Of a stretch of DNA of 64,000 nt, positions 1 to 64,000 are shown piece after piece. Position 1 is the first letter of the stretch; each line of letters opens with the position of its first letter. The DNA comes from Peredibacter starrii (GTDB taxonomy: Bacteria; Bdellovibrionota; Bacteriovoracia; Bacteriovoracales; Bacteriovoracaceae). Where the stretch lies: the NCBI RefSeq assembly GCF_034259205.1, contig NZ_CP139487.1, positions 3,906,001 to 3,970,000 on the forward strand, given 5' to 3'. The translations under genes were made by a program, and so were the position numbers. The notes under the pieces were generated by a model. That model saw nothing but the letters and a program-made list of their open reading frames with translations. It was not told the origin of the DNA and made no database searches.

Positions 1-1514
1 GAAGAAAGAAGTTCTGGAGTGAACGTCTTAACCAGTTCACCTTCTGTATCGTAGATATCTTTAACAACGTATGGACGATAGATTTTCCCGCCGTTAGCAA
101 TTGCCGCATAAGCAGTCGCTAGCTGAATCGTTGAAGCAAGAACGTAAGACTGACCGATGGCACATGATAGAGTCTCCCCTGCTTGCCACTCTTGTCCGAA
201 TCTCTTTTTCTTCCATTCTTTCGTCGGGATAAGACCATTTACTTCACGAGGAAGTGATATACCTGTTCGTGCACCAAGACCGAAGGCCTTTGAGTACTTC
301 GCAATGACATCAATGTCCATGCGGTTGGCGGCCTTCTGGAAGTAAACGTTACAAGACTCACGAATCGCTTTTACAAGGTTCGTTGGCCCGTGACCTTCTT
401 TCTTCCAGCAGTGATAGACCTTACGACCTAAACGGAATGAACCACCACAATTTACTTCAGTGTTCTCATCGATCTCGCCCTCTTCAAAAGCGGCGATACC
501 AGTGATGGCCTTGAAAGTTGAACCCGGTGAAAAGTGTTCCTGAATGTTTCTGTCACGAAGGGGGTGTTCTTTGTTACCCACAAGGCTTCTCCAATACTCA
601 GGTGTTAAACCACGAGAGAACTGAGAAGGATCAAAGCTTGGACGAGACACCATTGCCAGAACCTGACCAGAGTTAATGTCGATCGCGATCACACCACCAA
701 CTTTGTCCTGAAGAGCATTGAAAGCGGCGATCTGCATATCACGGTCGATTGTGAGTTTCACATTCATACCAGACAGGGGCTTTTCGTCTTCAATTCCTTT
801 AAACAAGTTATCAGTGTTGATGTAACGCTTACGACGACCTCGGGCATCCACTTCCACGAACTCGTGTCCGTTTTCACCACGAAGGTATTTATCAAGTTGC
901 TCTTCAATTCCGAACTGACCGATGAAATCACCTAGGCGGTAATCAGCATGATCACGCTCGCGAAGTTTCGGAAGTTGAGTCTGGGAAATCTCTGAGATAT
1001 AGCCAAGTAAGTGAGCACCGATTTCTTTATCGCGGTATTCACGGGAAATAAATGTATCAACCGAAATGCCGGGAAGATCCGCGTTCTGAGTTTCGATTTG
1101 CGCCAACTCTCCGAACGAGATGTTCTTTTTAAGAATGATCGGACGATACTTCGCCTGGTTCGAGTTCTTCTTTAAAATGGTATTGATCGATTCAATATCC
1201 ATCGAAAGCATTTTCGAAAGTTTTACCAGCGTCTCTTCTTTCTCCATCAAAAACTGCGGAGTCAGAATCGCATCGAAACGAGGGATGTTATCCACAAGTA
1301 ACTGATCATCTCGAGAATAGATAAGACCTCTTGGGGCCCACACTACTTCTTTACGAAGACGGTTTTGAATTGAATAGTTGTGAAGTGTCTCACCCTTATA
1401 GACCTGAAGGTACCATAAGCGCGCAAGCACCAAACCAAACGCGGCCGTGATGATGTATGACATCAGCGCCGCTCGTTCCTTATGTATTTTGACCAGTTCT
1501 TCTTCACCGAACAT
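1..1514 (-). CDS. mrdA: Penicillin-binding protein 2 (elongasome transpeptidase), C-terminus cut by window edge
   Basis: Class B penicillin-binding protein that cross-links peptidoglycan during side-wall growth, working with MreC/MreD in the inner membrane. Reading from an ATG at 1514, a short cytoplasmic start (MFGEEELVKIHKE) is followed by one membrane anchor at about residues 17-37. A PBP dimerisation domain follows, then the transpeptidase domain with the active-site SxxK motif (S332-T-F-K335) and the SxN motif in ESCNVYF. The KTG motif lies beyond base 1. The start is 2 bases after the mreD stop, so it is the third gene of an mreC-mreD-mrdA operon. The family and motifs are clear; only the C-terminus is missing. 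Confidence 0.93.
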   Translation of the reverse strand, partial: MFGEEELVKIHKERAALMSYIITAAFGLVLARLWYLQVYKGETLHNYSIQNRLRKEVVWAPRGLIYSRDDQLLVDNIPRFDAILTPQFLMEKEETLVKLSKMLSMDIESINTILKKNSNQAKYRPIILKKNISFGELAQIETQNADLPGISVDTFISREYRDKEIGAHLLGYISEISQTQLPKLRERDHADYRLGDFIGQFGIEEQLDKYLRGENGHEFVEVDARGRRKRYINTDNLFKGIEDEKPLSGMNVKLTIDRDMQIAAFNALQDKVGGVIAIDINSGQVLAMVSRPSFDPSQFSRGLTPEYWRSLVGNKEHPLRDRNIQEHFSPGSTFKAITGIAAFEEGEIDENTEVNCGGSFRLGRKVYHCWKKEGHGPTNLVKAIRESCNVYFQKAANRMDIDVIAKYSKAFGLGARTGISLPREVNGLIPTKEWKKKRFGQEWQAGETLSCAIGQSYVLASTIQLATAYAAIANGGKIYRPYVVKDIYDTEGELVKTFTPELLS

Positions 1515-1516
1515 AA

Positions 1517-2053
1517 CTAGATTTCAACTCCTGCCGGACCGCGATCACTTGGAACACGCCATACTTGCTCCAGAACCCAGAAAAGGATCGGAGAAATGAG
1601 GGAAAGAAGAATACTTCCTGGAATGAAACTCCAAAGAATCATTCCGAACTTATCGAAGTTAGAGATTTTAAGACAGATGATTAAAGTCACAGTCAGGTAC
1701 CAAACGAATTGGAAAAACTGCACAGTTACCATCGTCATTACTGCATTCGTTAAATGCAAAAGCTCTTTTAAGTAATTGGCCGACATCATCACGATAAGAC
1801 CAGCAAGTGTTCCCAATGCCCAACCTTCAATTGAGAAGATTGAGTGAACCATTTGAAGACCCATGATCATCCACGGCACTGCCGGAGAATTTAAACGGAT
1901 CGCAAGGAACAGAATAAACAGAACGTTAAAAGTCAGGCGATATTCAGTCCAACCAAGGGCCGGAAGAATTGTCGACGTTACAATTTCAAAACCAATAAGC
2001 ATCGCAACTGAAATTGCGAAAGAAATGATTAATTGAGAGATACTCATTCTCAT
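1517..2053 (-). CDS. mreD: Rod shape-determining protein MreD
   Basis: Small integral membrane protein of the elongasome that links MreC to the peptidoglycan synthases. The 178 residues are strongly hydrophobic, with about five to six membrane segments and the loose MreD pattern. Sequence alone is weak, as is usual for MreD, but the position between mreC and PBP2 settles the call. Its ATG overlaps the mreC stop as ATGA, which indicates translational coupling. Confidence 0.85.
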   Translation of the reverse strand: MRMSISQLIISFAISVAMLIGFEIVTSTILPALGWTEYRLTFNVLFILFLAIRLNSPAVPWMIMGLQMVHSIFSIEGWALGTLAGLIVMMSANYLKELLHLTNAVMTMVTVQFFQFVWYLTVTLIICLKISNFDKFGMILWSFIPGSILLSLISPILFWVLEQVWRVPSDRGPAGVEI

Positions 2054-2943
2054 ATTTTCTTCTCCTGTGCTGGAGCCGCTACTTGAGCAGGGGCCGCCGT
2101 AGGTTCAACACTCGCTTGAACACCTTCAACCGGAGTCAGCACTAGAACTTCTTCTAATTTATCGAAATCAACACTTGGAACGACTTCAATTGAAAGAGTC
2201 ATACCGAAGTTTTCTTTAGCAATGCTTGTGATCATCCCAACTTTGATGCCTTTAGGATAAATCCCACCCACACCTGCAGTGATGAGCTTATCGCCCACTT
2301 CAACCTGCTCGTTTCTCATGATGTACTTAAGCGCACACTTGAAGTTAAGAACGCCTTCAATGATTCCGTGAGTACGAGTTCTTTCAACCACAACATCCAC
2401 ACGGTTGTTCTGATCGAGAATCGTAAGAACATCAGCATAGTTATCAGTCGCGCGATAAACGTAACCAACCAGACCATGGTCAGTAATAACCGGTGACATT
2501 GGCTTGATACCGTGACGAGTACCTTTGTTCAGACGAATAACTTTAAATTCATTGGCAGAGTCCCAACCAACAACTTGCGCCAGTACGCGAGTGTGTTCTT
2601 TCTCATCAGAGAAATTCAACAAACGCTTAAGACGAAGATTCTCTTTACGCATCTCTTCCATGAAAGTCAGATCACTTTCGAGACGAGAAATTTGTTTCTT
2701 AAGAACTGTGTTCTCTTTGCTGGTGTTCACGATCGACAGGTAGTTGTCCCAAAGCGAAGAAAGGTTTTTCTTCGAGCTCGCGAGACCTTCCTGCACCGGA
2801 GAAATGACTTCCGTTACGATCTGATGAAAGAGTGAAGGCTCACTGAGGTTGAATTGTTTTTGCGAAATGCCATAAATCGCAAGAACACCCACAATGAGAT
2901 TATTGACAATTTTAGTCTTTGAAGACTCTTGGATTAGTTTCAA
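2050..2943 (-). CDS. mreC: Rod shape-determining protein MreC
   Basis: Periplasmic scaffold of the elongasome, 297 residues. It shows an N-terminal membrane anchor (about residues 14-28), a coiled coil (about 60-110, ending near KRLLNF) and the beta-barrel MreC core with the typical phrases VVGWDSAN, NKGTRHGIKPMSPVI and DHGLVGYV. The tail is Ala/Pro/Glu-rich and probably unstructured. The start is a TTG at 2943 with AGAGGT nine bases upstream; no ATG is available before the conserved region. mreB, often next to mreC, is not in this window. It is divergent from the PpiD-like gene. Confidence 0.92.
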   Translation of the reverse strand: MKLIQESSKTKIVNNLIVGVLAIYGISQKQFNLSEPSLFHQIVTEVISPVQEGLASSKKNLSSLWDNYLSIVNTSKENTVLKKQISRLESDLTFMEEMRKENLRLKRLLNFSDEKEHTRVLAQVVGWDSANEFKVIRLNKGTRHGIKPMSPVITDHGLVGYVYRATDNYADVLTILDQNNRVDVVVERTRTHGIIEGVLNFKCALKYIMRNEQVEVGDKLITAGVGGIYPKGIKVGMITSIAKENFGMTLSIEVVPSVDFDKLEEVLVLTPVEGVQASVEPTAAPAQVAAPAQEKKI

Positions 2944-3025
2944 GCTACAGACCTCTATTTAAACTTATCCAATAAGAGTAAACGAAATCGGTGCCCGATG
3001 CCAATGAAGTTTCAAGATAAAGTCT

Positions 3026-3055
3026 TTGACCATACCCGCCCTTCCCCGATAAAAT
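3026..3055 (+). promoter_or_regulatory. Sigma-70-like promoter of the PpiD-like gene
   Basis: TTGACC at 3026-3031 and TAAAAT at 3050-3055, with an 18-base spacer, 32 bases before the ATG at 3087. It lies in the divergent region with mreC. Pattern match only. Confidence 0.5.
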
Positions 3056-3086
3056 AACTTGCATTTATTACGTTCAAAGGAACCCC

Positions 3087-4568
3087 ATGAAAAACGCATT
3101 TGCGAGCAAGATGTCTTATTTTATTTTGACGTTCATTTTCCTGATCATCACAGCGAGCTTTTTGTTCTCTAACTTCTCAAATTTCTCTCTGGGAACATCA
3201 TCGAATGTAGCAACTGTCGATGGCACTCCGATTTCGATCAAGGAATACCAGACGGCACTTACTCGTCAGGTTGAATTCTTTAATCAGATGATGGGTGGAC
3301 AAGGTCTTACTCAAAAACAACTTGAAGAAATGGGCATCAAGCAATCTGTGCTAAATGGTCTGATTCAGCAAAAACTTATCCTGAACACGGCCGACCAAAT
3401 GGGATTCGTTGTGTCATTGGATGAAGTGAAGAACGAGATCAAGTCTATGCCTTACTTCAAAACCAATAACCAATTCGACGTTAACCTTTATAGAAACATG
3501 CTGCAGGGCAATGGTTACGTTCCAACTCAGTTCGAAGAACTAGTAGGAAATGACTTAAAGCAAAAGAAAGTTGATGAGCTTTTCAACTCTACTCTTGTTT
3601 CAGAGAACTTCGTTCAAGACGTGATGAAATTCAAAGGCAACATCGTAACTGTTCAAGGGATCAAAGTTGGCCGTCAGGCACTTGCTCCGATGGTTACGGT
3701 TTCTGAACAAGAAATCAAAGACTACCTAGCTAAGCCAGAAAATCAAAAGTCTTTGGAAACTGCTTATACTGAAAACTTCTCTAAATATAACAAGCCAGAA
3801 GAAGTTAAAGCTCGTCACATCCTGATCCAGGGTGAAGATGCTAAAGCTCTTGAGAAAATTAAGGCCATCAAAGCGAAAGTTAACGCTAAGAACTTTGGTG
3901 ATATCGCTAAGAAAGAAACTGAAGATCCAACTGGTAAAGCTAACGGTGGTGACCTTGGATGGTTCGCTGCTGGCCGTATGGTTCCAGAATTCGAAGCTGT
4001 AGCTTTCAAAATGAATAAAGGTGAAATCTCTGAGCCAGTAAAAACTCAGTTCGGTTACCACATCATCATGGTGGAAGATAAGAAGGCCGCTGAAACAAAA
4101 TCTCTTGATTCTGTGAAGAACGAACTTGCTCAGATGGCCCTTCAAAAAACTAAGGGTTCTGACCTGGATAAACTTCTTAAAACAACTTCTGAGAACCTAG
4201 AAGCTGCTCTAAACAAAGGCGATATCGCCGCAGTTGAGGCCGTAGCTAAGAAAGTTGATGGTACAGTTTTCAAGAACACAGAAGTTAACCAGTATGATCA
4301 ATCGCTTGCTCAAACGACTTTAGCTCCGGCCGAAGCTGACCAGATTTTCAAGGCCGCTCCAGGAACTATCCTGAATTTCGGTAACCCAGGGACCATCTTC
4401 CTGGTAAAAGTGGTTTCAAAAGACTCTAAGGGCGCGGAAGTTCCAGCAGAAAAGCTAAAAGCTGAAGTTGGTTCTCAAAATCAACTATTCTCGAGAAAAG
4501 TCCGTGAGGAATTGCTCAAAACTATGAATAACAAAGCAAAGGTTGTCACAAACCCGTCTTTGTTGTAA
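3087..4568 (+). CDS. PpiD/SurA-type membrane-anchored peptidyl-prolyl isomerase
   Basis: Periplasmic folding factor for envelope proteins. A single N-terminal membrane anchor (about residues 9-29) is followed by a SurA-type N-terminal chaperone region with the phrase VDGTPISIKEY. A PpiC/parvulin rotamase domain lies at about residues 235-335 (KARHILIQ, GGDLGWFAAGRMVPEFE and EPVKTQFGYHIIMV are hallmark phrases). A C-terminal chaperone lobe completes the 493 residues. This is shorter than E. coli PpiD (about 620) but has the same order. It has a good ribosome site (AAAGGAA) before the ATG. The ferredoxin gene follows within 25 bases, so the two may be cotranscribed. Confidence 0.88.
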   Translation: MKNAFASKMSYFILTFIFLIITASFLFSNFSNFSLGTSSNVATVDGTPISIKEYQTALTRQVEFFNQMMGGQGLTQKQLEEMGIKQSVLNGLIQQKLILNTADQMGFVVSLDEVKNEIKSMPYFKTNNQFDVNLYRNMLQGNGYVPTQFEELVGNDLKQKKVDELFNSTLVSENFVQDVMKFKGNIVTVQGIKVGRQALAPMVTVSEQEIKDYLAKPENQKSLETAYTENFSKYNKPEEVKARHILIQGEDAKALEKIKAIKAKVNAKNFGDIAKKETEDPTGKANGGDLGWFAAGRMVPEFEAVAFKMNKGEISEPVKTQFGYHIIMVEDKKAAETKSLDSVKNELAQMALQKTKGSDLDKLLKTTSENLEAALNKGDIAAVEAVAKKVDGTVFKNTEVNQYDQSLAQTTLAPAEADQIFKAAPGTILNFGNPGTIFLVKVVSKDSKGAEVPAEKLKAEVGSQNQLFSRKVREELLKTMNNKAKVVTNPSLL

Positions 4569-4593
4569 TTTAGGGTCCTCAAAAGAGGACATT

Positions 4594-4824
4594 ATGGCAG
4601 ATAAAAACGCACGCTTTAAAGACAATATTCCTGGTAAATACTACGTGGATGATTCTTGTATTGCGTGCGACGCCTGCTGTGTTGAAGCTCCCAAGTTCTT
4701 CGCCATGAACGATAATGATGGCCACGCCTACGTTAAACTCCAGCCTACAACTCCGGAAGACATGAAAGACGCTGAAAATGCTCTTGCTGCCTGTCCGGTT
4801 GAGGCGATTGGGAATAACGGTTAA
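4594..4824 (+). CDS. Small [4Fe-4S] ferredoxin
   Basis: Electron carrier of 76 residues with a single iron-sulfur site: CIACDACC near residue 22 and a distal CPVEAI near the C-terminus give the CxxCxxC...CP ligand set of one-cluster ferredoxins. The start is the ATG at 4594, preceded by AGAGGA. A longer reading from 4543 would overlap the upstream gene and has no ribosome site. The redox partner is unknown. Its TAA overlaps the TAA of the convergent downstream gene inside the palindrome GGTTAATTAACC. Confidence 0.85.
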   Translation: MADKNARFKDNIPGKYYVDDSCIACDACCVEAPKFFAMNDNDGHAYVKLQPTTPEDMKDAENALAACPVEAIGNNG

Positions 4825-5138
4825 TTAACCCTCTCCATATCACAGTAAAAACCATAGCTGAGATTTTCCCAGTAATAGTGACTGGCGTCCTTTGATGTAA
4901 TTCTAATCGCACCATCCGTGCAGACTTCCCCATCACAGGCATATTGATAAGGGCCTTGGCCATTGCAGTAGCCTTCATAAGTGACTTTTAAAATTGTGAT
5001 CTGACCGTGCTGAGTGACTCTGACCTTTTGGTCACAGATGCTGTCGTTATTGCCATTCAAGCAATGGTAAAGCCCGTTAGTTGGAAGTGATGATGCAAAG
5101 GCAGAAAGAGAAAGAAGTACAAAAAGAAGTATTGGCAT
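4821..5138 (-). CDS. Small secreted Cys-containing protein, function unknown
   Basis: A 105-residue protein with a clear signal peptide (MPILLFVLLSLSAFA, cleavage probably near residue 15-17). The mature part holds six cysteines (LYHCL, SICD, GYCNG, YACDG, EVCTD, FYCDM), which suggests disulfides in the periplasm or outside the cell. The start at 5138 is chosen because AGGGGA sits just upstream. The longer frame from 5186 would begin inside the flgE terminator. I recognise no family. Such small secreted proteins are common in predatory deltaproteobacteria-like genomes, but no role can be assigned. Confidence 0.7.
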   Translation of the reverse strand: MPILLFVLLSLSAFASSLPTNGLYHCLNGNNDSICDQKVRVTQHGQITILKVTYEGYCNGQGPYQYACDGEVCTDGAIRITSKDASHYYWENLSYGFYCDMERVN

Positions 5139-5173
5139 AATTTCCCCTGATCTCATTAATCTTACCGGGGAAA

Positions 5174-5200
5174 TAAAAAAGGGCAACCTTTCGGCTGCCC
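5174..5200 (-). terminator. Intrinsic terminator of the flgE transcript
   Basis: On the minus strand GGGCAGCC-GAAA-GGTTGCCC (one A/G mismatch) is followed by TTTTTT. It lies 55 bases beyond the flgE stop. Confidence 0.85.
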
Positions 5201-5254
5201 TCTCTGGAGTATAGAGAAAACTAGGAGTTATATCTAAGAGTTAGTTATTAGCTA

Positions 5255-6538
5255 TTATCTCTTAATGTTAAGCACTTCTTGTAACATCTGGTCAGATGTA
5301 GTGATTGTTCTTGTGTTCGCTTGGAAGTTACGTTGAGCACCCATTAGAGCGATGAACTCTTGAGCGATATCTACGTTAGACTGTTCAATCGATTTTGCAA
5401 GAACTTCACCGCGACCATCAGCACCCGGCTTACCAAGAGCGGCCTGGCCTGATTTACGAGTTTCTTTGAAAAGGTTCTTACCAGTTTTGAATAGACCTTC
5501 GTTGTTTTCGAATTTTGCAACAGCAACCTGACCAAGTTCACGTTGAACACCGTTATCGTATACCGCTGTAAGAACACCATCATCATTGAACGACATTGAA
5601 GCAAGTGTCGCAGCAGATGCACCATCTTGAGAGTGACGAGCAACAGATGACTTAGAACCGAACTGAGTAGCAGCATCAAGACCAGTACCGCCTTCTTTAA
5701 GAGAAGAACCGAAGTTAAGGGCGATTTGCTGGTTAGCTTGAGCACCTTTATTGAAGTTGAAAGAGTTCATCCCTGGAATTTCTTCTTCAAGAAGACCTTT
5801 CTGGTTAAAGCGAAGTTTACCGTTCGCCATTTCCTGCATTTGTCCTGGAACACCGTTTTGAGCGTCAGCACCGTCAACCATTGCATGGTATTCCCATGTA
5901 GCGCCATCAGCTTGCTTGTTGAAGTAAAGAGTAACTAGACGAGCAGTACCAACTGAATCGTAAACAGTTACTGAAGTATTGAAGTTAGAAGTCTTGTCCG
6001 GATTCTTTGGATCGAAAACTTTAACACCGTCGCGTGAATCAAGGTTCATCGACATTTTAATTTCTGAAGTTGGAGTAGCAGCGATGTTAGTATTACCTAG
6101 TTTGATCGCGCCTTGTTTGTTTGTGATGTTACCTTTTTCGTCCGGCTGGAAACCTTGAACTTTGTAACCATCACCGTTGATCATGTAACCTTCTTTATCG
6201 AAGTGGAAGGCACCGTCACGTGTATAACCTTTACCGAATGGTGCATCTACTACGAAGAAGCCGTTACCATTGATTGCAAGGTCAGTAATGTTTTGAGTAC
6301 GAGCAACTGTACCCTGAGTAAATTGAGAAGTGATGTGAGCTAGTTTTGTACCTGAACCCATTTGGTCACCGCCATCGATCCCTTTAAGAGAGTTGGCAAG
6401 CATGTCTTGGAATTCAGCGCGAGAAGATTTGAAACCGTGAGTACCAGCGTTGGCAATGTTATCACCGATAACACCCATTGATTGACCAGCAGCATTTAGA
6501 CCTGTAACACCGATGTTAAAAGACGAAAGAATACTCAT
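5255..6538 (-). CDS. flgE: Flagellar hook protein FlgE
   Basis: Structural protein of the flagellar hook, exported by the flagellar type III system. It is 427 residues from the ATG at 6538. It has the N-terminal rod/hook signature (ITGLNAA-like GVTGLNAAGQSMGVIGDNIAN), the FlgE D2 region and the conserved C-terminus (QSNVDIAQEFIALMGAQRNFQANTR spans the motif). GGAGGG precedes the chosen start; an upstream in-frame start at 6595 has no support. A 140-base gap upstream holds a candidate promoter, and a strong terminator follows, so flgE may also be expressed alone. Confidence 0.95.
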   Translation of the reverse strand: MSILSSFNIGVTGLNAAGQSMGVIGDNIANAGTHGFKSSRAEFQDMLANSLKGIDGGDQMGSGTKLAHITSQFTQGTVARTQNITDLAINGNGFFVVDAPFGKGYTRDGAFHFDKEGYMINGDGYKVQGFQPDEKGNITNKQGAIKLGNTNIAATPTSEIKMSMNLDSRDGVKVFDPKNPDKTSNFNTSVTVYDSVGTARLVTLYFNKQADGATWEYHAMVDGADAQNGVPGQMQEMANGKLRFNQKGLLEEEIPGMNSFNFNKGAQANQQIALNFGSSLKEGGTGLDAATQFGSKSSVARHSQDGASAATLASMSFNDDGVLTAVYDNGVQRELGQVAVAKFENNEGLFKTGKNLFKETRKSGQAALGKPGADGRGEVLAKSIEQSNVDIAQEFIALMGAQRNFQANTRTITTSDQMLQEVLNIKR

Positions 6539-6637
6539 ACCTGTCCCTCCTAGAACCGTGGCGAGGGGTTTCGAGCACGACGGGCTCTCTACCAATGGCT
6601 TCCAGAAAAGGACCAGCCAACCTCAATCCAAATTAAT

Positions 6638-6666
6638 ATTATAACTACCTATGTTTCTCGACTCAC
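6638..6666 (-). promoter_or_regulatory. Possible promoter of flgE
   Basis: Minus-strand TATAAT at 6638-6643, with a weak -35 (GTGAGT, 6661-6666) 17 bases upstream. The perfect -10 is the main support. A 6-bp inverted repeat (TCGACT/AGTCGA, 6658-6677) overlaps the -35. Confidence 0.35.
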
Positions 6667-6678
6667 TCCTAAGTCGAT

Positions 6679-7113
6679 TTACATCATAAATATCGTCGAA
6701 TCGATTTTAGTAAAAACGTTTTCGTTCATGTTGTTCTTGTCTACGGCCGTTACAACCGTGTTCTTGTCCACATCAACGACGTAAGCGGCCTTGTTTGTAA
6801 TCACGAGTGAATCGTGACCGCCCTTCGTACGTAACTTACTGATCGCTTCTTTAAGCTTCATGTACTCATTTCCATCAAGCTCTATATTTCTCTCCTGCAA
6901 TCTTTTCATTGCATGAGTTGAAACATTCACATCATGACCAACTTGCTTTTCAGTGACCTGCGGTTGACGAAGGTCTTGCTGAGACAGTTGATCTACTAAA
7001 CCTTTGAACTCGCTCTTCTCACCCTGTTTTAGCGCGTTCGTTTTCTCTGCCTTCTGAACATCAGAAGGTAACGACGAAACGTTAGGGATTAAGAATGAAT
7101 TCACCTTACTCAT
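6679..7113 (-). CDS. Flagellar operon protein, TIGR02530-like
   Basis: A 144-residue protein of the family found between flgD and flgE in many flagellar operons (TIGR02530, 'flagellar operon protein'). The conserved half is residues about 65-144: HAMKRLQERNIEL, then an Ala/Lys-rich helix ending GGHDSLVI, then VVDVDKNTVVTAVD and a terminal NENVFTKIDS. Its biochemical role is not established; the position suggests hook assembly. The ATG overlaps the flgD stop by one base (TAATG), so translation is probably coupled. Confidence 0.85.
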   Translation of the reverse strand: MSKVNSFLIPNVSSLPSDVQKAEKTNALKQGEKSEFKGLVDQLSQQDLRQPQVTEKQVGHDVNVSTHAMKRLQERNIELDGNEYMKLKEAISKLRTKGGHDSLVITNKAAYVVDVDKNTVVTAVDKNNMNENVFTKIDSTIFMM

Positions 7114-8048
7114 TAATCGTAAATTCCTGTGTTCTCACCGTAAGCGTTCATCGCTTGTTGTGTTGGAACACTTTTCGCATTTGCTGCGTTATTAAATTGT
7201 ATCGAACCATCATGCCCCGACAAGCCGGAATTTGTTGCCTGTGCTGCATTACTATTCGAGAAATGAGTCTGAGTTTCAGCAGTGTGAAAGCTCTTCACGT
7301 CTCTCAAAAATACTTTTTGTCCATTCACTGTAAGAACAGGTTCACCTTCATCAAATGTTACTGACTGAACAGTACCAGTTGCTTCAGTTCTTGTTCCTAC
7401 TTCATTACCCATGTGATCCCAAGCTTTCACTTGAGCATGGTAAGTTCCTTTCACAGCTGGAGAACCGTCAAGCGCTACTCCGTCCCACGTTACTTGATGT
7501 GATCCACCAGACATACCGTCCTTCCAGATCTCACCCATTACGTTGTTTTTCTCATCGAGAATTCTCACCATAACTTTGGCAGAATCACCGTCGAGTTTAA
7601 AAAGAACATCACCTGGATCACCAGATTCTTTCAAATTAATTGATGAACCATTCGTAACAACTTTCTTACCAATGAAAGAAGCGGCATAGAACTTATCTTG
7701 AATGCCCTGGTTCTTGTTCCCTTCATCAAACTTCTTGTTCAAGTTTGTTAACTGCTCTAGTTGCGAGAACTGAGCAAGTTCACCCGTGAACTTACTTTGA
7801 TCCATTGGATTCATTGGATCTTGGTTTTGAAGCTGGAAAGTTAAAAGCTTCATGAACTCATCTTTACCCATTTGGTTATGTGGGCCCTCTTTGAACAATT
7901 CGTTCTTGGGCTTATAACCAGTGGCCTTATTGATGATGTCTTCACGAATCTGTTTCTCAGACTTTTGACCACCAAGGCTCTTAGGGCCCATAGTGACCTG
8001 CTGATACTGCTGCTGTTGTGGAGTTATTGGACGTCCAATTTCAGGCAT
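7113..8048 (-). CDS. flgD: Flagellar hook capping protein FlgD
   Basis: Scaffold that caps the growing hook so that FlgE polymerises. The signature lies at about residues 60-105 (GKDEFMKLLTFQLQNQDPMNP, then FTGELAQFSQLEQLTNL). An Ig-like/Tudor region with VTWDGVALDGSPAVKGTYHAQV and a C-terminal VQSVTFDEGEPVLTVNGQKVFLRDV follow. At 311 residues it is longer than the E. coli protein (about 230); the extra part is a polar N-terminus and a roughly 50-residue Asn/Ser-rich tail. It overlaps fliK by one base (TAATG). Confidence 0.93.
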   Translation of the reverse strand: MPEIGRPITPQQQQYQQVTMGPKSLGGQKSEKQIREDIINKATGYKPKNELFKEGPHNQMGKDEFMKLLTFQLQNQDPMNPMDQSKFTGELAQFSQLEQLTNLNKKFDEGNKNQGIQDKFYAASFIGKKVVTNGSSINLKESGDPGDVLFKLDGDSAKVMVRILDEKNNVMGEIWKDGMSGGSHQVTWDGVALDGSPAVKGTYHAQVKAWDHMGNEVGTRTEATGTVQSVTFDEGEPVLTVNGQKVFLRDVKSFHTAETQTHFSNSNAAQATNSGLSGHDGSIQFNNAANAKSVPTQQAMNAYGENTGIYD

Positions 8049-9301
8049 TAGGCTGCTTCCTGGTTAAGAAGTTTCCAGAGGTCCTGACGACGCTCAGACT
8101 CATGTCGGCGCTGATTTTGTTCAGAGCCAAACTGTTTATCCGCCCCACTCTGGTTTCTGCCAGATTGAGAGCCGAAATCAAAATCGTTCTTCGCTGTCTG
8201 TGTTGGAGTTTCCACTTTCAGGTCAGTAACGTTAAGACCCGCAGTTGTTAAGTGCGAGAAAAGATCTTTTGAGTTTTGCTGGAAGAAGTTCTTACCATCA
8301 ACTGAGTGAGTACCGATGTTAACGGCAATTGACTCATGATTTACGCCGGCCTTAGAAACAGTGATGTCGATCATCCCTAGTTCCTCATGGTTCACGCGCA
8401 TATTAACTGTTGGTTCTTTTGCGGCCCTGGCCTGAACCACGTAATCAGTGATTTGATTGATGATCTGATCAGGGTTAGAAGTCTTCACCTGATTCATATC
8501 AAAAACTTTCGGAGCCGCTTGTGTCTCATTTAATTGAGGAGCACCCTGCTGCTCGTTCATCATGTTAAGAATGAACTGTTGAGAATTTACTGAAGAAGAG
8601 CCGCTGCCTTCAAGAGCAGCTGTATCTTTCACAACCTGAGTCTGTTTAAGACCAGATTCTAAAGCAACTTTCTGATGCTGAGCTGGAAGCGTCTTCATGC
8701 CGTAAGCATTTGGGGCCGATTTCTTCGTTGCAAGATTTTTTTGAGCAACGAAATCTTCCATATTCATTAACTGAGGATCAACTTCGCTCTTTGCGAAATC
8801 AATCGCTGGTGCACGACCTGTGGTCTTGCCTTCAGCAACTTGTGGAGTCTTAAGCATCGCCTTGGCGATTTCTTCTTTAACTTCTTTAACTTCCACTGCT
8901 TCCTGAAGCTGGGCCTCTACTGGAACTTCAACTGTGCTCGCTTGAACAAGTTTAAGAACATCAGCATCAAGCTTTTGAACTTCTGGAGTTACTTCTGAAT
9001 TTTTTGGATGATTTAATTTCTCCACACCTTTGGTCATTGCTGGATCAAAGATTTTTGGAGAAGTCGATTCGACTGAGCCAGTTGGATTGATTAATGAAGA
9101 AGGCATTTCAAGCATCTGTTCTGCCGATACTTCCACCGGCTTCACTTCTGCAGAGTCTGCCATGCTCGCCTCTAACTCATTAGCGAAGACCTGGCCCTCT
9201 AATGTGCCTTCAGCAACATTAGCGCCCTTCTGCGCTTTATTCGATACATCAGCCCTCTGAGCTTTTGTTTCGATTGGTTTAGATTGTGGAGCCTGAATCA
9301 T
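8048..9301 (-). CDS. fliK: Flagellar hook-length control protein FliK
   Basis: Secreted molecular ruler that switches the export apparatus from hook to filament substrates. The 417 residues have the FliK layout: a long, low-complexity, Glu/Ala/Val-rich N-terminal ruler and a compact C-terminal domain at about residues 285-385 (VNMRVNHEELGMIDITVSKAG, FSHLTTAGLNVTDLKVE). The final 30 residues are Gln/Arg-rich. It heads the fliK-flgD-6679 run with one-base overlaps. Confidence 0.88.
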   Translation of the reverse strand: MIQAPQSKPIETKAQRADVSNKAQKGANVAEGTLEGQVFANELEASMADSAEVKPVEVSAEQMLEMPSSLINPTGSVESTSPKIFDPAMTKGVEKLNHPKNSEVTPEVQKLDADVLKLVQASTVEVPVEAQLQEAVEVKEVKEEIAKAMLKTPQVAEGKTTGRAPAIDFAKSEVDPQLMNMEDFVAQKNLATKKSAPNAYGMKTLPAQHQKVALESGLKQTQVVKDTAALEGSGSSSVNSQQFILNMMNEQQGAPQLNETQAAPKVFDMNQVKTSNPDQIINQITDYVVQARAAKEPTVNMRVNHEELGMIDITVSKAGVNHESIAVNIGTHSVDGKNFFQQNSKDLFSHLTTAGLNVTDLKVETPTQTAKNDFDFGSQSGRNQSGADKQFGSEQNQRRHESERRQDLWKLLNQEAA

Positions 9302-9403
9302 TTCATTCCCTAATAAGTGGTCCTATGAGAATTATTCCACATTTCTTCCATGTTTTTGAAGCCGGGCAATATATTCCAAAACCTTTAGGGGAAATATTAA
9401 AAC

Positions 9404-9416
9404 GGCAAATATTGCC
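9404..9416 (-). terminator. Weak candidate terminator after the histidine kinase gene
   Basis: The inverted repeat GGCAA-3-TTGCC on the minus strand is followed by GTTTTAATATTT. The stem is only 5 bp. It lies in the 167-base gap between the histidine kinase stop and fliK. Confidence 0.3.
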
Positions 9417-9468
9417 CTCTCTAGAGTGAAAAACTGGCAAGGGATGCCTATTTGTTTAGGATTTCAGC

Positions 9469-10815
9469 TTATTTCAGGATCATTTTGATCTCGGTATATT
9501 CGCCATAGACCGAATCAAAGGTGATGGTTCCACAGTTTTTTTCCACAAAGATGTTCGCCAGATAAATTCCAAGACCCGTGCTTTTTCCTCTGGGCTTAGA
9601 GCTAACAAAGGGTCTACCTAGACGAGGCTTGATGTCTTCGGGAATTCCTACTCCGTTATCTCGAATAATGAGAGTGGGATGATCTTCAAAACTATGAGTT
9701 GTGATTGAAAGCTTAGGAACGTAACCCGGAGGAGACTTTTGTTTCTTCTCGAGGAGAGCGTAGAGTGAGTTATCAAAGAAAATTTCCAGTGCCTTCTCGA
9801 ATGCTTCGAGAGAAGAAAGTTTCACAAAAATAGAGTCATAATTTTTAACAAACTCAATCGAGGTGATGAAATCATATTCTTCAAAACGATGAAGTGAATT
9901 ATTGAGACATGAATCCGCTACTTCAGGCAAATCATAAGACACATTATGAGTGTGGAGTTCACCGGTTCTGGCCTGTTTTAAGAGTGTATCGAGAGATTGA
10001 TTAGCAATCAGAAGTTGCTTAGAAAGAAGGTCACTCGCCTTCTTAATTTTCTCAAAGGCGCGGGCGGTGTGCTGATCAATGTGTTTGGTCTCATTGAAGT
10101 ATTTATCGATCGTATTCACAATGATTTCAGAAGATCCGTGAATAAGATTAAATGGATTTTTTAACTCATGGGCAACACCCATGGTAACCATCCCGAGATT
10201 GGCGAGCTTCTCCTGATTACGAAGTTCTCTTTCGGCCTCGACTAATTTGAAAGTTCTGACTTGAATCTCAGACTCAAGCATCTCGTTGAGTGCCTTTTGC
10301 TTTTCTTCAGCGTCTACTCGGAAATATTCAAGAGCAATTCGGCTGCCGAAGAATTCAAGAATGGAAGAGATGCGATCCTTGGCCCCGTCACTGATGACCT
10401 TGGTGTCCATCGCCACGATGAGGCCAGTGAGACCCTTATCCTTTTTGATAATAGGTGCTCCAATATAACCGTGGATACCCATCTCCGCCAAAAGTGGATC
10501 GTTCGGATAAGAGGCGGCGACATCATCTGTGTGGACACAAACGCGATTACCTGTGATCACATATTCGCAAGGTGAACCCGCCAGATCATATTCAAAATTA
10601 GGAATAATGCCCTTAGTGCGACTCCAGGCCACATCGGTCTTGATGCGATAGAGATTCTCGTCTGTAGAGCGACCAACCAGGACATACTCAACATCCAGGG
10701 CCTCACCAATCTTTGCAGTGACCGTGGCGAGATAATCAAATCCCAGGACCGTTTGATCTGTCTTGGAAATGTCCCTCAGGAGGCCCAGAATTTCGGAGTC
10801 ATTATTCGAATTCAT
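9469..10815 (-). CDS. GAF-domain sensor histidine kinase
   Basis: Soluble two-component kinase of 448 residues. The N-terminal GAF-type sensor region is about residues 20-165 (GYIGAPIIKKDKGLTGLIVAMD). It is followed by a coiled linker, a HisKA box with the phospho-acceptor His216 in GVAHELKNPFNLIHG, and a HATPase domain with DNGVGIPEDI and GLGIYLAN. No membrane segment is seen, so the signal is probably cytoplasmic. It sits between motE and fliK on the flagellar strand, 73 bases after motE, which hints at a motility or hook checkpoint role. No adjacent response regulator exists; the nearest is the NtrC-type regulator at 25440. Confidence 0.88.
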   Translation of the reverse strand: MNSNNDSEILGLLRDISKTDQTVLGFDYLATVTAKIGEALDVEYVLVGRSTDENLYRIKTDVAWSRTKGIIPNFEYDLAGSPCEYVITGNRVCVHTDDVAASYPNDPLLAEMGIHGYIGAPIIKKDKGLTGLIVAMDTKVISDGAKDRISSILEFFGSRIALEYFRVDAEEKQKALNEMLESEIQVRTFKLVEAERELRNQEKLANLGMVTMGVAHELKNPFNLIHGSSEIIVNTIDKYFNETKHIDQHTARAFEKIKKASDLLSKQLLIANQSLDTLLKQARTGELHTHNVSYDLPEVADSCLNNSLHRFEEYDFITSIEFVKNYDSIFVKLSSLEAFEKALEIFFDNSLYALLEKKQKSPPGYVPKLSITTHSFEDHPTLIIRDNGVGIPEDIKPRLGRPFVSSKPRGKSTGLGIYLANIFVEKNCGTITFDSVYGEYTEIKMILK

Positions 10816-10888
10816 AGGTGCATTGTCTCAAAGGACATTGGCCTATGACAAGGACGAGCGCCGTGTCTATGCGGAGATAAAAACTATA

Positions 10889-11419
10889 TTATTTCTTCAT
10901 GAGAAGGTATTGCTTCTGAAGCTTGGCCGAAATTTCTTTGTCCATGAAGTTGAAAATCTTAGAGGCCTTCTTCGTATCAATGTTCTGCAAAATCTGGACT
11001 GCAACATCTGGATCTTGAATCGAAAGAACATCTGAAGCTTTTTCCGGCTTCATGTTAGAGATCAATTCGACCAACTGACCTACTCTGCCCTTAGACTCTT
11101 CGTCATTTCTCTTCACACAACCCAGGAAGGCCTTCTGACGGGCCTCAAACTCGCTGTACTTTTTTCCAAGGTCATTTTCAGAGACCTTCAATGAGTCTTC
11201 ACGCTTTTGAAGTTCAAGTTCACGAAGTCTTACTTTTTCTTCTTTATCGAGAATCTCTTTCGTCAGATCAGAAACAGATTTGTTCTTGATGACGTCCACT
11301 TTCTTTTTAACTTCTTCGTTCACTTTTTTAACGAACTCTTCTTCAGTATAAGTTTTCTTCACCTGTGCCAAAACAGATGTCGCTCCAAGAAGAAGTGAGA
11401 AGACCAGGAAAGCTTTCAT
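10889..11419 (-). CDS. MotE-like flagellar/motor chaperone with MgtE N-domain
   Basis: A 176-residue periplasmic protein. It has a signal peptide (MKAFLVFSLLLGATSVLA), a highly charged coiled coil at about residues 35-115, and a C-terminal MgtE-type N-domain at about 118-170 (MKPEKASDVLSIQDPDVAVQILQNID). This layout is that of MotE-like proteins in fliJ-adjacent positions, which help the motor protein MotC or stator function in rhizobia. That role is by analogy only. The start has AGGATC upstream. It follows fliJ by 8 bases. Confidence 0.8.
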   Translation of the reverse strand: MKAFLVFSLLLGATSVLAQVKKTYTEEEFVKKVNEEVKKKVDVIKNKSVSDLTKEILDKEEKVRLRELELQKREDSLKVSENDLGKKYSEFEARQKAFLGCVKRNDEESKGRVGQLVELISNMKPEKASDVLSIQDPDVAVQILQNIDTKKASKIFNFMDKEISAKLQKQYLLMKK

Positions 11420-11427
11420 ATCGGATC

Positions 11428-11874
11428 CTATTTATCTTTATGATTTAACCAGTTTTGTGTTTGCTCTTCGACCTTTTGGTCGATCTCTTTGTTCAGGGCC
11501 TTACGATATTGCTCGTAATCCTTCTCTTTCATACTCTCCATCACTTTGAGGTCACCTCTAAGCTGGGCGAGTTCCTGCTTTTTATCTGCGACCTTTTGCT
11601 CCTGACGTCTTTTGTCTCTTTCCAAAAGCTCAAGATTCTTGTTTTTGGCCGCAATCAGCATTGGGAAGGCCTGAAGTTGACCGCCGCTCATGCCAGTTTT
11701 AAGACCACCCTCTTGAATCTTGTAGTAGGTGTCGATCTCATTTTTATCGTGTGCAAGCTGATCTTCAATTCTATTCAGTTCCATCAAGAGTTGACCCAAC
11801 TCCATTCGGCAGTTTTCTTCTTTTAGCTTTCGAAGTTTTAAAACCGGATCAAGCCGGAACTGATAGCGTTTCAT
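11428..11874 (-). CDS. fliJ: Flagellar export chaperone FliJ
   Basis: Coiled-coil stalk of the flagellar export ATPase complex, 148 residues. It is almost entirely helical and charged, and opens with the FliJ-like MKRYQFRLDPVLKLRKLKEE, in which the F-x-L-x-x-V-L pattern is typical. It sits 6 bases after fliI, its usual partner, and before the MotE-like gene. Confidence 0.88.
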   Translation of the reverse strand: MKRYQFRLDPVLKLRKLKEENCRMELGQLLMELNRIEDQLAHDKNEIDTYYKIQEGGLKTGMSGGQLQAFPMLIAAKNKNLELLERDKRRQEQKVADKKQELAQLRGDLKVMESMKEKDYEQYRKALNKEIDQKVEEQTQNWLNHKDK

Positions 11875-11880
11875 ATGTTA

Positions 11881-13233
11881 TTATCTAAAATTTGGATCCA
11901 CTGCCTTCTCTGCCTTACGAGCAATTTCAAGCATACGATCAAAGAGCTCTTCAATCGTAAATGACTCTTCAATTTGCTGGCGAAGAAGTGCAATCAGATC
12001 ATCGTAAATCACAATTGCTTTATCCACTTTAGGGTTAGAACCGCGGGCATAAGCACCCACTGTGATAAGGTCTTCTGATTCTTTATAAGCGGCCAATAGG
12101 TCACGCAAGTGAGAGGCCACGATCTTATGTTCTTTAGTAGCGACTTTGGTCATAACACGGGAAATAGACGCCAGAACATCAATTGCCGGGAAATGGTTTC
12201 GGGCCGCAAGCTGACGTGACAGAACAATGTGACCATCGGAGATACCTCGAACCGCATCCGCGATTGGCTCATCCATGTCACCACCTTCCACAAGTACGGT
12301 ATAGATACCGGTAATTGAACCCGCACCTTTCTTCGTACCCGCACGCTCCATGAGCTTTGGAAGTTTTGCAAACACGCTTGGCGTATAACCTTTCTGTCCT
12401 GGAGGTTCACCAGTAGAAAGGGCGATCTCACGGTTTGCCATCGCAAAACGCGTGATTGAATCCATCATGAGTAGAATGTCTTGGCCCTGGTCACGGAAGT
12501 ATTCAGCGATTGTTGTCGCTGTATAGGCCGCCTTCATACGAATGAGTGCGGAAGTATCAGAAGTCGCCACAACAACTACGGCGCGCTTAAGACCTTCCTC
12601 TCCTAGATCGGATTGAATGAACTCCAGAACCTCACGACCACGTTCACCAATCAGAGCAATCACACTGATGTCAGCGTTGGTATTCTTAGCAATCATACCC
12701 ATTAGAACTGACTTACCCACACCGGAACCGGCCATGATCGCCAGACGCTGACCTTTACCGGCCGTGATAAAACAGTTAATCGAGTTGATACCAGTATCTA
12801 GGGCTTCACGAATTGGTGGACGATCCAAAGGATTCAGAGGAGTTCCGAAAATCGAACGCTTCTCATAGGGACCTTCAATCGGGCCCTTGTTATCCAGAGG
12901 ATTTCCCTGAAAATCGATCACTCGCCCAAGCATGTTGGGAGAGATGCGGATTTCAGTCACAATATCTTTTAAATGAATTTTTGTTTCAGAGTTAATGCCT
13001 GAGATTTCGTTATATGGCATGACCATACAGTTTGAACCGTTGATCGCCACCACTTCACCCAATGAACGTTCACCATTCTCAGCGATAAATTCTACGTTTG
13101 AACCAAGAACAGCACGAGGAACCGACGCCTCATATACCATCCCACGTGAGCCCACGATTTTTCCGATCTTCTCGTAAGGAATTCTGTTTTCGATGTGACG
13201 AAGGATTTTATCAAGGCCTAAGCTATCACTCAT
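11881..13233 (-). CDS. fliI: Flagellum-specific export ATPase FliI
   Basis: F1-ATPase-related motor of flagellar type III export, 450 residues. It has the Walker A motif GSGVGKS (169-175), a Walker B region ILLMMDSITRFAMA, and the export ATPase phrases DRPPIREALDTGI and GERGREVLEF. The length matches the family. Its first 8 bases overlap the end of fliH, so the two are coupled. Confidence 0.96.
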   Translation of the reverse strand: MSDSLGLDKILRHIENRIPYEKIGKIVGSRGMVYEASVPRAVLGSNVEFIAENGERSLGEVVAINGSNCMVMPYNEISGINSETKIHLKDIVTEIRISPNMLGRVIDFQGNPLDNKGPIEGPYEKRSIFGTPLNPLDRPPIREALDTGINSINCFITAGKGQRLAIMAGSGVGKSVLMGMIAKNTNADISVIALIGERGREVLEFIQSDLGEEGLKRAVVVVATSDTSALIRMKAAYTATTIAEYFRDQGQDILLMMDSITRFAMANREIALSTGEPPGQKGYTPSVFAKLPKLMERAGTKKGAGSITGIYTVLVEGGDMDEPIADAVRGISDGHIVLSRQLAARNHFPAIDVLASISRVMTKVATKEHKIVASHLRDLLAAYKESEDLITVGAYARGSNPKVDKAIVIYDDLIALLRQQIEESFTIEELFDRMLEIARKAEKAVDPNFR

Positions 13234-14029
13234 GTTTTAGAACCTGCTCAAAAATCTTATCGATATTCTGGAAAACACCTTCAAGGGACCCATCGATAAG
13301 ACCATTTTCAGATTCCAGAATGATTCCCGGATGATTAATTTCAGGAACGATTTCGATACGAATATTAGTCAATTGTCCAAGACGAGATTCAACAGTCTGG
13401 ATGACTTCCGGCATTTGCGAAAAGTTAGCGCGGCCAACTTTCACGATAAGGTTCTTTCTGGCGTTTAGTTCAAGAATAAGTTTCTCAAGAAGAGTCTCAA
13501 GATAGACCTTCTCATTGATTTCTTTAAGAACGATCCACTTCGTGAAACGTTTAACGAATTCATAAACTTCAGTACGGTTCTTTTCGATGATTTTATCTGA
13601 CTGAGACTGCACCTGAGCAATCACCTGGCCAAACTCTTCTACTCTTTGTCCCAGAACTTCGTGAAACTCGTTCAGTGCCTCTTCTTTACCTTCAGCGCGA
13701 CCTTTTTCAAGACCTTCCTGATATGCGTCCTGGTAGGCGGCCTCGAGACGACGTTTTACTTCTTCCTGGATCTTTGTTTCAAGATCGTTTTGTTCCTGAC
13801 GTGAAAGACCACGGTAGTTACGAACTGTCTCGTCGATTTTAAAATTGTTTTTAGCTTCGTATTTGCGCTCAGAACGAATTTCTTCTTCAGAGGCCTTCTC
13901 TGCAGTTACTGATTCACCAGTAAGAGTTTTGAACTCAAAAGACTGAAACTGGGTCTGCGATACCACGTGAGTAGACTTGAGGTCAGTGAACGAAAATGGC
14001 TTAATGTCAGTATCACGATACTTTTGCAT
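13226..14029 (-). CDS. fliH: Flagellar assembly protein FliH
   Basis: Regulatory stator of the FliI ATPase, 267 residues. It has a variable charged N-terminus and a helical middle with YQDAYQEGLEKGRAEGKEEAL (a GxxxG-like helix typical of FliH at about residues 95-115). The C-terminal domain (about 150-267) resembles the V-type ATPase E subunit, with VVKVGR-like IVKVGRANF and DGSLEGVFQNID. It lies between fliG and fliI as in many flagellar operons. Confidence 0.9.
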   Translation of the reverse strand: MQKYRDTDIKPFSFTDLKSTHVVSQTQFQSFEFKTLTGESVTAEKASEEEIRSERKYEAKNNFKIDETVRNYRGLSRQEQNDLETKIQEEVKRRLEAAYQDAYQEGLEKGRAEGKEEALNEFHEVLGQRVEEFGQVIAQVQSQSDKIIEKNRTEVYEFVKRFTKWIVLKEINEKVYLETLLEKLILELNARKNLIVKVGRANFSQMPEVIQTVESRLGQLTNIRIEIVPEINHPGIILESENGLIDGSLEGVFQNIDKIFEQVLKHE

Positions 14030-14044
14030 TTAATCTGCCCTCTA

Positions 14045-15082
14045 TTAAACGAACGCGTCGCCTTCGCCACCACGAGAAATAATCGCCTTACCTTTAGCTT
14101 CAAGGTCTTTAAGCTGCTGAACGATTTCCTGTTGAGCTTTCTCCACATCGGAAATCTTCGTAGGTCCCATTGCATCCAGATCTTCCTTGAGAAGAGTGGC
14201 TGCACGGTTTGACATGTTTTTGAAGAGCTTCGTACGAACTTCGTCCGGAGCTGTTTTAAGAGCGGTAACAAGTTTAGTGTTATCCACAACTTTAAGAAGC
14301 TCTTGAATACCACGATCGTCCACGTAGATAACATCTTCGAATACGAACATGAGTTTGCGGATTTCTTCGGCAAGTTCCGGATCTTTCTCTTCCACTCTCG
14401 CCATGATGTTCTTCTCAGAGTTTTTATCCATGAGGTTGAGCATATCGGCGATCGGCTCGATACCACCAAGTTGTTGCGTATCGATCGAACCAAGAGTTGA
14501 AAGTTCAGTTTTAAGTACGTCATCAAGTTGCGCAATAAGTTCTGGTGAAACGAAGTCGAGGTTCGCCACACGAAGAACCACTTCCGCCTGAAGACCTTCA
14601 GGAAGCTTACGAAGCACATCCACTTTCTTCTCTACCGGCAAGTGAGCACAGATAAGAGCGATTGTTTGTGGGTGTTCATTAATAAGGAAGTTCGCAAGAG
14701 TTCTTGTATCCACAAGTTCAAGCGATTCAAGTGTATTTGAGTTACCAACATCAACGATCTGACCAAGAAGTTGTTTAGCGCGGTCTTCACCAAGAGTACC
14801 AAGAATGAAGTCACGGCCTTTGTTCTCAGAGAATAGAAGTTCAGAGTCCTCGTTAATGGCAGAATAGAATTCTTCCAGAACTTTCTTCACCATCCAGATG
14901 GGAGATTTAGAAATAGAAGACATGGTGTTAATCATACGCTTAACATCATTGTCTTTCATGTGCTTGAAAATTAATTTGGTCGTAGTGGGGCCCAAAGCAG
15001 AAAGCAAAATGGCTGCTTTTTCCTGACCTGACAGTAGCGCATACTGTACATCAGGATCTAATGATTTATTCTCTTCGGCCAC
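14045..15082 (-). CDS. fliG: Flagellar motor switch protein FliG
   Basis: Rotor protein that couples MotA/stator torque to the C-ring, 345 residues. The N-terminal domain binds FliF (LSGQEKAAILLSALG, about residues 17-31). The middle domain carries the E136-H-P-Q139 motif. The C-terminal torque helix region has FEDVIYVDDRGIQELL with alternating charges. The length is typical. It follows fliF by 9 bases. Confidence 0.96.
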   Translation of the reverse strand: MAEENKSLDPDVQYALLSGQEKAAILLSALGPTTTKLIFKHMKDNDVKRMINTMSSISKSPIWMVKKVLEEFYSAINEDSELLFSENKGRDFILGTLGEDRAKQLLGQIVDVGNSNTLESLELVDTRTLANFLINEHPQTIALICAHLPVEKKVDVLRKLPEGLQAEVVLRVANLDFVSPELIAQLDDVLKTELSTLGSIDTQQLGGIEPIADMLNLMDKNSEKNIMARVEEKDPELAEEIRKLMFVFEDVIYVDDRGIQELLKVVDNTKLVTALKTAPDEVRTKLFKNMSNRAATLLKEDLDAMGPTKISDVEKAQQEIVQQLKDLEAKGKAIISRGGEGDAFV

Positions 15083-15091
15083 ACGTACTCC

Positions 15092-16780
15092 TTACGCGAT
15101 TTCTTTATTCGTATCTGCAGCGTGGATCATTTCATGCACCACCTGAGCTGCTTTTCCTGGGTTCTGCTCAACCAGAGAGATGATCTTCTCACGGAGCATG
15201 TTCCCTTCAATCTTTTCCGGGTTGAGCTTGTCTTCAATCGAAGGCAACACATCCTCTAAACCTGGCAGGCGTTGATTGGCCTGAATCTTCTCCAACTCCT
15301 CAATCGTCTTAGGAAGGAAGTCCTCAATCGACTCAACAGAGTTCTCTGTAAGCCACTGGATGAAAGGACGAACAACCATGAAGAAGAATAATGAAATGAT
15401 AGCACCGATCATTAAGTACTTGGTGATATTTTTCATAAGCTCACGGTTCTCACGTGCTCTCATGATGGCTTCCATTTCAGACAAATCTTCTTTGGCAAAT
15501 TCCATGTTCTTGATAACTAGCTTGTCACCACGAGTCTGGTTAATACCAAGGGCCGACCCTACGATCGCCTGGAAGTTTTGAAGCTCTTCCTCAGTCCATG
15601 CCTGATATTTAGTCACCGGAATACCGTCTTCATTCACCATTGGCGTTCCGTCTTTGGCCATGACCGGAACCTTCTTACCATCAACCATTACCGCCACTGA
15701 CATATTCGAGATCTCAGCAGTCGGCTTCTTAGACTTCGTAACGATCGTTGGGACCGCCATATTACGAGTCACAAGGGACTTATCAACATCGTTGCGTGTC
15801 TCAGGGATGCCCGGCTGAGGAGCTTCACCTGGAAGGTTTGAACGAGCACCTGGAATACCTTGTGGAGAAGGACGGACCCCTACCATCTTCTGCTCGTTAC
15901 GAACTTCAGAAACCACCGCAGCGTTTTCTGAATCATAAGTTGTCTGAGTTTCAACTTTCTCAGTGAAGTCCATCTTGATCGCAACTTTCGCGATCACTTT
16001 ACCTTCACCGATTACACGTGAAAGAATTTCTTCCACTTTCTTTTCATATTGTGAGTTTAGTTTTGTCTCAAGAGCGATGCGGTTAGCGGTCTCTGTCGAC
16101 ATGTTATCGCCATCGTTCTCAGAAAGCTTTTTACCGCGAGAATCAATGACCACAACGTTGTGTGAACGCATGCCATCCACTGAAGAACTAACAAGAGACT
16201 GGATTCCTTTAATCTCGTCTCCAGTCATCGTTACCCCACGCTCTACATCCAGAACAACAGATGCACTAGGTGGCTTTCTTTCAGATACGAACGGAGAATG
16301 CTCCGGGATTGATAAGTGAATACGAGCGCGTGTTACACCTTTGATGTGCATGATGGTCTTAACCAATTCACCTTCAAGAGCACGCTGTTTATTGATTTTT
16401 TGAACGAATGAAGTTGTACCAAAAGCTTGCTTATCGAAAACTTCGTAGCCAACTGTACCTGTAAAGTTAACACCTTTCTTCGCGATCTCTAGACGCCAGA
16501 TTTCAACCTGGTCCTCAGGAACTTTAATGGTCTTACCATCGTCGGCCACCTGATAGTTGATCTTCCCTTCTTCTAACATTCTCGCGATGACAGCTGAATC
16601 GTCTTTCGTTAGATCAGTATAAAGAACTTTATAGTCTGTTTTACTAGACCAAACAACAATCCCAGTCATTGAAGCAAGGAGGAGCCCTGCCACAGCGATT
16701 AGACCGATTCTTCTTGTCATATCTAACGACTTAAAGAAATCGACGAAGTTCTGCACTGTTTGTGAGAAGAAATTGTTCAA
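15092..16780 (-). CDS. fliF: Flagellar MS-ring protein FliF
   Basis: Forms the membrane ring that seeds the basal body, 562 residues. It has two membrane spans (about residues 22-43 and 447-467) flanking the large periplasmic ring-building motifs. YKVLYTDLTKDDSA, the QKINKQRALEGEL helix and the secretin-like VKTIMHIKGVTRARIHLSIPE region are recognisable. The C-terminal cytoplasmic tail binds FliG. It belongs to the flgB-flgC-fliE-fliF-fliG run. Confidence 0.96.
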   Translation of the reverse strand: MNNFFSQTVQNFVDFFKSLDMTRRIGLIAVAGLLLASMTGIVVWSSKTDYKVLYTDLTKDDSAVIARMLEEGKINYQVADDGKTIKVPEDQVEIWRLEIAKKGVNFTGTVGYEVFDKQAFGTTSFVQKINKQRALEGELVKTIMHIKGVTRARIHLSIPEHSPFVSERKPPSASVVLDVERGVTMTGDEIKGIQSLVSSSVDGMRSHNVVVIDSRGKKLSENDGDNMSTETANRIALETKLNSQYEKKVEEILSRVIGEGKVIAKVAIKMDFTEKVETQTTYDSENAAVVSEVRNEQKMVGVRPSPQGIPGARSNLPGEAPQPGIPETRNDVDKSLVTRNMAVPTIVTKSKKPTAEISNMSVAVMVDGKKVPVMAKDGTPMVNEDGIPVTKYQAWTEEELQNFQAIVGSALGINQTRGDKLVIKNMEFAKEDLSEMEAIMRARENRELMKNITKYLMIGAIISLFFFMVVRPFIQWLTENSVESIEDFLPKTIEELEKIQANQRLPGLEDVLPSIEDKLNPEKIEGNMLREKIISLVEQNPGKAAQVVHEMIHAADTNKEIA

Positions 16781-16823
16781 AGAATCCTCCTGATTCTATG
16801 TATACCGATCAACATCCTATTGA

Positions 16824-17186
16824 TCAGATCTGCATCTTCATAATTTCACGGTAAGCATCTAGCACTTTAGATCTCACCTGGTTCATTGTCTTGAAAGCGA
16901 TCTCAGCTTTCTCTACCGCCAGTAACGTTTCGTGCAAGTTCTGGCTCTCACCACTCGCTAACTTTTCCATCTGGATGTTAGCGTCATGTTGTAATGCATT
17001 TACCTTGCCAATTGAGTCCTGAAGAAATTCGCCGAATGTTTTACCATTCTCAACGTTTCCGCCTTCAAGTCCTGGGGTCTTAATATCAAAATTCGACCCG
17101 AAATCGTTATCAACCTTGCGGCTCCAACCACGAGCATCGCCCGTACCAAGAGTTTGTTGGAAAGAACCAATATCCTTAATGGCCAT
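16824..17186 (-). CDS. fliE: Flagellar hook-basal body protein FliE
   Basis: Adaptor between the MS-ring and the rod, 120 residues. The conserved C-terminal half (about residues 45-118) has the FliE pattern: FGEFLQDSIGKVNALQHDANI, then the SGESQNLHETLLAVEKAEIAF helix, then MNQVRSKVLDAYREIM. The ATG overlaps the flgC stop by one base. Confidence 0.93.
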   Translation of the reverse strand: MAIKDIGSFQQTLGTGDARGWSRKVDNDFGSNFDIKTPGLEGGNVENGKTFGEFLQDSIGKVNALQHDANIQMEKLASGESQNLHETLLAVEKAEIAFKTMNQVRSKVLDAYREIMKMQI

Positions 17187-17626
17187 TAGTTACCTCTTCC
17201 GATTTCTAAGGTCTTCGTCGCCATCTGCTTTGTTACGTTAAGAGCAGTAACGTTTGATTCATAAGCTCTTTGAGCTTCGATCATATTCGCCATCTCAACC
17301 ATCGGGTTGATGTCCGGCATTGCCACGTATCCCTCAGAGTTTGCATCCGGGTGTGATGGATCGTGCTTATAAACAACTTTGTCTGAGTGAACGACCTCAG
17401 TGGCGTGAACCGTCTGAGCGTTCTCTGATAATTCCCCTTCCAGGATTTCTGAAAAGGTCTCACGTGCCGGTTCTGAACCGAACACAACTTCTTTACGACG
17501 GTAAGGACCGCCTTCGGCAGTCCTGGTGGTTTGAGCGTTGGCAATGTTAGAAGAATGGGCCTCCATTCTCTTACGTTGAGCGGCCAGACCGCTGGAACTA
17601 ATTCTTAAACTCGAAAGTAGATCCAT
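17186..17626 (-). CDS. flgC: Flagellar proximal rod protein FlgC
   Basis: Rod subunit of 146 residues. It carries the N-terminal flagellar rod motif (SSLRISSSGLAAQRKRMEAHSSNIANAQTTRT) broken over the rod signature. The C-terminal conserved MVEMANMIEAQRAYESNVTAL is the family's second signature. It lies between flgB and fliE as usual. Confidence 0.94.
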   Translation of the reverse strand: MDLLSSLRISSSGLAAQRKRMEAHSSNIANAQTTRTAEGGPYRRKEVVFGSEPARETFSEILEGELSENAQTVHATEVVHSDKVVYKHDPSHPDANSEGYVAMPDINPMVEMANMIEAQRAYESNVTALNVTKQMATKTLEIGRGN

Positions 17627-17636
17627 TTAAATCACC

Positions 17637-18044
17637 TTACTTGTCAGAGTTGATGGCGTATTTCATGATACCCATCTTCTTGTTAATCAGTTGAACGAGA
17701 GCATCGTACATGAGTTTGTTCTCTGCCATCTTTGCCATTTCGGCCTCGACGTCCACGGTGTTCCCGTTCTCTGAGACGACCCCATTTGGATCATCATAAA
17801 TTTCAGGCTCTAAATTATTGAAGCCACCGTTGCCTACAGTATGATGTCGCTCATCTTTGACATTCATCTGCATCTGACCGTCCACATCCAAAGCACGTGC
17901 CAACGCTTCTTCGAAATCCATCTTCTTGGCCTTGTAGCCCGGAGTGTTGGCGTTCGCGACGTTGGATGAAATGAGTTCTTGTCTCATCTCACGGAAATTC
18001 AACGCCGTGGTAAGTGCTTTTAATGTTTTGTCATTCACATCCAT
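17637..18044 (-). CDS. flgB: Flagellar proximal rod protein FlgB
   Basis: Rod subunit of 135 residues. The N-terminal rod motif contains SSNVANANTPGYKAKKMDFEE (about residues 29-49). The C-terminal EAEMAKMAENKLMYDALVQLI helix pairs with it to form the rod fold. It is the first structural gene of the basal-body run and follows the NtrC-like regulator by 31 bases. Confidence 0.94.
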   Translation of the reverse strand: MDVNDKTLKALTTALNFREMRQELISSNVANANTPGYKAKKMDFEEALARALDVDGQMQMNVKDERHHTVGNGGFNNLEPEIYDDPNGVVSENGNTVDVEAEMAKMAENKLMYDALVQLINKKMGIMKYAINSDK

Positions 18045-18075
18045 TGTGATGGCCTCAACAATTTAAACTTAGTTC

Positions 18076-19017
18076 TTATCTTAGGTTAACGAAGTAGCTA
18101 GCGCCTTCTGATCTGTACTCATTAATTTTATTTCTTAGAGTACGGATTGAAACGCCAAGGATCTTAGCGGCCTGTGTTCTGTTCTCAGATGTGAAAACAA
18201 GGGCCTTTTTGATCAGAAGCTTTTCAGCGTCTTTTAGAGACATAAGTTTCATGCCGTCTTCATCAGTCTCAGATGCTGTGAATTCAACTTTACGCTCACC
18301 GTTCTCAATAGCTTGAACATCAAGAGTTGAACCATCCATGTTGGAAAGAGTCTTACGGATGAAAGTCTTAAGTTCAGAAAGGTTTTGGTTCCAAGAGTAG
18401 TCAGAAAGCTTGCGAGCGGCTTCTGAGCAAAGTGAAATATCGCCAGCTTCTGTTTCAGCTGCGTATTCTTCGATAAAGTGACGAGCGATCAATTCCACGT
18501 CTGTTCCTCTTTCACGTAGTGCGATCATATCGATCGAAACACCGCTGAAGTAAGTATATAAAGCGCGTGAGAACTTTCCTGCACCAACTAGCTTAGAAAG
18601 ATTTTTCGAAGTAGTAGCAAGAATACGAACGTCTAACTCATAGTCTGGTAGTTCTTGAAGGATAGTATATAGGCGTTTCTGGAAATTTTCATCCAGTGCA
18701 TCAATGTTGGCAAAAATTACCGTACCGCCATTGGCAACTTCTAGTACTCCACGATTGAAACGACCAGTTTCATCGTCACGGAAGCCTAGTACGATTTTTT
18801 CTACTGTCTGCGAATCGAAGCTGCAATCAACAATTTCAAGACGAGCATTTTTTCTCGCTGAATTTGAATGAATGTAAGCACCCAATGCTTTTTTACCTGA
18901 ACCAATCTCACCAGAGATCAGGACTGGAGTCTTGGTAACTGCCACGTTACGGGCCGTCTCAAGCGCATTGTTGAATTTTGGGTGATTGCCTACGAGTACT
19001 AAACCTTGAGATAACAT
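18076..19017 (-). CDS. Degenerate NtrC-family (bEBP-like) regulator lacking GAFTGA
   Basis: A 313-residue AAA+ plus Fis-type HTH protein without a receiver domain. Walker A (GEIGSGKK) is kept, and sensor and Arg-finger-like regions are recognisable (DVRILATTSKNL, ALRERGTDVELIARHF). Two key parts are not. The loop between Walker A and Walker B has no GAFTGA and is shorter than normal. Walker B reads GGTVIFANID where active members have GGTLFLDE. The C-terminal HTH (NRTQAAKILGVSIRTLRNKI) is intact. I infer DNA binding without sigma-54 remodelling, perhaps as a repressor or a partner of another activator. It has a strong AGGAGGT site and lies directly upstream of flgB. Confidence 0.85.
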   Translation of the reverse strand: MLSQGLVLVGNHPKFNNALETARNVAVTKTPVLISGEIGSGKKALGAYIHSNSARKNARLEIVDCSFDSQTVEKIVLGFRDDETGRFNRGVLEVANGGTVIFANIDALDENFQKRLYTILQELPDYELDVRILATTSKNLSKLVGAGKFSRALYTYFSGVSIDMIALRERGTDVELIARHFIEEYAAETEAGDISLCSEAARKLSDYSWNQNLSELKTFIRKTLSNMDGSTLDVQAIENGERKVEFTASETDEDGMKLMSLKDAEKLLIKKALVFTSENRTQAAKILGVSIRTLRNKINEYRSEGASYFVNLR

Positions 19018-19050
19018 TAGACCTCCTGTCCGTTGTTAGTTTGGTTTTAC

Positions 19051-21750
19051 CTATAATTTTTTTTCTGTCAGTTCTAGTGTCGCCAATTCACTTCTACACA
19101 TTTCTTTTATATGAGAAGGAACATTCTTATCATTCGTTAAGAGACTCAATACCTCACGCCCTTCTGGCACTTTGGCATTCTTTATCAATGATAGCCCATA
19201 AAGATACCCAACACGTGAGTTGTAAGGAGATTTTACAAATTTTTCTCGGAATGTTTTCGTCATCGTCTCGAGCTCCTTCCACTCTGGATTCGACTCCCCT
19301 GCATACGACTCGATGAGGAGGTAGTTGATCCGCTCGGAGATATTCAAGATCGGTGCCGACTTCGATCGTCCGATATCATCGCTTAAAGCTTTAACCACAG
19401 TTTTAAAGCGATCCTGGTCTCTTAACTGATAGAGGGACTCTACGTAACCCATTAAAAGGTCAGCAGTTTGGCGAGGGGTAAGCTGGTTTTGAGGGTTCTG
19501 TTTAACCAGCACTTTCTCAAACTCCACCACTGCTTCAGAGTAGTTCTTTTGATTAAAATGGATCATCCCCTGGTAAAAAGGATAGTTCAGAGAGTCCCTA
19601 AGTGACACTGGATAGGAGGTCAACTTAGCTCCAGCTTCGGTCCAATTTGCATCCGCCACCAAGCGGATAAGGTTTAGTTCTTCGATCATCTGAGAAAGAT
19701 TTATCGACTTCGTACGGTCAATCCAGATTGGGAATGTACGGGCCTCTTCGCTCAGAACATTTTTGAAACTAGCAAGTGCGCGATCGTAGCTCTTATATAA
19801 TCCAAGCTTGATAAAAGCATCACACACCACGAAGTTCATATAAAGGTTCTTCGCAACTTTGGTCTCATACTTATCTTTGTAAACTTCCCAGATCTTCACG
19901 ACCTTAGAGTAGTCTTCTTTCAGATAAGCTTCCTGGATCAGACCATACACGATCTCAGCTCCGTCACCTTCGAACACTCTTCTCTCTGCCGGCTTAAGTG
20001 CATCCAGAGGAACAGATGTTAGATATGAAAGGGCCTTATCGTATTCTTTATTAGCAATGAATAAACGCAGACGAACCAACCACAGAAGTTTTTTTAGATT
20101 CGGATTAAGCGCTTTGCTCTCATCCGGAGATTGTTCTAGAAAAACCTCTGTCTCTTTATCGGATTCAGTTGGTTTAAGCTTCCGGGCAAGTCTGAAGGCC
20201 ACATAACGAAGTTTTGCTTCGTATCTGATTTCCGCTGAGGTTGAACGATCAATCGCATTTTTATACAGCACTAAATTCTCAGCAGCTGGTCGATCTAAAA
20301 GTTCGTATTCAAGGGCCAGTCTTAGACGGGCGTAAGGAGATTGTAATAGATAAGAGTAAGTAGCAAGGAACTCATCATAGGCCTTAATCGAAGATTCGTA
20401 TTGGGCCTCACGATAATAACTTTCAGCAAGGTTATAAAGGATCGCTGGATGAACTGGTTTCACGAGAGATTTTTCAACCGTCTTGTAACGCTTGATGATC
20501 TCTTTGGTCTCCCCTTTTGAAAGAAGAGCGAAAGATGTATAGGCCATTCCCATCTGAGGAGGCAGGATGCTCGCAAGTTTCTTATCACTTAAGAACTCTT
20601 CGATTTTATCGACCTGTTTTAACTCACTCAGAGCGTGAAGAATAGTAAGGGCAGACTGAATCACCATGGTCTGATCAAACTCACCGCGGGCCTCTACGAA
20701 AAGTTGCTTCGCAAGCTCCAGGGTCTTCACATGGTCTTTTTGATCCACATTATACTGAATGAGGTAGCGAAGAATCGCCGACTTCATTTCATAATTATCA
20801 GTCAAATCTTTGATGTTCGTTAAAAGCACCATGGCAGATTGAGTGATTCCGCGATTAGGTTTCGCAAGATTCCCTCTCAAAAGCGCATTGGCCTTTAAGT
20901 ACTCATTAAATACGTGATTAGAATCTCTACCGTACTTCTTCTCATAAAGCGTGATGGACTTATTCATAAGTCCCCACTTCTCTTCACGATAGAAATTAAT
21001 CGTTAGCTGTAAGTGGGCCTCTTTCGCATCATCAAGATTTGATCGATCTTGAATCGGAAATAGAGCATCCGGAATCTTAGAGGCAAGATTAATGTCTTTC
21101 TCTAACTGAGGGATCATTGGGTTATAGTCCCAAATGAAACTCGCACCATATCTGAAATCACGATACTCAGGATTGATGGTCTTCTCTGCCACTGCCGCTT
21201 TCGTCACTTCCACTACTGGAAGGATGGGGCTCTTTCTATTTAATAGAGCATTCTTTGGAGGAGCAGTTACTGCTTTCTTTGCCACAACTACTGGAGCTTT
21301 CTCTTCCACTGGAACAGGAAGCGGTTTTTTAAAGCCCGCGTTCTTCTCAGAAACAAGATCAGCATTGATCCAGAAATCCAAAATGTATTTTTTGTCAGCG
21401 TCTCTGTAAAAAGAGAACAATTCAACAGATGGATCTTTAAGTTTGATGGCGACAGTAGCAGGTTTGGCAGGGAAATTATCTTTCGAGTAATTAATAGACT
21501 CGATGTACTGGCCGTTTGTTTTGAGCTTAGCGATATCTCCGGCCAATGTTTCGAACATTTGAAGATTCACTGTTTCAATGTAGAGGGTCTGATCACGCTT
21601 CACGATATAAAACTGGTCACGTGGCACCATAAGGTTCCAACGCAAGTGCGTTTTAAATGTTTCTTGATCAATGACGTCGGCTAAAACTGAAGATGCGGCC
21701 AGTGCGCTGGCTACAAATAGAGTCGTTAAACGGGCCGAAAACTTGTTCAT
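19051..21750 (-). CDS. Large secreted TPR-repeat protein heading the flagellar cluster
   Basis: An 899-residue exported protein with a signal peptide (MNKFSARLTTLFVASALAASSVLA). A beta-rich or AMIN-like N-terminal segment lies at about 30-130, followed by a Lys/Ala/Pro linker. Helical TPR-like repeats fill residues about 210-890, for example YNLAESYYREAQYESSIKAYDEFLATY and the later FYQGMIHFNQKNYSEAVVEFEKVL. Such repeats are protein-protein docking surfaces, probably in the periplasm. It is 33 bases upstream of the NtrC-like regulator and may be transcribed with the flagellar genes. The exact role is unknown. Confidence 0.78.
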   Translation of the reverse strand: MNKFSARLTTLFVASALAASSVLADVIDQETFKTHLRWNLMVPRDQFYIVKRDQTLYIETVNLQMFETLAGDIAKLKTNGQYIESINYSKDNFPAKPATVAIKLKDPSVELFSFYRDADKKYILDFWINADLVSEKNAGFKKPLPVPVEEKAPVVVAKKAVTAPPKNALLNRKSPILPVVEVTKAAVAEKTINPEYRDFRYGASFIWDYNPMIPQLEKDINLASKIPDALFPIQDRSNLDDAKEAHLQLTINFYREEKWGLMNKSITLYEKKYGRDSNHVFNEYLKANALLRGNLAKPNRGITQSAMVLLTNIKDLTDNYEMKSAILRYLIQYNVDQKDHVKTLELAKQLFVEARGEFDQTMVIQSALTILHALSELKQVDKIEEFLSDKKLASILPPQMGMAYTSFALLSKGETKEIIKRYKTVEKSLVKPVHPAILYNLAESYYREAQYESSIKAYDEFLATYSYLLQSPYARLRLALEYELLDRPAAENLVLYKNAIDRSTSAEIRYEAKLRYVAFRLARKLKPTESDKETEVFLEQSPDESKALNPNLKKLLWLVRLRLFIANKEYDKALSYLTSVPLDALKPAERRVFEGDGAEIVYGLIQEAYLKEDYSKVVKIWEVYKDKYETKVAKNLYMNFVVCDAFIKLGLYKSYDRALASFKNVLSEEARTFPIWIDRTKSINLSQMIEELNLIRLVADANWTEAGAKLTSYPVSLRDSLNYPFYQGMIHFNQKNYSEAVVEFEKVLVKQNPQNQLTPRQTADLLMGYVESLYQLRDQDRFKTVVKALSDDIGRSKSAPILNISERINYLLIESYAGESNPEWKELETMTKTFREKFVKSPYNSRVGYLYGLSLIKNAKVPEGREVLSLLTNDKNVPSHIKEMCRSELATLELTEKKL

Positions 21751-21816
21751 CGTGAAGACTTCCTGTCTTTACTAGGCAGACCAACATCCATGTGGCCTTT
21801 TTTACCTACTGTGTTC

Positions 21817-21845
21817 ATTGTAGCGTGCTTTTGATTTTGGAAAAG
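21817..21845 (-). promoter_or_regulatory. Weak candidate promoter of the TPR protein/flagellar cluster
   Basis: Minus-strand TACAAT (21817-21822), with only a poor -35 (CTTTTC, 21840-21845) 17 bases upstream. It lies in the divergent region shared with the lipoprotein-mla operon. Confidence 0.28.
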
Positions 21846-21883
21846 ACAAATTTTTCCTACCGGCAAAAATAGCCGCCGACTCT

Positions 21884-21913
21884 TTGACACAATCTTCATT
21901 TGCAGAGAGATAA
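21884..21913 (+). promoter_or_regulatory. Sigma-70-like promoter of the lipoprotein-mla operon
   Basis: A perfect TTGACA at 21884-21889, then AGATAA at 21908-21913 after an 18-base spacer, 48 bases before the lipoprotein ATG. Confidence 0.45.
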
Positions 21914-21961
21914 CAATAACTTAAAATATTCACATTATTACCCGCTGAAAATGGTTTGGTT

Positions 21962-22447
21962 ATGCGGCAGTGGATTGTTCTTTTATTCCTTACAAGTTGT
22001 TCCCTATTTATAGGTGGTGGCAACGATGGACCCAAAACAGCAAAGGGTTCTTTATACTCAGTTCATTTTGGTGCTCCATCGTGGGTATACAAAAAAGATG
22101 AGCGCTCGGATTTTATTTTTGAAAATGCTAACGATGGAAGAATTCTTCTTTCGAATAGTTTCTGTGAAGAGTTTCAAGATCTGCCATTAGAGAAGCTTGC
22201 TGGGAAAACTTTCAATACAGTGAAAGAATTTAAATCCACTGTGAGTGAGTATACGACATTTCAACATCGAGAGGCCTATCGCCTGGAAGGCCAGGGTTTG
22301 GTAGATGGAGTAAAAGTGTATCTTAGACTTCTTAATACTCGCAGGAATAATTGTTACTTTGATTTCGTCTCGATTGATCCATTCGACACTGTGAAGAATA
22401 CTGATACTGCCTTTAAGGACTTTCTCGACTCAGTGGTGTTTAGATGA
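21962..22447 (+). CDS. Small lipoprotein preceding the mla operon, function unknown
   Basis: A 161-residue protein with a lipoprotein signal peptide (MRQWIVLLFLTSC, lipobox LTSC, modified Cys about residue 13). I start at the ATG 21962; a TTG two codons upstream is also possible. The mature part has no motif I recognise. The stop overlaps the mlaE start as ATGA, so it is translationally coupled to the lipid transporter. It may be an outer-membrane-side partner of the Mla system, a placement suggested by position only. Confidence 0.72.
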   Translation: MRQWIVLLFLTSCSLFIGGGNDGPKTAKGSLYSVHFGAPSWVYKKDERSDFIFENANDGRILLSNSFCEEFQDLPLEKLAGKTFNTVKEFKSTVSEYTTFQHREAYRLEGQGLVDGVKVYLRLLNTRRNNCYFDFVSIDPFDTVKNTDTAFKDFLDSVVFR

Positions 22448-23208
22448 TTGGACAAGGTCTGAAACATCATTTCCAGACAATCGGTGACGTGGCGATGCTC
22501 ACAAAGAGTACTTTTCAGGCCACTTTCTCCGCTCCCTTTTATTGGGGAAGACTTTTTGAGCAGATTGTTCAACTCGGCATTGGCTCATTATCTATTACTA
22601 TTGTGATCGGAGTTGTGACTGGTCTGGTGATGACTCTCCAGTTTGGTTACGGTCTGGAGAAATTTGGTGGAACGCTTTATGTTCCGGCGATTGTTTCTCT
22701 TTCTATCTTTCGTGAGCTCGCTCCCATCTTCACTTCACTTCTGGTCGCCGGACGAATTGGTTCGGGTATCAGTGCTGAGATTGGGGCAATGAATGTGACT
22801 CAACAAGTGGATGCTATCCGCGCACTCGGAACGAATCCCATTCGCGTATTAGTGGTTCCCCGAGTTGTAGCGACGGTCATTTCGCTTCCTCTTCTCACAG
22901 TTCTCAGTGGATTCATGGGGATTATCGGTGGTCTTGCCATCGCCTATCTTGAATTCAACATGCCGATCGGGTTTTACGTTAATAAAGTATTAAACACCAT
23001 TAACTTTATGGATGTTTTTGGTGGAATGATTAAATGTGCATTTTTTGCGATCGTGATTTCCATCATCGCTTGTTACCGAGGGTTTCAAACTAAGGAAGGA
23101 ACTCGCGGCGTAGGAACAGCAGCAACGTGGGTGGTAGTGCGCGCCTCTATTATCATCCTTATATCAGATTTCTTTTTAAGTAAGATGCTCTTACTTTTAT
23201 TTGGATAA
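22444..23208 (+). CDS. mlaE: MlaE-type ABC transporter permease
   Basis: Inner membrane permease of the Mla/MCE phospholipid transport system that keeps outer membrane lipid asymmetry. The 254 residues have about five to six membrane spans and the family signature GSGISAEIGAMNVTQQVDAIRALGTNP (about 108-135), which contains the conserved E-x-G-x-M and A-L-G-x-x-P. It is followed at once by MlaF and MlaD genes. Confidence 0.93.
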   Translation: MIGQGLKHHFQTIGDVAMLTKSTFQATFSAPFYWGRLFEQIVQLGIGSLSITIVIGVVTGLVMTLQFGYGLEKFGGTLYVPAIVSLSIFRELAPIFTSLLVAGRIGSGISAEIGAMNVTQQVDAIRALGTNPIRVLVVPRVVATVISLPLLTVLSGFMGIIGGLAIAYLEFNMPIGFYVNKVLNTINFMDVFGGMIKCAFFAIVISIIACYRGFQTKEGTRGVGTAATWVVVRASIIILISDFFLSKMLLLLFG

Positions 23209-23211
23209 TTA

Positions 23212-23940
23212 ATGAGCTCGATTCTGGAAGTGAGACATTTAAAAAAGAGTTTCGATGAAAAAGTTGTTCATCGCGATGTCTCTTTTTGTATGAAGTCGGG
23301 TGAGACCATTGCCCTACTTGGAAATTCCGGAACCGGAAAGTCAGTACTTTTGAGATCGATCATCGGTCTTGATCCAATTGATGACGGCGAAATTTTCTTT
23401 CACGGTAAAAGAATTGATCAACTGACTGAGAAACAACTTTTCCCAGTACGCACCAAAATCTCTTACGCCTTTCAATCAGGTGCATTGTTTGACTCAATTT
23501 CAGTCTTTGAAAACATCGCCTATCCTTTATTTGAACACACAAAACTTTCCGAAGAGGAAATCCACAAAAAGGTGGAAGACATCCTCGAGATTGTGAATAT
23601 GAAAGATGCCATTGAACTCATGCCTTCGGATCTTTCCGGAGGAATGCAGAAGCGTGTGGGTCTGGCCCGCGCCATGGTGCTTAATCCGGAAATGATTCTA
23701 TATGATGAACCTACTGCAGGTCTGGATCCGGTAAATGTTGAAATGGTGATGGAAGTTATCAATCGCTTTAAAGCGAAAAAGGTCTCTGGAATTCTCGTGA
23801 CTCACGATATTCCCGTGGCCAAGAAGATCTGCGACCGCATTCTTATTTTGAAAGACGGTGTTATTGGCTTTGAAGGTACCCTGGAAGAATTTGAGAACAG
23901 CAAAGATCCCTTTGTTCAAAGCTTCTTAATCACTGATTAG
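23212..23940 (+). CDS. mlaF: MlaF-type ABC transporter ATP-binding protein
   Basis: Cytoplasmic ATPase of the Mla lipid transporter, 242 residues. Walker A GNSGTGKS (37-44), signature LSGGMQKR, Walker B MILYDEPTAGLDP and a switch His in VTHD are present. It is 3 bases downstream of mlaE. Confidence 0.94.
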   Translation: MSSILEVRHLKKSFDEKVVHRDVSFCMKSGETIALLGNSGTGKSVLLRSIIGLDPIDDGEIFFHGKRIDQLTEKQLFPVRTKISYAFQSGALFDSISVFENIAYPLFEHTKLSEEEIHKKVEDILEIVNMKDAIELMPSDLSGGMQKRVGLARAMVLNPEMILYDEPTAGLDPVNVEMVMEVINRFKAKKVSGILVTHDIPVAKKICDRILILKDGVIGFEGTLEEFENSKDPFVQSFLITD

Positions 23941-23948
23941 AGGAATTT

Positions 23949-24797
23949 ATGAGAGTAAGAAAAAAAGATCAATCAAACCTGGTTAAAGTCGGTCTCTTCA
24001 TTGCGGGACTTACGGTGGTCTTGATGATCATGATTATGAGTATCGGGAAAGAAAACTCGGTCTTTGATAAGAAAGTCGATATTCGTGCCTTGGTAGGTAA
24101 CGTGTCTGCTCTTAAGCAAGGTTCATACGTTGAACTCAAGGGTATTCGCATTGGTACTGTAAGCAGTATCAATATCGTATCTGAAGATGAAGTTGAAATT
24201 GTAATGACGATCCTTGATCGTGAAGCTCAGTGGATTAAAAAAGATTCTAAGATCTCTATTTCAACTGCCGGTCTTGTGGGTGATAAATACGTTGAAATTT
24301 ACAACGGCACAAAGGAAGCACCTAAGTTTGATCCGGAAAAAGACGTTCTTATTTCGGAGGACATGACAGATATTAAAAAAATTCTGAATAAAGGTGAAAC
24401 CATCGCAAACACCACCGCTAAGATCATGACGAAGCTTGATCATATTCTGGAAAAGCTTGGCGAGGGCGAAACAATTGTCGACACCATGAAGACGCTTAAC
24501 CGCGCCTCACACAATTTGGAAACCGTTACTAGAGACCTAAAAGACGCAAAAATGGGTCAGATGGTTACGAATGTGAATGCGAGCATGGGTAACATCAATA
24601 AATCTACGGCATCACTTTCACGCATCCTGGATCGCGTGGAAAAGGGCCCAGGCACTGTTAACTCTCTCATCTACGATGAAAGTGTGCATGACGATCTCAG
24701 AGCGCTTCTTGGTGGAGCGCAAAGAAACAAAGTCATTAAGTACTTCATCCGCGAGTCGATCAAAAATTCTGAGCGTAAGCAAGTTCCTTACAATTAG
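23949..24797 (+). CDS. mlaD: MlaD/MCE-domain lipid-binding protein
   Basis: Periplasmic MCE protein that forms a ring for phospholipid passage, anchored by one N-terminal helix (about residues 12-34). The MCE domain is about 40-118, with the motifs LKQGSYVELKGIRIGTV and STAGLVGDKYVEI. The remaining 150 residues are helical. Homologues of MlaB and MlaC are not in this window; they may lie elsewhere or be absent. Confidence 0.92.
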   Translation: MRVRKKDQSNLVKVGLFIAGLTVVLMIMIMSIGKENSVFDKKVDIRALVGNVSALKQGSYVELKGIRIGTVSSINIVSEDEVEIVMTILDREAQWIKKDSKISISTAGLVGDKYVEIYNGTKEAPKFDPEKDVLISEDMTDIKKILNKGETIANTTAKIMTKLDHILEKLGEGETIVDTMKTLNRASHNLETVTRDLKDAKMGQMVTNVNASMGNINKSTASLSRILDRVEKGPGTVNSLIYDESVHDDLRALLGGAQRNKVIKYFIRESIKNSERKQVPYN

Positions 24798-24868
24798 AAG
24801 GAAATATACTTCACGCCCAAAACTAAAAGGCTGAGCATAATAAAGCTCACCCATAAAACAGAATTCAT
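24794..24868 (-). CDS. Possible 24-residue membrane microprotein
   Basis: A short reading frame opposite the end of mlaD. From the ATG at 24868 it encodes 24 residues, beginning MNSVLWVSF, with one hydrophobic helix and ending KYISF. GGAG lies nine bases upstream of the start. Its stop overlaps the mlaD stop codon on the other strand. Such a length arises easily by chance; the ribosome site and hydrophobic profile are the only support. Confidence 0.32.
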   Translation of the reverse strand: MNSVLWVSFIMLSLLVLGVKYISF

Positions 24869-25010
24869 ACTAAATTCTCCAGGTGTGCTTCAAGGCTATC
24901 GAAGCGGAAACACTTCCGTCAAAGGTGCTTTTTGACCACGAAACTTAGATATGGAGTTTGTAAGATTGATTTGAGAATGGAAGGTTTACAAGTAACTTCT
25001 TACAGAAAAG

Positions 25011-25031
25011 CCGGGGCCACTAAGGCCCCGG
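25011..25031 (-). terminator. Intrinsic terminator of the 25044 gene
   Basis: CCGGGGCC-loop-GGCCCCGG hairpin followed on the minus strand by CTTTTCT, just after the stop of the 96-aa secreted protein gene. It may work for both strands and would also close the mla operon. Confidence 0.65.
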
Positions 25032-25043
25032 AGACCAAAATCA

Positions 25044-25334
25044 TTAATTATGATCGTGAGTTCTTACACAATAGACACCTACCTGACATTGACGTCTGTC
25101 GATGGTTCTAAAAACGCCAACATCTTCATGCTTACCCGGAGGACAATCAACCGATGAACTGACTTGTCTTACATTTGTCAGACGAAGAAATCTGCTGCGA
25201 ACCTTAATCGTCCCATAGTTAGCGAGAGTTTCTTTTAATTCCTGGCATGTCACTTGCTTTGATTCGATCACAGGAACTTCGGCAAATGAAGACAGAGACA
25301 TTGTGAGAGTGAAAAGAAGGAAAATAATTTGCAT
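25044..25334 (-). CDS. Small secreted protein, function unknown
   Basis: A 96-residue protein with a signal peptide (MQIIFLLFTLTMSLSSFA). The mature part has four Cys (VTCQE, VDCPPG, RQCQVG, VYCVR), which could form two disulfides. The start at 25334 is supported by AAAGGAG about seven bases upstream; the longer frame from 25421 would run into the terminator of the neighbouring regulator gene. No recognised family. Confidence 0.7.
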   Translation of the reverse strand: MQIIFLLFTLTMSLSSFAEVPVIESKQVTCQELKETLANYGTIKVRSRFLRLTNVRQVSSSVDCPPGKHEDVGVFRTIDRRQCQVGVYCVRTHDHN

Positions 25335-25407
25335 ACGGGAACTCCTTTGAAGCGCCGAAAATAATCGTTTCAAAGAATCTTTGTCAAAAGTGCAATTTGA
25401 CACCATA

Positions 25408-25438
25408 AAAAAAGGGCCCAACGTTGTGGGCCCTTTTG
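25408..25438 (-). terminator. Intrinsic terminator of the NtrC-family regulator gene
   Basis: AAAAGGGCCCACAACGTTGGGCCC followed by a run of T on the minus strand, immediately after the stop at 25440. A strong rho-independent terminator. Confidence 0.88.
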
Positions 25439-25439
25439 A

Positions 25440-26954
25440 TTACAATTCCAAGTTCTTCTTTTTCATTTTCTCGATCAGTGTTGTTCTGTTCAGAGCAAGA
25501 AGCTTCGATGCCTGATTCTTATTTCCGCGAGTGCGATTCATCGCCTGCATGATAAGTGAGTCTTCAATATCAGAAAGAATCTGCTTCAGATCCACGCCGA
25601 TTTCTGGAAGTTCAAACAATGTCTTGTACTGGTGAGTAGCAAGTGGATTCGAACGGAAGATTTTCGCTGGAAGATCTTCAGGAAGAATCTCGTTACCACC
25701 ACGAAGAATGACCAGACGTTCGATCACGTTCTCTAGTTCACGAACGTTTCCTGGCCAGTCATAACCCATCAATAGATCCATCGTTAATGGAGCAAAACTG
25801 ATTTCGTTCGAACGGTCAGCTGAAACAAAACGATCCAGGAAGTGCGAGATAAGAAGAGGAATATCTTCTCTACGCTCTTTAAGCGCAGGCATTTTAATAG
25901 GAATAACATTCAAGCGATAGAACAGATCTTCGCGGAACTTACCTTCTGCAACTGCCTTCTCAAGATCACGGTGAGTTGCCGCAATCACGCGCACATCGAT
26001 ATCGATGTTTTCAGAAGAACCAACCGGCTCAATCTGACGCTCTTGAAGAACGCGAAGAAGTTTCACCTGGAGAAGCTGTGGCATATCACCAATTTCATCC
26101 AGGAAGATGGTGCCGTTTTGAGCAAGCTCGAAGCGACCTTTGCGATTTGAAATAGCACCAGTGAAGGCACCTTTCATGTGACCAAAAAGTTCACTCTCAA
26201 GAAGTTCAGCAGGAATCGCACCACAGTTTACAGAAACGCGGTTTTTAAGATTACGGCTTGATAGTTTATGGATAGCAGAAGCAACAAGCTCCTTACCTGT
26301 CCCAGATGGACCCATGATAAGGATGGTAGAATCTGTTTTCGCTACTTTTTGAATACGATCGAATACATCACGCATGGCCTTCGAGCGACCAATCATGCCC
26401 TCGAAAGTATCTTCCACTGTAGGACGATCAATTTTAAGCCTAGAAGTCGCTTTGTTACGATCTCCAGCTGCGAATACACCCTCGCCTTCAGACACGATCT
26501 CGCGCGGAAGAACAGTTGATAGCTTCGTCTGAAGGGCCTGGATTACCAGCTTCTTCAAGTTCTCAATTTCGAATGGCTTCGTAAGATAGTGGAAAACACC
26601 TTTCTTAGTCGCTGCGATGGCAGTTTCAATGCTCGCAAAACCAGTCATGACGATTGATACGAACTCAAAACCTTTGTCCTTCAGGATATCGATTAAGAGT
26701 AGACCGTCAGAACCCTGCTCAAGGCTGATATCTGTCACAAGACAGAAAGGGTTTTCTTTCGGGTGGAACTTAGCAAAGTTCATTAGGCAGTCTTCTGAGC
26801 TTGAATACAACTGCACGTTCAATTTGAGAGTTTGCTCGAGGTATTTTTTAAGTGAGAGTCCCAGAAGCTTATCGTCTTCAACGATGATGATGGGCGGGAA
26901 ATTCATGACACTTGATCCATCAAAACTTTGATGCAGGAAATTCATATCGTCCAT
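25440..26954 (-). CDS. Sigma-54-dependent response regulator (NtrC family)
   Basis: A 504-residue transcription activator. It has a receiver domain (about residues 22-138, phospho-acceptor D75), an AAA+ sigma-54 interaction domain with Walker A GPSGTGKE and the intact loop GHMKGAFTGA, Walker B GTIFLDEIGD, and a C-terminal Fis-type HTH (NKNQASKLLALNRTTLIEKM). The start at 26954 is preceded by GGAGG; two other in-frame starts lie nearby. No histidine kinase is adjacent. Unlike the gene at 18076, it keeps all catalytic parts. Confidence 0.92.
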   Translation of the reverse strand: MDDMNFLHQSFDGSSVMNFPPIIIVEDDKLLGLSLKKYLEQTLKLNVQLYSSSEDCLMNFAKFHPKENPFCLVTDISLEQGSDGLLLIDILKDKGFEFVSIVMTGFASIETAIAATKKGVFHYLTKPFEIENLKKLVIQALQTKLSTVLPREIVSEGEGVFAAGDRNKATSRLKIDRPTVEDTFEGMIGRSKAMRDVFDRIQKVAKTDSTILIMGPSGTGKELVASAIHKLSSRNLKNRVSVNCGAIPAELLESELFGHMKGAFTGAISNRKGRFELAQNGTIFLDEIGDMPQLLQVKLLRVLQERQIEPVGSSENIDIDVRVIAATHRDLEKAVAEGKFREDLFYRLNVIPIKMPALKERREDIPLLISHFLDRFVSADRSNEISFAPLTMDLLMGYDWPGNVRELENVIERLVILRGGNEILPEDLPAKIFRSNPLATHQYKTLFELPEIGVDLKQILSDIEDSLIMQAMNRTRGNKNQASKLLALNRTTLIEKMKKKNLEL

Positions 26955-26973
26955 AGATCCTCCGGAAGACACA

Positions 26974-27003
26974 AATTTACAATTGTCCGAGTGCGGGTGT
27001 CAA
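26974..27003 (-). promoter_or_regulatory. Proximal sigma-70-like promoter of the NtrC-family gene
   Basis: Minus-strand TTGACA (26998-27003) and TAAATT (26974-26979), 18-base spacer, 20 bases before the start. Confidence 0.45.
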
Positions 27004-27029
27004 TTTCTAGACCCCATCAATAATTAATG

Positions 27030-27058
27030 ATTACAAAGCGTTATTTAGGGGGTGTCAA
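27030..27058 (-). promoter_or_regulatory. Distal sigma-70-like promoter of the NtrC-family gene
   Basis: Minus-strand TTGACA (27053-27058) and TGTAAT (27030-27035), 17-base spacer. It shares TTGACACCC with the proximal one, 55 bases away. Confidence 0.45.
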
Positions 27059-27069
27059 ATGTAAGACTA

Positions 27070-27303
27070 TTATTGGAAGTGATTGCGGTGCATTGTTTTG
27101 ATGAACTTCACGGACTTCTGCGGACCTCCGGCCCAAACATAAAAAGAACAGGCCATCAATCCAACAAAAGCGAAGATTAAACAAAGAATGGCCGAGCTCT
27201 TTTTCTTTTTTAGCCAGAACAAATAAGCGAACTCTCCACCTAAAACGATAAGTGGAACTGCCCAGAACGGCGTATGGCGAGCGAGGAAATAGATCTCTTG
27301 CAT
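27070..27303 (-). CDS. Small two-span membrane protein, function unknown
   Basis: A 77-residue protein with two hydrophobic helices (about residues 14-30 and 37-58), a KKKK turn between them and a basic tail. This is a typical small inner membrane protein. There is no clear ribosome site before the ATG at 27303. It lies between the metK terminator and the NtrC-family gene on the same strand. I recognise no family. Confidence 0.5.
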   Translation of the reverse strand: MQEIYFLARHTPFWAVPLIVLGGEFAYLFWLKKKKSSAILCLIFAFVGLMACSFYVWAGGPQKSVKFIKTMHRNHFQ

Positions 27304-27323
27304 GGAACTATTGTAATCGAAGG

Positions 27324-27350
27324 CAAAAAAAAAGCCACCCGGAGGTGGCC
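27324..27350 (-). terminator. Intrinsic terminator of metK
   Basis: GGCCACC-TCCG-GGTGGC followed by a run of nine T on the minus strand, 15 bases after the metK stop. Confidence 0.88.
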
Positions 27351-27364
27351 TTGATTTTTAAATA

Positions 27365-28528
27365 CTAGAAGAAACCTTTAAGAGCATCAACCATATCCAG
27401 ACGCTCCCAAGTGAAGCCATCTTTCGATGTACGGCCGAAGTGACCGTAAGCAGCTGTCTCAGAGTAGATTGGACGAAGAAGGTCTAGGCGCTGAATGATC
27501 GCCTTAGGACGCATATCGAATAGCTCGTTGATTGCAGCAGTTAGTTTCTTCTCATCAACTTTCGAAGTACCGAAAGTATCGATTAGAAGAGACATCGGCT
27601 TAGCAACACCAATTGCGTAGGCAACTTGAACTAGAGCTTTATCAGCAAGACCAGCAGCAACTACGTTCTTAGCAATGTGACGAGCAGCATATGCAGCTGA
27701 ACGGTCTACTTTAGAAGGATCTTTACCAGAGAAAGCACCACCGCCGTGAGCACCGTGACCACCGTAAGTATCTACGATGATTTTACGACCTGTAAGACCA
27801 CAGTCACCAGTTGGTCCACCGATTACGAAACGGCCAGTTGGGTTGATGAAGTATTTAGTGTTCTTGTCGATTAGGTTCGCAGGAACAGTCTTCTTGATAA
27901 CTTCTTCCATGATAGCTTCTTCAATTTGCTTCTGAGTAAGCTCTTCAGCGTGTTGAGTAGAAACTACGATAGCATCTAGACGAGAAAGTTTTCCGTTCTC
28001 GTATTGAGCAGTAACTTGTGTTTTACCGTCAGCGCGAAGAAGTGGGAAAGTTCCGTTGTGACGGATTTCAGAAAGACGTTTCGCAAGCTTGTGCGAAAGA
28101 TCGATCGTCATTGGCATAAGAGATTCAGTTTCGTTGATCGCGTAACCGAACATAAGACCCTGGTCACCAGCGCCTTGGTCAAGGAACTTACCTTCACCTT
28201 CGTTTACACCAACAGCGATATCTTGAGATTGCTTACCAAGAGCGATTGTTACGCCACAAGTGTTAGCATCGAAACCTTTATCAGAGTGATCGTAACCGAT
28301 CTTTTTGATTGTCTTACGAACAGTTTCATTGATGTCTACGTTTGCACCAGTTGTAACTTCACCAGCAACTACTACTAGACCAGTTGTGATAAGAGTTTCG
28401 CAAGCAACACGTGACTTTGGATCTTGAGCAAGCATGGCATCAAGTACAGCATCAGAAATTTGGTCAGCGATTTTATCCGGGTGACCTTCAGTTACTGATT
28501 CAGAGGTGAACATATAATCTTTCAACAT
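27365..28528 (-). CDS. metK: S-adenosylmethionine synthetase
   Basis: Makes S-adenosylmethionine from methionine and ATP. The 387 residues show the family motifs: [21 protein letters not shown] (about 10-30), [12 protein letters not shown] (about 116-127) and [21 protein letters not shown] (about 258-278). The start at 28528 is preceded by AGGAG. The leader is short, with no SAM riboswitch visible. A near-consensus promoter lies just upstream. Confidence 0.97.
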
Positions 28529-28577
28529 AAGCTTAGCTCCTGTAAAAATCTAAACAAATAATAATCTAATGGGCGTT

Positions 28578-28606
28578 TTTATACCCTGCTTGCTGCATTT
28601 TATCAA
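28578..28606 (-). promoter_or_regulatory. Sigma-70 promoter of metK
   Basis: Minus-strand TTGATA (28601-28606) and TATAAA (28578-28583) with an exact 17-base spacer, 49 bases before the ATG. Confidence 0.7.
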
Positions 28607-28645
28607 AAGGAATTTGAGACATTTTTGGCCTTAAATAAAAGGCGA

Positions 28646-30376
28646 CTATCTGGACCCGGTTTCCGTCTTGGTAAAGTAGCGGAAGTAATGTGGATTCCTG
28701 TGGTCATAAAACAGTTTTATACCGTTTTTCTCTCCGAGCGCGTAGTTTCGCCCTTTGATCTCCACAACCTGGTAGACCTCGAAAGCTGGATCTTTAAACG
28801 AATATAGGAAGGTGTAATCACCGTCGTTGAAGGCCTTGAGTAGCTCTTCCTGCCCCTTAGCAAGTAGTCCCGGTCGCTCTGGATACGGGATGTAATCTTC
28901 CCAAATAGAATCCATATGAATACGGCCGATCATGCTGGCGCGGGAGAAATAGCGAGTTGTTTTGAAAGAGGTGTCCCCTTCTTTCAGAACCTGAAGGGCG
29001 ATCTCAACGTTTTGTTGTCTTAGCTTTTTCGCTCGTGGCGCCATGTCCGGACAGAAAATTTTCGCCACTCCACTCATATAGTAATAAGTGAAAGAGAACT
29101 CACCTTGTTTGAATAAGGCATTTAACCAACGCTCGTTCTTGATATGGAAGTCGGTGGTTACTTTTTTAAGATATGGATAAATGAATTCTTTTTTTCCAAT
29201 CGAAAGATATTTTGGCTTATCCAAACGATTCATCACCACCCGGGCAACGTCCTGACGTTCAAGGGCGTCGTCACCATCTACTCCACCCACTTCGTTCAAT
29301 AAAATTGTTTCTAGAACGAAGATTGCACGAGGAAGCTCAGGTTGATTCAACCAATAGTTATAAACTTCGGCCTGCTTAGTATAAACAAATTCTTTCAGCT
29401 GATCTGAAGCTCGGTTGTGCTGAAGAATAAGCTGACGGTTAGGAGTTGAATTTTTGTCTCCGGCAATTGATTGAACTTGATTTTCAGGAAGCGTAAGTGA
29501 GCGATAGAAATCCAGGGCCCTGCGAGTGCGATCTTCCCACTCATCAAGTCTCTCAACTATGCGAGACTTTCCTTTCGCTAGTTCCGATTCAATTTTTGAA
29601 AGCACAAATTCCATATCATAACGGGCATCTTCAGAAAGATAGAAACCATGTTCCTGAAGTTCGAAGTGAAGTGTATCAATTGTCGTACGAAGATAAATAT
29701 CAGAACCGGTACGGTCTTTATTGTAAGCACCATCTTCTAATAACTTTCTATAAAGGAAAGAATAGTTCGCGATTTTTACTGACTCAGTGTCTTCCTTCTC
29801 ACGGTATTCATCATAGACCTTGCGGTTCTTTAAATGATCAACAGGATACTGGAAGTTAGACAGGAACGAGACTTTCTTAATAAGAGTTTCGTAGCTCTTA
29901 AGAAGTTCGCCCAATACTTTTAAAGATTCTTTACGAGTGGCAGTTCGCTTCGCCTCATCTGAGGCAAGCTCACCTTTTTTCAAAGCGAGAAGTTTCTTCA
30001 AGAGTCTGCGTGAAGAAGCTGTGACATCCTCATTCGGAAGCTTTTTTAAGGCCTTTACTTTTCCTTTTTGATCTTTGATCCAAGCGACTTTTTTCTCAAA
30101 CTGAGGAAGAAGTGCCTTGATGGATTCAACATCTACGTCATCGTTTAATTCAGGAATCCAATACCCTTGTCCACGATAGGCCAGAAGATATTGATCAAAC
30201 ATCGCCTCGGCTTTTGGCACGCAGATACGGGTCCTGAATTTATCGAAGGACTCCATGTAAGTCGCCACGTGATTCGACATGTCCCCTTCCCATTTAACTG
30301 AGGAAGTTGCACACGAGGAAAGTGAGACAAGGCTCAATGATAAGAATAAAGCCTTATGGCCTAAGTTCTTGAACAA
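28646..30376 (-). CDS. Large lipoprotein with a possible SleB-like segment, function unknown
   Basis: About 576 residues with a lipoprotein signal peptide (MFKNLGHKALFLSLSLVSLSSC, lipobox LSSC). I start at the TTG 30376 because GGGAG lies six bases upstream; an ATG at 30397 gives a seven-residue longer form. The mature protein is helical and charged. The stretch ETILLNEVGG...DVARVVMNRL (about residues 350-380) recalls the EAxGE...AVAxVVLNR pattern of SleB-type cell-wall hydrolases. This resemblance is weak and the call is tentative. It overlaps the end of mpl, whose product recycles peptidoglycan. Confidence 0.65.
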   Translation of the reverse strand: MFKNLGHKALFLSLSLVSLSSCATSSVKWEGDMSNHVATYMESFDKFRTRICVPKAEAMFDQYLLAYRGQGYWIPELNDDVDVESIKALLPQFEKKVAWIKDQKGKVKALKKLPNEDVTASSRRLLKKLLALKKGELASDEAKRTATRKESLKVLGELLKSYETLIKKVSFLSNFQYPVDHLKNRKVYDEYREKEDTESVKIANYSFLYRKLLEDGAYNKDRTGSDIYLRTTIDTLHFELQEHGFYLSEDARYDMEFVLSKIESELAKGKSRIVERLDEWEDRTRRALDFYRSLTLPENQVQSIAGDKNSTPNRQLILQHNRASDQLKEFVYTKQAEVYNYWLNQPELPRAIFVLETILLNEVGGVDGDDALERQDVARVVMNRLDKPKYLSIGKKEFIYPYLKKVTTDFHIKNERWLNALFKQGEFSFTYYYMSGVAKIFCPDMAPRAKKLRQQNVEIALQVLKEGDTSFKTTRYFSRASMIGRIHMDSIWEDYIPYPERPGLLAKGQEELLKAFNDGDYTFLYSFKDPAFEVYQVVEIKGRNYALGEKNGIKLFYDHRNPHYFRYFTKTETGSR

Positions 30377-31799
30377 AGCTCGACTCCCATAATCCAAGAC
30401 AAGTTCTGTTACTAAGAACTAACAGGACACCATCTTTATCAACGTTTTTATCAATTGCAGTTCTTAGCTCTTCCAGATTAGTAGCGACCTGAGAAGGTTT
30501 CCCCATCGCCGTAATCTCTTTGGCAAGTTTATCAACATCAAGATCTTGACCACCTAGTGCAGTCGTAGCGATACTCGCTTTCGCGATGATCACTTTATCG
30601 GAACCAGCGAGAGAATCGCGGAATTCATTTTGGAAGATCGAGCTTCTGGCAGTCGCTGAAATTGGCTCGAAGATCGTGACAATCTTCTTACCTTTGAAGC
30701 GCGCGCGAATGGCATCAAGAGTTACTGTGATGGCACGAGGATGGTGAGCGAAATCATCGATCACGACCATGTCTTTATATTTGCCACGAACTTCCTGACG
30801 ACGTTTTACCATGCCAATGGCCTCGGCAGCTTTCTGAACGTCAGCAACTTTGAAACCTTCTGAAAGAAGATAAAGAATACAGCTCGTGATATTGAGAACG
30901 TTATGCCCACCAACCACACTCGATTTGAATGGAATTGTTTCACCCTTCCACTTCACTTCGAATTCAGAGCCGTTCTCAAATGTCTTCACATTGTGAGGAC
31001 CTGCCTCAGATCCAGCTCCGTACAGGAACCATTTCTGACTTTGATTTTGAGAATATTCTTTATGAAGTTTCATCGCTGAAGGATATTCCTGATTCAGGAT
31101 GAGAGTTGATTTCATATTCGGCATGACCGCACGGAACTCATCTTCGATTTTTTCTACTGAAGAGAAAATGTCCGCGTGATCAAACTCTAACGAAGTCAGG
31201 ATCATGTTTTTAAGTTCATAAAGACGGAACTTAGAAATTTTATGAAAGTAAGCTGAATCATACTCATCTGCCTCAATGACGAAATACTTGTCACCAAGTT
31301 TCGCTGGATCGCGGCCTTCAATGATACCGCCTACAAGGTAGCCAGGATTTTGTCCTAGAGATTCAAGCATCTGAGTTAAGAAATAAGTCGTGGTTGTTTT
31401 ACCGTGAGTACCAGCAATACCTACTACGTTCTTTTCTTTAAGTACTAGTGAGCCAAGTGCAGATGGAAATGATGTAAATGGCACGCCAGTTTTTTCTATC
31501 ATACGAGCGGCATCTAACTTCCCTGATACAGAGTTACCCACTACGATCAAATCGTATTGCTTAAGAAATTCAGGAGTCACAACATCTAACTTATGAAGTG
31601 GAATACCAGTCGTCTCGAGAAACGTACTCATCGGAGGATAGAAAGCAGAATCAGCACCTTCAACTTGAAAGCCTGCTTGCTTAACCAGAACAGCTGCAGG
31701 TCCCATCCCAGCACCACAGATGCGATAAAAAAATACTTTCTTGATTTGCGAGCGACGCTTGATGAGATCTTCTTGCGAGATGAGGTTCGTGAGGTCCAT
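30354..31799 (-). CDS. mpl: UDP-N-acetylmuramate:L-Ala-gamma-D-Glu-mesoDAP ligase (Mpl), Mur ligase family
   Basis: Peptidoglycan recycling ligase that attaches recovered tripeptide to UDP-MurNAc. The 481 residues have the Mur ligase order: a Rossmann-like N-domain, the ATP loop GTHGKTTT (130-137), a central domain with IEADEYDSAYF (typical of Mpl), and a C-terminal domain with DDFAHHPRAI. The DEYDSAFFDKRSK-type region favours Mpl over MurC; MurC has a different central motif. The start has AAGGAAA upstream, and a 13-bp inverted repeat lies just above it. Confidence 0.87.
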   Translation of the reverse strand: MDLTNLISQEDLIKRRSQIKKVFFYRICGAGMGPAAVLVKQAGFQVEGADSAFYPPMSTFLETTGIPLHKLDVVTPEFLKQYDLIVVGNSVSGKLDAARMIEKTGVPFTSFPSALGSLVLKEKNVVGIAGTHGKTTTTYFLTQMLESLGQNPGYLVGGIIEGRDPAKLGDKYFVIEADEYDSAYFHKISKFRLYELKNMILTSLEFDHADIFSSVEKIEDEFRAVMPNMKSTLILNQEYPSAMKLHKEYSQNQSQKWFLYGAGSEAGPHNVKTFENGSEFEVKWKGETIPFKSSVVGGHNVLNITSCILYLLSEGFKVADVQKAAEAIGMVKRRQEVRGKYKDMVVIDDFAHHPRAITVTLDAIRARFKGKKIVTIFEPISATARSSIFQNEFRDSLAGSDKVIIAKASIATTALGGQDLDVDKLAKEITAMGKPSQVATNLEELRTAIDKNVDKDGVLLVLSNRTCLGLWESSFVQELRP

Positions 31800-31811
31800 T
31801 CCATTTCCTTT

Positions 31812-31843
31812 AGTAAGCTAGAATTGCTCTATTCTAGCTTACT
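31812..31843 (-). promoter_or_regulatory. Perfect 13-bp inverted repeat upstream of mpl
   Basis: Arms AGTAAGCTAGAAT (31812-31824) and ATTCTAGCTTACT (31831-31843) enclose six bases, 13 bases upstream of the mpl ATG. On the minus strand no T-run follows, so it is more likely an operator or a leader hairpin than a terminator. It could still shape the end of the hydrolase transcript. Confidence 0.5.
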
Positions 31844-31892
31844 TCGAGGATGTATGTGGACAATTAGATGAAGAATTAATTAGCTGAGTAAA

Positions 31893-32873
31893 TTACTTAA
31901 CAATGAATTCTGAGAGTGTTTTCCAGTACTGATCATAAGTCTCAACTTGTGGCATGTGACCAATGCCTGGCAGCTCTTTCAAGGTCCCATTCGGAATGTC
32001 TTTGATGACTGCTTTTCCAAGAAGATCATAACGACCCAATTCGTTTTTTACCGAGTCAGGGGCCCAACCTTTTCCAATGGCGGTTCTGTCACGAGTTCCA
32101 ATGAGAAGAAGAGTCGGCACTTTTAGATATTTAAATTCATAAACCACTGGCTGCGTGAAAACCATATCTGTGGTTAGGGCCGAGTTCCAGGCGATGCGAG
32201 GGAAATCTTTGTGAAGAGTCCAGCCGACTAAAACTTCAATTCCCTTTTCATACTCGGGTTTCCATTGGCCGTCGTAATAAACGTTCTTTTGATAATCGCG
32301 AATTTTCGTTTCATCGTTTTTGAGTTCAATTTGATAGAGCTCGTTAACATCTTTATAGGGAACCTTTATTCGCCAATCCTCTAGGCCGATTGGATTGATC
32401 AAAGCGAGCTTTTGGATTGAATCTGGAAACATAAGTGCCTGACGTGTGGCCAGCATTCCACCCATCGAGTGGCCTACAAGAATGTATTTATCTACTTTTT
32501 GTTTTGTTACTAACTCATGCGTCAGCTTAGCGAGAAATTGAAGTGAATAAGGAAATGCTTCTGGCTTACTCGATTTCCCGAACCCAATTTGATCCGGGAT
32601 GATCACTCTGTACTTGTTGTTTAGAAGATCTTTTGCTGTTCGCTCCCAGTAGTGGCCGGAGAAGTTTTTACCATGAAGTAATACAACAGTACCTTTAGCC
32701 TCCCCTTGAGGCTGGATGTCCATGAAGGCCATCTTATAGACCTTCTTTTTTACTCGGATTTCGTGAAACTTCACAGGGAAAGGGTAAGTAAATTTAGTTA
32801 GCTCGGCATCCTGGGGCAAGAAAGCGGCCATCGAAAGACCGACTGAAAGTATAAGAAATATAAGCACATTCAT
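31893..32873 (-). CDS. Secreted alpha/beta-fold hydrolase
   Basis: A 326-residue hydrolase with a signal peptide (MNVLIFLILSVGLSMAAF). The fold is clear: oxyanion motif VLLHGKNFSGHYW (about 64-76), nucleophile elbow GHSMGG (Ser136), acid Asp263 in GTRDRTA and base His307 in GIGHMPQ. The substrate is unknown; many relatives hydrolyse small esters or haloalkanes. It is divergent from the first fibre gene and upstream of mpl on the same strand. Confidence 0.88.
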   Translation of the reverse strand: MNVLIFLILSVGLSMAAFLPQDAELTKFTYPFPVKFHEIRVKKKVYKMAFMDIQPQGEAKGTVVLLHGKNFSGHYWERTAKDLLNNKYRVIIPDQIGFGKSSKPEAFPYSLQFLAKLTHELVTKQKVDKYILVGHSMGGMLATRQALMFPDSIQKLALINPIGLEDWRIKVPYKDVNELYQIELKNDETKIRDYQKNVYYDGQWKPEYEKGIEVLVGWTLHKDFPRIAWNSALTTDMVFTQPVVYEFKYLKVPTLLLIGTRDRTAIGKGWAPDSVKNELGRYDLLGKAVIKDIPNGTLKELPGIGHMPQVETYDQYWKTLSEFIVK

Positions 32874-32896
32874 GAGCGATCCTTAATGAATAAAAT

Positions 32897-32923
32897 TAAA
32901 CTTAACTAAGCGAAGGTCGATGA
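32897..32923 (+). promoter_or_regulatory. Sigma-28 (FliA)-like promoter of fibre gene 1
   Basis: TAAA at 32897-32900, then GTCGATGA at 32916-32923, an offset of 19. It resembles the FliA consensus TAAA(N15)GCCGATAA. About 40 bases before the ATG. Confidence 0.5.
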
Positions 32924-32962
32924 GTCATTTGTTAGGAATAATTTTATAGGTTAGTGGCCCAA

Positions 32963-35842
32963 ATGACAAAAATTCCATTACTGCTCTTAATGTCAGCCTC
33001 TTTGATTAATATCGGATGTCAGCCCGCGGGAATTCCTCTAGGCGGTGAAATCCAAGTAAGCATTAGGAACACAAAGCCCTCTATCTCAAAAGTCATCGTT
33101 CAGAATGATCAGCTCATTATTTCAGGAAAGAATCTAGATTCAGTTACGATTGCAAAAATCACAGGAAGCACTAACCATACTTTTGAAATTGAATCTAAAT
33201 CAGATAACAAACTCGTACTCAATGCAAAGAGTGCTTTAAGTCTTTTGGTCGGTGGAACTTTTGATCTACTAATTGGAAACGCGAAAGCAGACGCGACCTT
33301 CCCTATTTCGTTTGAATTACAAAATGGACAAGTAACGGCAGCTAAACTTCACAGTATGGGTGCAAGTTCTGGTCAGTTTCTTCGTTTCAATGGAACAAAC
33401 TGGGCACCAGCTTCTATTTCTAGCTCACAAGTTTTTGCTGGTGCTTATGATGCAGCAAATGACTCACCTGATATTGTGGCCGCAGGTGGCTCTTCTGGGA
33501 CTTATTATGTAGTTTCAGTAGCTGGTACTCAAGACCTTGGCTCTGGTCTAGTTTCATTTAATGTTGGTGACTGGGTCATTTACAATGGTGCAGTTTGGGA
33601 AAAACTAGCAGTTGGTTCAAACACAGTTTCTTCTTTCAATGGTAGAACTGGATTAGTTGTTCCAACAACAGGTGACTACACATGGAGCATGTTAACTAAA
33701 GCAGCCGGTAAACTTACTGGTTCGAAAGTTTCAGATATCGCTGATGTTGATGTTGCCGGTATTCAAGATGGCGACATTCTTCAATGGAATGCTGGTGGTT
33801 CTAAATGGGAAGTTAATTCTGTTCCTACTCCGACTATCACAGCTGGTTCTATTACAAATACTCAACTTGCAAACAGTGCCGTTGATTCAAACAAGATTGT
33901 TGATGGAACAATTGTTAACGCTGATATTTCGGCGACTGCAGCAATTGATCAGTCAAAAATTAATGGTCTAACAACTGCGCTTAATGGAAAAGAAGCTTCT
34001 CTTCCTACAGGCGGGACAACTGCTCACTATCTCCGTGGTGATAAAACGTGGGTAAACTTCGCTACAACAGTCCTGGGAACTCAGCTTGCTGGTTATACTG
34101 CAGGAACAGCGATTCCTCTTACATCAGCAGACACTATTCCTCAGGCCATTGGAAAACTTGATGCATACATTTCTGCCGTTACGGCCGCTCAAGGTAACTA
34201 TGTTTTAAGAAGTGGCGCTTCGGCCATGACTGGCGACCTTCAAATGGGAGGCAACCAAATCACAGGACTAGGTGCTCCTGGCGCTGATACCGATGCAGCA
34301 ACAAAGAAATATGTTGATGATGCTGTAGCTGGAGTAAGTGTTGGTGGTGGTTCTCAGTGGACGACAAATGGAACTGCCATTCATTACAATACAGGTAGAG
34401 TCGGTGTTGGTACTGCCACACCAAGTACATTATTAGAAGTTAGCACTGGAGCAACTCCTCCAGCAGCCGACGTTAATGTCATCTCGATGGCCATTCAGAG
34501 TAATGTTGACGATATTTCAGGTTCTGGCGCGACCTTCGATAATGGTCTAAAGCAATATCAAATAGGAGTTGCGGATGATGAAGTGCCCGGCATTGGGGGA
34601 GTGAGGCCAGATGGCATCGGTACTGCCATGTCTTTCAAAATGACTCCACTTACGGATGGAACTGATCCATTCACAAGTTACGTTTTCCGTGGTCCAGCTA
34701 CTGCTTCAGATCTATGGATTCATAACGGAAGAATTTTTAACTCAGGAATCTCCATTGGGTATGACCGCCTATCTAATCCGATTCCAACTAATGGTGCCAT
34801 CATCAATGGGAATGTGGGTATCGGAGTTGCGGCCCCTGGTCAAAAATTATCGGTTGCCGGAACTGTTGGCTTAAAATCAACAACTGCAAACTATGTCACT
34901 TTGAGTGCCCCTGCAGGTCTTGCGTCGACTTACGCATTAACATTTCCTGCTGACGATGGTACTGCCAACCAAGTTCTTACAACAGATGGTTCTGGAACAC
35001 TCACTTGGACTACTCCAGCAACTGGTGGTGCTCCTACTGGTTCAGCTGGTGGCGATCTTACAGGTACCTACCCTAACCCAACTATTGCTGCCGGACTTGC
35101 TGCTTCTAAAATTGCTGGTGGTACTGTAGATGATACCGAGTTTGGTTATCTCAATGGTGTGACCTCAAATATTCAAACTCAATTAACTGCAGCGACCCTT
35201 CCATCAGGAGGGACAACTGGTAATTATCTTCGCGGTGATAAAACCTGGCAGTCTCTTTCAACAGATGTTATGGCCAGCGTAATGCTGACTTTCAGTGCTG
35301 TAACTGGATCATCAGTTATCTCTGGTGACTCTGTACTCGGGGCCTTACAAAAACTCCAAGGTCAGATTGATACTCACACAACAACTCTAAGTTCACACGG
35401 GACTTCAATCACAGCAAACACAACCTGGACCAAAACAGGTACAACAGATGTTAAGTATGTTGGAGGTAACGTAGGTATCGCTCGTGATCCAGCTTCCAAT
35501 ACAAAACTAGACGTTGAAGGACAAATTCGTTCAGGGTCTTCTTCAATTACTACTAACGCCATTAACTTCGCTGCTGGTAACACAGTAACGACGACTCATG
35601 ACTGTGGAACAGCAATGACACTTGCAAATATTCGTGACGGTGGTTCTTATACCGTTGTTGTAACAGGTGCGAGTACAACACAATGTTCTTTCAGCACAAC
35701 AACAACGGGTGATGATGCCAACACCGTTACTTATCGATTCCAACCGGCGAACGGTGTAAGAACCGCATCTTCGCACACCATCTATTCTATGCTTAGAGTG
35801 GGAACTATCATTTACGTATCTTGGATCTCTGGGTTCTTATAA
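32963..35842 (+). CDS. Tail-fibre-like lipoprotein, paralogue 1, without S74 chaperone
   Basis: A 959-residue surface fibre candidate. It has a lipoprotein signal (MTKIPLLLLMSASLINIGC). Residues about 30-115 are a conserved, IPT/TIG-like beta domain shared with the three paralogues. The rest is a mosaic of phage tail-fibre modules: GDWVIYNGAVWEK and TGLVVP near 200, and LTGTYPNPTIAAG near 700, typical of trimeric beta-helical fibres. The C-terminus is different from the paralogues: it lacks the SDRRLK chaperone and ends in a roughly 100-residue domain with two Cys. ATG 32963 is chosen; a GTG three codons upstream is possible. Prey or host surface binding is an inference. Confidence 0.8.
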   Translation: MTKIPLLLLMSASLINIGCQPAGIPLGGEIQVSIRNTKPSISKVIVQNDQLIISGKNLDSVTIAKITGSTNHTFEIESKSDNKLVLNAKSALSLLVGGTFDLLIGNAKADATFPISFELQNGQVTAAKLHSMGASSGQFLRFNGTNWAPASISSSQVFAGAYDAANDSPDIVAAGGSSGTYYVVSVAGTQDLGSGLVSFNVGDWVIYNGAVWEKLAVGSNTVSSFNGRTGLVVPTTGDYTWSMLTKAAGKLTGSKVSDIADVDVAGIQDGDILQWNAGGSKWEVNSVPTPTITAGSITNTQLANSAVDSNKIVDGTIVNADISATAAIDQSKINGLTTALNGKEASLPTGGTTAHYLRGDKTWVNFATTVLGTQLAGYTAGTAIPLTSADTIPQAIGKLDAYISAVTAAQGNYVLRSGASAMTGDLQMGGNQITGLGAPGADTDAATKKYVDDAVAGVSVGGGSQWTTNGTAIHYNTGRVGVGTATPSTLLEVSTGATPPAADVNVISMAIQSNVDDISGSGATFDNGLKQYQIGVADDEVPGIGGVRPDGIGTAMSFKMTPLTDGTDPFTSYVFRGPATASDLWIHNGRIFNSGISIGYDRLSNPIPTNGAIINGNVGIGVAAPGQKLSVAGTVGLKSTTANYVTLSAPAGLASTYALTFPADDGTANQVLTTDGSGTLTWTTPATGGAPTGSAGGDLTGTYPNPTIAAGLAASKIAGGTVDDTEFGYLNGVTSNIQTQLTAATLPSGGTTGNYLRGDKTWQSLSTDVMASVMLTFSAVTGSSVISGDSVLGALQKLQGQIDTHTTTLSSHGTSITANTTWTKTGTTDVKYVGGNVGIARDPASNTKLDVEGQIRSGSSSITTNAINFAAGNTVTTTHDCGTAMTLANIRDGGSYTVVVTGASTTQCSFSTTTTGDDANTVTYRFQPANGVRTASSHTIYSMLRVGTIIYVSWISGFL

Positions 35843-35888
35843 AATAGAACCTTTTCCCCTCTGGCTTAAGGCATTCTAAATAATATTT

Positions 35889-35906
35889 CTCCAATGAAAG
35901 TTGGAG
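35889..35906. other. Short stem-loop after fibre gene 1
   Basis: CTCCAA-TGAAAG-TTGGAG, a 6-bp stem 47 bases after the fibre 1 stop. No T-run follows, so it is at best a weak terminator. The rest of this 142-base gap shows a possible TCCGATAA (35946) before the propeller gene but no good -35. Confidence 0.3.
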
Positions 35907-35984
35907 CGATATTACAAAAACCCAAAAAATCTTGATCTGAAAAAATCCGATAAATCATTGTTAATCAATTAACAGGACAATGAT

Positions 35985-38900
35985 GTGCCTTTGTTTTGGA
36001 TTTTATTATTACTCATTTCATTTCCAGCTCTGAGTTTCAGATCCAATGTTGGTTTTTGGAAAGCGACACCCATTGAGGCCTGTACTTTTGGACCTAACAT
36101 CCAAGTAAGCGGAACATCGGCAAACGTTGCATCGATCGTAACTGATGGTAGCACTACCTTTATTGGGGGAACTTTCACGAGCGTGAATGGTGTCCCTCGA
36201 AATAGAATTGCAGCTTTTGATAACAACTGGAACCTCCTCCCTTTTAATCCAAATCTTAATAGTGATGTAAAGAGTATGAAAATCTCTGGATCAACTCTCT
36301 TTATCGCCGGGGGTGTAACCAACATCGGCGATCACGTGAATTCACGTGGAGCCGAGATGACCGTAGGCGGATTACTCAACAAAACCTTCCCTACTGTTGA
36401 TGGTTCCGTAGATGCTGTAATTTCGGACGGCTCTGGTGGTTGGTTTATCGGTGGAAATTTTTCTAACGTAGGTGGAGTGTCCAGAACAAGACTCGCGAGG
36501 ATTAATTCAGACGGAACCCTTCATTCCTTCAACCCGGCCCCAGATGGGAAAGTGGTATCATTAAAACTTGATGGCACTACACTCTATGTGGGGGGGGACT
36601 TTAACAACATTGCAGGTGTGGCAAGAGGAAGGATTGCAAGTTTTGACATCTCAACAGATACGATCACTTCTTTCAATCCCAGAATGAATAGTACAGTTTC
36701 ATCATTACTCGTAAATGGAACAACTCTCTACGTGGGTGGTTATTTTAATAATATTGGGTCATTCATTTCAACCAATGCGGCAATTTCAACTAGCGCAGGA
36801 ATTGTGAATCCATCTTCACCTGTCTTTAACACTTCCCCATCTGTCATCATTCCGGATGGTGTCGGAGGTTGGTATGTGGGAGGAGGTTTTACAACCGTAA
36901 ATTCAGTTACTCGTAACCGCCTGGCCCGGATCAACGCCGACGGTACACTTCACAGTTTTGCTGCAAGTGTAGATGGTCCAGTGAATACGATGCTTCTTGA
37001 TGGAACAACTTTATATATTGGTGGGCAGTTTACAACAGTCGCTGGATCCTCAAGAAATAAGGTCGCAGCGATCGATACGAGTACGGGAACAGTTACGAGT
37101 TTCATTGCAAATGCAAGCGGGACGCAGTTGAACGCATTGGCAAAATCTGGCAATACTCTCTATATCGGAGGAGTTTTCACAGCAATCAATGGAATAAACA
37201 GGCAAAACTTTGCAGCGATTGATGTCACAACCAGTACTTTAACGACTTTCAATCCGAGTGTACCAGGAATAGTTAACGAATTCCTTTTGGATGGCACTAA
37301 TCTCTACGTGGGAGGTGCCTTTTCGACAATGGCCGGCACCGCCAGAAGTAATATAGGACTTTTTGATCTTTCCACTAATACCCTAAACTCAACTTTCAAA
37401 CCGGTAATCACCGGATTAGTAAGTGATATGGTGTTGAACGCCGGCTCACTCTACGTTGCCGGGAGTTTTTCAAATATCGATGCAAGCAGCAGAAGTCATC
37501 TGGCCTCACTAAATGCGACAACCGGTGCAGTCAACTCCTTTGCCCCCGTTATCGATGAACAAATTTTTGATCTGTATTTAGAAGGAACTACCTTATACGT
37601 TGGAGGACAATTTACTACGATAGATAATCAGCCAAGAGCGAGAGTTGCAGCCTTCGAAATTTCAACCGGAAACCTCACAAGTTTTAATCCTGGGCTTAAC
37701 AGCAGCACAAATGCAATCGCAGTCAGTGCTGGTAATATCATGATAGGTGGAAACTTCGCAGTCGTAGGAGGAACATCAAGGCTTAATCTCGCCGCTTTAA
37801 ACAAAAATGACGGAACTGTTTTAAGCTTTAACCCTAATCCTAGTAGTGCAGTCTACACCACTCACCTTGAGGGATCGACCTTATATTTTGGCGGAGCGTT
37901 TTTAAAATTTAATGGTGCAAGTCTGAGATACCTTGCTGCGGCTAATGCGGTCACGGGGGCCGATACTGGATTTGTTTCACAGGCCAATAATGTGGTTCGC
38001 TCTATTCTAAAAGTCGGAACGACTCTTTACGTTGCAGGATTATTTACTTCAATGAAAAGTGTGACTCGTAATAAAGTGGCAGCTTTCAATCTATCAACAG
38101 AGGCCATCCTTCCTTTTGATCCAAACGTTGGTACTACTGGTGAAATTGTCTATTCCCTGGCCTCTGATGGAGCAAGTCTCTTTATCGGGGGTGAACTTAC
38201 CAGTGTTGCAGGTGTAGAAAGAAATAAATTCGCTTCAGTGAATTTAACCACTGGGGCACTAAATACTCTCACAGCTGAAGCGAATGATAATATTCTGAGC
38301 ATGGCGTATGATGGAAAGTTATATATTGGAGGCACATTCACATCTATTGGTGGAATTTACCGAGGACATGTCGCAGCTTTCGATATTCCTTCAGGTAATC
38401 TCACCAATTTCCATCCAAATGCTGATGACGTAGTCTGGACCATTGATGCCAGTGGTGGTCTGGTTTATCTTGGTGGCGGTTTTTCTAACGTCGGAGGAAC
38501 AGCAAGATCAAGATTAGCCGCTGTAGACGCAACGACAGGTGCCCTAGATTCATTTAATGCCGGAACGATCAATTCAACAAAATTGCAAGTTCTGACAGTT
38601 TCAGGAAATAATCTCTTCATCGGTGGGGATTTTACGACAGTTAACAGTACATCCCGAAGTAGGGTTGCAGCCTTCGACATTACGACAAAAACTTTAACTG
38701 GTTTCAATCCTAACGTTACCGGAGGCACGGGAGGAATCGTTTCTGATCTTCACGCATATGGGACAACCTTGTTCATTGGAGGAAATTTTACGAACGTTGG
38801 AGGAACTGCCCGTGGGAACTTGGCCCAAGTAGATATCGGTACTTCGACTCTTACAGCATTAAATTCATCAACTGTGGGTAATGTTAGCGAGATTTTCATT

Positions 38901-39134
38901 CACAATGACACACTCTACATTGGTGGCTCGATGACTACCTTAATGGGAAGTGCACGACCAAATTTTGGGATGATAGATTTGCTAACCAACACCTTGAAAC
39001 CTCAACCAGTGACTCCCGGCGGATTTATAGGGTCGATTGCGTCCGTGGGGACTTCTATCGCTGTTGGTGGTCAATTTACGGCCTTCAATGGCAACCCCAG
39101 TCGCGTTCGTTTAGCGGCATTCACCTGCCCTTAA
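35985..39134 (+). CDS. Giant secreted beta-propeller repeat protein (DUF5122/delta-60-like)
   Basis: A 1049-residue exported protein. The GTG start at 35985 has AGGA seven bases upstream and opens a signal peptide (MPLFWILLLLISFPALS). The mature protein is about twenty repeats of 40-50 residues built on G-TLY-V/I-GG-F-(T/N)xVxGxxRxxLAAFDxxT, followed by FNPN. This matches the DUF5122/delta-60 propeller repeats. The repeats are diverged from each other, so they are not recent copies. Such domains are usually extracellular binding platforms. It lies in the fibre array, transcribed the same way. Confidence 0.82.
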   Translation: MPLFWILLLLISFPALSFRSNVGFWKATPIEACTFGPNIQVSGTSANVASIVTDGSTTFIGGTFTSVNGVPRNRIAAFDNNWNLLPFNPNLNSDVKSMKISGSTLFIAGGVTNIGDHVNSRGAEMTVGGLLNKTFPTVDGSVDAVISDGSGGWFIGGNFSNVGGVSRTRLARINSDGTLHSFNPAPDGKVVSLKLDGTTLYVGGDFNNIAGVARGRIASFDISTDTITSFNPRMNSTVSSLLVNGTTLYVGGYFNNIGSFISTNAAISTSAGIVNPSSPVFNTSPSVIIPDGVGGWYVGGGFTTVNSVTRNRLARINADGTLHSFAASVDGPVNTMLLDGTTLYIGGQFTTVAGSSRNKVAAIDTSTGTVTSFIANASGTQLNALAKSGNTLYIGGVFTAINGINRQNFAAIDVTTSTLTTFNPSVPGIVNEFLLDGTNLYVGGAFSTMAGTARSNIGLFDLSTNTLNSTFKPVITGLVSDMVLNAGSLYVAGSFSNIDASSRSHLASLNATTGAVNSFAPVIDEQIFDLYLEGTTLYVGGQFTTIDNQPRARVAAFEISTGNLTSFNPGLNSSTNAIAVSAGNIMIGGNFAVVGGTSRLNLAALNKNDGTVLSFNPNPSSAVYTTHLEGSTLYFGGAFLKFNGASLRYLAAANAVTGADTGFVSQANNVVRSILKVGTTLYVAGLFTSMKSVTRNKVAAFNLSTEAILPFDPNVGTTGEIVYSLASDGASLFIGGELTSVAGVERNKFASVNLTTGALNTLTAEANDNILSMAYDGKLYIGGTFTSIGGIYRGHVAAFDIPSGNLTNFHPNADDVVWTIDASGGLVYLGGGFSNVGGTARSRLAAVDATTGALDSFNAGTINSTKLQVLTVSGNNLFIGGDFTTVNSTSRSRVAAFDITTKTLTGFNPNVTGGTGGIVSDLHAYGTTLFIGGNFTNVGGTARGNLAQVDIGTSTLTALNSSTVGNVSEIFIHNDTLYIGGSMTTLMGSARPNFGMIDLLTNTLKPQPVTPGGFIGSIASVGTSIAVGGQFTAFNGNPSRVRLAAFTCP

Positions 39135-39892
39135 TCATCAATCCTATCGTATCGACAGCCCCAAATGAGTGCTCCAACGACTAAGATATTCTCTTCATTA
39201 AACTTTGGATCATTAAGTGGACCGAACTCCGAAATTTGAGTTGGGCAATATGCAAACTCTGGAAACACAGATTCAAAATCGTCATCATCACTAAGAACTT
39301 TCAGAGCAACATCTCTTACAACTTTCTCTTCGAGTCTTCCGGCATTGTACTCTTTCAGAGCGAGCTCATAAGTTGTGAAGTACTTCACTGCTGAAGCCGG
39401 GACAGCTCTATTTTTAACAATATGAATATAGCTTGCAAGAATGCGATCAGGATATTCTTTGATAATGTTATCGTAGATCTCAGGATCATCTCCCACATCA
39501 TCCCCCATCAGGATAAATTGATCTGTAGTTGAATCAATCACCTTTTTAATAGCACCGGTTTTATATTCCATGTGATCAGGACGATTAAAGTTACTATTGA
39601 GAATAACGTCGTTGTGTTGAATCTGATGTTTCTCCATCAAAGACACAACTTTGCCTTTAAGAATTTCTGGAGAAGAAGAAACAACTGTAAGACCATTCAC
39701 ATAACTTCTCGTTCCTGCAAGAAACTCAGGAATTCCGGCATAGACCTCTTTTCTGGCAGTCGCATATCCCACTGATTCAACCAAGTCACCGGAGTTCGTG
39801 ATTTTGATCGTGTCATCTAAATCACTAATGATCTGAATTCCAGCGAAGGCATTAAAAGAAAGAAGCGCAGAGAGAACTAAGATCTTTTTCAT
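39131..39892 (-). CDS. Secreted APP1-type phosphatidate phosphatase (DUF2183, HAD-like)
   Basis: A 253-residue exported protein with a signal peptide (MKKILVLSALLSFNAFA). The HAD-type motif D24-L-D26-D-T28 (IISDLDDTIKIT) opens the catalytic core, SSSPE is motif II, and ILMGDDVGDDPEIYD is the acidic motif III/IV. This pattern fits the APP1/DUF2183 phosphatidate phosphatase family; the actual substrate is unknown. A periplasmic place is inferred from the signal peptide. Its TAA shares bases with the TAA of the convergent propeller gene. Confidence 0.82.
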   Translation of the reverse strand: MKKILVLSALLSFNAFAGIQIISDLDDTIKITNSGDLVESVGYATARKEVYAGIPEFLAGTRSYVNGLTVVSSSPEILKGKVVSLMEKHQIQHNDVILNSNFNRPDHMEYKTGAIKKVIDSTTDQFILMGDDVGDDPEIYDNIIKEYPDRILASYIHIVKNRAVPASAVKYFTTYELALKEYNAGRLEEKVVRDVALKVLSDDDDFESVFPEFAYCPTQISEFGPLNDPKFNEENILVVGALIWGCRYDRIDD

Positions 39893-39974
39893 AGGAACTC
39901 CAATTAAAAATAATTAACAAGAGTATCCCCTTCCTAACTAAATCCTGACAGAGCGAATGAACTATCTATCAAGG

Positions 39975-39993
39975 GTGTCTAAACTTTAGACAC
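39975..39993. promoter_or_regulatory. Perfect 9-1-9 inverted repeat between APP1 and fibre gene 2
   Basis: GTGTCTAAA-C-TTTAGACAC, 83 bases upstream of the APP1-type gene start. Either an operator for that gene or an unlabelled hairpin. The rest of the 218-base gap holds the FliA-like promoter of fibre gene 2. Confidence 0.4.
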
Positions 39994-40048
39994 TTTCGGC
40001 ACCTTTTGCCTGTGGAGCACCTTGGAACTTAATTATTACTTTACTCTT

Positions 40049-40076
40049 TAAATATTAAGACCCTGAAAGACGATAA
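40049..40076 (+). promoter_or_regulatory. Sigma-28 (FliA)-like promoter of fibre gene 2
   Basis: TAAA at 40049-40052, then GACGATAA at 40069-40076, an offset of 20. About 35 bases before the ATG at 40111. Confidence 0.5.
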
Positions 40077-40110
40077 ATATTTGGAACGGCTTAACAACTG
40101 TAAAGAAAAT

Positions 40111-43100
40111 ATGAAAAAGCATACCATCATTTACTTAATATCCTCCGTGCTTCTACTTACTTCATGTCAGGACGCTGGATTATTAGGTGGTCAAATTTCA
40201 ATTAGCATTAAAGATAGCAAGCCAGAAATCACACAAGTTAAAGTTCAGAATAATCAGCTCATTGTTACAGGAAAAAATTTAGAAAATGTTTCACTCGCAA
40301 AAGTAGAAGGAAGCACGAATCATACTTTCGAAATTGAATCTAAATCTTCGAGTCAAATTGTTCTTAATGCAAAAAGTGCTCTCAGCTTTTTAGTTGGACA
40401 AACTTTCAATCTAATTGTTTCAAATGCACAGGCGGCCGCGACCTTCCCTATTTCATTTGATCTTCAAAATGGACAAGTGACTGCAGCGAAACTTCATCAT
40501 ATGGGTGCGAGTGCGGGACAAGTTCTACAATTTAATGGAACGACTTGGGCGCCTGCAAATGCGGCAAGCTCTCAGGTTTATGCCGGAACATACAATGCAA
40601 CAACTGATAGTCCAAACATTGTGGCCGCTGGCGGCTCAGTTGGTACTTACTACATCGTAACTACAGCTGGTACTCAAGATCTCGGTACCGGTGCAATTAC
40701 CTTTGCTGTAGGTGATTGGGTAATTTTTAACGGAACGTCTTGGGAAAAAGTCGCCATTGGCGGTAATACTGTTTCGAACTTCAACGGACGTACAGGCGCA
40801 GTTGTTCCTCTTGCTAATGATTATTCATGGAGCATGCTTACAAAAGCCGCAGGTAAACTTACAGGTTCAAAACTTTCTGAAATTGCAGATGTTGATGTAA
40901 CCGGAATTCAGGACGGTGACATTATTCAATGGAACGCAGGAGGATCGAAATGGGAAGTGACAGCAGTCCCCGCTCCAACGATCGCAGCTGGTTCCATCTC
41001 AAACACTCAACTTGCTAACAGTGCCGTTGATTCGAATAAAATTGTAGATGGATCAATCGTGAATGCTGATATTTCTGCGACTGCAGCTATTGCACAATCC
41101 AAAATTCAAAACCTCACAACTGACTTAGATAATAAAGAGCCACTTCTGCCGACTGGTGGTACTACTGCTCAATATCTTCGTGGTAATAAAACACTTGCGA
41201 CTCTTGATACTTCTGTCGTGCCAGAAAACGGTAATCAATACTTCACGGCCGCTAGAGTATTAGGAGTGCAGCTCACTGGTTATTCTGCTGGCACGGCCAT
41301 TCCTCTTGCCGCCACAGATACAATTCCGCAGGCACTGGGAAAACTAGAGGCCTACATTGCTTCGATCTCTGCAGTACAAAGTAATTATGTTCTTCTGAAT
41401 GGAACAAGCACTATGGGTGGTGACCTTCAAATGGGTAACCACAAAATTACAGGTCTTGCTGCTCCGGCCGTTAATACAGATGCCGCAACTAAAAAATACG
41501 TTGATGATGCTGTTGCAGGTGTAAGTGGTAGCGTCTCATCACAATGGACAACCAACGGCACGGCCATTCATTACAATACCGGTCGCGTGGGAATTGGAAC
41601 CACAACTCCAAACAATCTACTCGAAGTTAGCACAGGCGCAACACCACCTGCTTCTGATGTAAGTCTTATCTCAATGTCGGTCCAAAGTGATATTACTGAT
41701 TCTGCTTTAGGTGCGACTTTCAACAATGGTCTTAAATCCTATGAAATCGGTGTAAGTGACGATACCATTTTAGATGATTCTGGCTCTGAACCGTCAGGTA
41801 TCGGTTCCGCCATGTCATTTAAAATGACTACTGTATCTGAAACTAGTGGCACGGGTGTGGCCCCTTTTACAAGCTATGTTTTTAGAGGCCCAAGCGCTTC
41901 GAGAGATTTTTGGATTTATAATGGGCGCATTTTTCCAACAGGTATTTCTGTTGGATATGATCGCCTTACAACAATCGCCCCAGTAAACGGTGCCATTTTC
42001 AGCGGTAACGTGGGTATTGGTGTTCCAGCTCCTTCACAAAGATTAGCAGTTGATGGAACTCTGGGTTTAAAATCAACGACGGCAAACTACGTTGTACTAA
42101 AAGCACCTGCTGGTCTGGGTAGCTCTCTCACTTTTAATTTCCCTACTGGTTACGGCTCAAACAACCAAGTACTCACAACTGATGGTTCAGGAAATCTTTC
42201 TTGGACAACACCTGCCGGTGGTGGCGCTCCGACTGGTTCTGCCGGTGGTGACCTAACAGGTACATATCCTAATCCAACAATTGCGGCGGGGCTTGATGCT
42301 GCAAAAATTGGTGGAGGAAGTGTTTCCAGTACTGAGTTTAACTATCTTGATGGTGTGACTTCTTCAATTCAAACTCAATTAACTGGTAAAGAACCAACAA
42401 TCACTGCAGGTACAACTGCGCAGTATATTCGTGGTAACAAATCTCTCGGAAACTTTGATACCGATGTGAATGCGGCACTTTTACCCCTGGGCTTTGCGGC
42501 CTCTGGGGCAGGTGACGTTGGTCCACTAGATTCAATGCAAACCGCTCTAGCGAAACTTCAAGGTCAAATTGATGGCCACGATACTCAGATAGCTTCAGCA
42601 ACTACTTGGGCCAAAACTGGTTCAGACGTTTACTATACAGCTGGTAATGTTGGTATTGGTCTTAATAATCCGGCCGCTAAATTGCACATGCGCGGAGCCG
42701 CTGCTTTCGAAAGTATTTCCGCAGACGGTTCTGGACCAACATTCAGTTTCTGGAAGTCTCGAAACTATGCGGCCACTCAGGATGATGATGAACTTGGATT
42801 TATCAACTTCTATGGTCATGGTGGATCAGGACTACTGAGATCAGCTTATATTGTTGGCAGAACTGATGGAACTCCTACAGCAACTTCTGCTCCAGGTAGT
42901 CTCTCATTTTATACAACATCCGCTGGCGATACAGATTCGACTGAAAAAATGGTTATTACACATGATGGGAAAGTAGGAATTGGCAATCGTTGGCCAGGAT
43001 TTGCACTGGACATTAACAGCTCGTCGTCATTCCAACAAAGAATCTCGCATTATTCAAATAACGACTACGATGGTGCGGCCATCATGATGGTGCGTGGACG

Positions 43101-44154
43101 TGGAACATACGATACCTCAACCGCTGTTCAAAACTCTAACACCATTGGTGGAATGTACTTCAGAGCTTGGGACGGAAGTAATGCCAGCACGACAACTGCT
43201 GCGATGGAAGTGATGTCGACTGAAAATCATTCTGCTACCAACAAAGGTAGTAAGATTTTTTTCCAGACAACTCCTAATGGAACAAATTCTCGCATGGAAA
43301 GAATGGTTATCAATCACAACGGTAATGTGGGGATTGGTGTTACGAACCCTTCTACTAAGCTTGAGGTTTCAGGTGAGATCACTGCGACGACAGTTTCGGC
43401 GACTACGATGTACGCCAATGGATTGGCGGTCAATGGAGTCAATTCCATGAGTGGTGTAATGTCCATTCGTAACACGGCTGCAGATGGTCTATCAGGTGCT
43501 ATCTTCACCGATCAAGCTGCTGCTCAAAAAGGGTTTATTGGCCACATCAATAGCGGTGCTTCAGGATATCCAGTCAACTCCATTACGATGATGGGAGCGG
43601 GAGTTCCGGTGGTCCTTGCCGTAGACTCAAGCGCAAAAGTCACAGTTAGTGGTGCATTGGTAGATATTGCTACCAATTTGAACCTGGCCTCAGGAAAAGT
43701 TTTAGCAATTAACAGCACTCCTATTTGTTCCGCTGCCGGTTGTACATCTTCATCAGATAGACGATTAAAGAGAGACATTCACCCACTCCACGATTCTCTG
43801 CTCAAAATCACTCAACTGAAAGGTGTTCAGTACTACTACATTGATACTCAAAATTTCGGAGAACAACATCAGGTGGGAGTGATCGCTCAGGATGTAGAAA
43901 AAGTATTTCCTGAAGTGGTTAAAACTGATCCTAAAACAGGTCTGAAGTCTGTGGCCTACGATCACTTAGTGGCACCAATTATCGAAGCAATCAAAGAGCT
44001 TCATACAAAAGTGATGGCGTTGGTGACAGCCTCAGACAAGCATTCTCGAGAAATTGCTTCTATCAAAGAAGAGAATAAGCAGCTTAAGTCTGAGAACGCC
44101 TTAATGAAAACATACCTTTGCGAGAAAGACCCTAAGGCGAGCTTCTGTAAGTAA
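40111..44154 (+). CDS. Tail-fibre-like lipoprotein, paralogue 2, with S74 chaperone
   Basis: A 1347-residue lipoprotein (MKKHTIIYLISSVLLLTSC, lipobox LTSC). The shared beta domain and fibre mosaic are followed by a C-terminal peptidase S74 intramolecular chaperone: SDRRLK with Ser1215 and Lys1220, then VGVIAQDVEKVFPEVV and YDHLVAPIIEAIKEL. In endosialidase-type fibres this domain trimerises the shaft and then cuts itself off before the Ser. The Ser and Lys are kept, so self-cleavage is predicted. A coiled coil and YLCxKDP...CK end the protein. The ATG at 40111 is chosen; a TTG at 40081 is less likely. Confidence 0.85.
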   Translation: MKKHTIIYLISSVLLLTSCQDAGLLGGQISISIKDSKPEITQVKVQNNQLIVTGKNLENVSLAKVEGSTNHTFEIESKSSSQIVLNAKSALSFLVGQTFNLIVSNAQAAATFPISFDLQNGQVTAAKLHHMGASAGQVLQFNGTTWAPANAASSQVYAGTYNATTDSPNIVAAGGSVGTYYIVTTAGTQDLGTGAITFAVGDWVIFNGTSWEKVAIGGNTVSNFNGRTGAVVPLANDYSWSMLTKAAGKLTGSKLSEIADVDVTGIQDGDIIQWNAGGSKWEVTAVPAPTIAAGSISNTQLANSAVDSNKIVDGSIVNADISATAAIAQSKIQNLTTDLDNKEPLLPTGGTTAQYLRGNKTLATLDTSVVPENGNQYFTAARVLGVQLTGYSAGTAIPLAATDTIPQALGKLEAYIASISAVQSNYVLLNGTSTMGGDLQMGNHKITGLAAPAVNTDAATKKYVDDAVAGVSGSVSSQWTTNGTAIHYNTGRVGIGTTTPNNLLEVSTGATPPASDVSLISMSVQSDITDSALGATFNNGLKSYEIGVSDDTILDDSGSEPSGIGSAMSFKMTTVSETSGTGVAPFTSYVFRGPSASRDFWIYNGRIFPTGISVGYDRLTTIAPVNGAIFSGNVGIGVPAPSQRLAVDGTLGLKSTTANYVVLKAPAGLGSSLTFNFPTGYGSNNQVLTTDGSGNLSWTTPAGGGAPTGSAGGDLTGTYPNPTIAAGLDAAKIGGGSVSSTEFNYLDGVTSSIQTQLTGKEPTITAGTTAQYIRGNKSLGNFDTDVNAALLPLGFAASGAGDVGPLDSMQTALAKLQGQIDGHDTQIASATTWAKTGSDVYYTAGNVGIGLNNPAAKLHMRGAAAFESISADGSGPTFSFWKSRNYAATQDDDELGFINFYGHGGSGLLRSAYIVGRTDGTPTATSAPGSLSFYTTSAGDTDSTEKMVITHDGKVGIGNRWPGFALDINSSSSFQQRISHYSNNDYDGAAIMMVRGRGTYDTSTAVQNSNTIGGMYFRAWDGSNASTTTAAMEVMSTENHSATNKGSKIFFQTTPNGTNSRMERMVINHNGNVGIGVTNPSTKLEVSGEITATTVSATTMYANGLAVNGVNSMSGVMSIRNTAADGLSGAIFTDQAAAQKGFIGHINSGASGYPVNSITMMGAGVPVVLAVDSSAKVTVSGALVDIATNLNLASGKVLAINSTPICSAAGCTSSSDRRLKRDIHPLHDSLLKITQLKGVQYYYIDTQNFGEQHQVGVIAQDVEKVFPEVVKTDPKTGLKSVAYDHLVAPIIEAIKELHTKVMALVTASDKHSREIASIKEENKQLKSENALMKTYLCEKDPKASFCK

Positions 44155-44224
44155 CCGCTCCCTCTAGGCGATATTCTCCTCTCATTACCTCATTAGGCAA
44201 TTCTTAATAGGTCATAAAAAAACT

Positions 44225-44252
44225 TAAATAAATCCAAGATTTAGGTCGATAA
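44225..44252 (+). promoter_or_regulatory. Sigma-28 (FliA)-like promoter of fibre gene 3
   Basis: TAAA at 44225-44228, then GTCGATAA at 44245-44252, an offset of 20. It is the best match to GCCGATAA in the array. Confidence 0.55.
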
Positions 44253-44277
44253 TTTCATTAAGAAAAGAATAATCTTA

Positions 44278-47200
44278 ATGAATAAATACTTAATAACCCT
44301 AGTTTTGATATCACTGCTTACTCTGGCCGGTTGTCAGGACAGCTCCATGTTGGGCGGTAAGATCTCAGTCTCAATCAAAGACAGTAAACCTGCGATCACT
44401 TCAGTTAAAGTACAAAATGATCAGCTTATTGTTAGTGGAAAAAATCTCAGCAAAGTTTCTACCGCCAAAATCGAAGGCAGCTCAAATCATATTTTTGATA
44501 TCGAAACTAAAACTGACGGACAGTTAATCCTCAATGCGAAAAGCGCATTGAATATCTTGGTTGGCCAAACTCTCAATCTGATTGTTTCGAGTGCGAATGC
44601 GAGTGCAACATTTCCTATTAGCTTTGAATTACAAAACGGACAGGTCACGGCCGTGAAGCTCCACCATATGGGAGCATCAACAGGACAAGTACTTCGCTTC
44701 AACGGGACTAACTGGGCCCCAGCTTCGTTTTCAAGCTCACAAATTTTTGCTGGTGCTTACGACGCTTCAACTGATTCGCCCGACATCGTTTCTATTGGTG
44801 GTGCTTCTGGTACTTACTACATCGTAACAGTTGCCGGCTCTCAGGATCTAGGTTCTGGCATGGAATCATTCGCTGTGGGTGATTGGGTTATTTTTAACGG
44901 TTCGACTTGGGCAAAAGTTGAAGTTGGAACAAATACGGTCTCAGGATTTAACGGAAGGACTGGACTAGTTGTTCCTCTGGCCAATGACTACTCGTGGAGC
45001 ATGCTCACAAAAGCAGCAGGTAAACTTACAGGTTCGAAAATTTCCGAAATCGCTGACGTTGATGTAGTCGGTATTCAAGATGGGGATATTCTTCAATGGA
45101 ATGTTGCTACATCTAAGTGGGAAGTAAATTCAATTCCTGTTCCTACTATTGCGGCCGGTTCGATTTCAAATACACAACTCGCCAACAGTGCAGTCGATTC
45201 AAACAAGATTGTGGATGGATCAATTGTGAATGCTGACATTTCAGCAACTGCGGCCATTGCTCAATCTAAAATTCAGAACCTCACGACTGATTTAGGTAAT
45301 AAAGAACCACTACTCCCTACGGGTGGAACGACAGCGCAATACCTTCGTGGTAACAAGACTCTTGCTACTCTTGATACGGCCGTAGTTCCCGAAAATGGAA
45401 ATCTCTATTTCACACCAGCTCGTGTTCTAAGCACGCTCATTACAACATACGCCACAGGTGGCACTGGTGCCATTGCGGTTACTGATACGGTTCCACAGGC
45501 CCTCTCAAAACTTGAAACGAAAACTAATTCATTAGGTAACTACGTTCTTCGAGATGGAACAGCGGCCATGACTGGTGCGCTTCAGATGGGCAACAACAAG
45601 ATTACAGGTCTTGCTACACCTACAGTGAATACAGATGCAGCAACAAAAGCTTATGTAGACTCTGTTGCCGGTGGAGTTTCTTCTCAATGGACAACTAATG
45701 GCTCGGCCATTCATTACAACACAGGTCGTGTGGGAATTGGAACCACGACTCCAAGTACATTATTAGAAATCAGCACAGGTGCTACTCCTCCCGCTGCTGA
45801 TGTAAATGTAATCTCAATGACTGTTCAAAGTAATGTTTCTGACAGTGCAGGTACTGGCGCCGATTATGATAATGGACCAAAACTTTATCAAATTGGCGTT
45901 GGTGATGATCAATTGAAAGATCCAACAGGGGACACCCCAACTGGAATTGGTACTGCCATGTCATTTAAAATGACTCCTTTCACTGATACTGCTGGAAGCG
46001 GAGCTGAGTCGTTCACCAGTTACGTTTTTAGAGGTCCAACTTCTGCTACTGACTTTTGGGTTCATAATGCAAGAATGCACGCTAAAGGTTTAAACCTTGG
46101 ATATAATCGTCTATCGGATTCTATTCCAACAGATGGGGCCATTATTAGTGGGAACGTGGGTATCGGAGTTGCGGCCCCAGCTCAGAAACTATCTGTTGGT
46201 GGCGCAGTTGGTTTAAAATCTACCAACACAAACTATGTAACACTGAGCGCACCTGCGGCCCTTGCATCTTCTTACGCACTAATTTTTCCTGCTGATGATG
46301 GAGATGCTAACCAAGTTCTAACGACTAATGGTTCAGGCGTTTTGTCATGGACTACTCCTGCAGGCGGCGGCGGTGGAGCCCCAACTGGTTCAGCCGGTGG
46401 AGATCTAACTGGAACTTATCCTAACCCAACAATCGCAGCAGGACTTGATGCGACTAAGATTGGTGGAGGAGCGATTTCAAATACTGAATACAGCTACCTT
46501 GATGGCGTGACTTCAAATATTCAAACGCAACTTTCTGGCAAAGAACCAGCAATCACCGCAGGTACTACTGCTCAATATCTTCGCGGTAACAAAACTCTAG
46601 GAACATTTGATACTGACGTTGTAGCCGCACTTCTTCCTTTAGGCTTCGCTGCTTCCGGTGCAGGCGACGTTGGCCCGCTAGATTCAATGCAAACCGCTCT
46701 CGCTAAACTCCAAGGTCAAATCGATGGCCATGATACGCAAATTGCATCTGCCACTACATGGAGCAAAACAGGCAGTGACGTTTATTACACTGCTGGGAAT
46801 GTGGGAATTGGTCTGAATAATCCTTCGACCAAATTCCATATGAGAGGACCAGCGGCCTTTGAGAGTATTTCTAATGATAGCTCTGGTTCAACTTTCAGTT
46901 TCTGGAAATCACGAAACTTTACCGCTACTCAAGATGGAGATGAATTAGGTTTTATCAGCTTTGTTGGTCACGACGGTTCAGACCTTCGACGATCTGCTTA
47001 TATTCTTTCTCAAACAGAAGGAACACCGACCACCGGTTCAGCTTCCGGTAATATCAGTTTTCACACTACTTCAACTGGAGCAGCTGATAGTACGGAAAAA
47101 ATGAGAATCACGGCCGATGGGTATGTTGGTATTGGACTCACAACTCCAGCCACTAAGTTCGAGGTTAATGGAAGTATCAAAATTGGTAATAGTAACGAAG

Positions 47201-48540
47201 TATGTACTGCTGCACTCGCAGGTGCCATTCGCTATGCTGGATCTGCTACAGAATTTTGTAACGGTGTAAACTGGCTTGGATTAGGTAATAATGAAGCCAT
47301 TCCGGCCAGTACAACTCTTCTCATGAAAACATGTCCTAGTGACTGGACTGATATTGGCGCTGTTGGCACCGGTCCAAATCTTGCTACATGTAATGGAACT
47401 GCCTGTCGCATGTGTACTAGCCCAGCTTCACCAAGTGCCATTCCCTCCTCTTCTATTTTGTTGATGGATAAGTGTCCAGTTAGTTGGACTACTCTTTCTC
47501 GTGCCACAGGTCCTGGTTCTGCTGGAGTTACAAATGCCCTTTTTAGCTCTTGTCAGAGCCCCGCGATTGCAACGGCTCTTCCAAGCAGAGTAAAAATAAT
47601 TGCTTCATCATGTCCTACCAATTGGCAAGATCTAGGTGCTACTGGTCCTGGACCAGCATCAGTTACCTGTTCCGGAATATCTTGTCGTATGTGTGAAGTC
47701 GGTGCGGCTTCAACAAATTTGTATATATCTCCTGGTGGATCAGCAACTTCAGACGGTGAAACACTTACTCTTCGGGCAGGTAATGGTGGAACAACAAGCG
47801 GAAAAGGAGGAACTGCAATGCTACTTGGCGGTGCAGGAATTGAAGGAGACGGCGGCGACGTAACAATTACTGCAGGCCCTGGATGGACAGCAACAACTCT
47901 AGATAGGGCCGGAGGAAATGTGACGATCACCGGTGGTGATGGTGGATTCAGTTCAGCAACTGGTAACGGTGGCCATGTGACTCTTTCTGGAGGAACTCCA
48001 TATGGAGCGGGAGTTAAAGGTCAGGTTAAAATCAATAGCGATCTTAATATTGCATCTACCTATGCTCTTCTGATTGCTGACGTTCCAGTTTGTACATCAT
48101 CAGGCTGTACTTCTTCTTCTGACAGGAGACTTAAGAAAGACATTCATCCTCTTGAAAACTCTCTACTTAAAATCACTCAGCTTCAAGGTGTTGAGTACTA
48201 CTACATTGATGCTAAAAAATTCGGCAAACAGCGCCAGGTGGGTGTGATCGCTCAGGATGTTGAAAAAGTATTTCCTGAAGTGGTTAAGACAGATTCTAAA
48301 ACTGGATTTAAGTCAGTCGCTTACGATCACTTAGTGGCCCCAATTATCGAAGCCATCAAAGAACTTCTTGGAATGACGAAAGAGAATACCCGCGCAATTG
48401 CCTCTATCAAAGAAGAAAACAAAGAACTCAAAACTAGGCTCAACAGAGCTGAAGAGAAGAACAAGAAGCTTGAAGAGGAAAATTCTGCCGTTAAGGCCTA
48501 TCTATGTCAGAAAGATCCTAAAGCGGGCTTCTGCAAATAG
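44278..48540 (+). CDS. Tail-fibre-like lipoprotein, paralogue 3, with Cys-rich and Gly-rich inserts
   Basis: A 1420-residue lipoprotein (MNKYLITLVLISLLTLAGC, lipobox LAGC). Besides the shared shaft modules, residues about 1005-1143 hold three roughly 45-residue Cys-rich repeats (CPSDWTDIG, CPVSWTTL, CPTNWQDLG). A Gly-rich collagen-like or collar segment (SPGGSATSDGETLTLRAGNGG and following) comes before the C-terminal S74 chaperone, with Ser1281 and Lys1286. The C-terminus ends in a long coiled coil and YLCQKDPKAGFCK. The Cys-rich region is unique in this window and may be a tip domain. Confidence 0.85.
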   Translation: MNKYLITLVLISLLTLAGCQDSSMLGGKISVSIKDSKPAITSVKVQNDQLIVSGKNLSKVSTAKIEGSSNHIFDIETKTDGQLILNAKSALNILVGQTLNLIVSSANASATFPISFELQNGQVTAVKLHHMGASTGQVLRFNGTNWAPASFSSSQIFAGAYDASTDSPDIVSIGGASGTYYIVTVAGSQDLGSGMESFAVGDWVIFNGSTWAKVEVGTNTVSGFNGRTGLVVPLANDYSWSMLTKAAGKLTGSKISEIADVDVVGIQDGDILQWNVATSKWEVNSIPVPTIAAGSISNTQLANSAVDSNKIVDGSIVNADISATAAIAQSKIQNLTTDLGNKEPLLPTGGTTAQYLRGNKTLATLDTAVVPENGNLYFTPARVLSTLITTYATGGTGAIAVTDTVPQALSKLETKTNSLGNYVLRDGTAAMTGALQMGNNKITGLATPTVNTDAATKAYVDSVAGGVSSQWTTNGSAIHYNTGRVGIGTTTPSTLLEISTGATPPAADVNVISMTVQSNVSDSAGTGADYDNGPKLYQIGVGDDQLKDPTGDTPTGIGTAMSFKMTPFTDTAGSGAESFTSYVFRGPTSATDFWVHNARMHAKGLNLGYNRLSDSIPTDGAIISGNVGIGVAAPAQKLSVGGAVGLKSTNTNYVTLSAPAALASSYALIFPADDGDANQVLTTNGSGVLSWTTPAGGGGGAPTGSAGGDLTGTYPNPTIAAGLDATKIGGGAISNTEYSYLDGVTSNIQTQLSGKEPAITAGTTAQYLRGNKTLGTFDTDVVAALLPLGFAASGAGDVGPLDSMQTALAKLQGQIDGHDTQIASATTWSKTGSDVYYTAGNVGIGLNNPSTKFHMRGPAAFESISNDSSGSTFSFWKSRNFTATQDGDELGFISFVGHDGSDLRRSAYILSQTEGTPTTGSASGNISFHTTSTGAADSTEKMRITADGYVGIGLTTPATKFEVNGSIKIGNSNEVCTAALAGAIRYAGSATEFCNGVNWLGLGNNEAIPASTTLLMKTCPSDWTDIGAVGTGPNLATCNGTACRMCTSPASPSAIPSSSILLMDKCPVSWTTLSRATGPGSAGVTNALFSSCQSPAIATALPSRVKIIASSCPTNWQDLGATGPGPASVTCSGISCRMCEVGAASTNLYISPGGSATSDGETLTLRAGNGGTTSGKGGTAMLLGGAGIEGDGGDVTITAGPGWTATTLDRAGGNVTITGGDGGFSSATGNGGHVTLSGGTPYGAGVKGQVKINSDLNIASTYALLIADVPVCTSSGCTSSSDRRLKKDIHPLENSLLKITQLQGVEYYYIDAKKFGKQRQVGVIAQDVEKVFPEVVKTDSKTGFKSVAYDHLVAPIIEAIKELLGMTKENTRAIASIKEENKELKTRLNRAEEKNKKLEEENSAVKAYLCQKDPKAGFCK

Positions 48541-48624
48541 AACGTCTTAAATGCTTAGTAACCGCCGCTCCTGGCTGCTCCATAAGATAATTAATGATTA
48601 TCGCCCTAAGATATTAATTTTCTT

Positions 48625-48651
48625 TAAATAAATCTTCATTTTGGTCGATAT
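48625..48651 (+). promoter_or_regulatory. Sigma-28 (FliA)-like promoter of fibre gene 4
   Basis: TAAA at 48625-48628, then GTCGATAT at 48644-48651, an offset of 19. It sits directly before the ATG at 48660, so the leader would be very short or the promoter wrongly placed. Confidence 0.45.
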
Positions 48652-48659
48652 GTAAAGTA

Positions 48660-51600
48660 ATGCTTACGAGACCGCATATTCTCTTATTCATTTCCCTTAT
48701 TTTTATGTTCGCTTCCTGTCAGGACGCTTCTGTATTATTAGGGAAGATTGATGTCAGAGTTAAAGGTAATAACAAAAAGCCTTCCATTGAGAGTGTTAAA
48801 GTTCAGAACGATCAATTGATCGTGAGTGGCAATTTTTTAGATACTGTCACCAAAGCAGAAATACAAGGTCATCAATTTCAAATCGCATCTAAAACTTCTG
48901 AGAAGCTTGTTCTCAATGCCTCATCCGCTTTTAATTTTTTAGTTGGTAGTGCACTTAATCTCGTTGTCTCTAATGCTGAAGCTTCGGCCACATTTCCTCT
49001 TAGTTTTGAATTACAAAACGGACAAGTGACTGCAAACAAGCTTCATCACATGGGAGCTTCAACTGGAGACTTCTTACAATTCAATGGCTCGACCTGGGCA
49101 CCAGCTTCTATTTCAACTAACCAGGTTTATGTTGGAACATACAACGCCACAACCGATACACCGAATCTTTCAGGAGCAGTTGCTTCGGCAGGTACGTACT
49201 ATATTGTGACCACTGCAGGTACTCAGGATTTGGGTACCGGCCCAACAAACTTCGCTGTCGGCGATTGGGTCATTTCAGATGGAACCAACTGGAGTAAAGT
49301 TTCCGTTGGTACAAATACAGTTTCAAATTTTAATGGCCGCACAGGTGTGGTGGTTCCACTCTCAGGTGATTATTCTTGGAGCATGCTTACTAAAGCCGCT
49401 GGCAAACTAACTGGATCGAAGCTTCAAGAAATTGCAGATGTAGATGTAGCGGGAATTCAGGATCAAGACATTCTTCAGTGGAACGCTTCGAATTCAAAAT
49501 GGGAAGTGACTTCAGTTCCGGCACCAACGATTGGTGCAGGCACAATTAGTAACACTCAAATTGCCAGCGGTGCGATTGATTCCAGTAAGATTATTGATGG
49601 CTCGATTGTAAATGCTGACATCTCCGCAACTGCTGCTATTGATCAGTCTAAGATCAGTAACCTCACTACAGATCTAGGAAACAAAGAACCTAAGATTACT
49701 GCGGGCACTGTTTCTCAATACTGGAGTGGAAATAAGACATGGCAGGATTTAAATACCGCTGTGATTGGTTCAACTCTCACTGGTTATTCAGCTTCTGCAG
49801 GTGCAATTACCGCAGCTGATTCAGTTCTTTCCGCCATTAATAAGCTCAGTGGCAACATTGGATTAGTGGGAGCTTCTCAAGCAAATTATGTCTTAAAAGC
49901 TGGCGACACCATGAGTGGTGCTCTTGCCATGGGAGGAAATAAGATCACAGGTCTTGCTACTCCAACGGCCGGCACTGATGCTGCTACTATGGCCTACGTT
50001 GATTCGAAAGTTGGCGCGGCACCTGGTGATAATTTAGGAAATCACACCGCCACCCAAAATTTATCATTGGGAACAAATAAAATTTTTGCGGGCGATGGTG
50101 CTTGGAATTCACCTTCAATTTCATTTACAAATAATTCGAACACCGGATTTTCAAATAACGGAGGAATCATTCGAATCACAGCGAATGGTGGCCTGGCGGT
50201 GACTCTTTCTGATTCATTGATGCAGTTGAATGGATCATTCGCTCCTTACTTACGTCTGGGTGGAGGAACATTTGGGGCCTCAGGACCGACTTATGCATTT
50301 AATGGCGATACTGATACCGGTATGTTTAATATTTCATCCGATATTCTTGCCTTCACAACTGGTGGAGCTGAGAAAATGCGTATTCTTGGCACTGGTGAAA
50401 TGCTTATTGGAAAAACGACCACTGCTGCTGGAAAACTTGATGTTGCTGGAGACATCGCTTCAGAAGGAAAACTACGTCTCAAATCTGATAATACAAATTA
50501 CGTTGAATTTCGTGCGCCAGCTTCACTTGCCGCCACGACCACTTATACTTTTCCCGCAACAGCAGGTTCAGCCGGCCAAGCACTTACCACTGATGGTGCC
50601 GGCAATCTTTCTTGGTCAGCGGTTGCAGATGGCACTCCGGCCGACGGTTCGATTGGTTATGCAAAATTAAATCTAGCAGATGGTGATATTCCTCTCTCCA
50701 AATTGGCAGGATCGTCAGATGCAACTAAATATCTTAAAGGTGACAAGAGCTGGGGAACATTTATCACTGATGTTCTTGCTTCAACATTTGCTACGGTAAC
50801 TCCATCTAATTCCGCAATTGCTAACGGTGATTCACTTCAAACAGTGGTGAATAAAACTCAAGGGCAGATTAATAATCTTGCTTCTAACTCTCTTAACAAA
50901 ACAGGCACTGATTCCATCACTGGAACACTGACGATCAACGCAACCACTGGTGCTCTCAAAATTCCGGCCACACCATCAGGTGTTGACTTAACCGATGCTG
51001 CGAATGTGCAATACGTTCAAAACTATGTAAGCAACTATGGACAGTGGAACAAGAATGCTTCCGACATCTATTTCAACACTGGTAAAGTAGGAATCGGAAC
51101 TAACACTCCTACAGGTAGATTTGAACTTCAAATCAATACAGATAACTCCGGTGTCACTGACCCAGGTTCTTTCGATGGGATCCATATTTCGAATGCCAAT
51201 TCGACCCCAAACTCTGCGGTGGGATTAAGATTTTATTCCCAAATTTCAGGCGGTGCTACCGCTGGAATTGTAGGCCGTGGCACAGCTTCAGACTCGATGG
51301 ATATGGAGTTTTGGACAGAAGCGCCAGGGACCACTTCACGGACTAATAAGATGATTCTTAAGTCTGATGGTAAGCTCGGTATTGGGACCATGACTCCAGA
51401 ATCAAAACTACATGTAGCTGGCACAGATTTCGCTGGCAGTACAGTTTATGCCTCTCGTTTTGATAACACTCAGACTGGACCATCTCACTGGGGATTAAAA
51501 AGTCGTGGCGCTACAGTAGGAGTTTATGCTCCAGTATTAACCAATGATATTTTGACTTCATTTGGTGCAGGCGGATACTTCGGAACTACAGTGAATGATT

Positions 51601-52847
51601 CTGCAACGGCAGGACATTTATCATTCGCGGCGGAAAGTAACTGGAGTAGCGGAAACACACCTGCTCGCGCGCAGATTACTTTGAACAAAGGTAATAACTC
51701 ATACACCACTCCATTTGCTGTCACCAGTGCAGGATATGTTGGTGTAGGAACTCTTGCTCCTACCAGTCAACTTGAAATAAATTCCACTAACTATTCTTTT
51801 CTTAACATTACGACTACCGATTCAACCAAGTACTCAGCAATGCGACTTTTCACGCAAAGAAATGATGCTACTGAAACCATGGGAAGTGCCAATCCTACCG
51901 GGAACAATAGAGGTTGGGAATTGGCGGGTAATGGAACTGGCCATACATTAAATAGTAAATTCACGATGAACTATTGGGATGGAACTGCCTGGAGTACTCC
52001 TTTCACAATCATTCCAAGTGGGAATGTGGGAATTGGAACAGCATCCCCTATAGGGAAAATGCACATCCAAGGTAGCGTTGATGGCGACGTAGGTAGTTAC
52101 CTTCTTAATTCGGACGATACCGGGACAACCTCTCGAAGTATCTTTTTACTTGGAACCGTTGCTTCAGGTGTTCGGTATGGATACTTATCTCACCAGGGTG
52201 CGGGTTATACTGCAAATGGGGCCCTCAAACCTCGTACCACTGTCCTGACTGGCACAGACAGCGGTGGCCTAAATCTCCTGACAAACCAACAAATGGGATT
52301 CTGGCAAGGTCTGACTGAAATCATGAGAATTCACACCAACGGTAACGTTGGTATCGGTACAGCAGCACCATCTTATAAGCTTCACGTCGTTGGTGATATC
52401 AACACGACAACAGGTCTAAGAGTTAATGGTACGCAAGTCTGTACTAGTGCTGGTTGTACGTCTTCATCTGACCGACGCTTAAAGAAAGACATCCACCCTC
52501 TTCAAGATTCACTACTTAAAATCACTCAGCTTCAAGGTGTGGAATACTTCTATATCGATGAAGCGAAATATGGAAAACAACATCAAGTGGGTGTGATCGC
52601 TCAAGATGTCGAAAAAGTTTTCCCAGAAGTTGTGAAAACAGATTCAAAAACTGGATTCAAGTCAGTTGCCTACGATCACTTAGTGGCCCCCATTATCGAG
52701 GCCATTAAAGAACTTTTTGGAATGACAAAAGAGAACTCTCGCGAAATTGCTTCACTTAAAGAGAAGAACAAAAAGCTTGAAGAAGAGAACGCGGCGATTA
52801 AGGCCTATCTTTGCCAGAAAGATCCAGCAGCACCAATCTGTAATTAA
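48660..52847 (+). CDS. Tail-fibre-like lipoprotein, paralogue 4, with S74 chaperone
   Basis: A 1395-residue lipoprotein (MLTRPHILLFISLIFMFASC, lipobox FASC). The N-terminal beta domain is shared; the middle is the most diverged of the four. Fibre motifs include VGIGTNTPTG, VGIGTASPIGK and VGIGTAAPSYK. The C-terminal S74 chaperone has Ser1270 and Lys1275 in SSDRRLKKDI, then a coiled coil and YLCQKDPAAPIC. The stop is 1 base from the convergent lipoprotein stop, so there is no room for a terminator. Confidence 0.85.
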   Translation: MLTRPHILLFISLIFMFASCQDASVLLGKIDVRVKGNNKKPSIESVKVQNDQLIVSGNFLDTVTKAEIQGHQFQIASKTSEKLVLNASSAFNFLVGSALNLVVSNAEASATFPLSFELQNGQVTANKLHHMGASTGDFLQFNGSTWAPASISTNQVYVGTYNATTDTPNLSGAVASAGTYYIVTTAGTQDLGTGPTNFAVGDWVISDGTNWSKVSVGTNTVSNFNGRTGVVVPLSGDYSWSMLTKAAGKLTGSKLQEIADVDVAGIQDQDILQWNASNSKWEVTSVPAPTIGAGTISNTQIASGAIDSSKIIDGSIVNADISATAAIDQSKISNLTTDLGNKEPKITAGTVSQYWSGNKTWQDLNTAVIGSTLTGYSASAGAITAADSVLSAINKLSGNIGLVGASQANYVLKAGDTMSGALAMGGNKITGLATPTAGTDAATMAYVDSKVGAAPGDNLGNHTATQNLSLGTNKIFAGDGAWNSPSISFTNNSNTGFSNNGGIIRITANGGLAVTLSDSLMQLNGSFAPYLRLGGGTFGASGPTYAFNGDTDTGMFNISSDILAFTTGGAEKMRILGTGEMLIGKTTTAAGKLDVAGDIASEGKLRLKSDNTNYVEFRAPASLAATTTYTFPATAGSAGQALTTDGAGNLSWSAVADGTPADGSIGYAKLNLADGDIPLSKLAGSSDATKYLKGDKSWGTFITDVLASTFATVTPSNSAIANGDSLQTVVNKTQGQINNLASNSLNKTGTDSITGTLTINATTGALKIPATPSGVDLTDAANVQYVQNYVSNYGQWNKNASDIYFNTGKVGIGTNTPTGRFELQINTDNSGVTDPGSFDGIHISNANSTPNSAVGLRFYSQISGGATAGIVGRGTASDSMDMEFWTEAPGTTSRTNKMILKSDGKLGIGTMTPESKLHVAGTDFAGSTVYASRFDNTQTGPSHWGLKSRGATVGVYAPVLTNDILTSFGAGGYFGTTVNDSATAGHLSFAAESNWSSGNTPARAQITLNKGNNSYTTPFAVTSAGYVGVGTLAPTSQLEINSTNYSFLNITTTDSTKYSAMRLFTQRNDATETMGSANPTGNNRGWELAGNGTGHTLNSKFTMNYWDGTAWSTPFTIIPSGNVGIGTASPIGKMHIQGSVDGDVGSYLLNSDDTGTTSRSIFLLGTVASGVRYGYLSHQGAGYTANGALKPRTTVLTGTDSGGLNLLTNQQMGFWQGLTEIMRIHTNGNVGIGTAAPSYKLHVVGDINTTTGLRVNGTQVCTSAGCTSSSDRRLKKDIHPLQDSLLKITQLQGVEYFYIDEAKYGKQHQVGVIAQDVEKVFPEVVKTDSKTGFKSVAYDHLVAPIIEAIKELFGMTKENSREIASLKEKNKKLEEENAAIKAYLCQKDPAAPICN

Positions 52848-52848
52848 T

Positions 52849-53223
52849 TTACTTACCACTACGAGGCAGTATAGGGGCTTCTCCCGGCCTACTTGGGGGT
52901 AACACTTCCGGATCCTCTATTAACTTAGATTCCTCACCACCCATCTGTGGAAGTACTGCCGGATCACCGGGTTTAGTATCAATTTGAACTGCCTTAGAGG
53001 CATTTGAAGGAGCTTTGTGGCCTTCCATTCGTGGAAGCTCGACTTGTTTTACAGGCTCGACCGGTCTTGGCCGCTCAGGTCGAATCTCGGTTGAAGGTTG
53101 TTTCACCTCGGCCGGAGATTCGTTTACTCTTTCTGCTTTTCTAAAAAGGGGCTTGATCTCAGGCGCTTTATTTTCGCTCTTTGAACAACCTGCGATTATG
53201 AGTAAAAGTAACAGAGTTTTCAT
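52849..53223 (-). CDS. Pro-rich lipoprotein coupled to the pseudopilin gene
   Basis: A 124-residue lipoprotein (MKTLLLLLIIAGCSKS, lipobox IAGC). The mature part is Pro/Glu/Lys-rich and probably extended, with repeated LP-rich phrases (ELPRMEGHK, VLPQMGGEE, VLPPSRPG, ILPRSGK). The start at 53223 overlaps the pseudopilin stop as ATGA and has GAGGG upstream, so the two are coupled. This may be a pilotin-like or tether partner of the pilin; no family is recognised. Confidence 0.72.
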   Translation of the reverse strand: MKTLLLLLIIAGCSKSENKAPEIKPLFRKAERVNESPAEVKQPSTEIRPERPRPVEPVKQVELPRMEGHKAPSNASKAVQIDTKPGDPAVLPQMGGEESKLIEDPEVLPPSRPGEAPILPRSGK

Positions 53224-54119
53224 GGGCCCTCGTAACACATCACCATCGTCGAATCCCACTGACTCCAACGGTAAGCCTGTCCAGTCAATCGAGCATAATT
53301 ACCAGGAGGACAGCTGCAGCTTCCCGTCATTGGATTTGCATAACGACATCCACCACCGAATGTTGCAACTTCATACGAACCACCAAAACCTCCTCCACCA
53401 CCCATCTTTACCCAAGTCGTGCCGTTGCAATATTCGTAATAGTGATTAGTATAATTGTAACGTTGAACCCCTTCTCCATTCGCCTTTCCCAGGCCACAAG
53501 CAGTGATCTCTGTTTCACTTCCAGGGCGAATTCCTCCAGCAACATCCAGACGAGTGCCAGGACTGGCCGTACCAATTCCGACATTCCTTGAATTGGTATT
53601 ATAAATATTATCGGTATCAAGTGCCCACAGGCCTTCATTTGTTATACATGATGTAATAGGGGCCGACACACTCAGGGCAGAAACCATCAAAGGAAATTTC
53701 ATTTGAGTTGTGCTTCCCAAGGCCATAGTCTTTGTTTTTTCAAAATTTAAAACCAGATCTACATCAAAAGTGCCATCGCCATTATCTCTCGTCAGTGCTG
53801 TTGTTAGAGCATCCACTTTCAATGAATTGTTGCCATAGACTTTACCTACCTCAACCACTGGTATTCCGGCCGCATTACGAATGACTGTTAAGGGATCACC
53901 AATTTTTAATGTTTGAAAGGTGCGTTCACAGGATTTTTTGACTGCAAGGACATTGGCGATTTGCCGACGAAATTCGAGGTTTTCAAATTTTACTTCGGCC
54001 GTGACTTGGTTTTTTGTCTGCTGTTGAGTCATGTTCATCATGACAACGGCCAGACCGCCAAGGAGACCAACAACTACCAGAACTTCAACGAGAGAAAAAC
54101 CTCGATCTAATCGTTTCAT
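53220..54119 (-). CDS. Pseudopilin with fibre-like domain (pilin-fibre chimera)
   Basis: A 299-residue type IV pilin-like protein. The N-terminus has a prepilin motif (RGFSLVEVLVVVGLL, cleavage after G, conserved Glu at +5). After the helix, the globular part carries NVGIGTASPGTRLDVAGGI and a YEYCNGTTWVKMG module that match phrases in the fibre proteins (NVGIGTTTP..., FCNGVNWLGLG). It ends in a Gly-rich, Cys-rich tail (five Cys after residue 225). It looks like a pilin whose head is a fibre module. No pilin assembly genes are in the window. Confidence 0.8.
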   Translation of the reverse strand: MKRLDRGFSLVEVLVVVGLLGGLAVVMMNMTQQQTKNQVTAEVKFENLEFRRQIANVLAVKKSCERTFQTLKIGDPLTVIRNAAGIPVVEVGKVYGNNSLKVDALTTALTRDNGDGTFDVDLVLNFEKTKTMALGSTTQMKFPLMVSALSVSAPITSCITNEGLWALDTDNIYNTNSRNVGIGTASPGTRLDVAGGIRPGSETEITACGLGKANGEGVQRYNYTNHYYEYCNGTTWVKMGGGGGFGGSYEVATFGGGCRYANPMTGSCSCPPGNYARLTGQAYRWSQWDSTMVMCYEGP

Positions 54120-54196
54120 GCATGTATCCCTAAGTTTTTCTTATAATATTAAGAATAACCTAATTGGGATGTTTCGCAACAGGCAGGAAACACCTT

Positions 54197-55105
54197 TTAA
54201 TACTTCCAGACTATCTCACCGATTGCTCGACGAATATCATTCAGATTGTTTTTATCGAACCAGTGGTATTTAACAGCATTTGAAAGAATGATGTGACCCT
54301 TCATCTTGTCCGGATCAATCCAGATTGAAGTCCCAGTAAAACCGAGGTGACCGAAGGTGAATTTCCCACAGCCTTTACCAGCAAGCGTATTATCGGGATT
54401 CTCCACTCGGTCCCAACCATAAGCAAATCGATTCGTGTGCTTTGCTAAATCAGCTTTTACCTTCGAGATAAAATCCGTCTTCTCTTGATAGTTTAAAAGT
54501 GTGCGACAAAGCCCGTCTGCGGTCGAAAAAAGCCCAGCGTGACTCACAAAACCACCCAGAGTAAAGGCATTAGGATCATGGACTTTACCATAATTCGGAA
54601 GACCGTTTTTGTATCCACACTGAAGCGTCGGATACCAGAACGGGAGATCCGTCCAAAACATGGTTTCTTTGTCCCACACCGTTTTACAAAGTTCTTTCTG
54701 ATCAATTTTCTTTTTCTCAAGCTCCAGCATCACTCTTAATGCCGAGAAATCAGAATAGAGCGTGTCACTTTCCTTCACCTGATAACTAGAAATTAAATTC
54801 TTCCAGTTATCCACAGCAAGAAGTCCCCAAGATGGAAGACCACCACGATGACTCAAACACAAAAGCATTTCCGAATCAAAAGCTTCAGGCCTTAGAAAGT
54901 AAGCAAGTGAGTTTGTGAGAGGCTTAGTGAGAGAAGCGAGATCAAAATACAAAGTTGGCTCACCTTTAAACTTGAGTTCACCTTCGAATGTATTGGCCTC
55001 AAAAGCCTCATAGGTTTTGGCCTTAAAATCAATCACCCCTACTCCCATACCATCCATGGGACCTATTGGAAGAAGTGAAGAAACAATACGGATAATCTCT
55101 TGCAT
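54197..55105 (-). CDS. Serine beta-lactamase-like hydrolase (class C/esterase fold)
   Basis: A 302-residue serine hydrolase. Active-site S58-L-T-K61 (DLASLTKPL), a YSD motif (TLYSDFSAL) and a HLG motif (FGHLGFTGTSIWID) give the three catalytic boxes of the beta-lactamase/penicillin-binding protein-like family. No signal peptide is seen, so it may be cytoplasmic; DD-peptidase or esterase activity is equally possible. It follows the pyruvate phosphate dikinase terminator. Confidence 0.82.
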   Translation of the reverse strand: MQEIIRIVSSLLPIGPMDGMGVGVIDFKAKTYEAFEANTFEGELKFKGEPTLYFDLASLTKPLTNSLAYFLRPEAFDSEMLLCLSHRGGLPSWGLLAVDNWKNLISSYQVKESDTLYSDFSALRVMLELEKKKIDQKELCKTVWDKETMFWTDLPFWYPTLQCGYKNGLPNYGKVHDPNAFTLGGFVSHAGLFSTADGLCRTLLNYQEKTDFISKVKADLAKHTNRFAYGWDRVENPDNTLAGKGCGKFTFGHLGFTGTSIWIDPDKMKGHIILSNAVKYHWFDKNNLNDIRRAIGEIVWKY

Positions 55106-55116
55106 AAACTGAACTC

Positions 55117-55146
55117 AAAAAAAGAAGGCGCCCATAAGAGCGCCTT
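55117..55146 (-). terminator. Intrinsic terminator of the glyQS-ppdK operon
   Basis: AAGGCGC-loop-GCGCCTT (7 bp) followed on the minus strand by CTTTTTTT. Confidence 0.85.
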
Positions 55147-55153
55147 TCCGTGA

Positions 55154-57811
55154 TTAATTTCTTAGAGCTGCCTGAGCCGCTGCCAGACGAGCAATTGGAA
55201 CGCGGAACGGAGAACAACTCACGTACTCAAGTCCAATCTTGTGACAGAACTCAACCGACTGAGGTTCACCACCGTGCTCACCACAAATCCCTGCATAAAC
55301 TGCGGCATTAGTTTTCTTACCTTCAGATACAGCGTGCTTCATTAAGAAACCTACACCGTCCTGATCGATTGAAACGAATGGATCACGAGGATAAATGCCT
55401 TTCTGAGTGTATGAAGGAAGAAACTTACCAGCATCGTCACGGGATAGACCAAAAGTTGTTTGAGTCAAATCGTTTGTACCGAATGAGAAGAACTCCACTT
55501 CTTTTGCGATTTCCCCGGCCATAATACAGGCACGTGGAAGCTCAAGCATGGTTCCCATTTTGTATTTCACAGTATGATTCTTCTCTTTAAACACTCTTTC
55601 AATCTCGGCCTTACATTCGTCCTTAATCATTGAGTATTCTCTTACTTCAGTAATAAGAGGAATCATGATTTCTGGAAGAACTTTGATGCCTGCTTTATCA
55701 GCATCGATCGCGGCCTCGATGATCGCTCTTACCTGCATCAGATAGATTTCAGGATAAGTAACGGCCAGACGACAACCACGGTGGCCAAGCATCGGGTTGA
55801 ACTCGTGAAGAGCATCGTTACGCTCTTTAACCGCTTTTACATTGATACCTAGAGCACTTGCAAGCTCCTCTTGGTCCTTATCGCTATGAGGGAGGAACTC
55901 GTGAAGAGGCGGATCCAGAAGACGGATGTTTGCTGGAAGACCATTAAGCTCTTTGAAGATTCCCGCGAAGTCAGAACGTTGGAATGGAAGAAGTTTATCC
56001 AATGCCTTCTTTCTGTCTTTTTCATTTTCAGCGAAGATCATTTCACGAACCGCAAGAATACGCTCAGGAGCAAAGAACATGTGCTCAGTACGGCATAGAC
56101 CGATACCTTGAGCGCCGAATTGAATCGCCGTCTTTGTGTCTTCCGGAGTATCCGCGTTTGTTCTTACTTTCAAGCGACGAACACCGTCCGCCCACTTCAT
56201 AAATGTTGCGAAGTCAGCAGTGATTGAAGCTTCGATTGTTGGAACAACACCTTCGTAAACTTCACCGTTAGCACCGTCGAAAGTGATATAATCACCTTCT
56301 TTATAAACCTTACCTTTCACCGTAAGCGTTTTTTCTTTTTCATTGATCACGAGTGCCGTACATCCGGCAACACATGGTTTACCCATACCACGAGCAACAA
56401 CCGCCGCGTGAGAAGTCATACCACCACGAGCTGTTAGAATACCTGTTGAAGCAACCATACCGCCGATGTCTTCCGGAGAAGTTTCAGCACGAACAAGCAC
56501 AACTTTTTTACCGGCCTTATGCCACTCTTCCGCGTGAGCAGAAGTGAACACCATTTGACCAGAGGCCGCACCCGGAGAAGCTGGAAGACCTGTAGCAATT
56601 AAGGTCTTCTTCGCTTTTGGATCAAGACGTGGGTGAAGAAGTTGGTTTAGATCTTCTGGAGAGATACGAAGAATCGCCTCTTTCTCAGTGATCATGCCTT
56701 CTGCCACGAGATCAACCGCTACTTTAAGAGCAGCATTTACAGTACGTTTAGCATTACGAGTCTGAAGGATCCATAGCTTACCATTCTCGATAGTAAACTC
56801 GATGTCCTGCATGTCTTTGTAATGTCTCTCAAGCATTTTGTAGTCTTCAACAAGGTCAGCATACGCCTTTGGCATAACTTCCTCGAGAGTCTTGTGGTGC
56901 TTGTTTGATTCCATTTTAGAATCATTGTTGATTGGTTGCGGAGTACGAATACCGGCCACAACGTCTTCACCTTGAGCATTTACCAGGAACTCACCGAAGA
57001 ACTTTTTCTCTCCAGTAGATGGATCACGAGTAAAACATACACCTGTGGCACAAGTGTCACCCATGTTACCAAACACCATTGATTGAACGTTTACAGCTGT
57101 TCCCCAATCATGAGGAATGTTATTCATTTCACGGTATTTCATCGCACGGTTATTGTTCCAAGAACCAAATACCGCACCAATTGAACGCCACAGTTGTTCC
57201 ATCGGATCTTGTGGGAAAACGATCCCGTGATCTTCAAGAAGAACGCTCTTATAAACTTTCACCAGCTCTTCAAGATCTGCAGCAGTCAAAGCAGTGTCTT
57301 CATGCACACCACGAGCTTCTTTTAGATCCTCAAGATTTGATTCAAGGTGAGAAGTATTCACACCAAGAACAACGTTCGAGAACATTTGAATGAAACGACG
57401 GTAAGAGTCCCAGGCAAAACGTGGGTTACCTGTTTTCTTTGCGATCCCTTGAACAGTCTTATCGTTAAGACCAAGGTTAAGAACTGTATCCATCATCCCT
57501 GGCATTGAAGCGCGAGCGCCAGAACGAACAGAGAAAAGAAGTGGGTTTTCAACATCACCAAATTTCTTACCTGTTAGTTTTTCAACCCATGAAAGTGATT
57601 CCAGCACCTGGTCTTTGATTTCTTTTGAGATCTCTTTGTTGGTCTTATAGAAATCAAGACATGCTTCAGTTGAAACTGTGAACCCAGGAGGAACAGAAAG
57701 TTTCATTGAGCACATCTCAGCGAGGTTTGCACCTTTACCACCGAGGAGGGCCTTCATGTCTTTGTTCCCATCCGTTTGTTCAGCAGAAAATTTATAAACC
57801 CATTGTTTCAT
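55154..57811 (-). CDS. ppdK: Pyruvate, phosphate dikinase
   Basis: Interconverts pyruvate, ATP and phosphate with phosphoenolpyruvate, AMP and pyrophosphate. The 885 residues have an N-terminal ATP-grasp domain (GGKGANLAEMCS), a swivel domain with the phospho-histidine His468 in GGMTSHAAVVARGMGKPCVAG, and a C-terminal PEP/pyruvate barrel with GFGTNDLTQTT-like FSFGTNDLTQTTFG and a catalytic Cys near CGEHGG. The length is typical. It has AAGGGGA upstream and follows the glycyl-tRNA synthetase gene by 12 bases. Confidence 0.96.
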   Translation of the reverse strand: MKQWVYKFSAEQTDGNKDMKALLGGKGANLAEMCSMKLSVPPGFTVSTEACLDFYKTNKEISKEIKDQVLESLSWVEKLTGKKFGDVENPLLFSVRSGARASMPGMMDTVLNLGLNDKTVQGIAKKTGNPRFAWDSYRRFIQMFSNVVLGVNTSHLESNLEDLKEARGVHEDTALTAADLEELVKVYKSVLLEDHGIVFPQDPMEQLWRSIGAVFGSWNNNRAMKYREMNNIPHDWGTAVNVQSMVFGNMGDTCATGVCFTRDPSTGEKKFFGEFLVNAQGEDVVAGIRTPQPINNDSKMESNKHHKTLEEVMPKAYADLVEDYKMLERHYKDMQDIEFTIENGKLWILQTRNAKRTVNAALKVAVDLVAEGMITEKEAILRISPEDLNQLLHPRLDPKAKKTLIATGLPASPGAASGQMVFTSAHAEEWHKAGKKVVLVRAETSPEDIGGMVASTGILTARGGMTSHAAVVARGMGKPCVAGCTALVINEKEKTLTVKGKVYKEGDYITFDGANGEVYEGVVPTIEASITADFATFMKWADGVRRLKVRTNADTPEDTKTAIQFGAQGIGLCRTEHMFFAPERILAVREMIFAENEKDRKKALDKLLPFQRSDFAGIFKELNGLPANIRLLDPPLHEFLPHSDKDQEELASALGINVKAVKERNDALHEFNPMLGHRGCRLAVTYPEIYLMQVRAIIEAAIDADKAGIKVLPEIMIPLITEVREYSMIKDECKAEIERVFKEKNHTVKYKMGTMLELPRACIMAGEIAKEVEFFSFGTNDLTQTTFGLSRDDAGKFLPSYTQKGIYPRDPFVSIDQDGVGFLMKHAVSEGKKTNAAVYAGICGEHGGEPQSVEFCHKIGLEYVSCSPFRVPIARLAAAQAALRN

Positions 57812-57823
57812 TTCAAGTTCCCC

Positions 57824-59143
57824 TTATAGAGAAAATTTTTCTTTAATGTATGACTTAACTTTATCAAGTGCTACGCGCTCTTGAACCATTGTATCGCGAT
57901 CACGAACTGTCACTGAGTGATCAGTAAGTGTGTCGAAGTCAACTGTGATACAGGCCGGAGTACCGATCTCGTCTTGACGACGGTAACGCTTACCAATTGA
58001 ACCAGCAGTGTCGTACTCACATTTGAAATCTTTTTGTAGTTCACGAAGAAGTGCTGTAGCAGGACCTTCAAGATCTGGCTTCTTCATAAGCGGCATGATC
58101 GCCGCTTTGATTGGAGCAAGTGAAGGTTTAAATCTCATTACTACGCGTTCTTTCTCAGCGTCGCCCGGGAATTCAGTACGGTATGCATCTGACATAACTG
58201 CAAGCATACAGCGGTCACAACCAACTGAAGTCTCAAGCACGTATGGAAGATATTTTTTATTTCCATCAAGCTGATCAACGTAGTTAAGGTTTTTCTTAGA
58301 GTATTCCTGATGTTGTTTAAGATCGAAGTCTGTACGAGAGTGAATACCTTCCATCTCTCCCCAACCGTGAGCGAATTGGTACTCGATATCGAAAGCAGCA
58401 TCAGCGTAGTGAGCAAGTTGCTCGTGCTTTTTCCACTGAAGACGCTCTTTACGAAGACCGTTCTCAAGGTGCCAGTTCCAGCGAAGTTCTTTCCACATCT
58501 CCATCGCTTCAGCTTGAGTGCCTGGCTTAATGAAGTATTGCATTTCCATTTGTTCGAACTCACGAGTTCTGAAAATGAAGTTACCTGGAGTGATTTCGTT
58601 ACGGAACGCTTTACCGATCTGAGCAATACCGAATGGAAGCTTTCTTCTCATTGTTGTTTGCACGTTCGGGAAGTTTACGAAGATACCTTGAGCTGTTTCA
58701 GGACGAAGGTAAACTTTCGCAGAAGTATCTTCAACCGGACCCATTTGAGTTGAGAACATAAGGTTGAAGTTACGAGGTTCAGTGAATGAATCTTTAGCGC
58801 CACAATTTGAACATGGAGCTGATAGGTCGATGTTGTCTGCGCGGAAACGAGACTTACAAACTTTACAGTCCACTAGTGGATCAGTGAAGTTATCAACGTG
58901 ACCTGAGGCCTTCCACACTGTTGGGTGCATAAGGATAGCAGCATCTACGCCATCAACATCATCACGATAAGTCATGGCCTTCCACCAAGACTGCTTAATA
59001 TTATTTTTTAATTCAACACCAAGAGGACCCATGTCCCAACAAGAACCAAGTCCACCGTAGATTTCTGAACTTTGGAAAATAAAACCACGATGCTTAGAAT
59101 GGGCCACTAAATCGGCCATCGATTTCAGATTCTCTTCTGACAC
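57824..59143 (-). CDS. glyQS: Glycyl-tRNA synthetase (dimeric, class II)
   Basis: Charges tRNA-Gly. The 439 residues match the single-chain eukaryote/archaea-like GlyRS form: [18 protein letters not shown] (about 25-42), a zinc-type CKVC...CSNC insertion (about 93-118), motif 2 [23 protein letters not shown] and motif 3 TDFDLKQH region, and a C-terminal anticodon domain. The start is GTG at 59143 with AGGAG six bases upstream. It is not the two-subunit GlyQ/GlyS type. It is in an operon with ppdK. Confidence 0.95.
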
Positions 59144-59294
59144 AATGCACTCCTGATGAAATAAATGAAGATATAAATCGCGAAAATTTTATCACAGAGA
59201 CGGTGCTCTTTACTAAGGCAAAATCGAATGACGCAGATTTTGAATAAGGCTATTTTGGGTTTCTATCGGGGCAAAGACTTGGCAATGCATCAAA

Positions 59295-59684
59295 TTAAAC
59301 AAGATCTTTGATCTTATGACCCTTTAGTTCACTCACAAAAGCTCGGGTCGCTCGACCAAGCATGCCTTTGAGTTTGCAATTAAGGCTTAACTGACATGTA
59401 TTGGACTCAGAGTTAAAACACTCAACCATATCCAAATCTTCAAATGAGGTAAAAACTTCGGCGACAGATTTATTCGCCATGGCCGGATTGAATTCAATTC
59501 CACCTTTGGGACCTGGAACGGTATGGACATAGCCAAGTTCCGAAAGTCTATTCACCACGACACTCAAGTGGTTCTTCTTGATGCCATAAAAATCCGCGAT
59601 TTCGGCAATAGTGACCTTTCTCTCTTCACGTTGAAGAAAGATCAGCACCCTTAAAGCGTAGTCGGTTTTTAGTGTTAGTTTCAT
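59295..59684 (-). CDS. nsrR: Rrf2-family nitric-oxide-sensing repressor, NsrR-like
   Basis: A 129-residue Rrf2-type regulator. The winged helix opens MKLTLKTDYALRVLIFL, which fixes the start at 59684. The iron-sulfur cysteines are C89, C97 and C103 (VECFNSESNTCQLSLNCKLKG), the spacing common in NsrR. It is the last gene of the haemoglobin-reductase operon, whose front holds an NsrR-like operator. I infer autoregulation and release by nitric oxide. Confidence 0.88.
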   Translation of the reverse strand: MKLTLKTDYALRVLIFLQREERKVTIAEIADFYGIKKNHLSVVVNRLSELGYVHTVPGPKGGIEFNPAMANKSVAEVFTSFEDLDMVECFNSESNTCQLSLNCKLKGMLGRATRAFVSELKGHKIKDLV

Positions 59685-59704
59685 GGTTAGATAAAAGTAG
59701 CATA

Positions 59705-60673
59705 TCAAACCTTTTTATTGGAAACAAAGGCATCGCTGAATATTTTTTTAGAGGAAACACCCTTTAAAAATACAGTCTGTTTAAGTTTCTTGACCATATC
59801 TGGGTCTCCACAAACCATGACGGTCGTGTTCTTTAAATCAAACTCATGCTTTTTCAGTAGCTCAACCAAATCACCCTGTAAGAAACCTTCTTTGCTCTCT
59901 CCCAATAAATAGACCGGGAAATAGTTAAACTGAGAATGCGTTTGTTCAAGATTCTTGAGCTCTTCTACAAGGTAGAGACTCTCTAAACGGAGCCCTCCAT
60001 GAAAGAGGGTTATCTTGCCCTTGAATCCGTTTGCAATAGCTTCATGAACAATTCCATACAAGGGAGCGAGACCCGTTCCTACTCCTATAAGTAAAAGATC
60101 ATCGTTCTCCATGTCCTGAGTTAAGTAACACTCACCCACTGGCCCACTTAAAGTGATCTTTTGACCCAGGAGATTTGAATCATACAACCAATTTGACATC
60201 GAGCCTTCCGGAACTTTTCTCACGTGGAGTTCAATAATCTGATTGTTTGAAACACTTGCCAAAGAATAGGAACGACACAATTGATCTGTGCGAAAGACAT
60301 TCACGAATTGCCCGGCCTTATATTCCAGAGGCGAATCAAGCTGGATTTTCAGAATGACAACTGAACTAGAGACCCGCTGTTGAGAGATAATTTCCCCATC
60401 AATCGGCGGGCCGGACTCATGAGAATCAAAAACTTCAAAGTCTTTATTGAGAGACTGCTGACAGGTATAAAAAAGCCCTGCTTCTTTCTTTGTGGGCTTA
60501 AGCCCCTTTTGCGAAACAAGGTCTACGGGATCATTGGTTTTCATCACACACGACTGACAAATACCACTCTTACAAGAATGAGGAATTTTCTCTCCATTTC
60601 GAATTAAACAATCCAAAATAGTTTCTGATTCCTGACCTTGAAATGAACGATCTTTATAAGTCAGCGTGGCCAT
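59705..60673 (-). CDS. 2Fe-2S ferredoxin/FAD/NAD(P) reductase (Hmp-reductase-like)
   Basis: Electron-transfer oxidoreductase of 322 residues. It has an N-terminal plant-type 2Fe-2S domain (C34, C39, C42 in CKSGICQSC, and C71), an FAD-binding barrel (RSYSLAS, about 135-142) and an NAD(P) domain (GVGTGLAPLYG, about 195; CGDPDMV near 290). This order is that of phenol hydroxylase-like reductases. Next to the truncated haemoglobin it would supply electrons for nitric oxide dioxygenation, as the reductase half of flavohaemoglobin does. That pairing is inferred from the operon. Confidence 0.88.
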   Translation of the reverse strand: MATLTYKDRSFQGQESETILDCLIRNGEKIPHSCKSGICQSCVMKTNDPVDLVSQKGLKPTKKEAGLFYTCQQSLNKDFEVFDSHESGPPIDGEIISQQRVSSSVVILKIQLDSPLEYKAGQFVNVFRTDQLCRSYSLASVSNNQIIELHVRKVPEGSMSNWLYDSNLLGQKITLSGPVGECYLTQDMENDDLLLIGVGTGLAPLYGIVHEAIANGFKGKITLFHGGLRLESLYLVEELKNLEQTHSQFNYFPVYLLGESKEGFLQGDLVELLKKHEFDLKNTTVMVCGDPDMVKKLKQTVFLKGVSSKKIFSDAFVSNKKV

Positions 60674-60677
60674 AAAA

Positions 60678-61049
60678 TTACCCTTGTCTGCCTAGTACTT
60701 GTCCACGAACGCTTTCAGCAATGCCAGCAACTTGAGAAATCAATTCTGCTGGAACATTTAGTTCTTTAAGTGTTCCACCTAGAAGTTCAATAACAGCATC
60801 AACGTGACTGTCATTCAGACCTCTTGCCACTAAATGCTTATGGCCCTCTTTCATGTTCAGACCTGAATAATTAACAGGTCCACCAAAGGCCATCGTCAAG
60901 AATGACTTCTGCTTAGCAATCTGATCTTCCATATCTACATCATCGAAAAAATGACTGATGCGATCGTCGGCCAAAACCTTACGATAAAAGATATCTACGG
61001 CTGCATCTACGGCCTTCTCGCCACCAATATTCTCAAATAAGCTACTCAT
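60678..61049 (-). CDS. Group 1 truncated haemoglobin (trHbN-like)
   Basis: A 123-residue 2/2 haemoglobin of the cyanobacterial GlbN type. The proximal His70 lies in MKEGHKHLV, the B10 Tyr22 in DIFYRKVL and the E7 Gln43 in MEDQIAKQ, and FLTMAFGGPVNYSG is the E/F turn. Position E10 is Lys46 rather than the His seen in Synechocystis GlbN. Start 61049 is chosen for GGAGGG upstream; the longer frame would run into the operator. Nitric oxide detoxification is likely from the NsrR context. Confidence 0.92.
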   Translation of the reverse strand: MSSLFENIGGEKAVDAAVDIFYRKVLADDRISHFFDDVDMEDQIAKQKSFLTMAFGGPVNYSGLNMKEGHKHLVARGLNDSHVDAVIELLGGTLKELNVPAELISQVAGIAESVRGQVLGRQG

Positions 61050-61065
61050 CGAACCCTCCATTTTG

Positions 61066-61092
61066 AATTGATATATTTTAAATATATCAATT
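61066..61092 (-). promoter_or_regulatory. NsrR-like operator: perfect 13-1-13 inverted repeat
   Basis: AATTGATATATTT-T-AAATATATCAATT. The core GAT-xx-ATTT-N-AAAT-xx-ATC matches the NsrR consensus GATGCATTT-N-AAATGCATC at most positions. It ends 17 bases before the haemoglobin ATG. Confidence 0.72.
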
Positions 61093-61143
61093 AAGGATCG
61101 AAGTAAAGTCCGGAAAAAAAACCGGGTAAAAAGTAACAAAAGG

Positions 61144-61157
61144 CTGATTTAGATCAG
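61144..61157 (-). promoter_or_regulatory. FNR/DNR-type box candidate
   Basis: CTGAT-TTAG-ATCAG; the FNR/DNR consensus is TTGAT-N4-ATCAA. It lies 95 bases upstream of the haemoglobin ATG and just after the exporter stop. Confidence 0.4.
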
Positions 61158-61169
61158 GATTTTATGAGG

Positions 61170-62882
61170 CTATTCTCTCTGAGAAAGCTCAAATAATTTT
61201 CTGTACTCACCATTAAGAGCAATAAGTTCAGGGTGAGTTCCCTCTTCAATCTTCACACCATCTTTCATCACAACGATACGGTTGAAGTCTTTCAGAGTAG
61301 AAAGTCTATGAGCAACAGCGATTACTGTTTTATGGCCTGCCACTCGATCAAGAGCGGCCTGTACGATTTTTTCTGATTCGTTATCCAGTGCCGAAGTCGC
61401 TTCATCAAACAAAAGCACATCGCGGTTTTTAAGAAACGCACGAGCAATTGTTAGACGCTGACTTTGACCACCAGAGAGTCTTAAACCACGGTCCCCGATC
61501 TGAGTATCAAGCTGCTGAGGAAGGTCTTTTACATACTCCCAGGCATAAGAAATTTTAAGAGCGTCCATGATTTCTTCATCCGTGTGCTCATCACCTGTCG
61601 TGAGGTTTTCACGAACGGTATCGTTAAACAGGAACACGTCCTGGCTCACAAGAGCGAAGACCTTACGAACTGAAGCAAGTGTGTATTCATTGATGTTCAC
61701 GCCATCAATCAGGATCTCTCCACCAGTCACATCGTAAAGACGGAGAAGAAGACTAATGAGAGTTGATTTACCAGAACCAGACAATCCAACCAGACCGATT
61801 TTTTCGCCCTTAGTGATCACCAGGTTGAAGCCCTTAAGAACAGTTCCTTCTCCATAAGTGAAGGAAACATTTCTGAACTCAATGGTTTTATCAAATGACT
61901 TAAGCTCTTTAAGATCACCCTGAGGTTCTTCTTCAACACTCAAAAGTTCGAAGATACGAGAAGCCGCAGCCTGAGCTTGGTTAAGTTTTGCATTGGCCTT
62001 GCTGTAACGACGAACGGGATCCATAAACATCGCGAGAGCGGCAACGAATGAAATAAATCCACCGGTAGTTAAGCTACCAGAAGTGATGCGGTGGTGAGCG
62101 AAAACGATTACAACCGCGAAGGCAATCGAACCAATCAGTTCCACCAGAGGATGTGAATGCTCTTCGGCAGAGTTGCTTTTACGACGGTGAAACAGAAGCA
62201 TCTCTTGCGTTCTTTCAAAACGATCGATGATGTATTCCTTAAGTCCGAAGGCCTTAATAATTTTCTGACCATTCAGTGCCTCACCTACAATGTGAGTCAT
62301 CTCAGCATTATCAGATTGAGCGCGACCAACATATTTACGGATGCGTTTACCCGTAAAATGAAGAGTAATGATGAACAAAGGGGCCACGGCGAAAATCACA
62401 AGAGTCAGTTGCCAGTCGTGATAGAAGGCCACACCCAAAAGGGCCAAAGCGGTAATTGGTTCACGAACAACTTCCAAAGAGTTTTTGAAGGCCTCCGAGA
62501 AAACCGACGTATCGTTCATGATAGTTGAAATCAAGTTACCGGCCTTCTGTTTCGAATAAAATTTGGCCGGAAGATTTTGAAACTTCAAATAGATCTTAGA
62601 ACGAATAACACGAGTGGATTTATCCACAACTTGGCGAAGACCAAAATAGTGGAAGTAACGAAGTGGATAGTTCAATACCCCTAAGAACACCAACAAGAGA
62701 GCAAGGTTACGGGCATCTTCAAACGTTGAACCGGCCGAGAAACCTTTATCGAAAATATCTTTAACCAGGTAAGCTTCGTACGCTTTAATACCGGCAAGGG
62801 GCAGGGCCAATAGCGTGGCGACCAACGCCTCCTTCCAAAAAGGGCGAATATATGGGAACATTGACTTAAGAACTTTTAGCAT
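61170..62882 (-). CDS. msbA: MsbA-like lipid A/exporter ABC transporter
   Basis: Full-half-transporter of 570 residues: an N-terminal six-span membrane domain (about 15-300) fused to an ATPase with Walker A GLSGSGKS, signature LSGGQSQR, Walker B VLLFDEATSALD and a switch His in VAHRLSTL. Flipping lipid A across the inner membrane fits the length and the neighbour gmhB (heptose synthesis), but other lipid or drug substrates are possible. The start is 33 bases from the divergent gmhB. Confidence 0.88.
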   Translation of the reverse strand: MLKVLKSMFPYIRPFWKEALVATLLALPLAGIKAYEAYLVKDIFDKGFSAGSTFEDARNLALLLVFLGVLNYPLRYFHYFGLRQVVDKSTRVIRSKIYLKFQNLPAKFYSKQKAGNLISTIMNDTSVFSEAFKNSLEVVREPITALALLGVAFYHDWQLTLVIFAVAPLFIITLHFTGKRIRKYVGRAQSDNAEMTHIVGEALNGQKIIKAFGLKEYIIDRFERTQEMLLFHRRKSNSAEEHSHPLVELIGSIAFAVVIVFAHHRITSGSLTTGGFISFVAALAMFMDPVRRYSKANAKLNQAQAAASRIFELLSVEEEPQGDLKELKSFDKTIEFRNVSFTYGEGTVLKGFNLVITKGEKIGLVGLSGSGKSTLISLLLRLYDVTGGEILIDGVNINEYTLASVRKVFALVSQDVFLFNDTVRENLTTGDEHTDEEIMDALKISYAWEYVKDLPQQLDTQIGDRGLRLSGGQSQRLTIARAFLKNRDVLLFDEATSALDNESEKIVQAALDRVAGHKTVIAVAHRLSTLKDFNRIVVMKDGVKIEEGTHPELIALNGEYRKLFELSQRE

Positions 62883-62915
62883 GCGCTATCTTAAGCTTTA
62901 ACGGAGGCTAAGTAA

Positions 62916-63428
62916 ATTAAAACGCGGAAGGCTATTTTCCTGGATCGAGACGGAACACTGATCATCGATAAGAACTATCTCTCCCGAGTGGAAGAGATGG
63001 AATATTACCCGGATACACTCAAAGCTTTGCAAGTTTTTCAGCAACTTGGGTACGATCTTTTCGTGGTAACAAATCAATCGGGCGTGGGCCGAGGGTATTT
63101 TTCCCTGGAAGCGGTCTACGTTATCCACAAGCAACTTCAAAATGATCTTCGAGAAAATAAACTTTCTCCGTTTAAGGACTTTGCTATTTGTCCTCACTCT
63201 CCAGATGACGGTTGCGAGTGCCGCAAACCTTCGGGCCAGATGATTACTGACCTCATGGAAAAGTACCATATTAATCCTGATCAATCGTTCATGGTGGGAG
63301 ACAAACTTATCGACGGCGAAGCGGGAAGAAATGCGGGCATCCAGGGTGTGTTGGTTCGTCACGCGACTTCGCCTGATTTCCCTCACTATAAAACATTGAT
63401 GGATTTTGCTAACTCACTTAAAAAGTAA
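62916..63428 (+). CDS. gmhB: D-glycero-D-manno-heptose 1,7-bisphosphate phosphatase (HAD), non-ATG start
   Basis: LPS core heptose pathway phosphatase, 170 residues. The HAD motif FLDRDGTLI, VVTNQSGVGRG, the zinc-binding CPHSPDDGCECRKP and MVGDKLIDGEAGRNAG are all present. No ATG, GTG or TTG precedes the catalytic motif in frame; a stop lies at 62913. The first codon after it is ATT at 62916, eight bases after a GGAGG (62903-62907), giving MKTRKAIFLDRDG. The later ATG at 62988 would lose the active site. An ATT start is therefore proposed. Confidence 0.87.
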   Translation: MKTRKAIFLDRDGTLIIDKNYLSRVEEMEYYPDTLKALQVFQQLGYDLFVVTNQSGVGRGYFSLEAVYVIHKQLQNDLRENKLSPFKDFAICPHSPDDGCECRKPSGQMITDLMEKYHINPDQSFMVGDKLIDGEAGRNAGIQGVLVRHATSPDFPHYKTLMDFANSLKK

Positions 63429-64000
63429 CGAGTACGAACGAAGTTCAACCGGTCTTAGATGGTACTGATGACAAAAGTACTGAATCAACTTATCGCACTC
63501 AGAAAAGTTCGTGCCTAAGAATCCAGCATATTCCTGATAACGAGTCTGATACCCTTTTTTGATTCTTAGTAAAAACCCTCTTTCATTCTCGCCTTGAGCA
63601 CAGTTCTGACAAGCGAACTGACCATTGGCCGGCATGAACACCACTCCAGGCATTTCTAAAAGCTCTTCCTGACAGTAAGAACAATTATCGGTGTCCGGCA
63701 TGATCCCCAGATGGAAAAGTAGTTTCACCATGAAGAGAGTCAGGTGCTGTCCCGCTTCGAATTGTTTTTTTACCAAAGCGTCTTCGATGTAAAAAAGAGC
63801 GTTACTCACAACTGAAAACACTCCCTCATGATCGAGGTTTTGATAATCACTGGTGCCCGGTTGAAAAGTTATCGAGAACTTTGAGATGAGTTCAAAGTAT
63901 AAACAGACGAGATAAAAAGCGCGAATATCATGACGAACACTTTGAGGTTCCCAGATACGACTGTGTTCGGCCGAGATCATGAGATCACTGGAATCAATTT
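63414..64000 (-). CDS. recO: DNA repair protein RecO, N-terminus cut by window edge
   Basis: Recombination mediator that loads RecA via RecR/RecF. The visible 195 residues are the C-terminal alpha-helical part with FMVKLLFHLGIMPD and a CSYCQEEL...CQNC zinc finger, both characteristic of RecO. The reading frame continues past base 64000; the N-terminal OB-fold is missing. Its stop region overlaps the end of convergent gmhB by 15 bases. Confidence 0.82.
   Translation of the reverse strand, partial: IDSSDLMISAEHSRIWEPQSVRHDIRAFYLVCLYFELISKFSITFQPGTSDYQNLDHEGVFSVVSNALFYIEDALVKKQFEAGQHLTLFMVKLLFHLGIMPDTDNCSYCQEELLEMPGVVFMPANGQFACQNCAQGENERGFLLRIKKGYQTRYQEYAGFLGTNFSECDKLIQYFCHQYHLRPVELRSYSLLFK

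Follow-up and report, generated by a model that had tools for sequence, protein, structure and literature searches.

The mosaic adhesive trimer (MAT) fibers of Bdellovibrio bacteriovorus HD100 are trimeric fibers with S74 or other adhesive tips (PMC10769870). The family is defined by a conserved, beta-rich N-domain of ~130 aa that follows the signal peptide in all 21 HD100 MATs, and this domain presumably binds a surface element whose identity is left open (PMC10769870). HD100 MATs with shafts similar to those described here have been detected on the cell surface, and S74 self-cleavage of one member, Bd3182, was seen on a gel and blocked by S782A (PMC10769870). How MAT fibers are anchored on the predator is stated as an open question by the paper that named them, the main text of which never mentions lipoprotein (PMC10769870). 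A lipobox adhesin of HD100, Bd0875, has also been detected on the cell surface (PMC11003981); unlike the fibers described below (P1-P4), it has a von Willebrand/MIDAS domain and neither a phage-type shaft nor S74. Phage long tail fibers with S74 chaperones (PHROG families; 6F45) have a shaft and C-terminal chaperone homologous to those of the P1-P4 array, but attach to the virion, whereas P1-P4 have a lipobox base and sit among housekeeping genes.

The window analyzed here is a stretch of 64,000 nucleotides, positions 3,906,001-3,970,000 of the 4.15 Mb single-contig genome of Peredibacter starrii. Its fiber genes and their surroundings comprise the following features, numbered from the start of the window.

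32963..35842, + strand: P1 lipo-base fiber, without S74 (NS74 type), imperfect lipobox LINIGC at codons 17-22; 962 aa from GTG 32954, 959 aa from ATG
33017..33409, + strand: P1 Cys, base domain and linker (profile A2, E 5e-67)
35546..35839, + strand: P1 tip domain, 98 aa, family A7, also found on MAT-base fibers
35985..39134, + strand: secreted beta-propeller protein (DUF5122/Rax2), between P1 and P2
39131..39892, - strand: APP1-like phosphatase with an N-terminus resembling a signal peptide, between P1 and P2
40111..44154, + strand: P2 lipo-base fiber, 1347 aa, S74, lipobox LLTSC, Cys19
40165..40554, + strand: P2 Cys, base domain and linker (profile A2, E 1e-70)
43753..44151, + strand: P2 S74 chaperone-protease and coiled coil, predicted to cleave itself ahead of S1215 (SDRRLK)
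44278..48540, + strand: P3 lipo-base fiber, 1420 aa, S74, lipobox TLAGC, Cys19
44332..44721, + strand: P3 Cys, base domain and linker, predicted IPT/TIG fold at aa 35-119
48118..48537, + strand: P3 S74 chaperone-protease and coiled coil, Ser = S1281
48660..52847, + strand: P4 lipo-base fiber, 1395 aa, S74, chimeric shaft, lipobox MFASC, Cys20
48717..49103, + strand: P4 Cys, base domain and linker (profile A2, E 7e-64)
50010..51122, + strand: P4 shaft aa 451-821, common to the MAT-base fiber MATN_3054 (69.6% identity)
52467..52844, + strand: P4 S74 chaperone-protease and coiled coil, Ser = S1270
53220..54119, - strand: type IV prepilin with a short MAT-like shaft motif (VGIGTASPGTRLDVAG), without S74, convergent with the array (TIGR02532 21.2 bits, cut-off 16.3)

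An initial annotation had described P1-P4 as four large paralogues lying side by side, with a common N-terminal lipobox and domain but reshuffled shafts. Paralogy was borne out by 60-72% identity across the first ~450 aa of these four genes, all on the + strand, and in each protein the shared domain comes after a Cys located 19-22 residues from the N-terminus. The lipobox of P2, P3 and P4 passes a PS51257-like rule, but that of P1 (INIGC, with N at -3) fails it. P2-P4 are indeed in tandem, with intergenic gaps of ~120 bases, but P1 lies two genes upstream of P2, set apart by the beta-propeller and APP1-like genes. Shaft reshuffling holds for P4, which shares with P1-P3 only its first ~450 residues and the C-terminal S74 block; P1-P3, in contrast, are largely colinear through base and shaft to aa ~850-966 and diverge only beyond that point; their identity is 60-72% up to about residue 850-970. 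P1 is 60-65% identical to P2 and P3 across ~870-960 aa. Peptidase_S74 was found in P2-P4 (E 1e-17 to 3e-19), in each case with SDRRLK as the SDxxxK motif, and is absent from P1; the initial annotation had said nothing of this domain. P3 also contains a Cys-rich insert at aa ~976-1139 (about 47203-47694), with 12 Cys and a repeated CPxxW...TCxGxxCRMC motif, that has no relative among the other fibers. Promoter and terminator scans of the region performed no better than shuffles. Secreted repeat proteins adjoin fiber genes in the window (35985-39134) and elsewhere (L012, 5790-8060 and 8281-11514; L009, 18074-19504), and a GFW motif just past the N-terminus is common to the window beta-propeller and two RCC1-like proteins of L012.

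A profile (A2) of the ~130-residue segment shared by P1-P4 after the Cys brought up eight genes here, and across the phylum 53 of 369 genomes contained members. Most of the positive genomes (47 of 53) belong to the window's own family, and the lipo-base is a Bacteriovoracaceae trait. The only A2 match in the Bdellovibrio family spans the linker alone, as do some matches elsewhere. Two members are interrupted: the eighth lipo-base fiber of this genome (L010, 1063-4058) reads as two ORFs that overlap in different frames, the second of which includes S74, and one in a metagenome-derived genome of the same genus (L002, 9983-14453) is split into two ORFs of 884 and 612 aa, by a break or an assembly error. 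When a strict PS51257-like lipobox rule was applied within the first ~35 residues, after the n/h-region, it was passed by 43 of 51 distinct lipo-base ORFs, and [AGS]C was in place in 49; the same scan found no strict lipobox among 26 MAT-base proteins. This lipobox conservation, together with the homology of shafts and tips, supports the earlier proposal that shafts and tips derived from phage tail fibers were placed on a self-anchoring lipoprotein base.

No named family came up for the base in sequence searches of Pfam, NCBIfam and PDB, and Pfam gave no IPT match. The predicted structure of the base, confident for residues 35-119 of P3 only, aligned by VIA-align with IPT/TIG domains at Z 8-10 and rmsd 2.2-3.4 across 74-83 residues, the top matches being Bacova_02650 (Z 10.0) and SGBP-B (Z 9.7), followed by CGTase, plexin, Met, EBF3 and NFAT. 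Foldseek E-values were weak (2e-3 to 0.1). We assign the predicted base to IPT/TIG at the level of fold only. SGBP-B are lipoproteins of similar Ig-like domains that keep a binding domain off the outer membrane. Those of Bacteroides (7K44, 5E7G) are the closest structural matches of the base (Z 9.7-10.0), but differ from P1-P4 in that they are not fibers and have neither a trimeric shaft nor S74. Beyond aa ~120, confidence in the monomeric P3 model is low; a fold that depends on trimerization would be expected to behave this way, and the result is compatible with such a fold rather than a demonstration of it. Because of this low confidence, the argument for trimerization is one of homology. 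The base family, for which Pfam has no model, is now defined and can be used to find such fibers across Bacteriovoracaceae.

Collectively, these data lead us to infer that P1-P4 are lipid-anchored trimeric fiber adhesins that bind prey, a reading that takes in lipidation, trimerization, surface display, S74 self-cleavage and prey binding and to which we give a probability of roughly 0.62. Once exported by Sec, the protein would be cleaved by signal peptidase II just ahead of the Cys, and the Cys would be lipidated, as the lipobox suggests. The phage-derived shaft would then bring three chains together as a trimer. The S74 domain at the C-terminus of P2-P4 is predicted to guide folding of the trimer and then to cleave itself off before the Ser of SDRRLK, thereby exposing the tip; P1 would instead retain its beta-rich tip. 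Held by three lipids and three IPT/TIG bases, the fiber would stand on the outside of the outer membrane and point its variable shafts and tips away from the cell, where shaft clefts and tips may bind prey glycans. Homology and motifs support each of these putative steps except surface display and prey binding, which are suggested by the precedents of HD100 MATs and Bd0875.

Much of what P1-P4 share with HD100 MATs would also suit a simpler reading, namely that they are ordinary MAT members carrying the MAT N-domain in diverged form. Both have phage-type shafts, S74 (SDxxxK) or non-S74 tips and a large paralogous family, and the MAT N-domain is likewise described as beta-rich and ~130 aa long (PMC10769870). 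Shafts and tips of the array are homologous to the solved MAT chains 8OML, 8OL4, 8OND and 8OJN, and solved MAT structures were the best PDB matches: 8OML (E 2e-14), 8OL4 (2e-7) and 8OND (5e-4) for P2, 8OML (1e-9) for P3 and 8OND (8e-12) for P4, with no match for P1 alone. The tips are those of MATs as well, with SDRRLK-bearing S74 in P2-P4 and, in P1, family A7, which also occurs in HD100. We nonetheless regard this reading as improbable. The MAT N-domain, present in 133 of the 369 phylum genomes and in 12 other genes of this genome, none of them with a lipobox, is absent from P1-P4. When the two N-domain profiles were compared (A2 versus A3, the MAT N-domain), only a 24-column linker after the domain aligned (probability 17.6%); on sequence, P1-P4 fail the MAT N-domain test. 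Furthermore, the lipo-base profile had no significant match in HD100 (best E 0.13), for which we took panel genome G132 because Bd1334 is present there with 100% identity and its S74 domains number exactly 13, as stated for HD100 (PMC10769870). A weak full-length match in HD100 (E 0.78) was rejected as lying inside a MAT-like shaft. Thus, the likeness to MAT fibers drawn in the initial annotation stands for the design and for shafts and tips homologous to crystallized MATs but not for the base, where HD100 MATs have an ordinary signal peptide and a domain non-homologous by sequence, and P1-P4 have a lipobox and a predicted IPT/TIG fold. By these sequence comparisons P1-P4 are MAT-like, yet outside the published MAT definition.

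The phage character of the shafts, which match PHROG tail-fiber families over most of their length and have related modules in 93 viral contigs, might suggest that P1-P4 are tail-fiber genes of a prophage, tailocin or eCIS rather than genes for host surface proteins. We consider this very unlikely, given the lipobox and IPT base, which in viral contigs has no relative beyond its last ~35 residues; the P1 tip has none there. The array is flanked by genes for SAM synthetase, Mur ligase, pyruvate phosphate dikinase, an aminoacyl-tRNA synthetase and an ABC transporter, GC is uniform across the region, and among the neighbors and ORFs checked we saw no phage genes and no tail, baseplate or sheath cluster. 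The fibers offer a natural experiment in how phage receptor-binding modules turn into bacterial surface adhesins. A more serious competitor, though still an unlikely one, concerns orientation and role: the lipid-anchored fibers could lie on the periplasmic face, or could be structural or self-aggregation fibers (of sheath, biofilm or surface attachment) rather than prey adhesins. Outer-membrane lipoproteins without a dedicated export route commonly face the periplasm, and the secreted beta-propeller and RCC1-like proteins that neighbor fiber genes suggest a setting of surface proteins in general. Weighing against it are the length of the fibers, 1300-1400 residues, their divergent tips and shafts of phage receptor-binding type, and the detection outside the cell of both HD100 MATs with similar shafts (PMC10769870) and Bd0875 (PMC11003981). 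Surface-displayed, lipid-anchored prey adhesins therefore remain our preferred reading of P1-P4. A literature search of partial coverage found no description of lipid-anchored MAT fibers. That Bacteriovoracaceae carry shafts and tips of MAT type on what appears to be a lipid anchor makes the question of MAT anchoring directly testable.

P4 is a mosaic of two fiber types. Over residues 20-410 it is close to P3 (65.5% identity) and matches the MAT-base fiber MATN_3054 at shuffled level (28% identity; shuffled null 26%). Identity switches near residue 450, and residues 451-821 are 69.6% identical to MATN_3054 versus 35-42% to P1-P3. Within this segment, residues 451-600 are closest to the MAT-base fiber alone, and residues 601-810 are also common to two other lipo-base fibers of the genome. 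MATN_3054, the clearest exchange partner of P4, lies ~0.9 Mb away. Tips cross bases as well: that of P1 shares 71% identity with one from another genus, the full ORF of which has a MAT base, and its family also occurs on an HD100 fiber with a divergent MAT-like N-terminus. The P1 tip profile had no significant match in PDB, and its single-sequence model, with a pLDDT of 40, was set aside. A tree of 48 S74 domains requires 13 base changes, at least seven of them forced by well-supported branches (lipo label). At the level of sequence, then, chimerism between bases is demonstrated. The exchanges are old, because identity at third positions within the array lies mostly at 30-60%. Recent gene conversion would show as a block where this identity is high, and the array has none apart from a portion of S74, at up to 70%. 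With no recently converted blocks and the partner of P4 ~0.9 Mb off, the suggestion that the array serves as a recombination hub for receptor diversity was not upheld. A tandem duplication giving rise to all four genes was also considered and ruled out for P4, the base of which groups with two bases elsewhere in the genome.

A further base is provided by type IV prepilins. Besides the prepilin convergent with the array, five other genes of the genome, outside the window (L006, 544-5269; L007, 576-1706; L008, 666-2252), have a type IV prepilin-like start, MAT-type shaft motifs and an S74 end, and one of them passes Pfam N_methyl. The pilin profile picks up pilins in general across the phylum and so gives no count of pilin-S74 fusions, and none were described in the literature that our partial search covered. 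S74 on prepilins would put phage-type tips on pili or pseudopili. Homology thus points to a single modular kit of shafts and tips on three bases, namely the lipo-base, the canonical MAT base and the prepilin, the last also carrying S74 in this same genome. Tentatively, and at somewhat less than even odds, we propose that this kit is phage-derived and interchangeable among three unrelated anchors (secreted MAT base, lipid-anchored IPT base and type IV pilin), with both anchor and tip swapped by recombination. If so, the same recognition tips could be mounted either at the outer membrane or on pili that retract.
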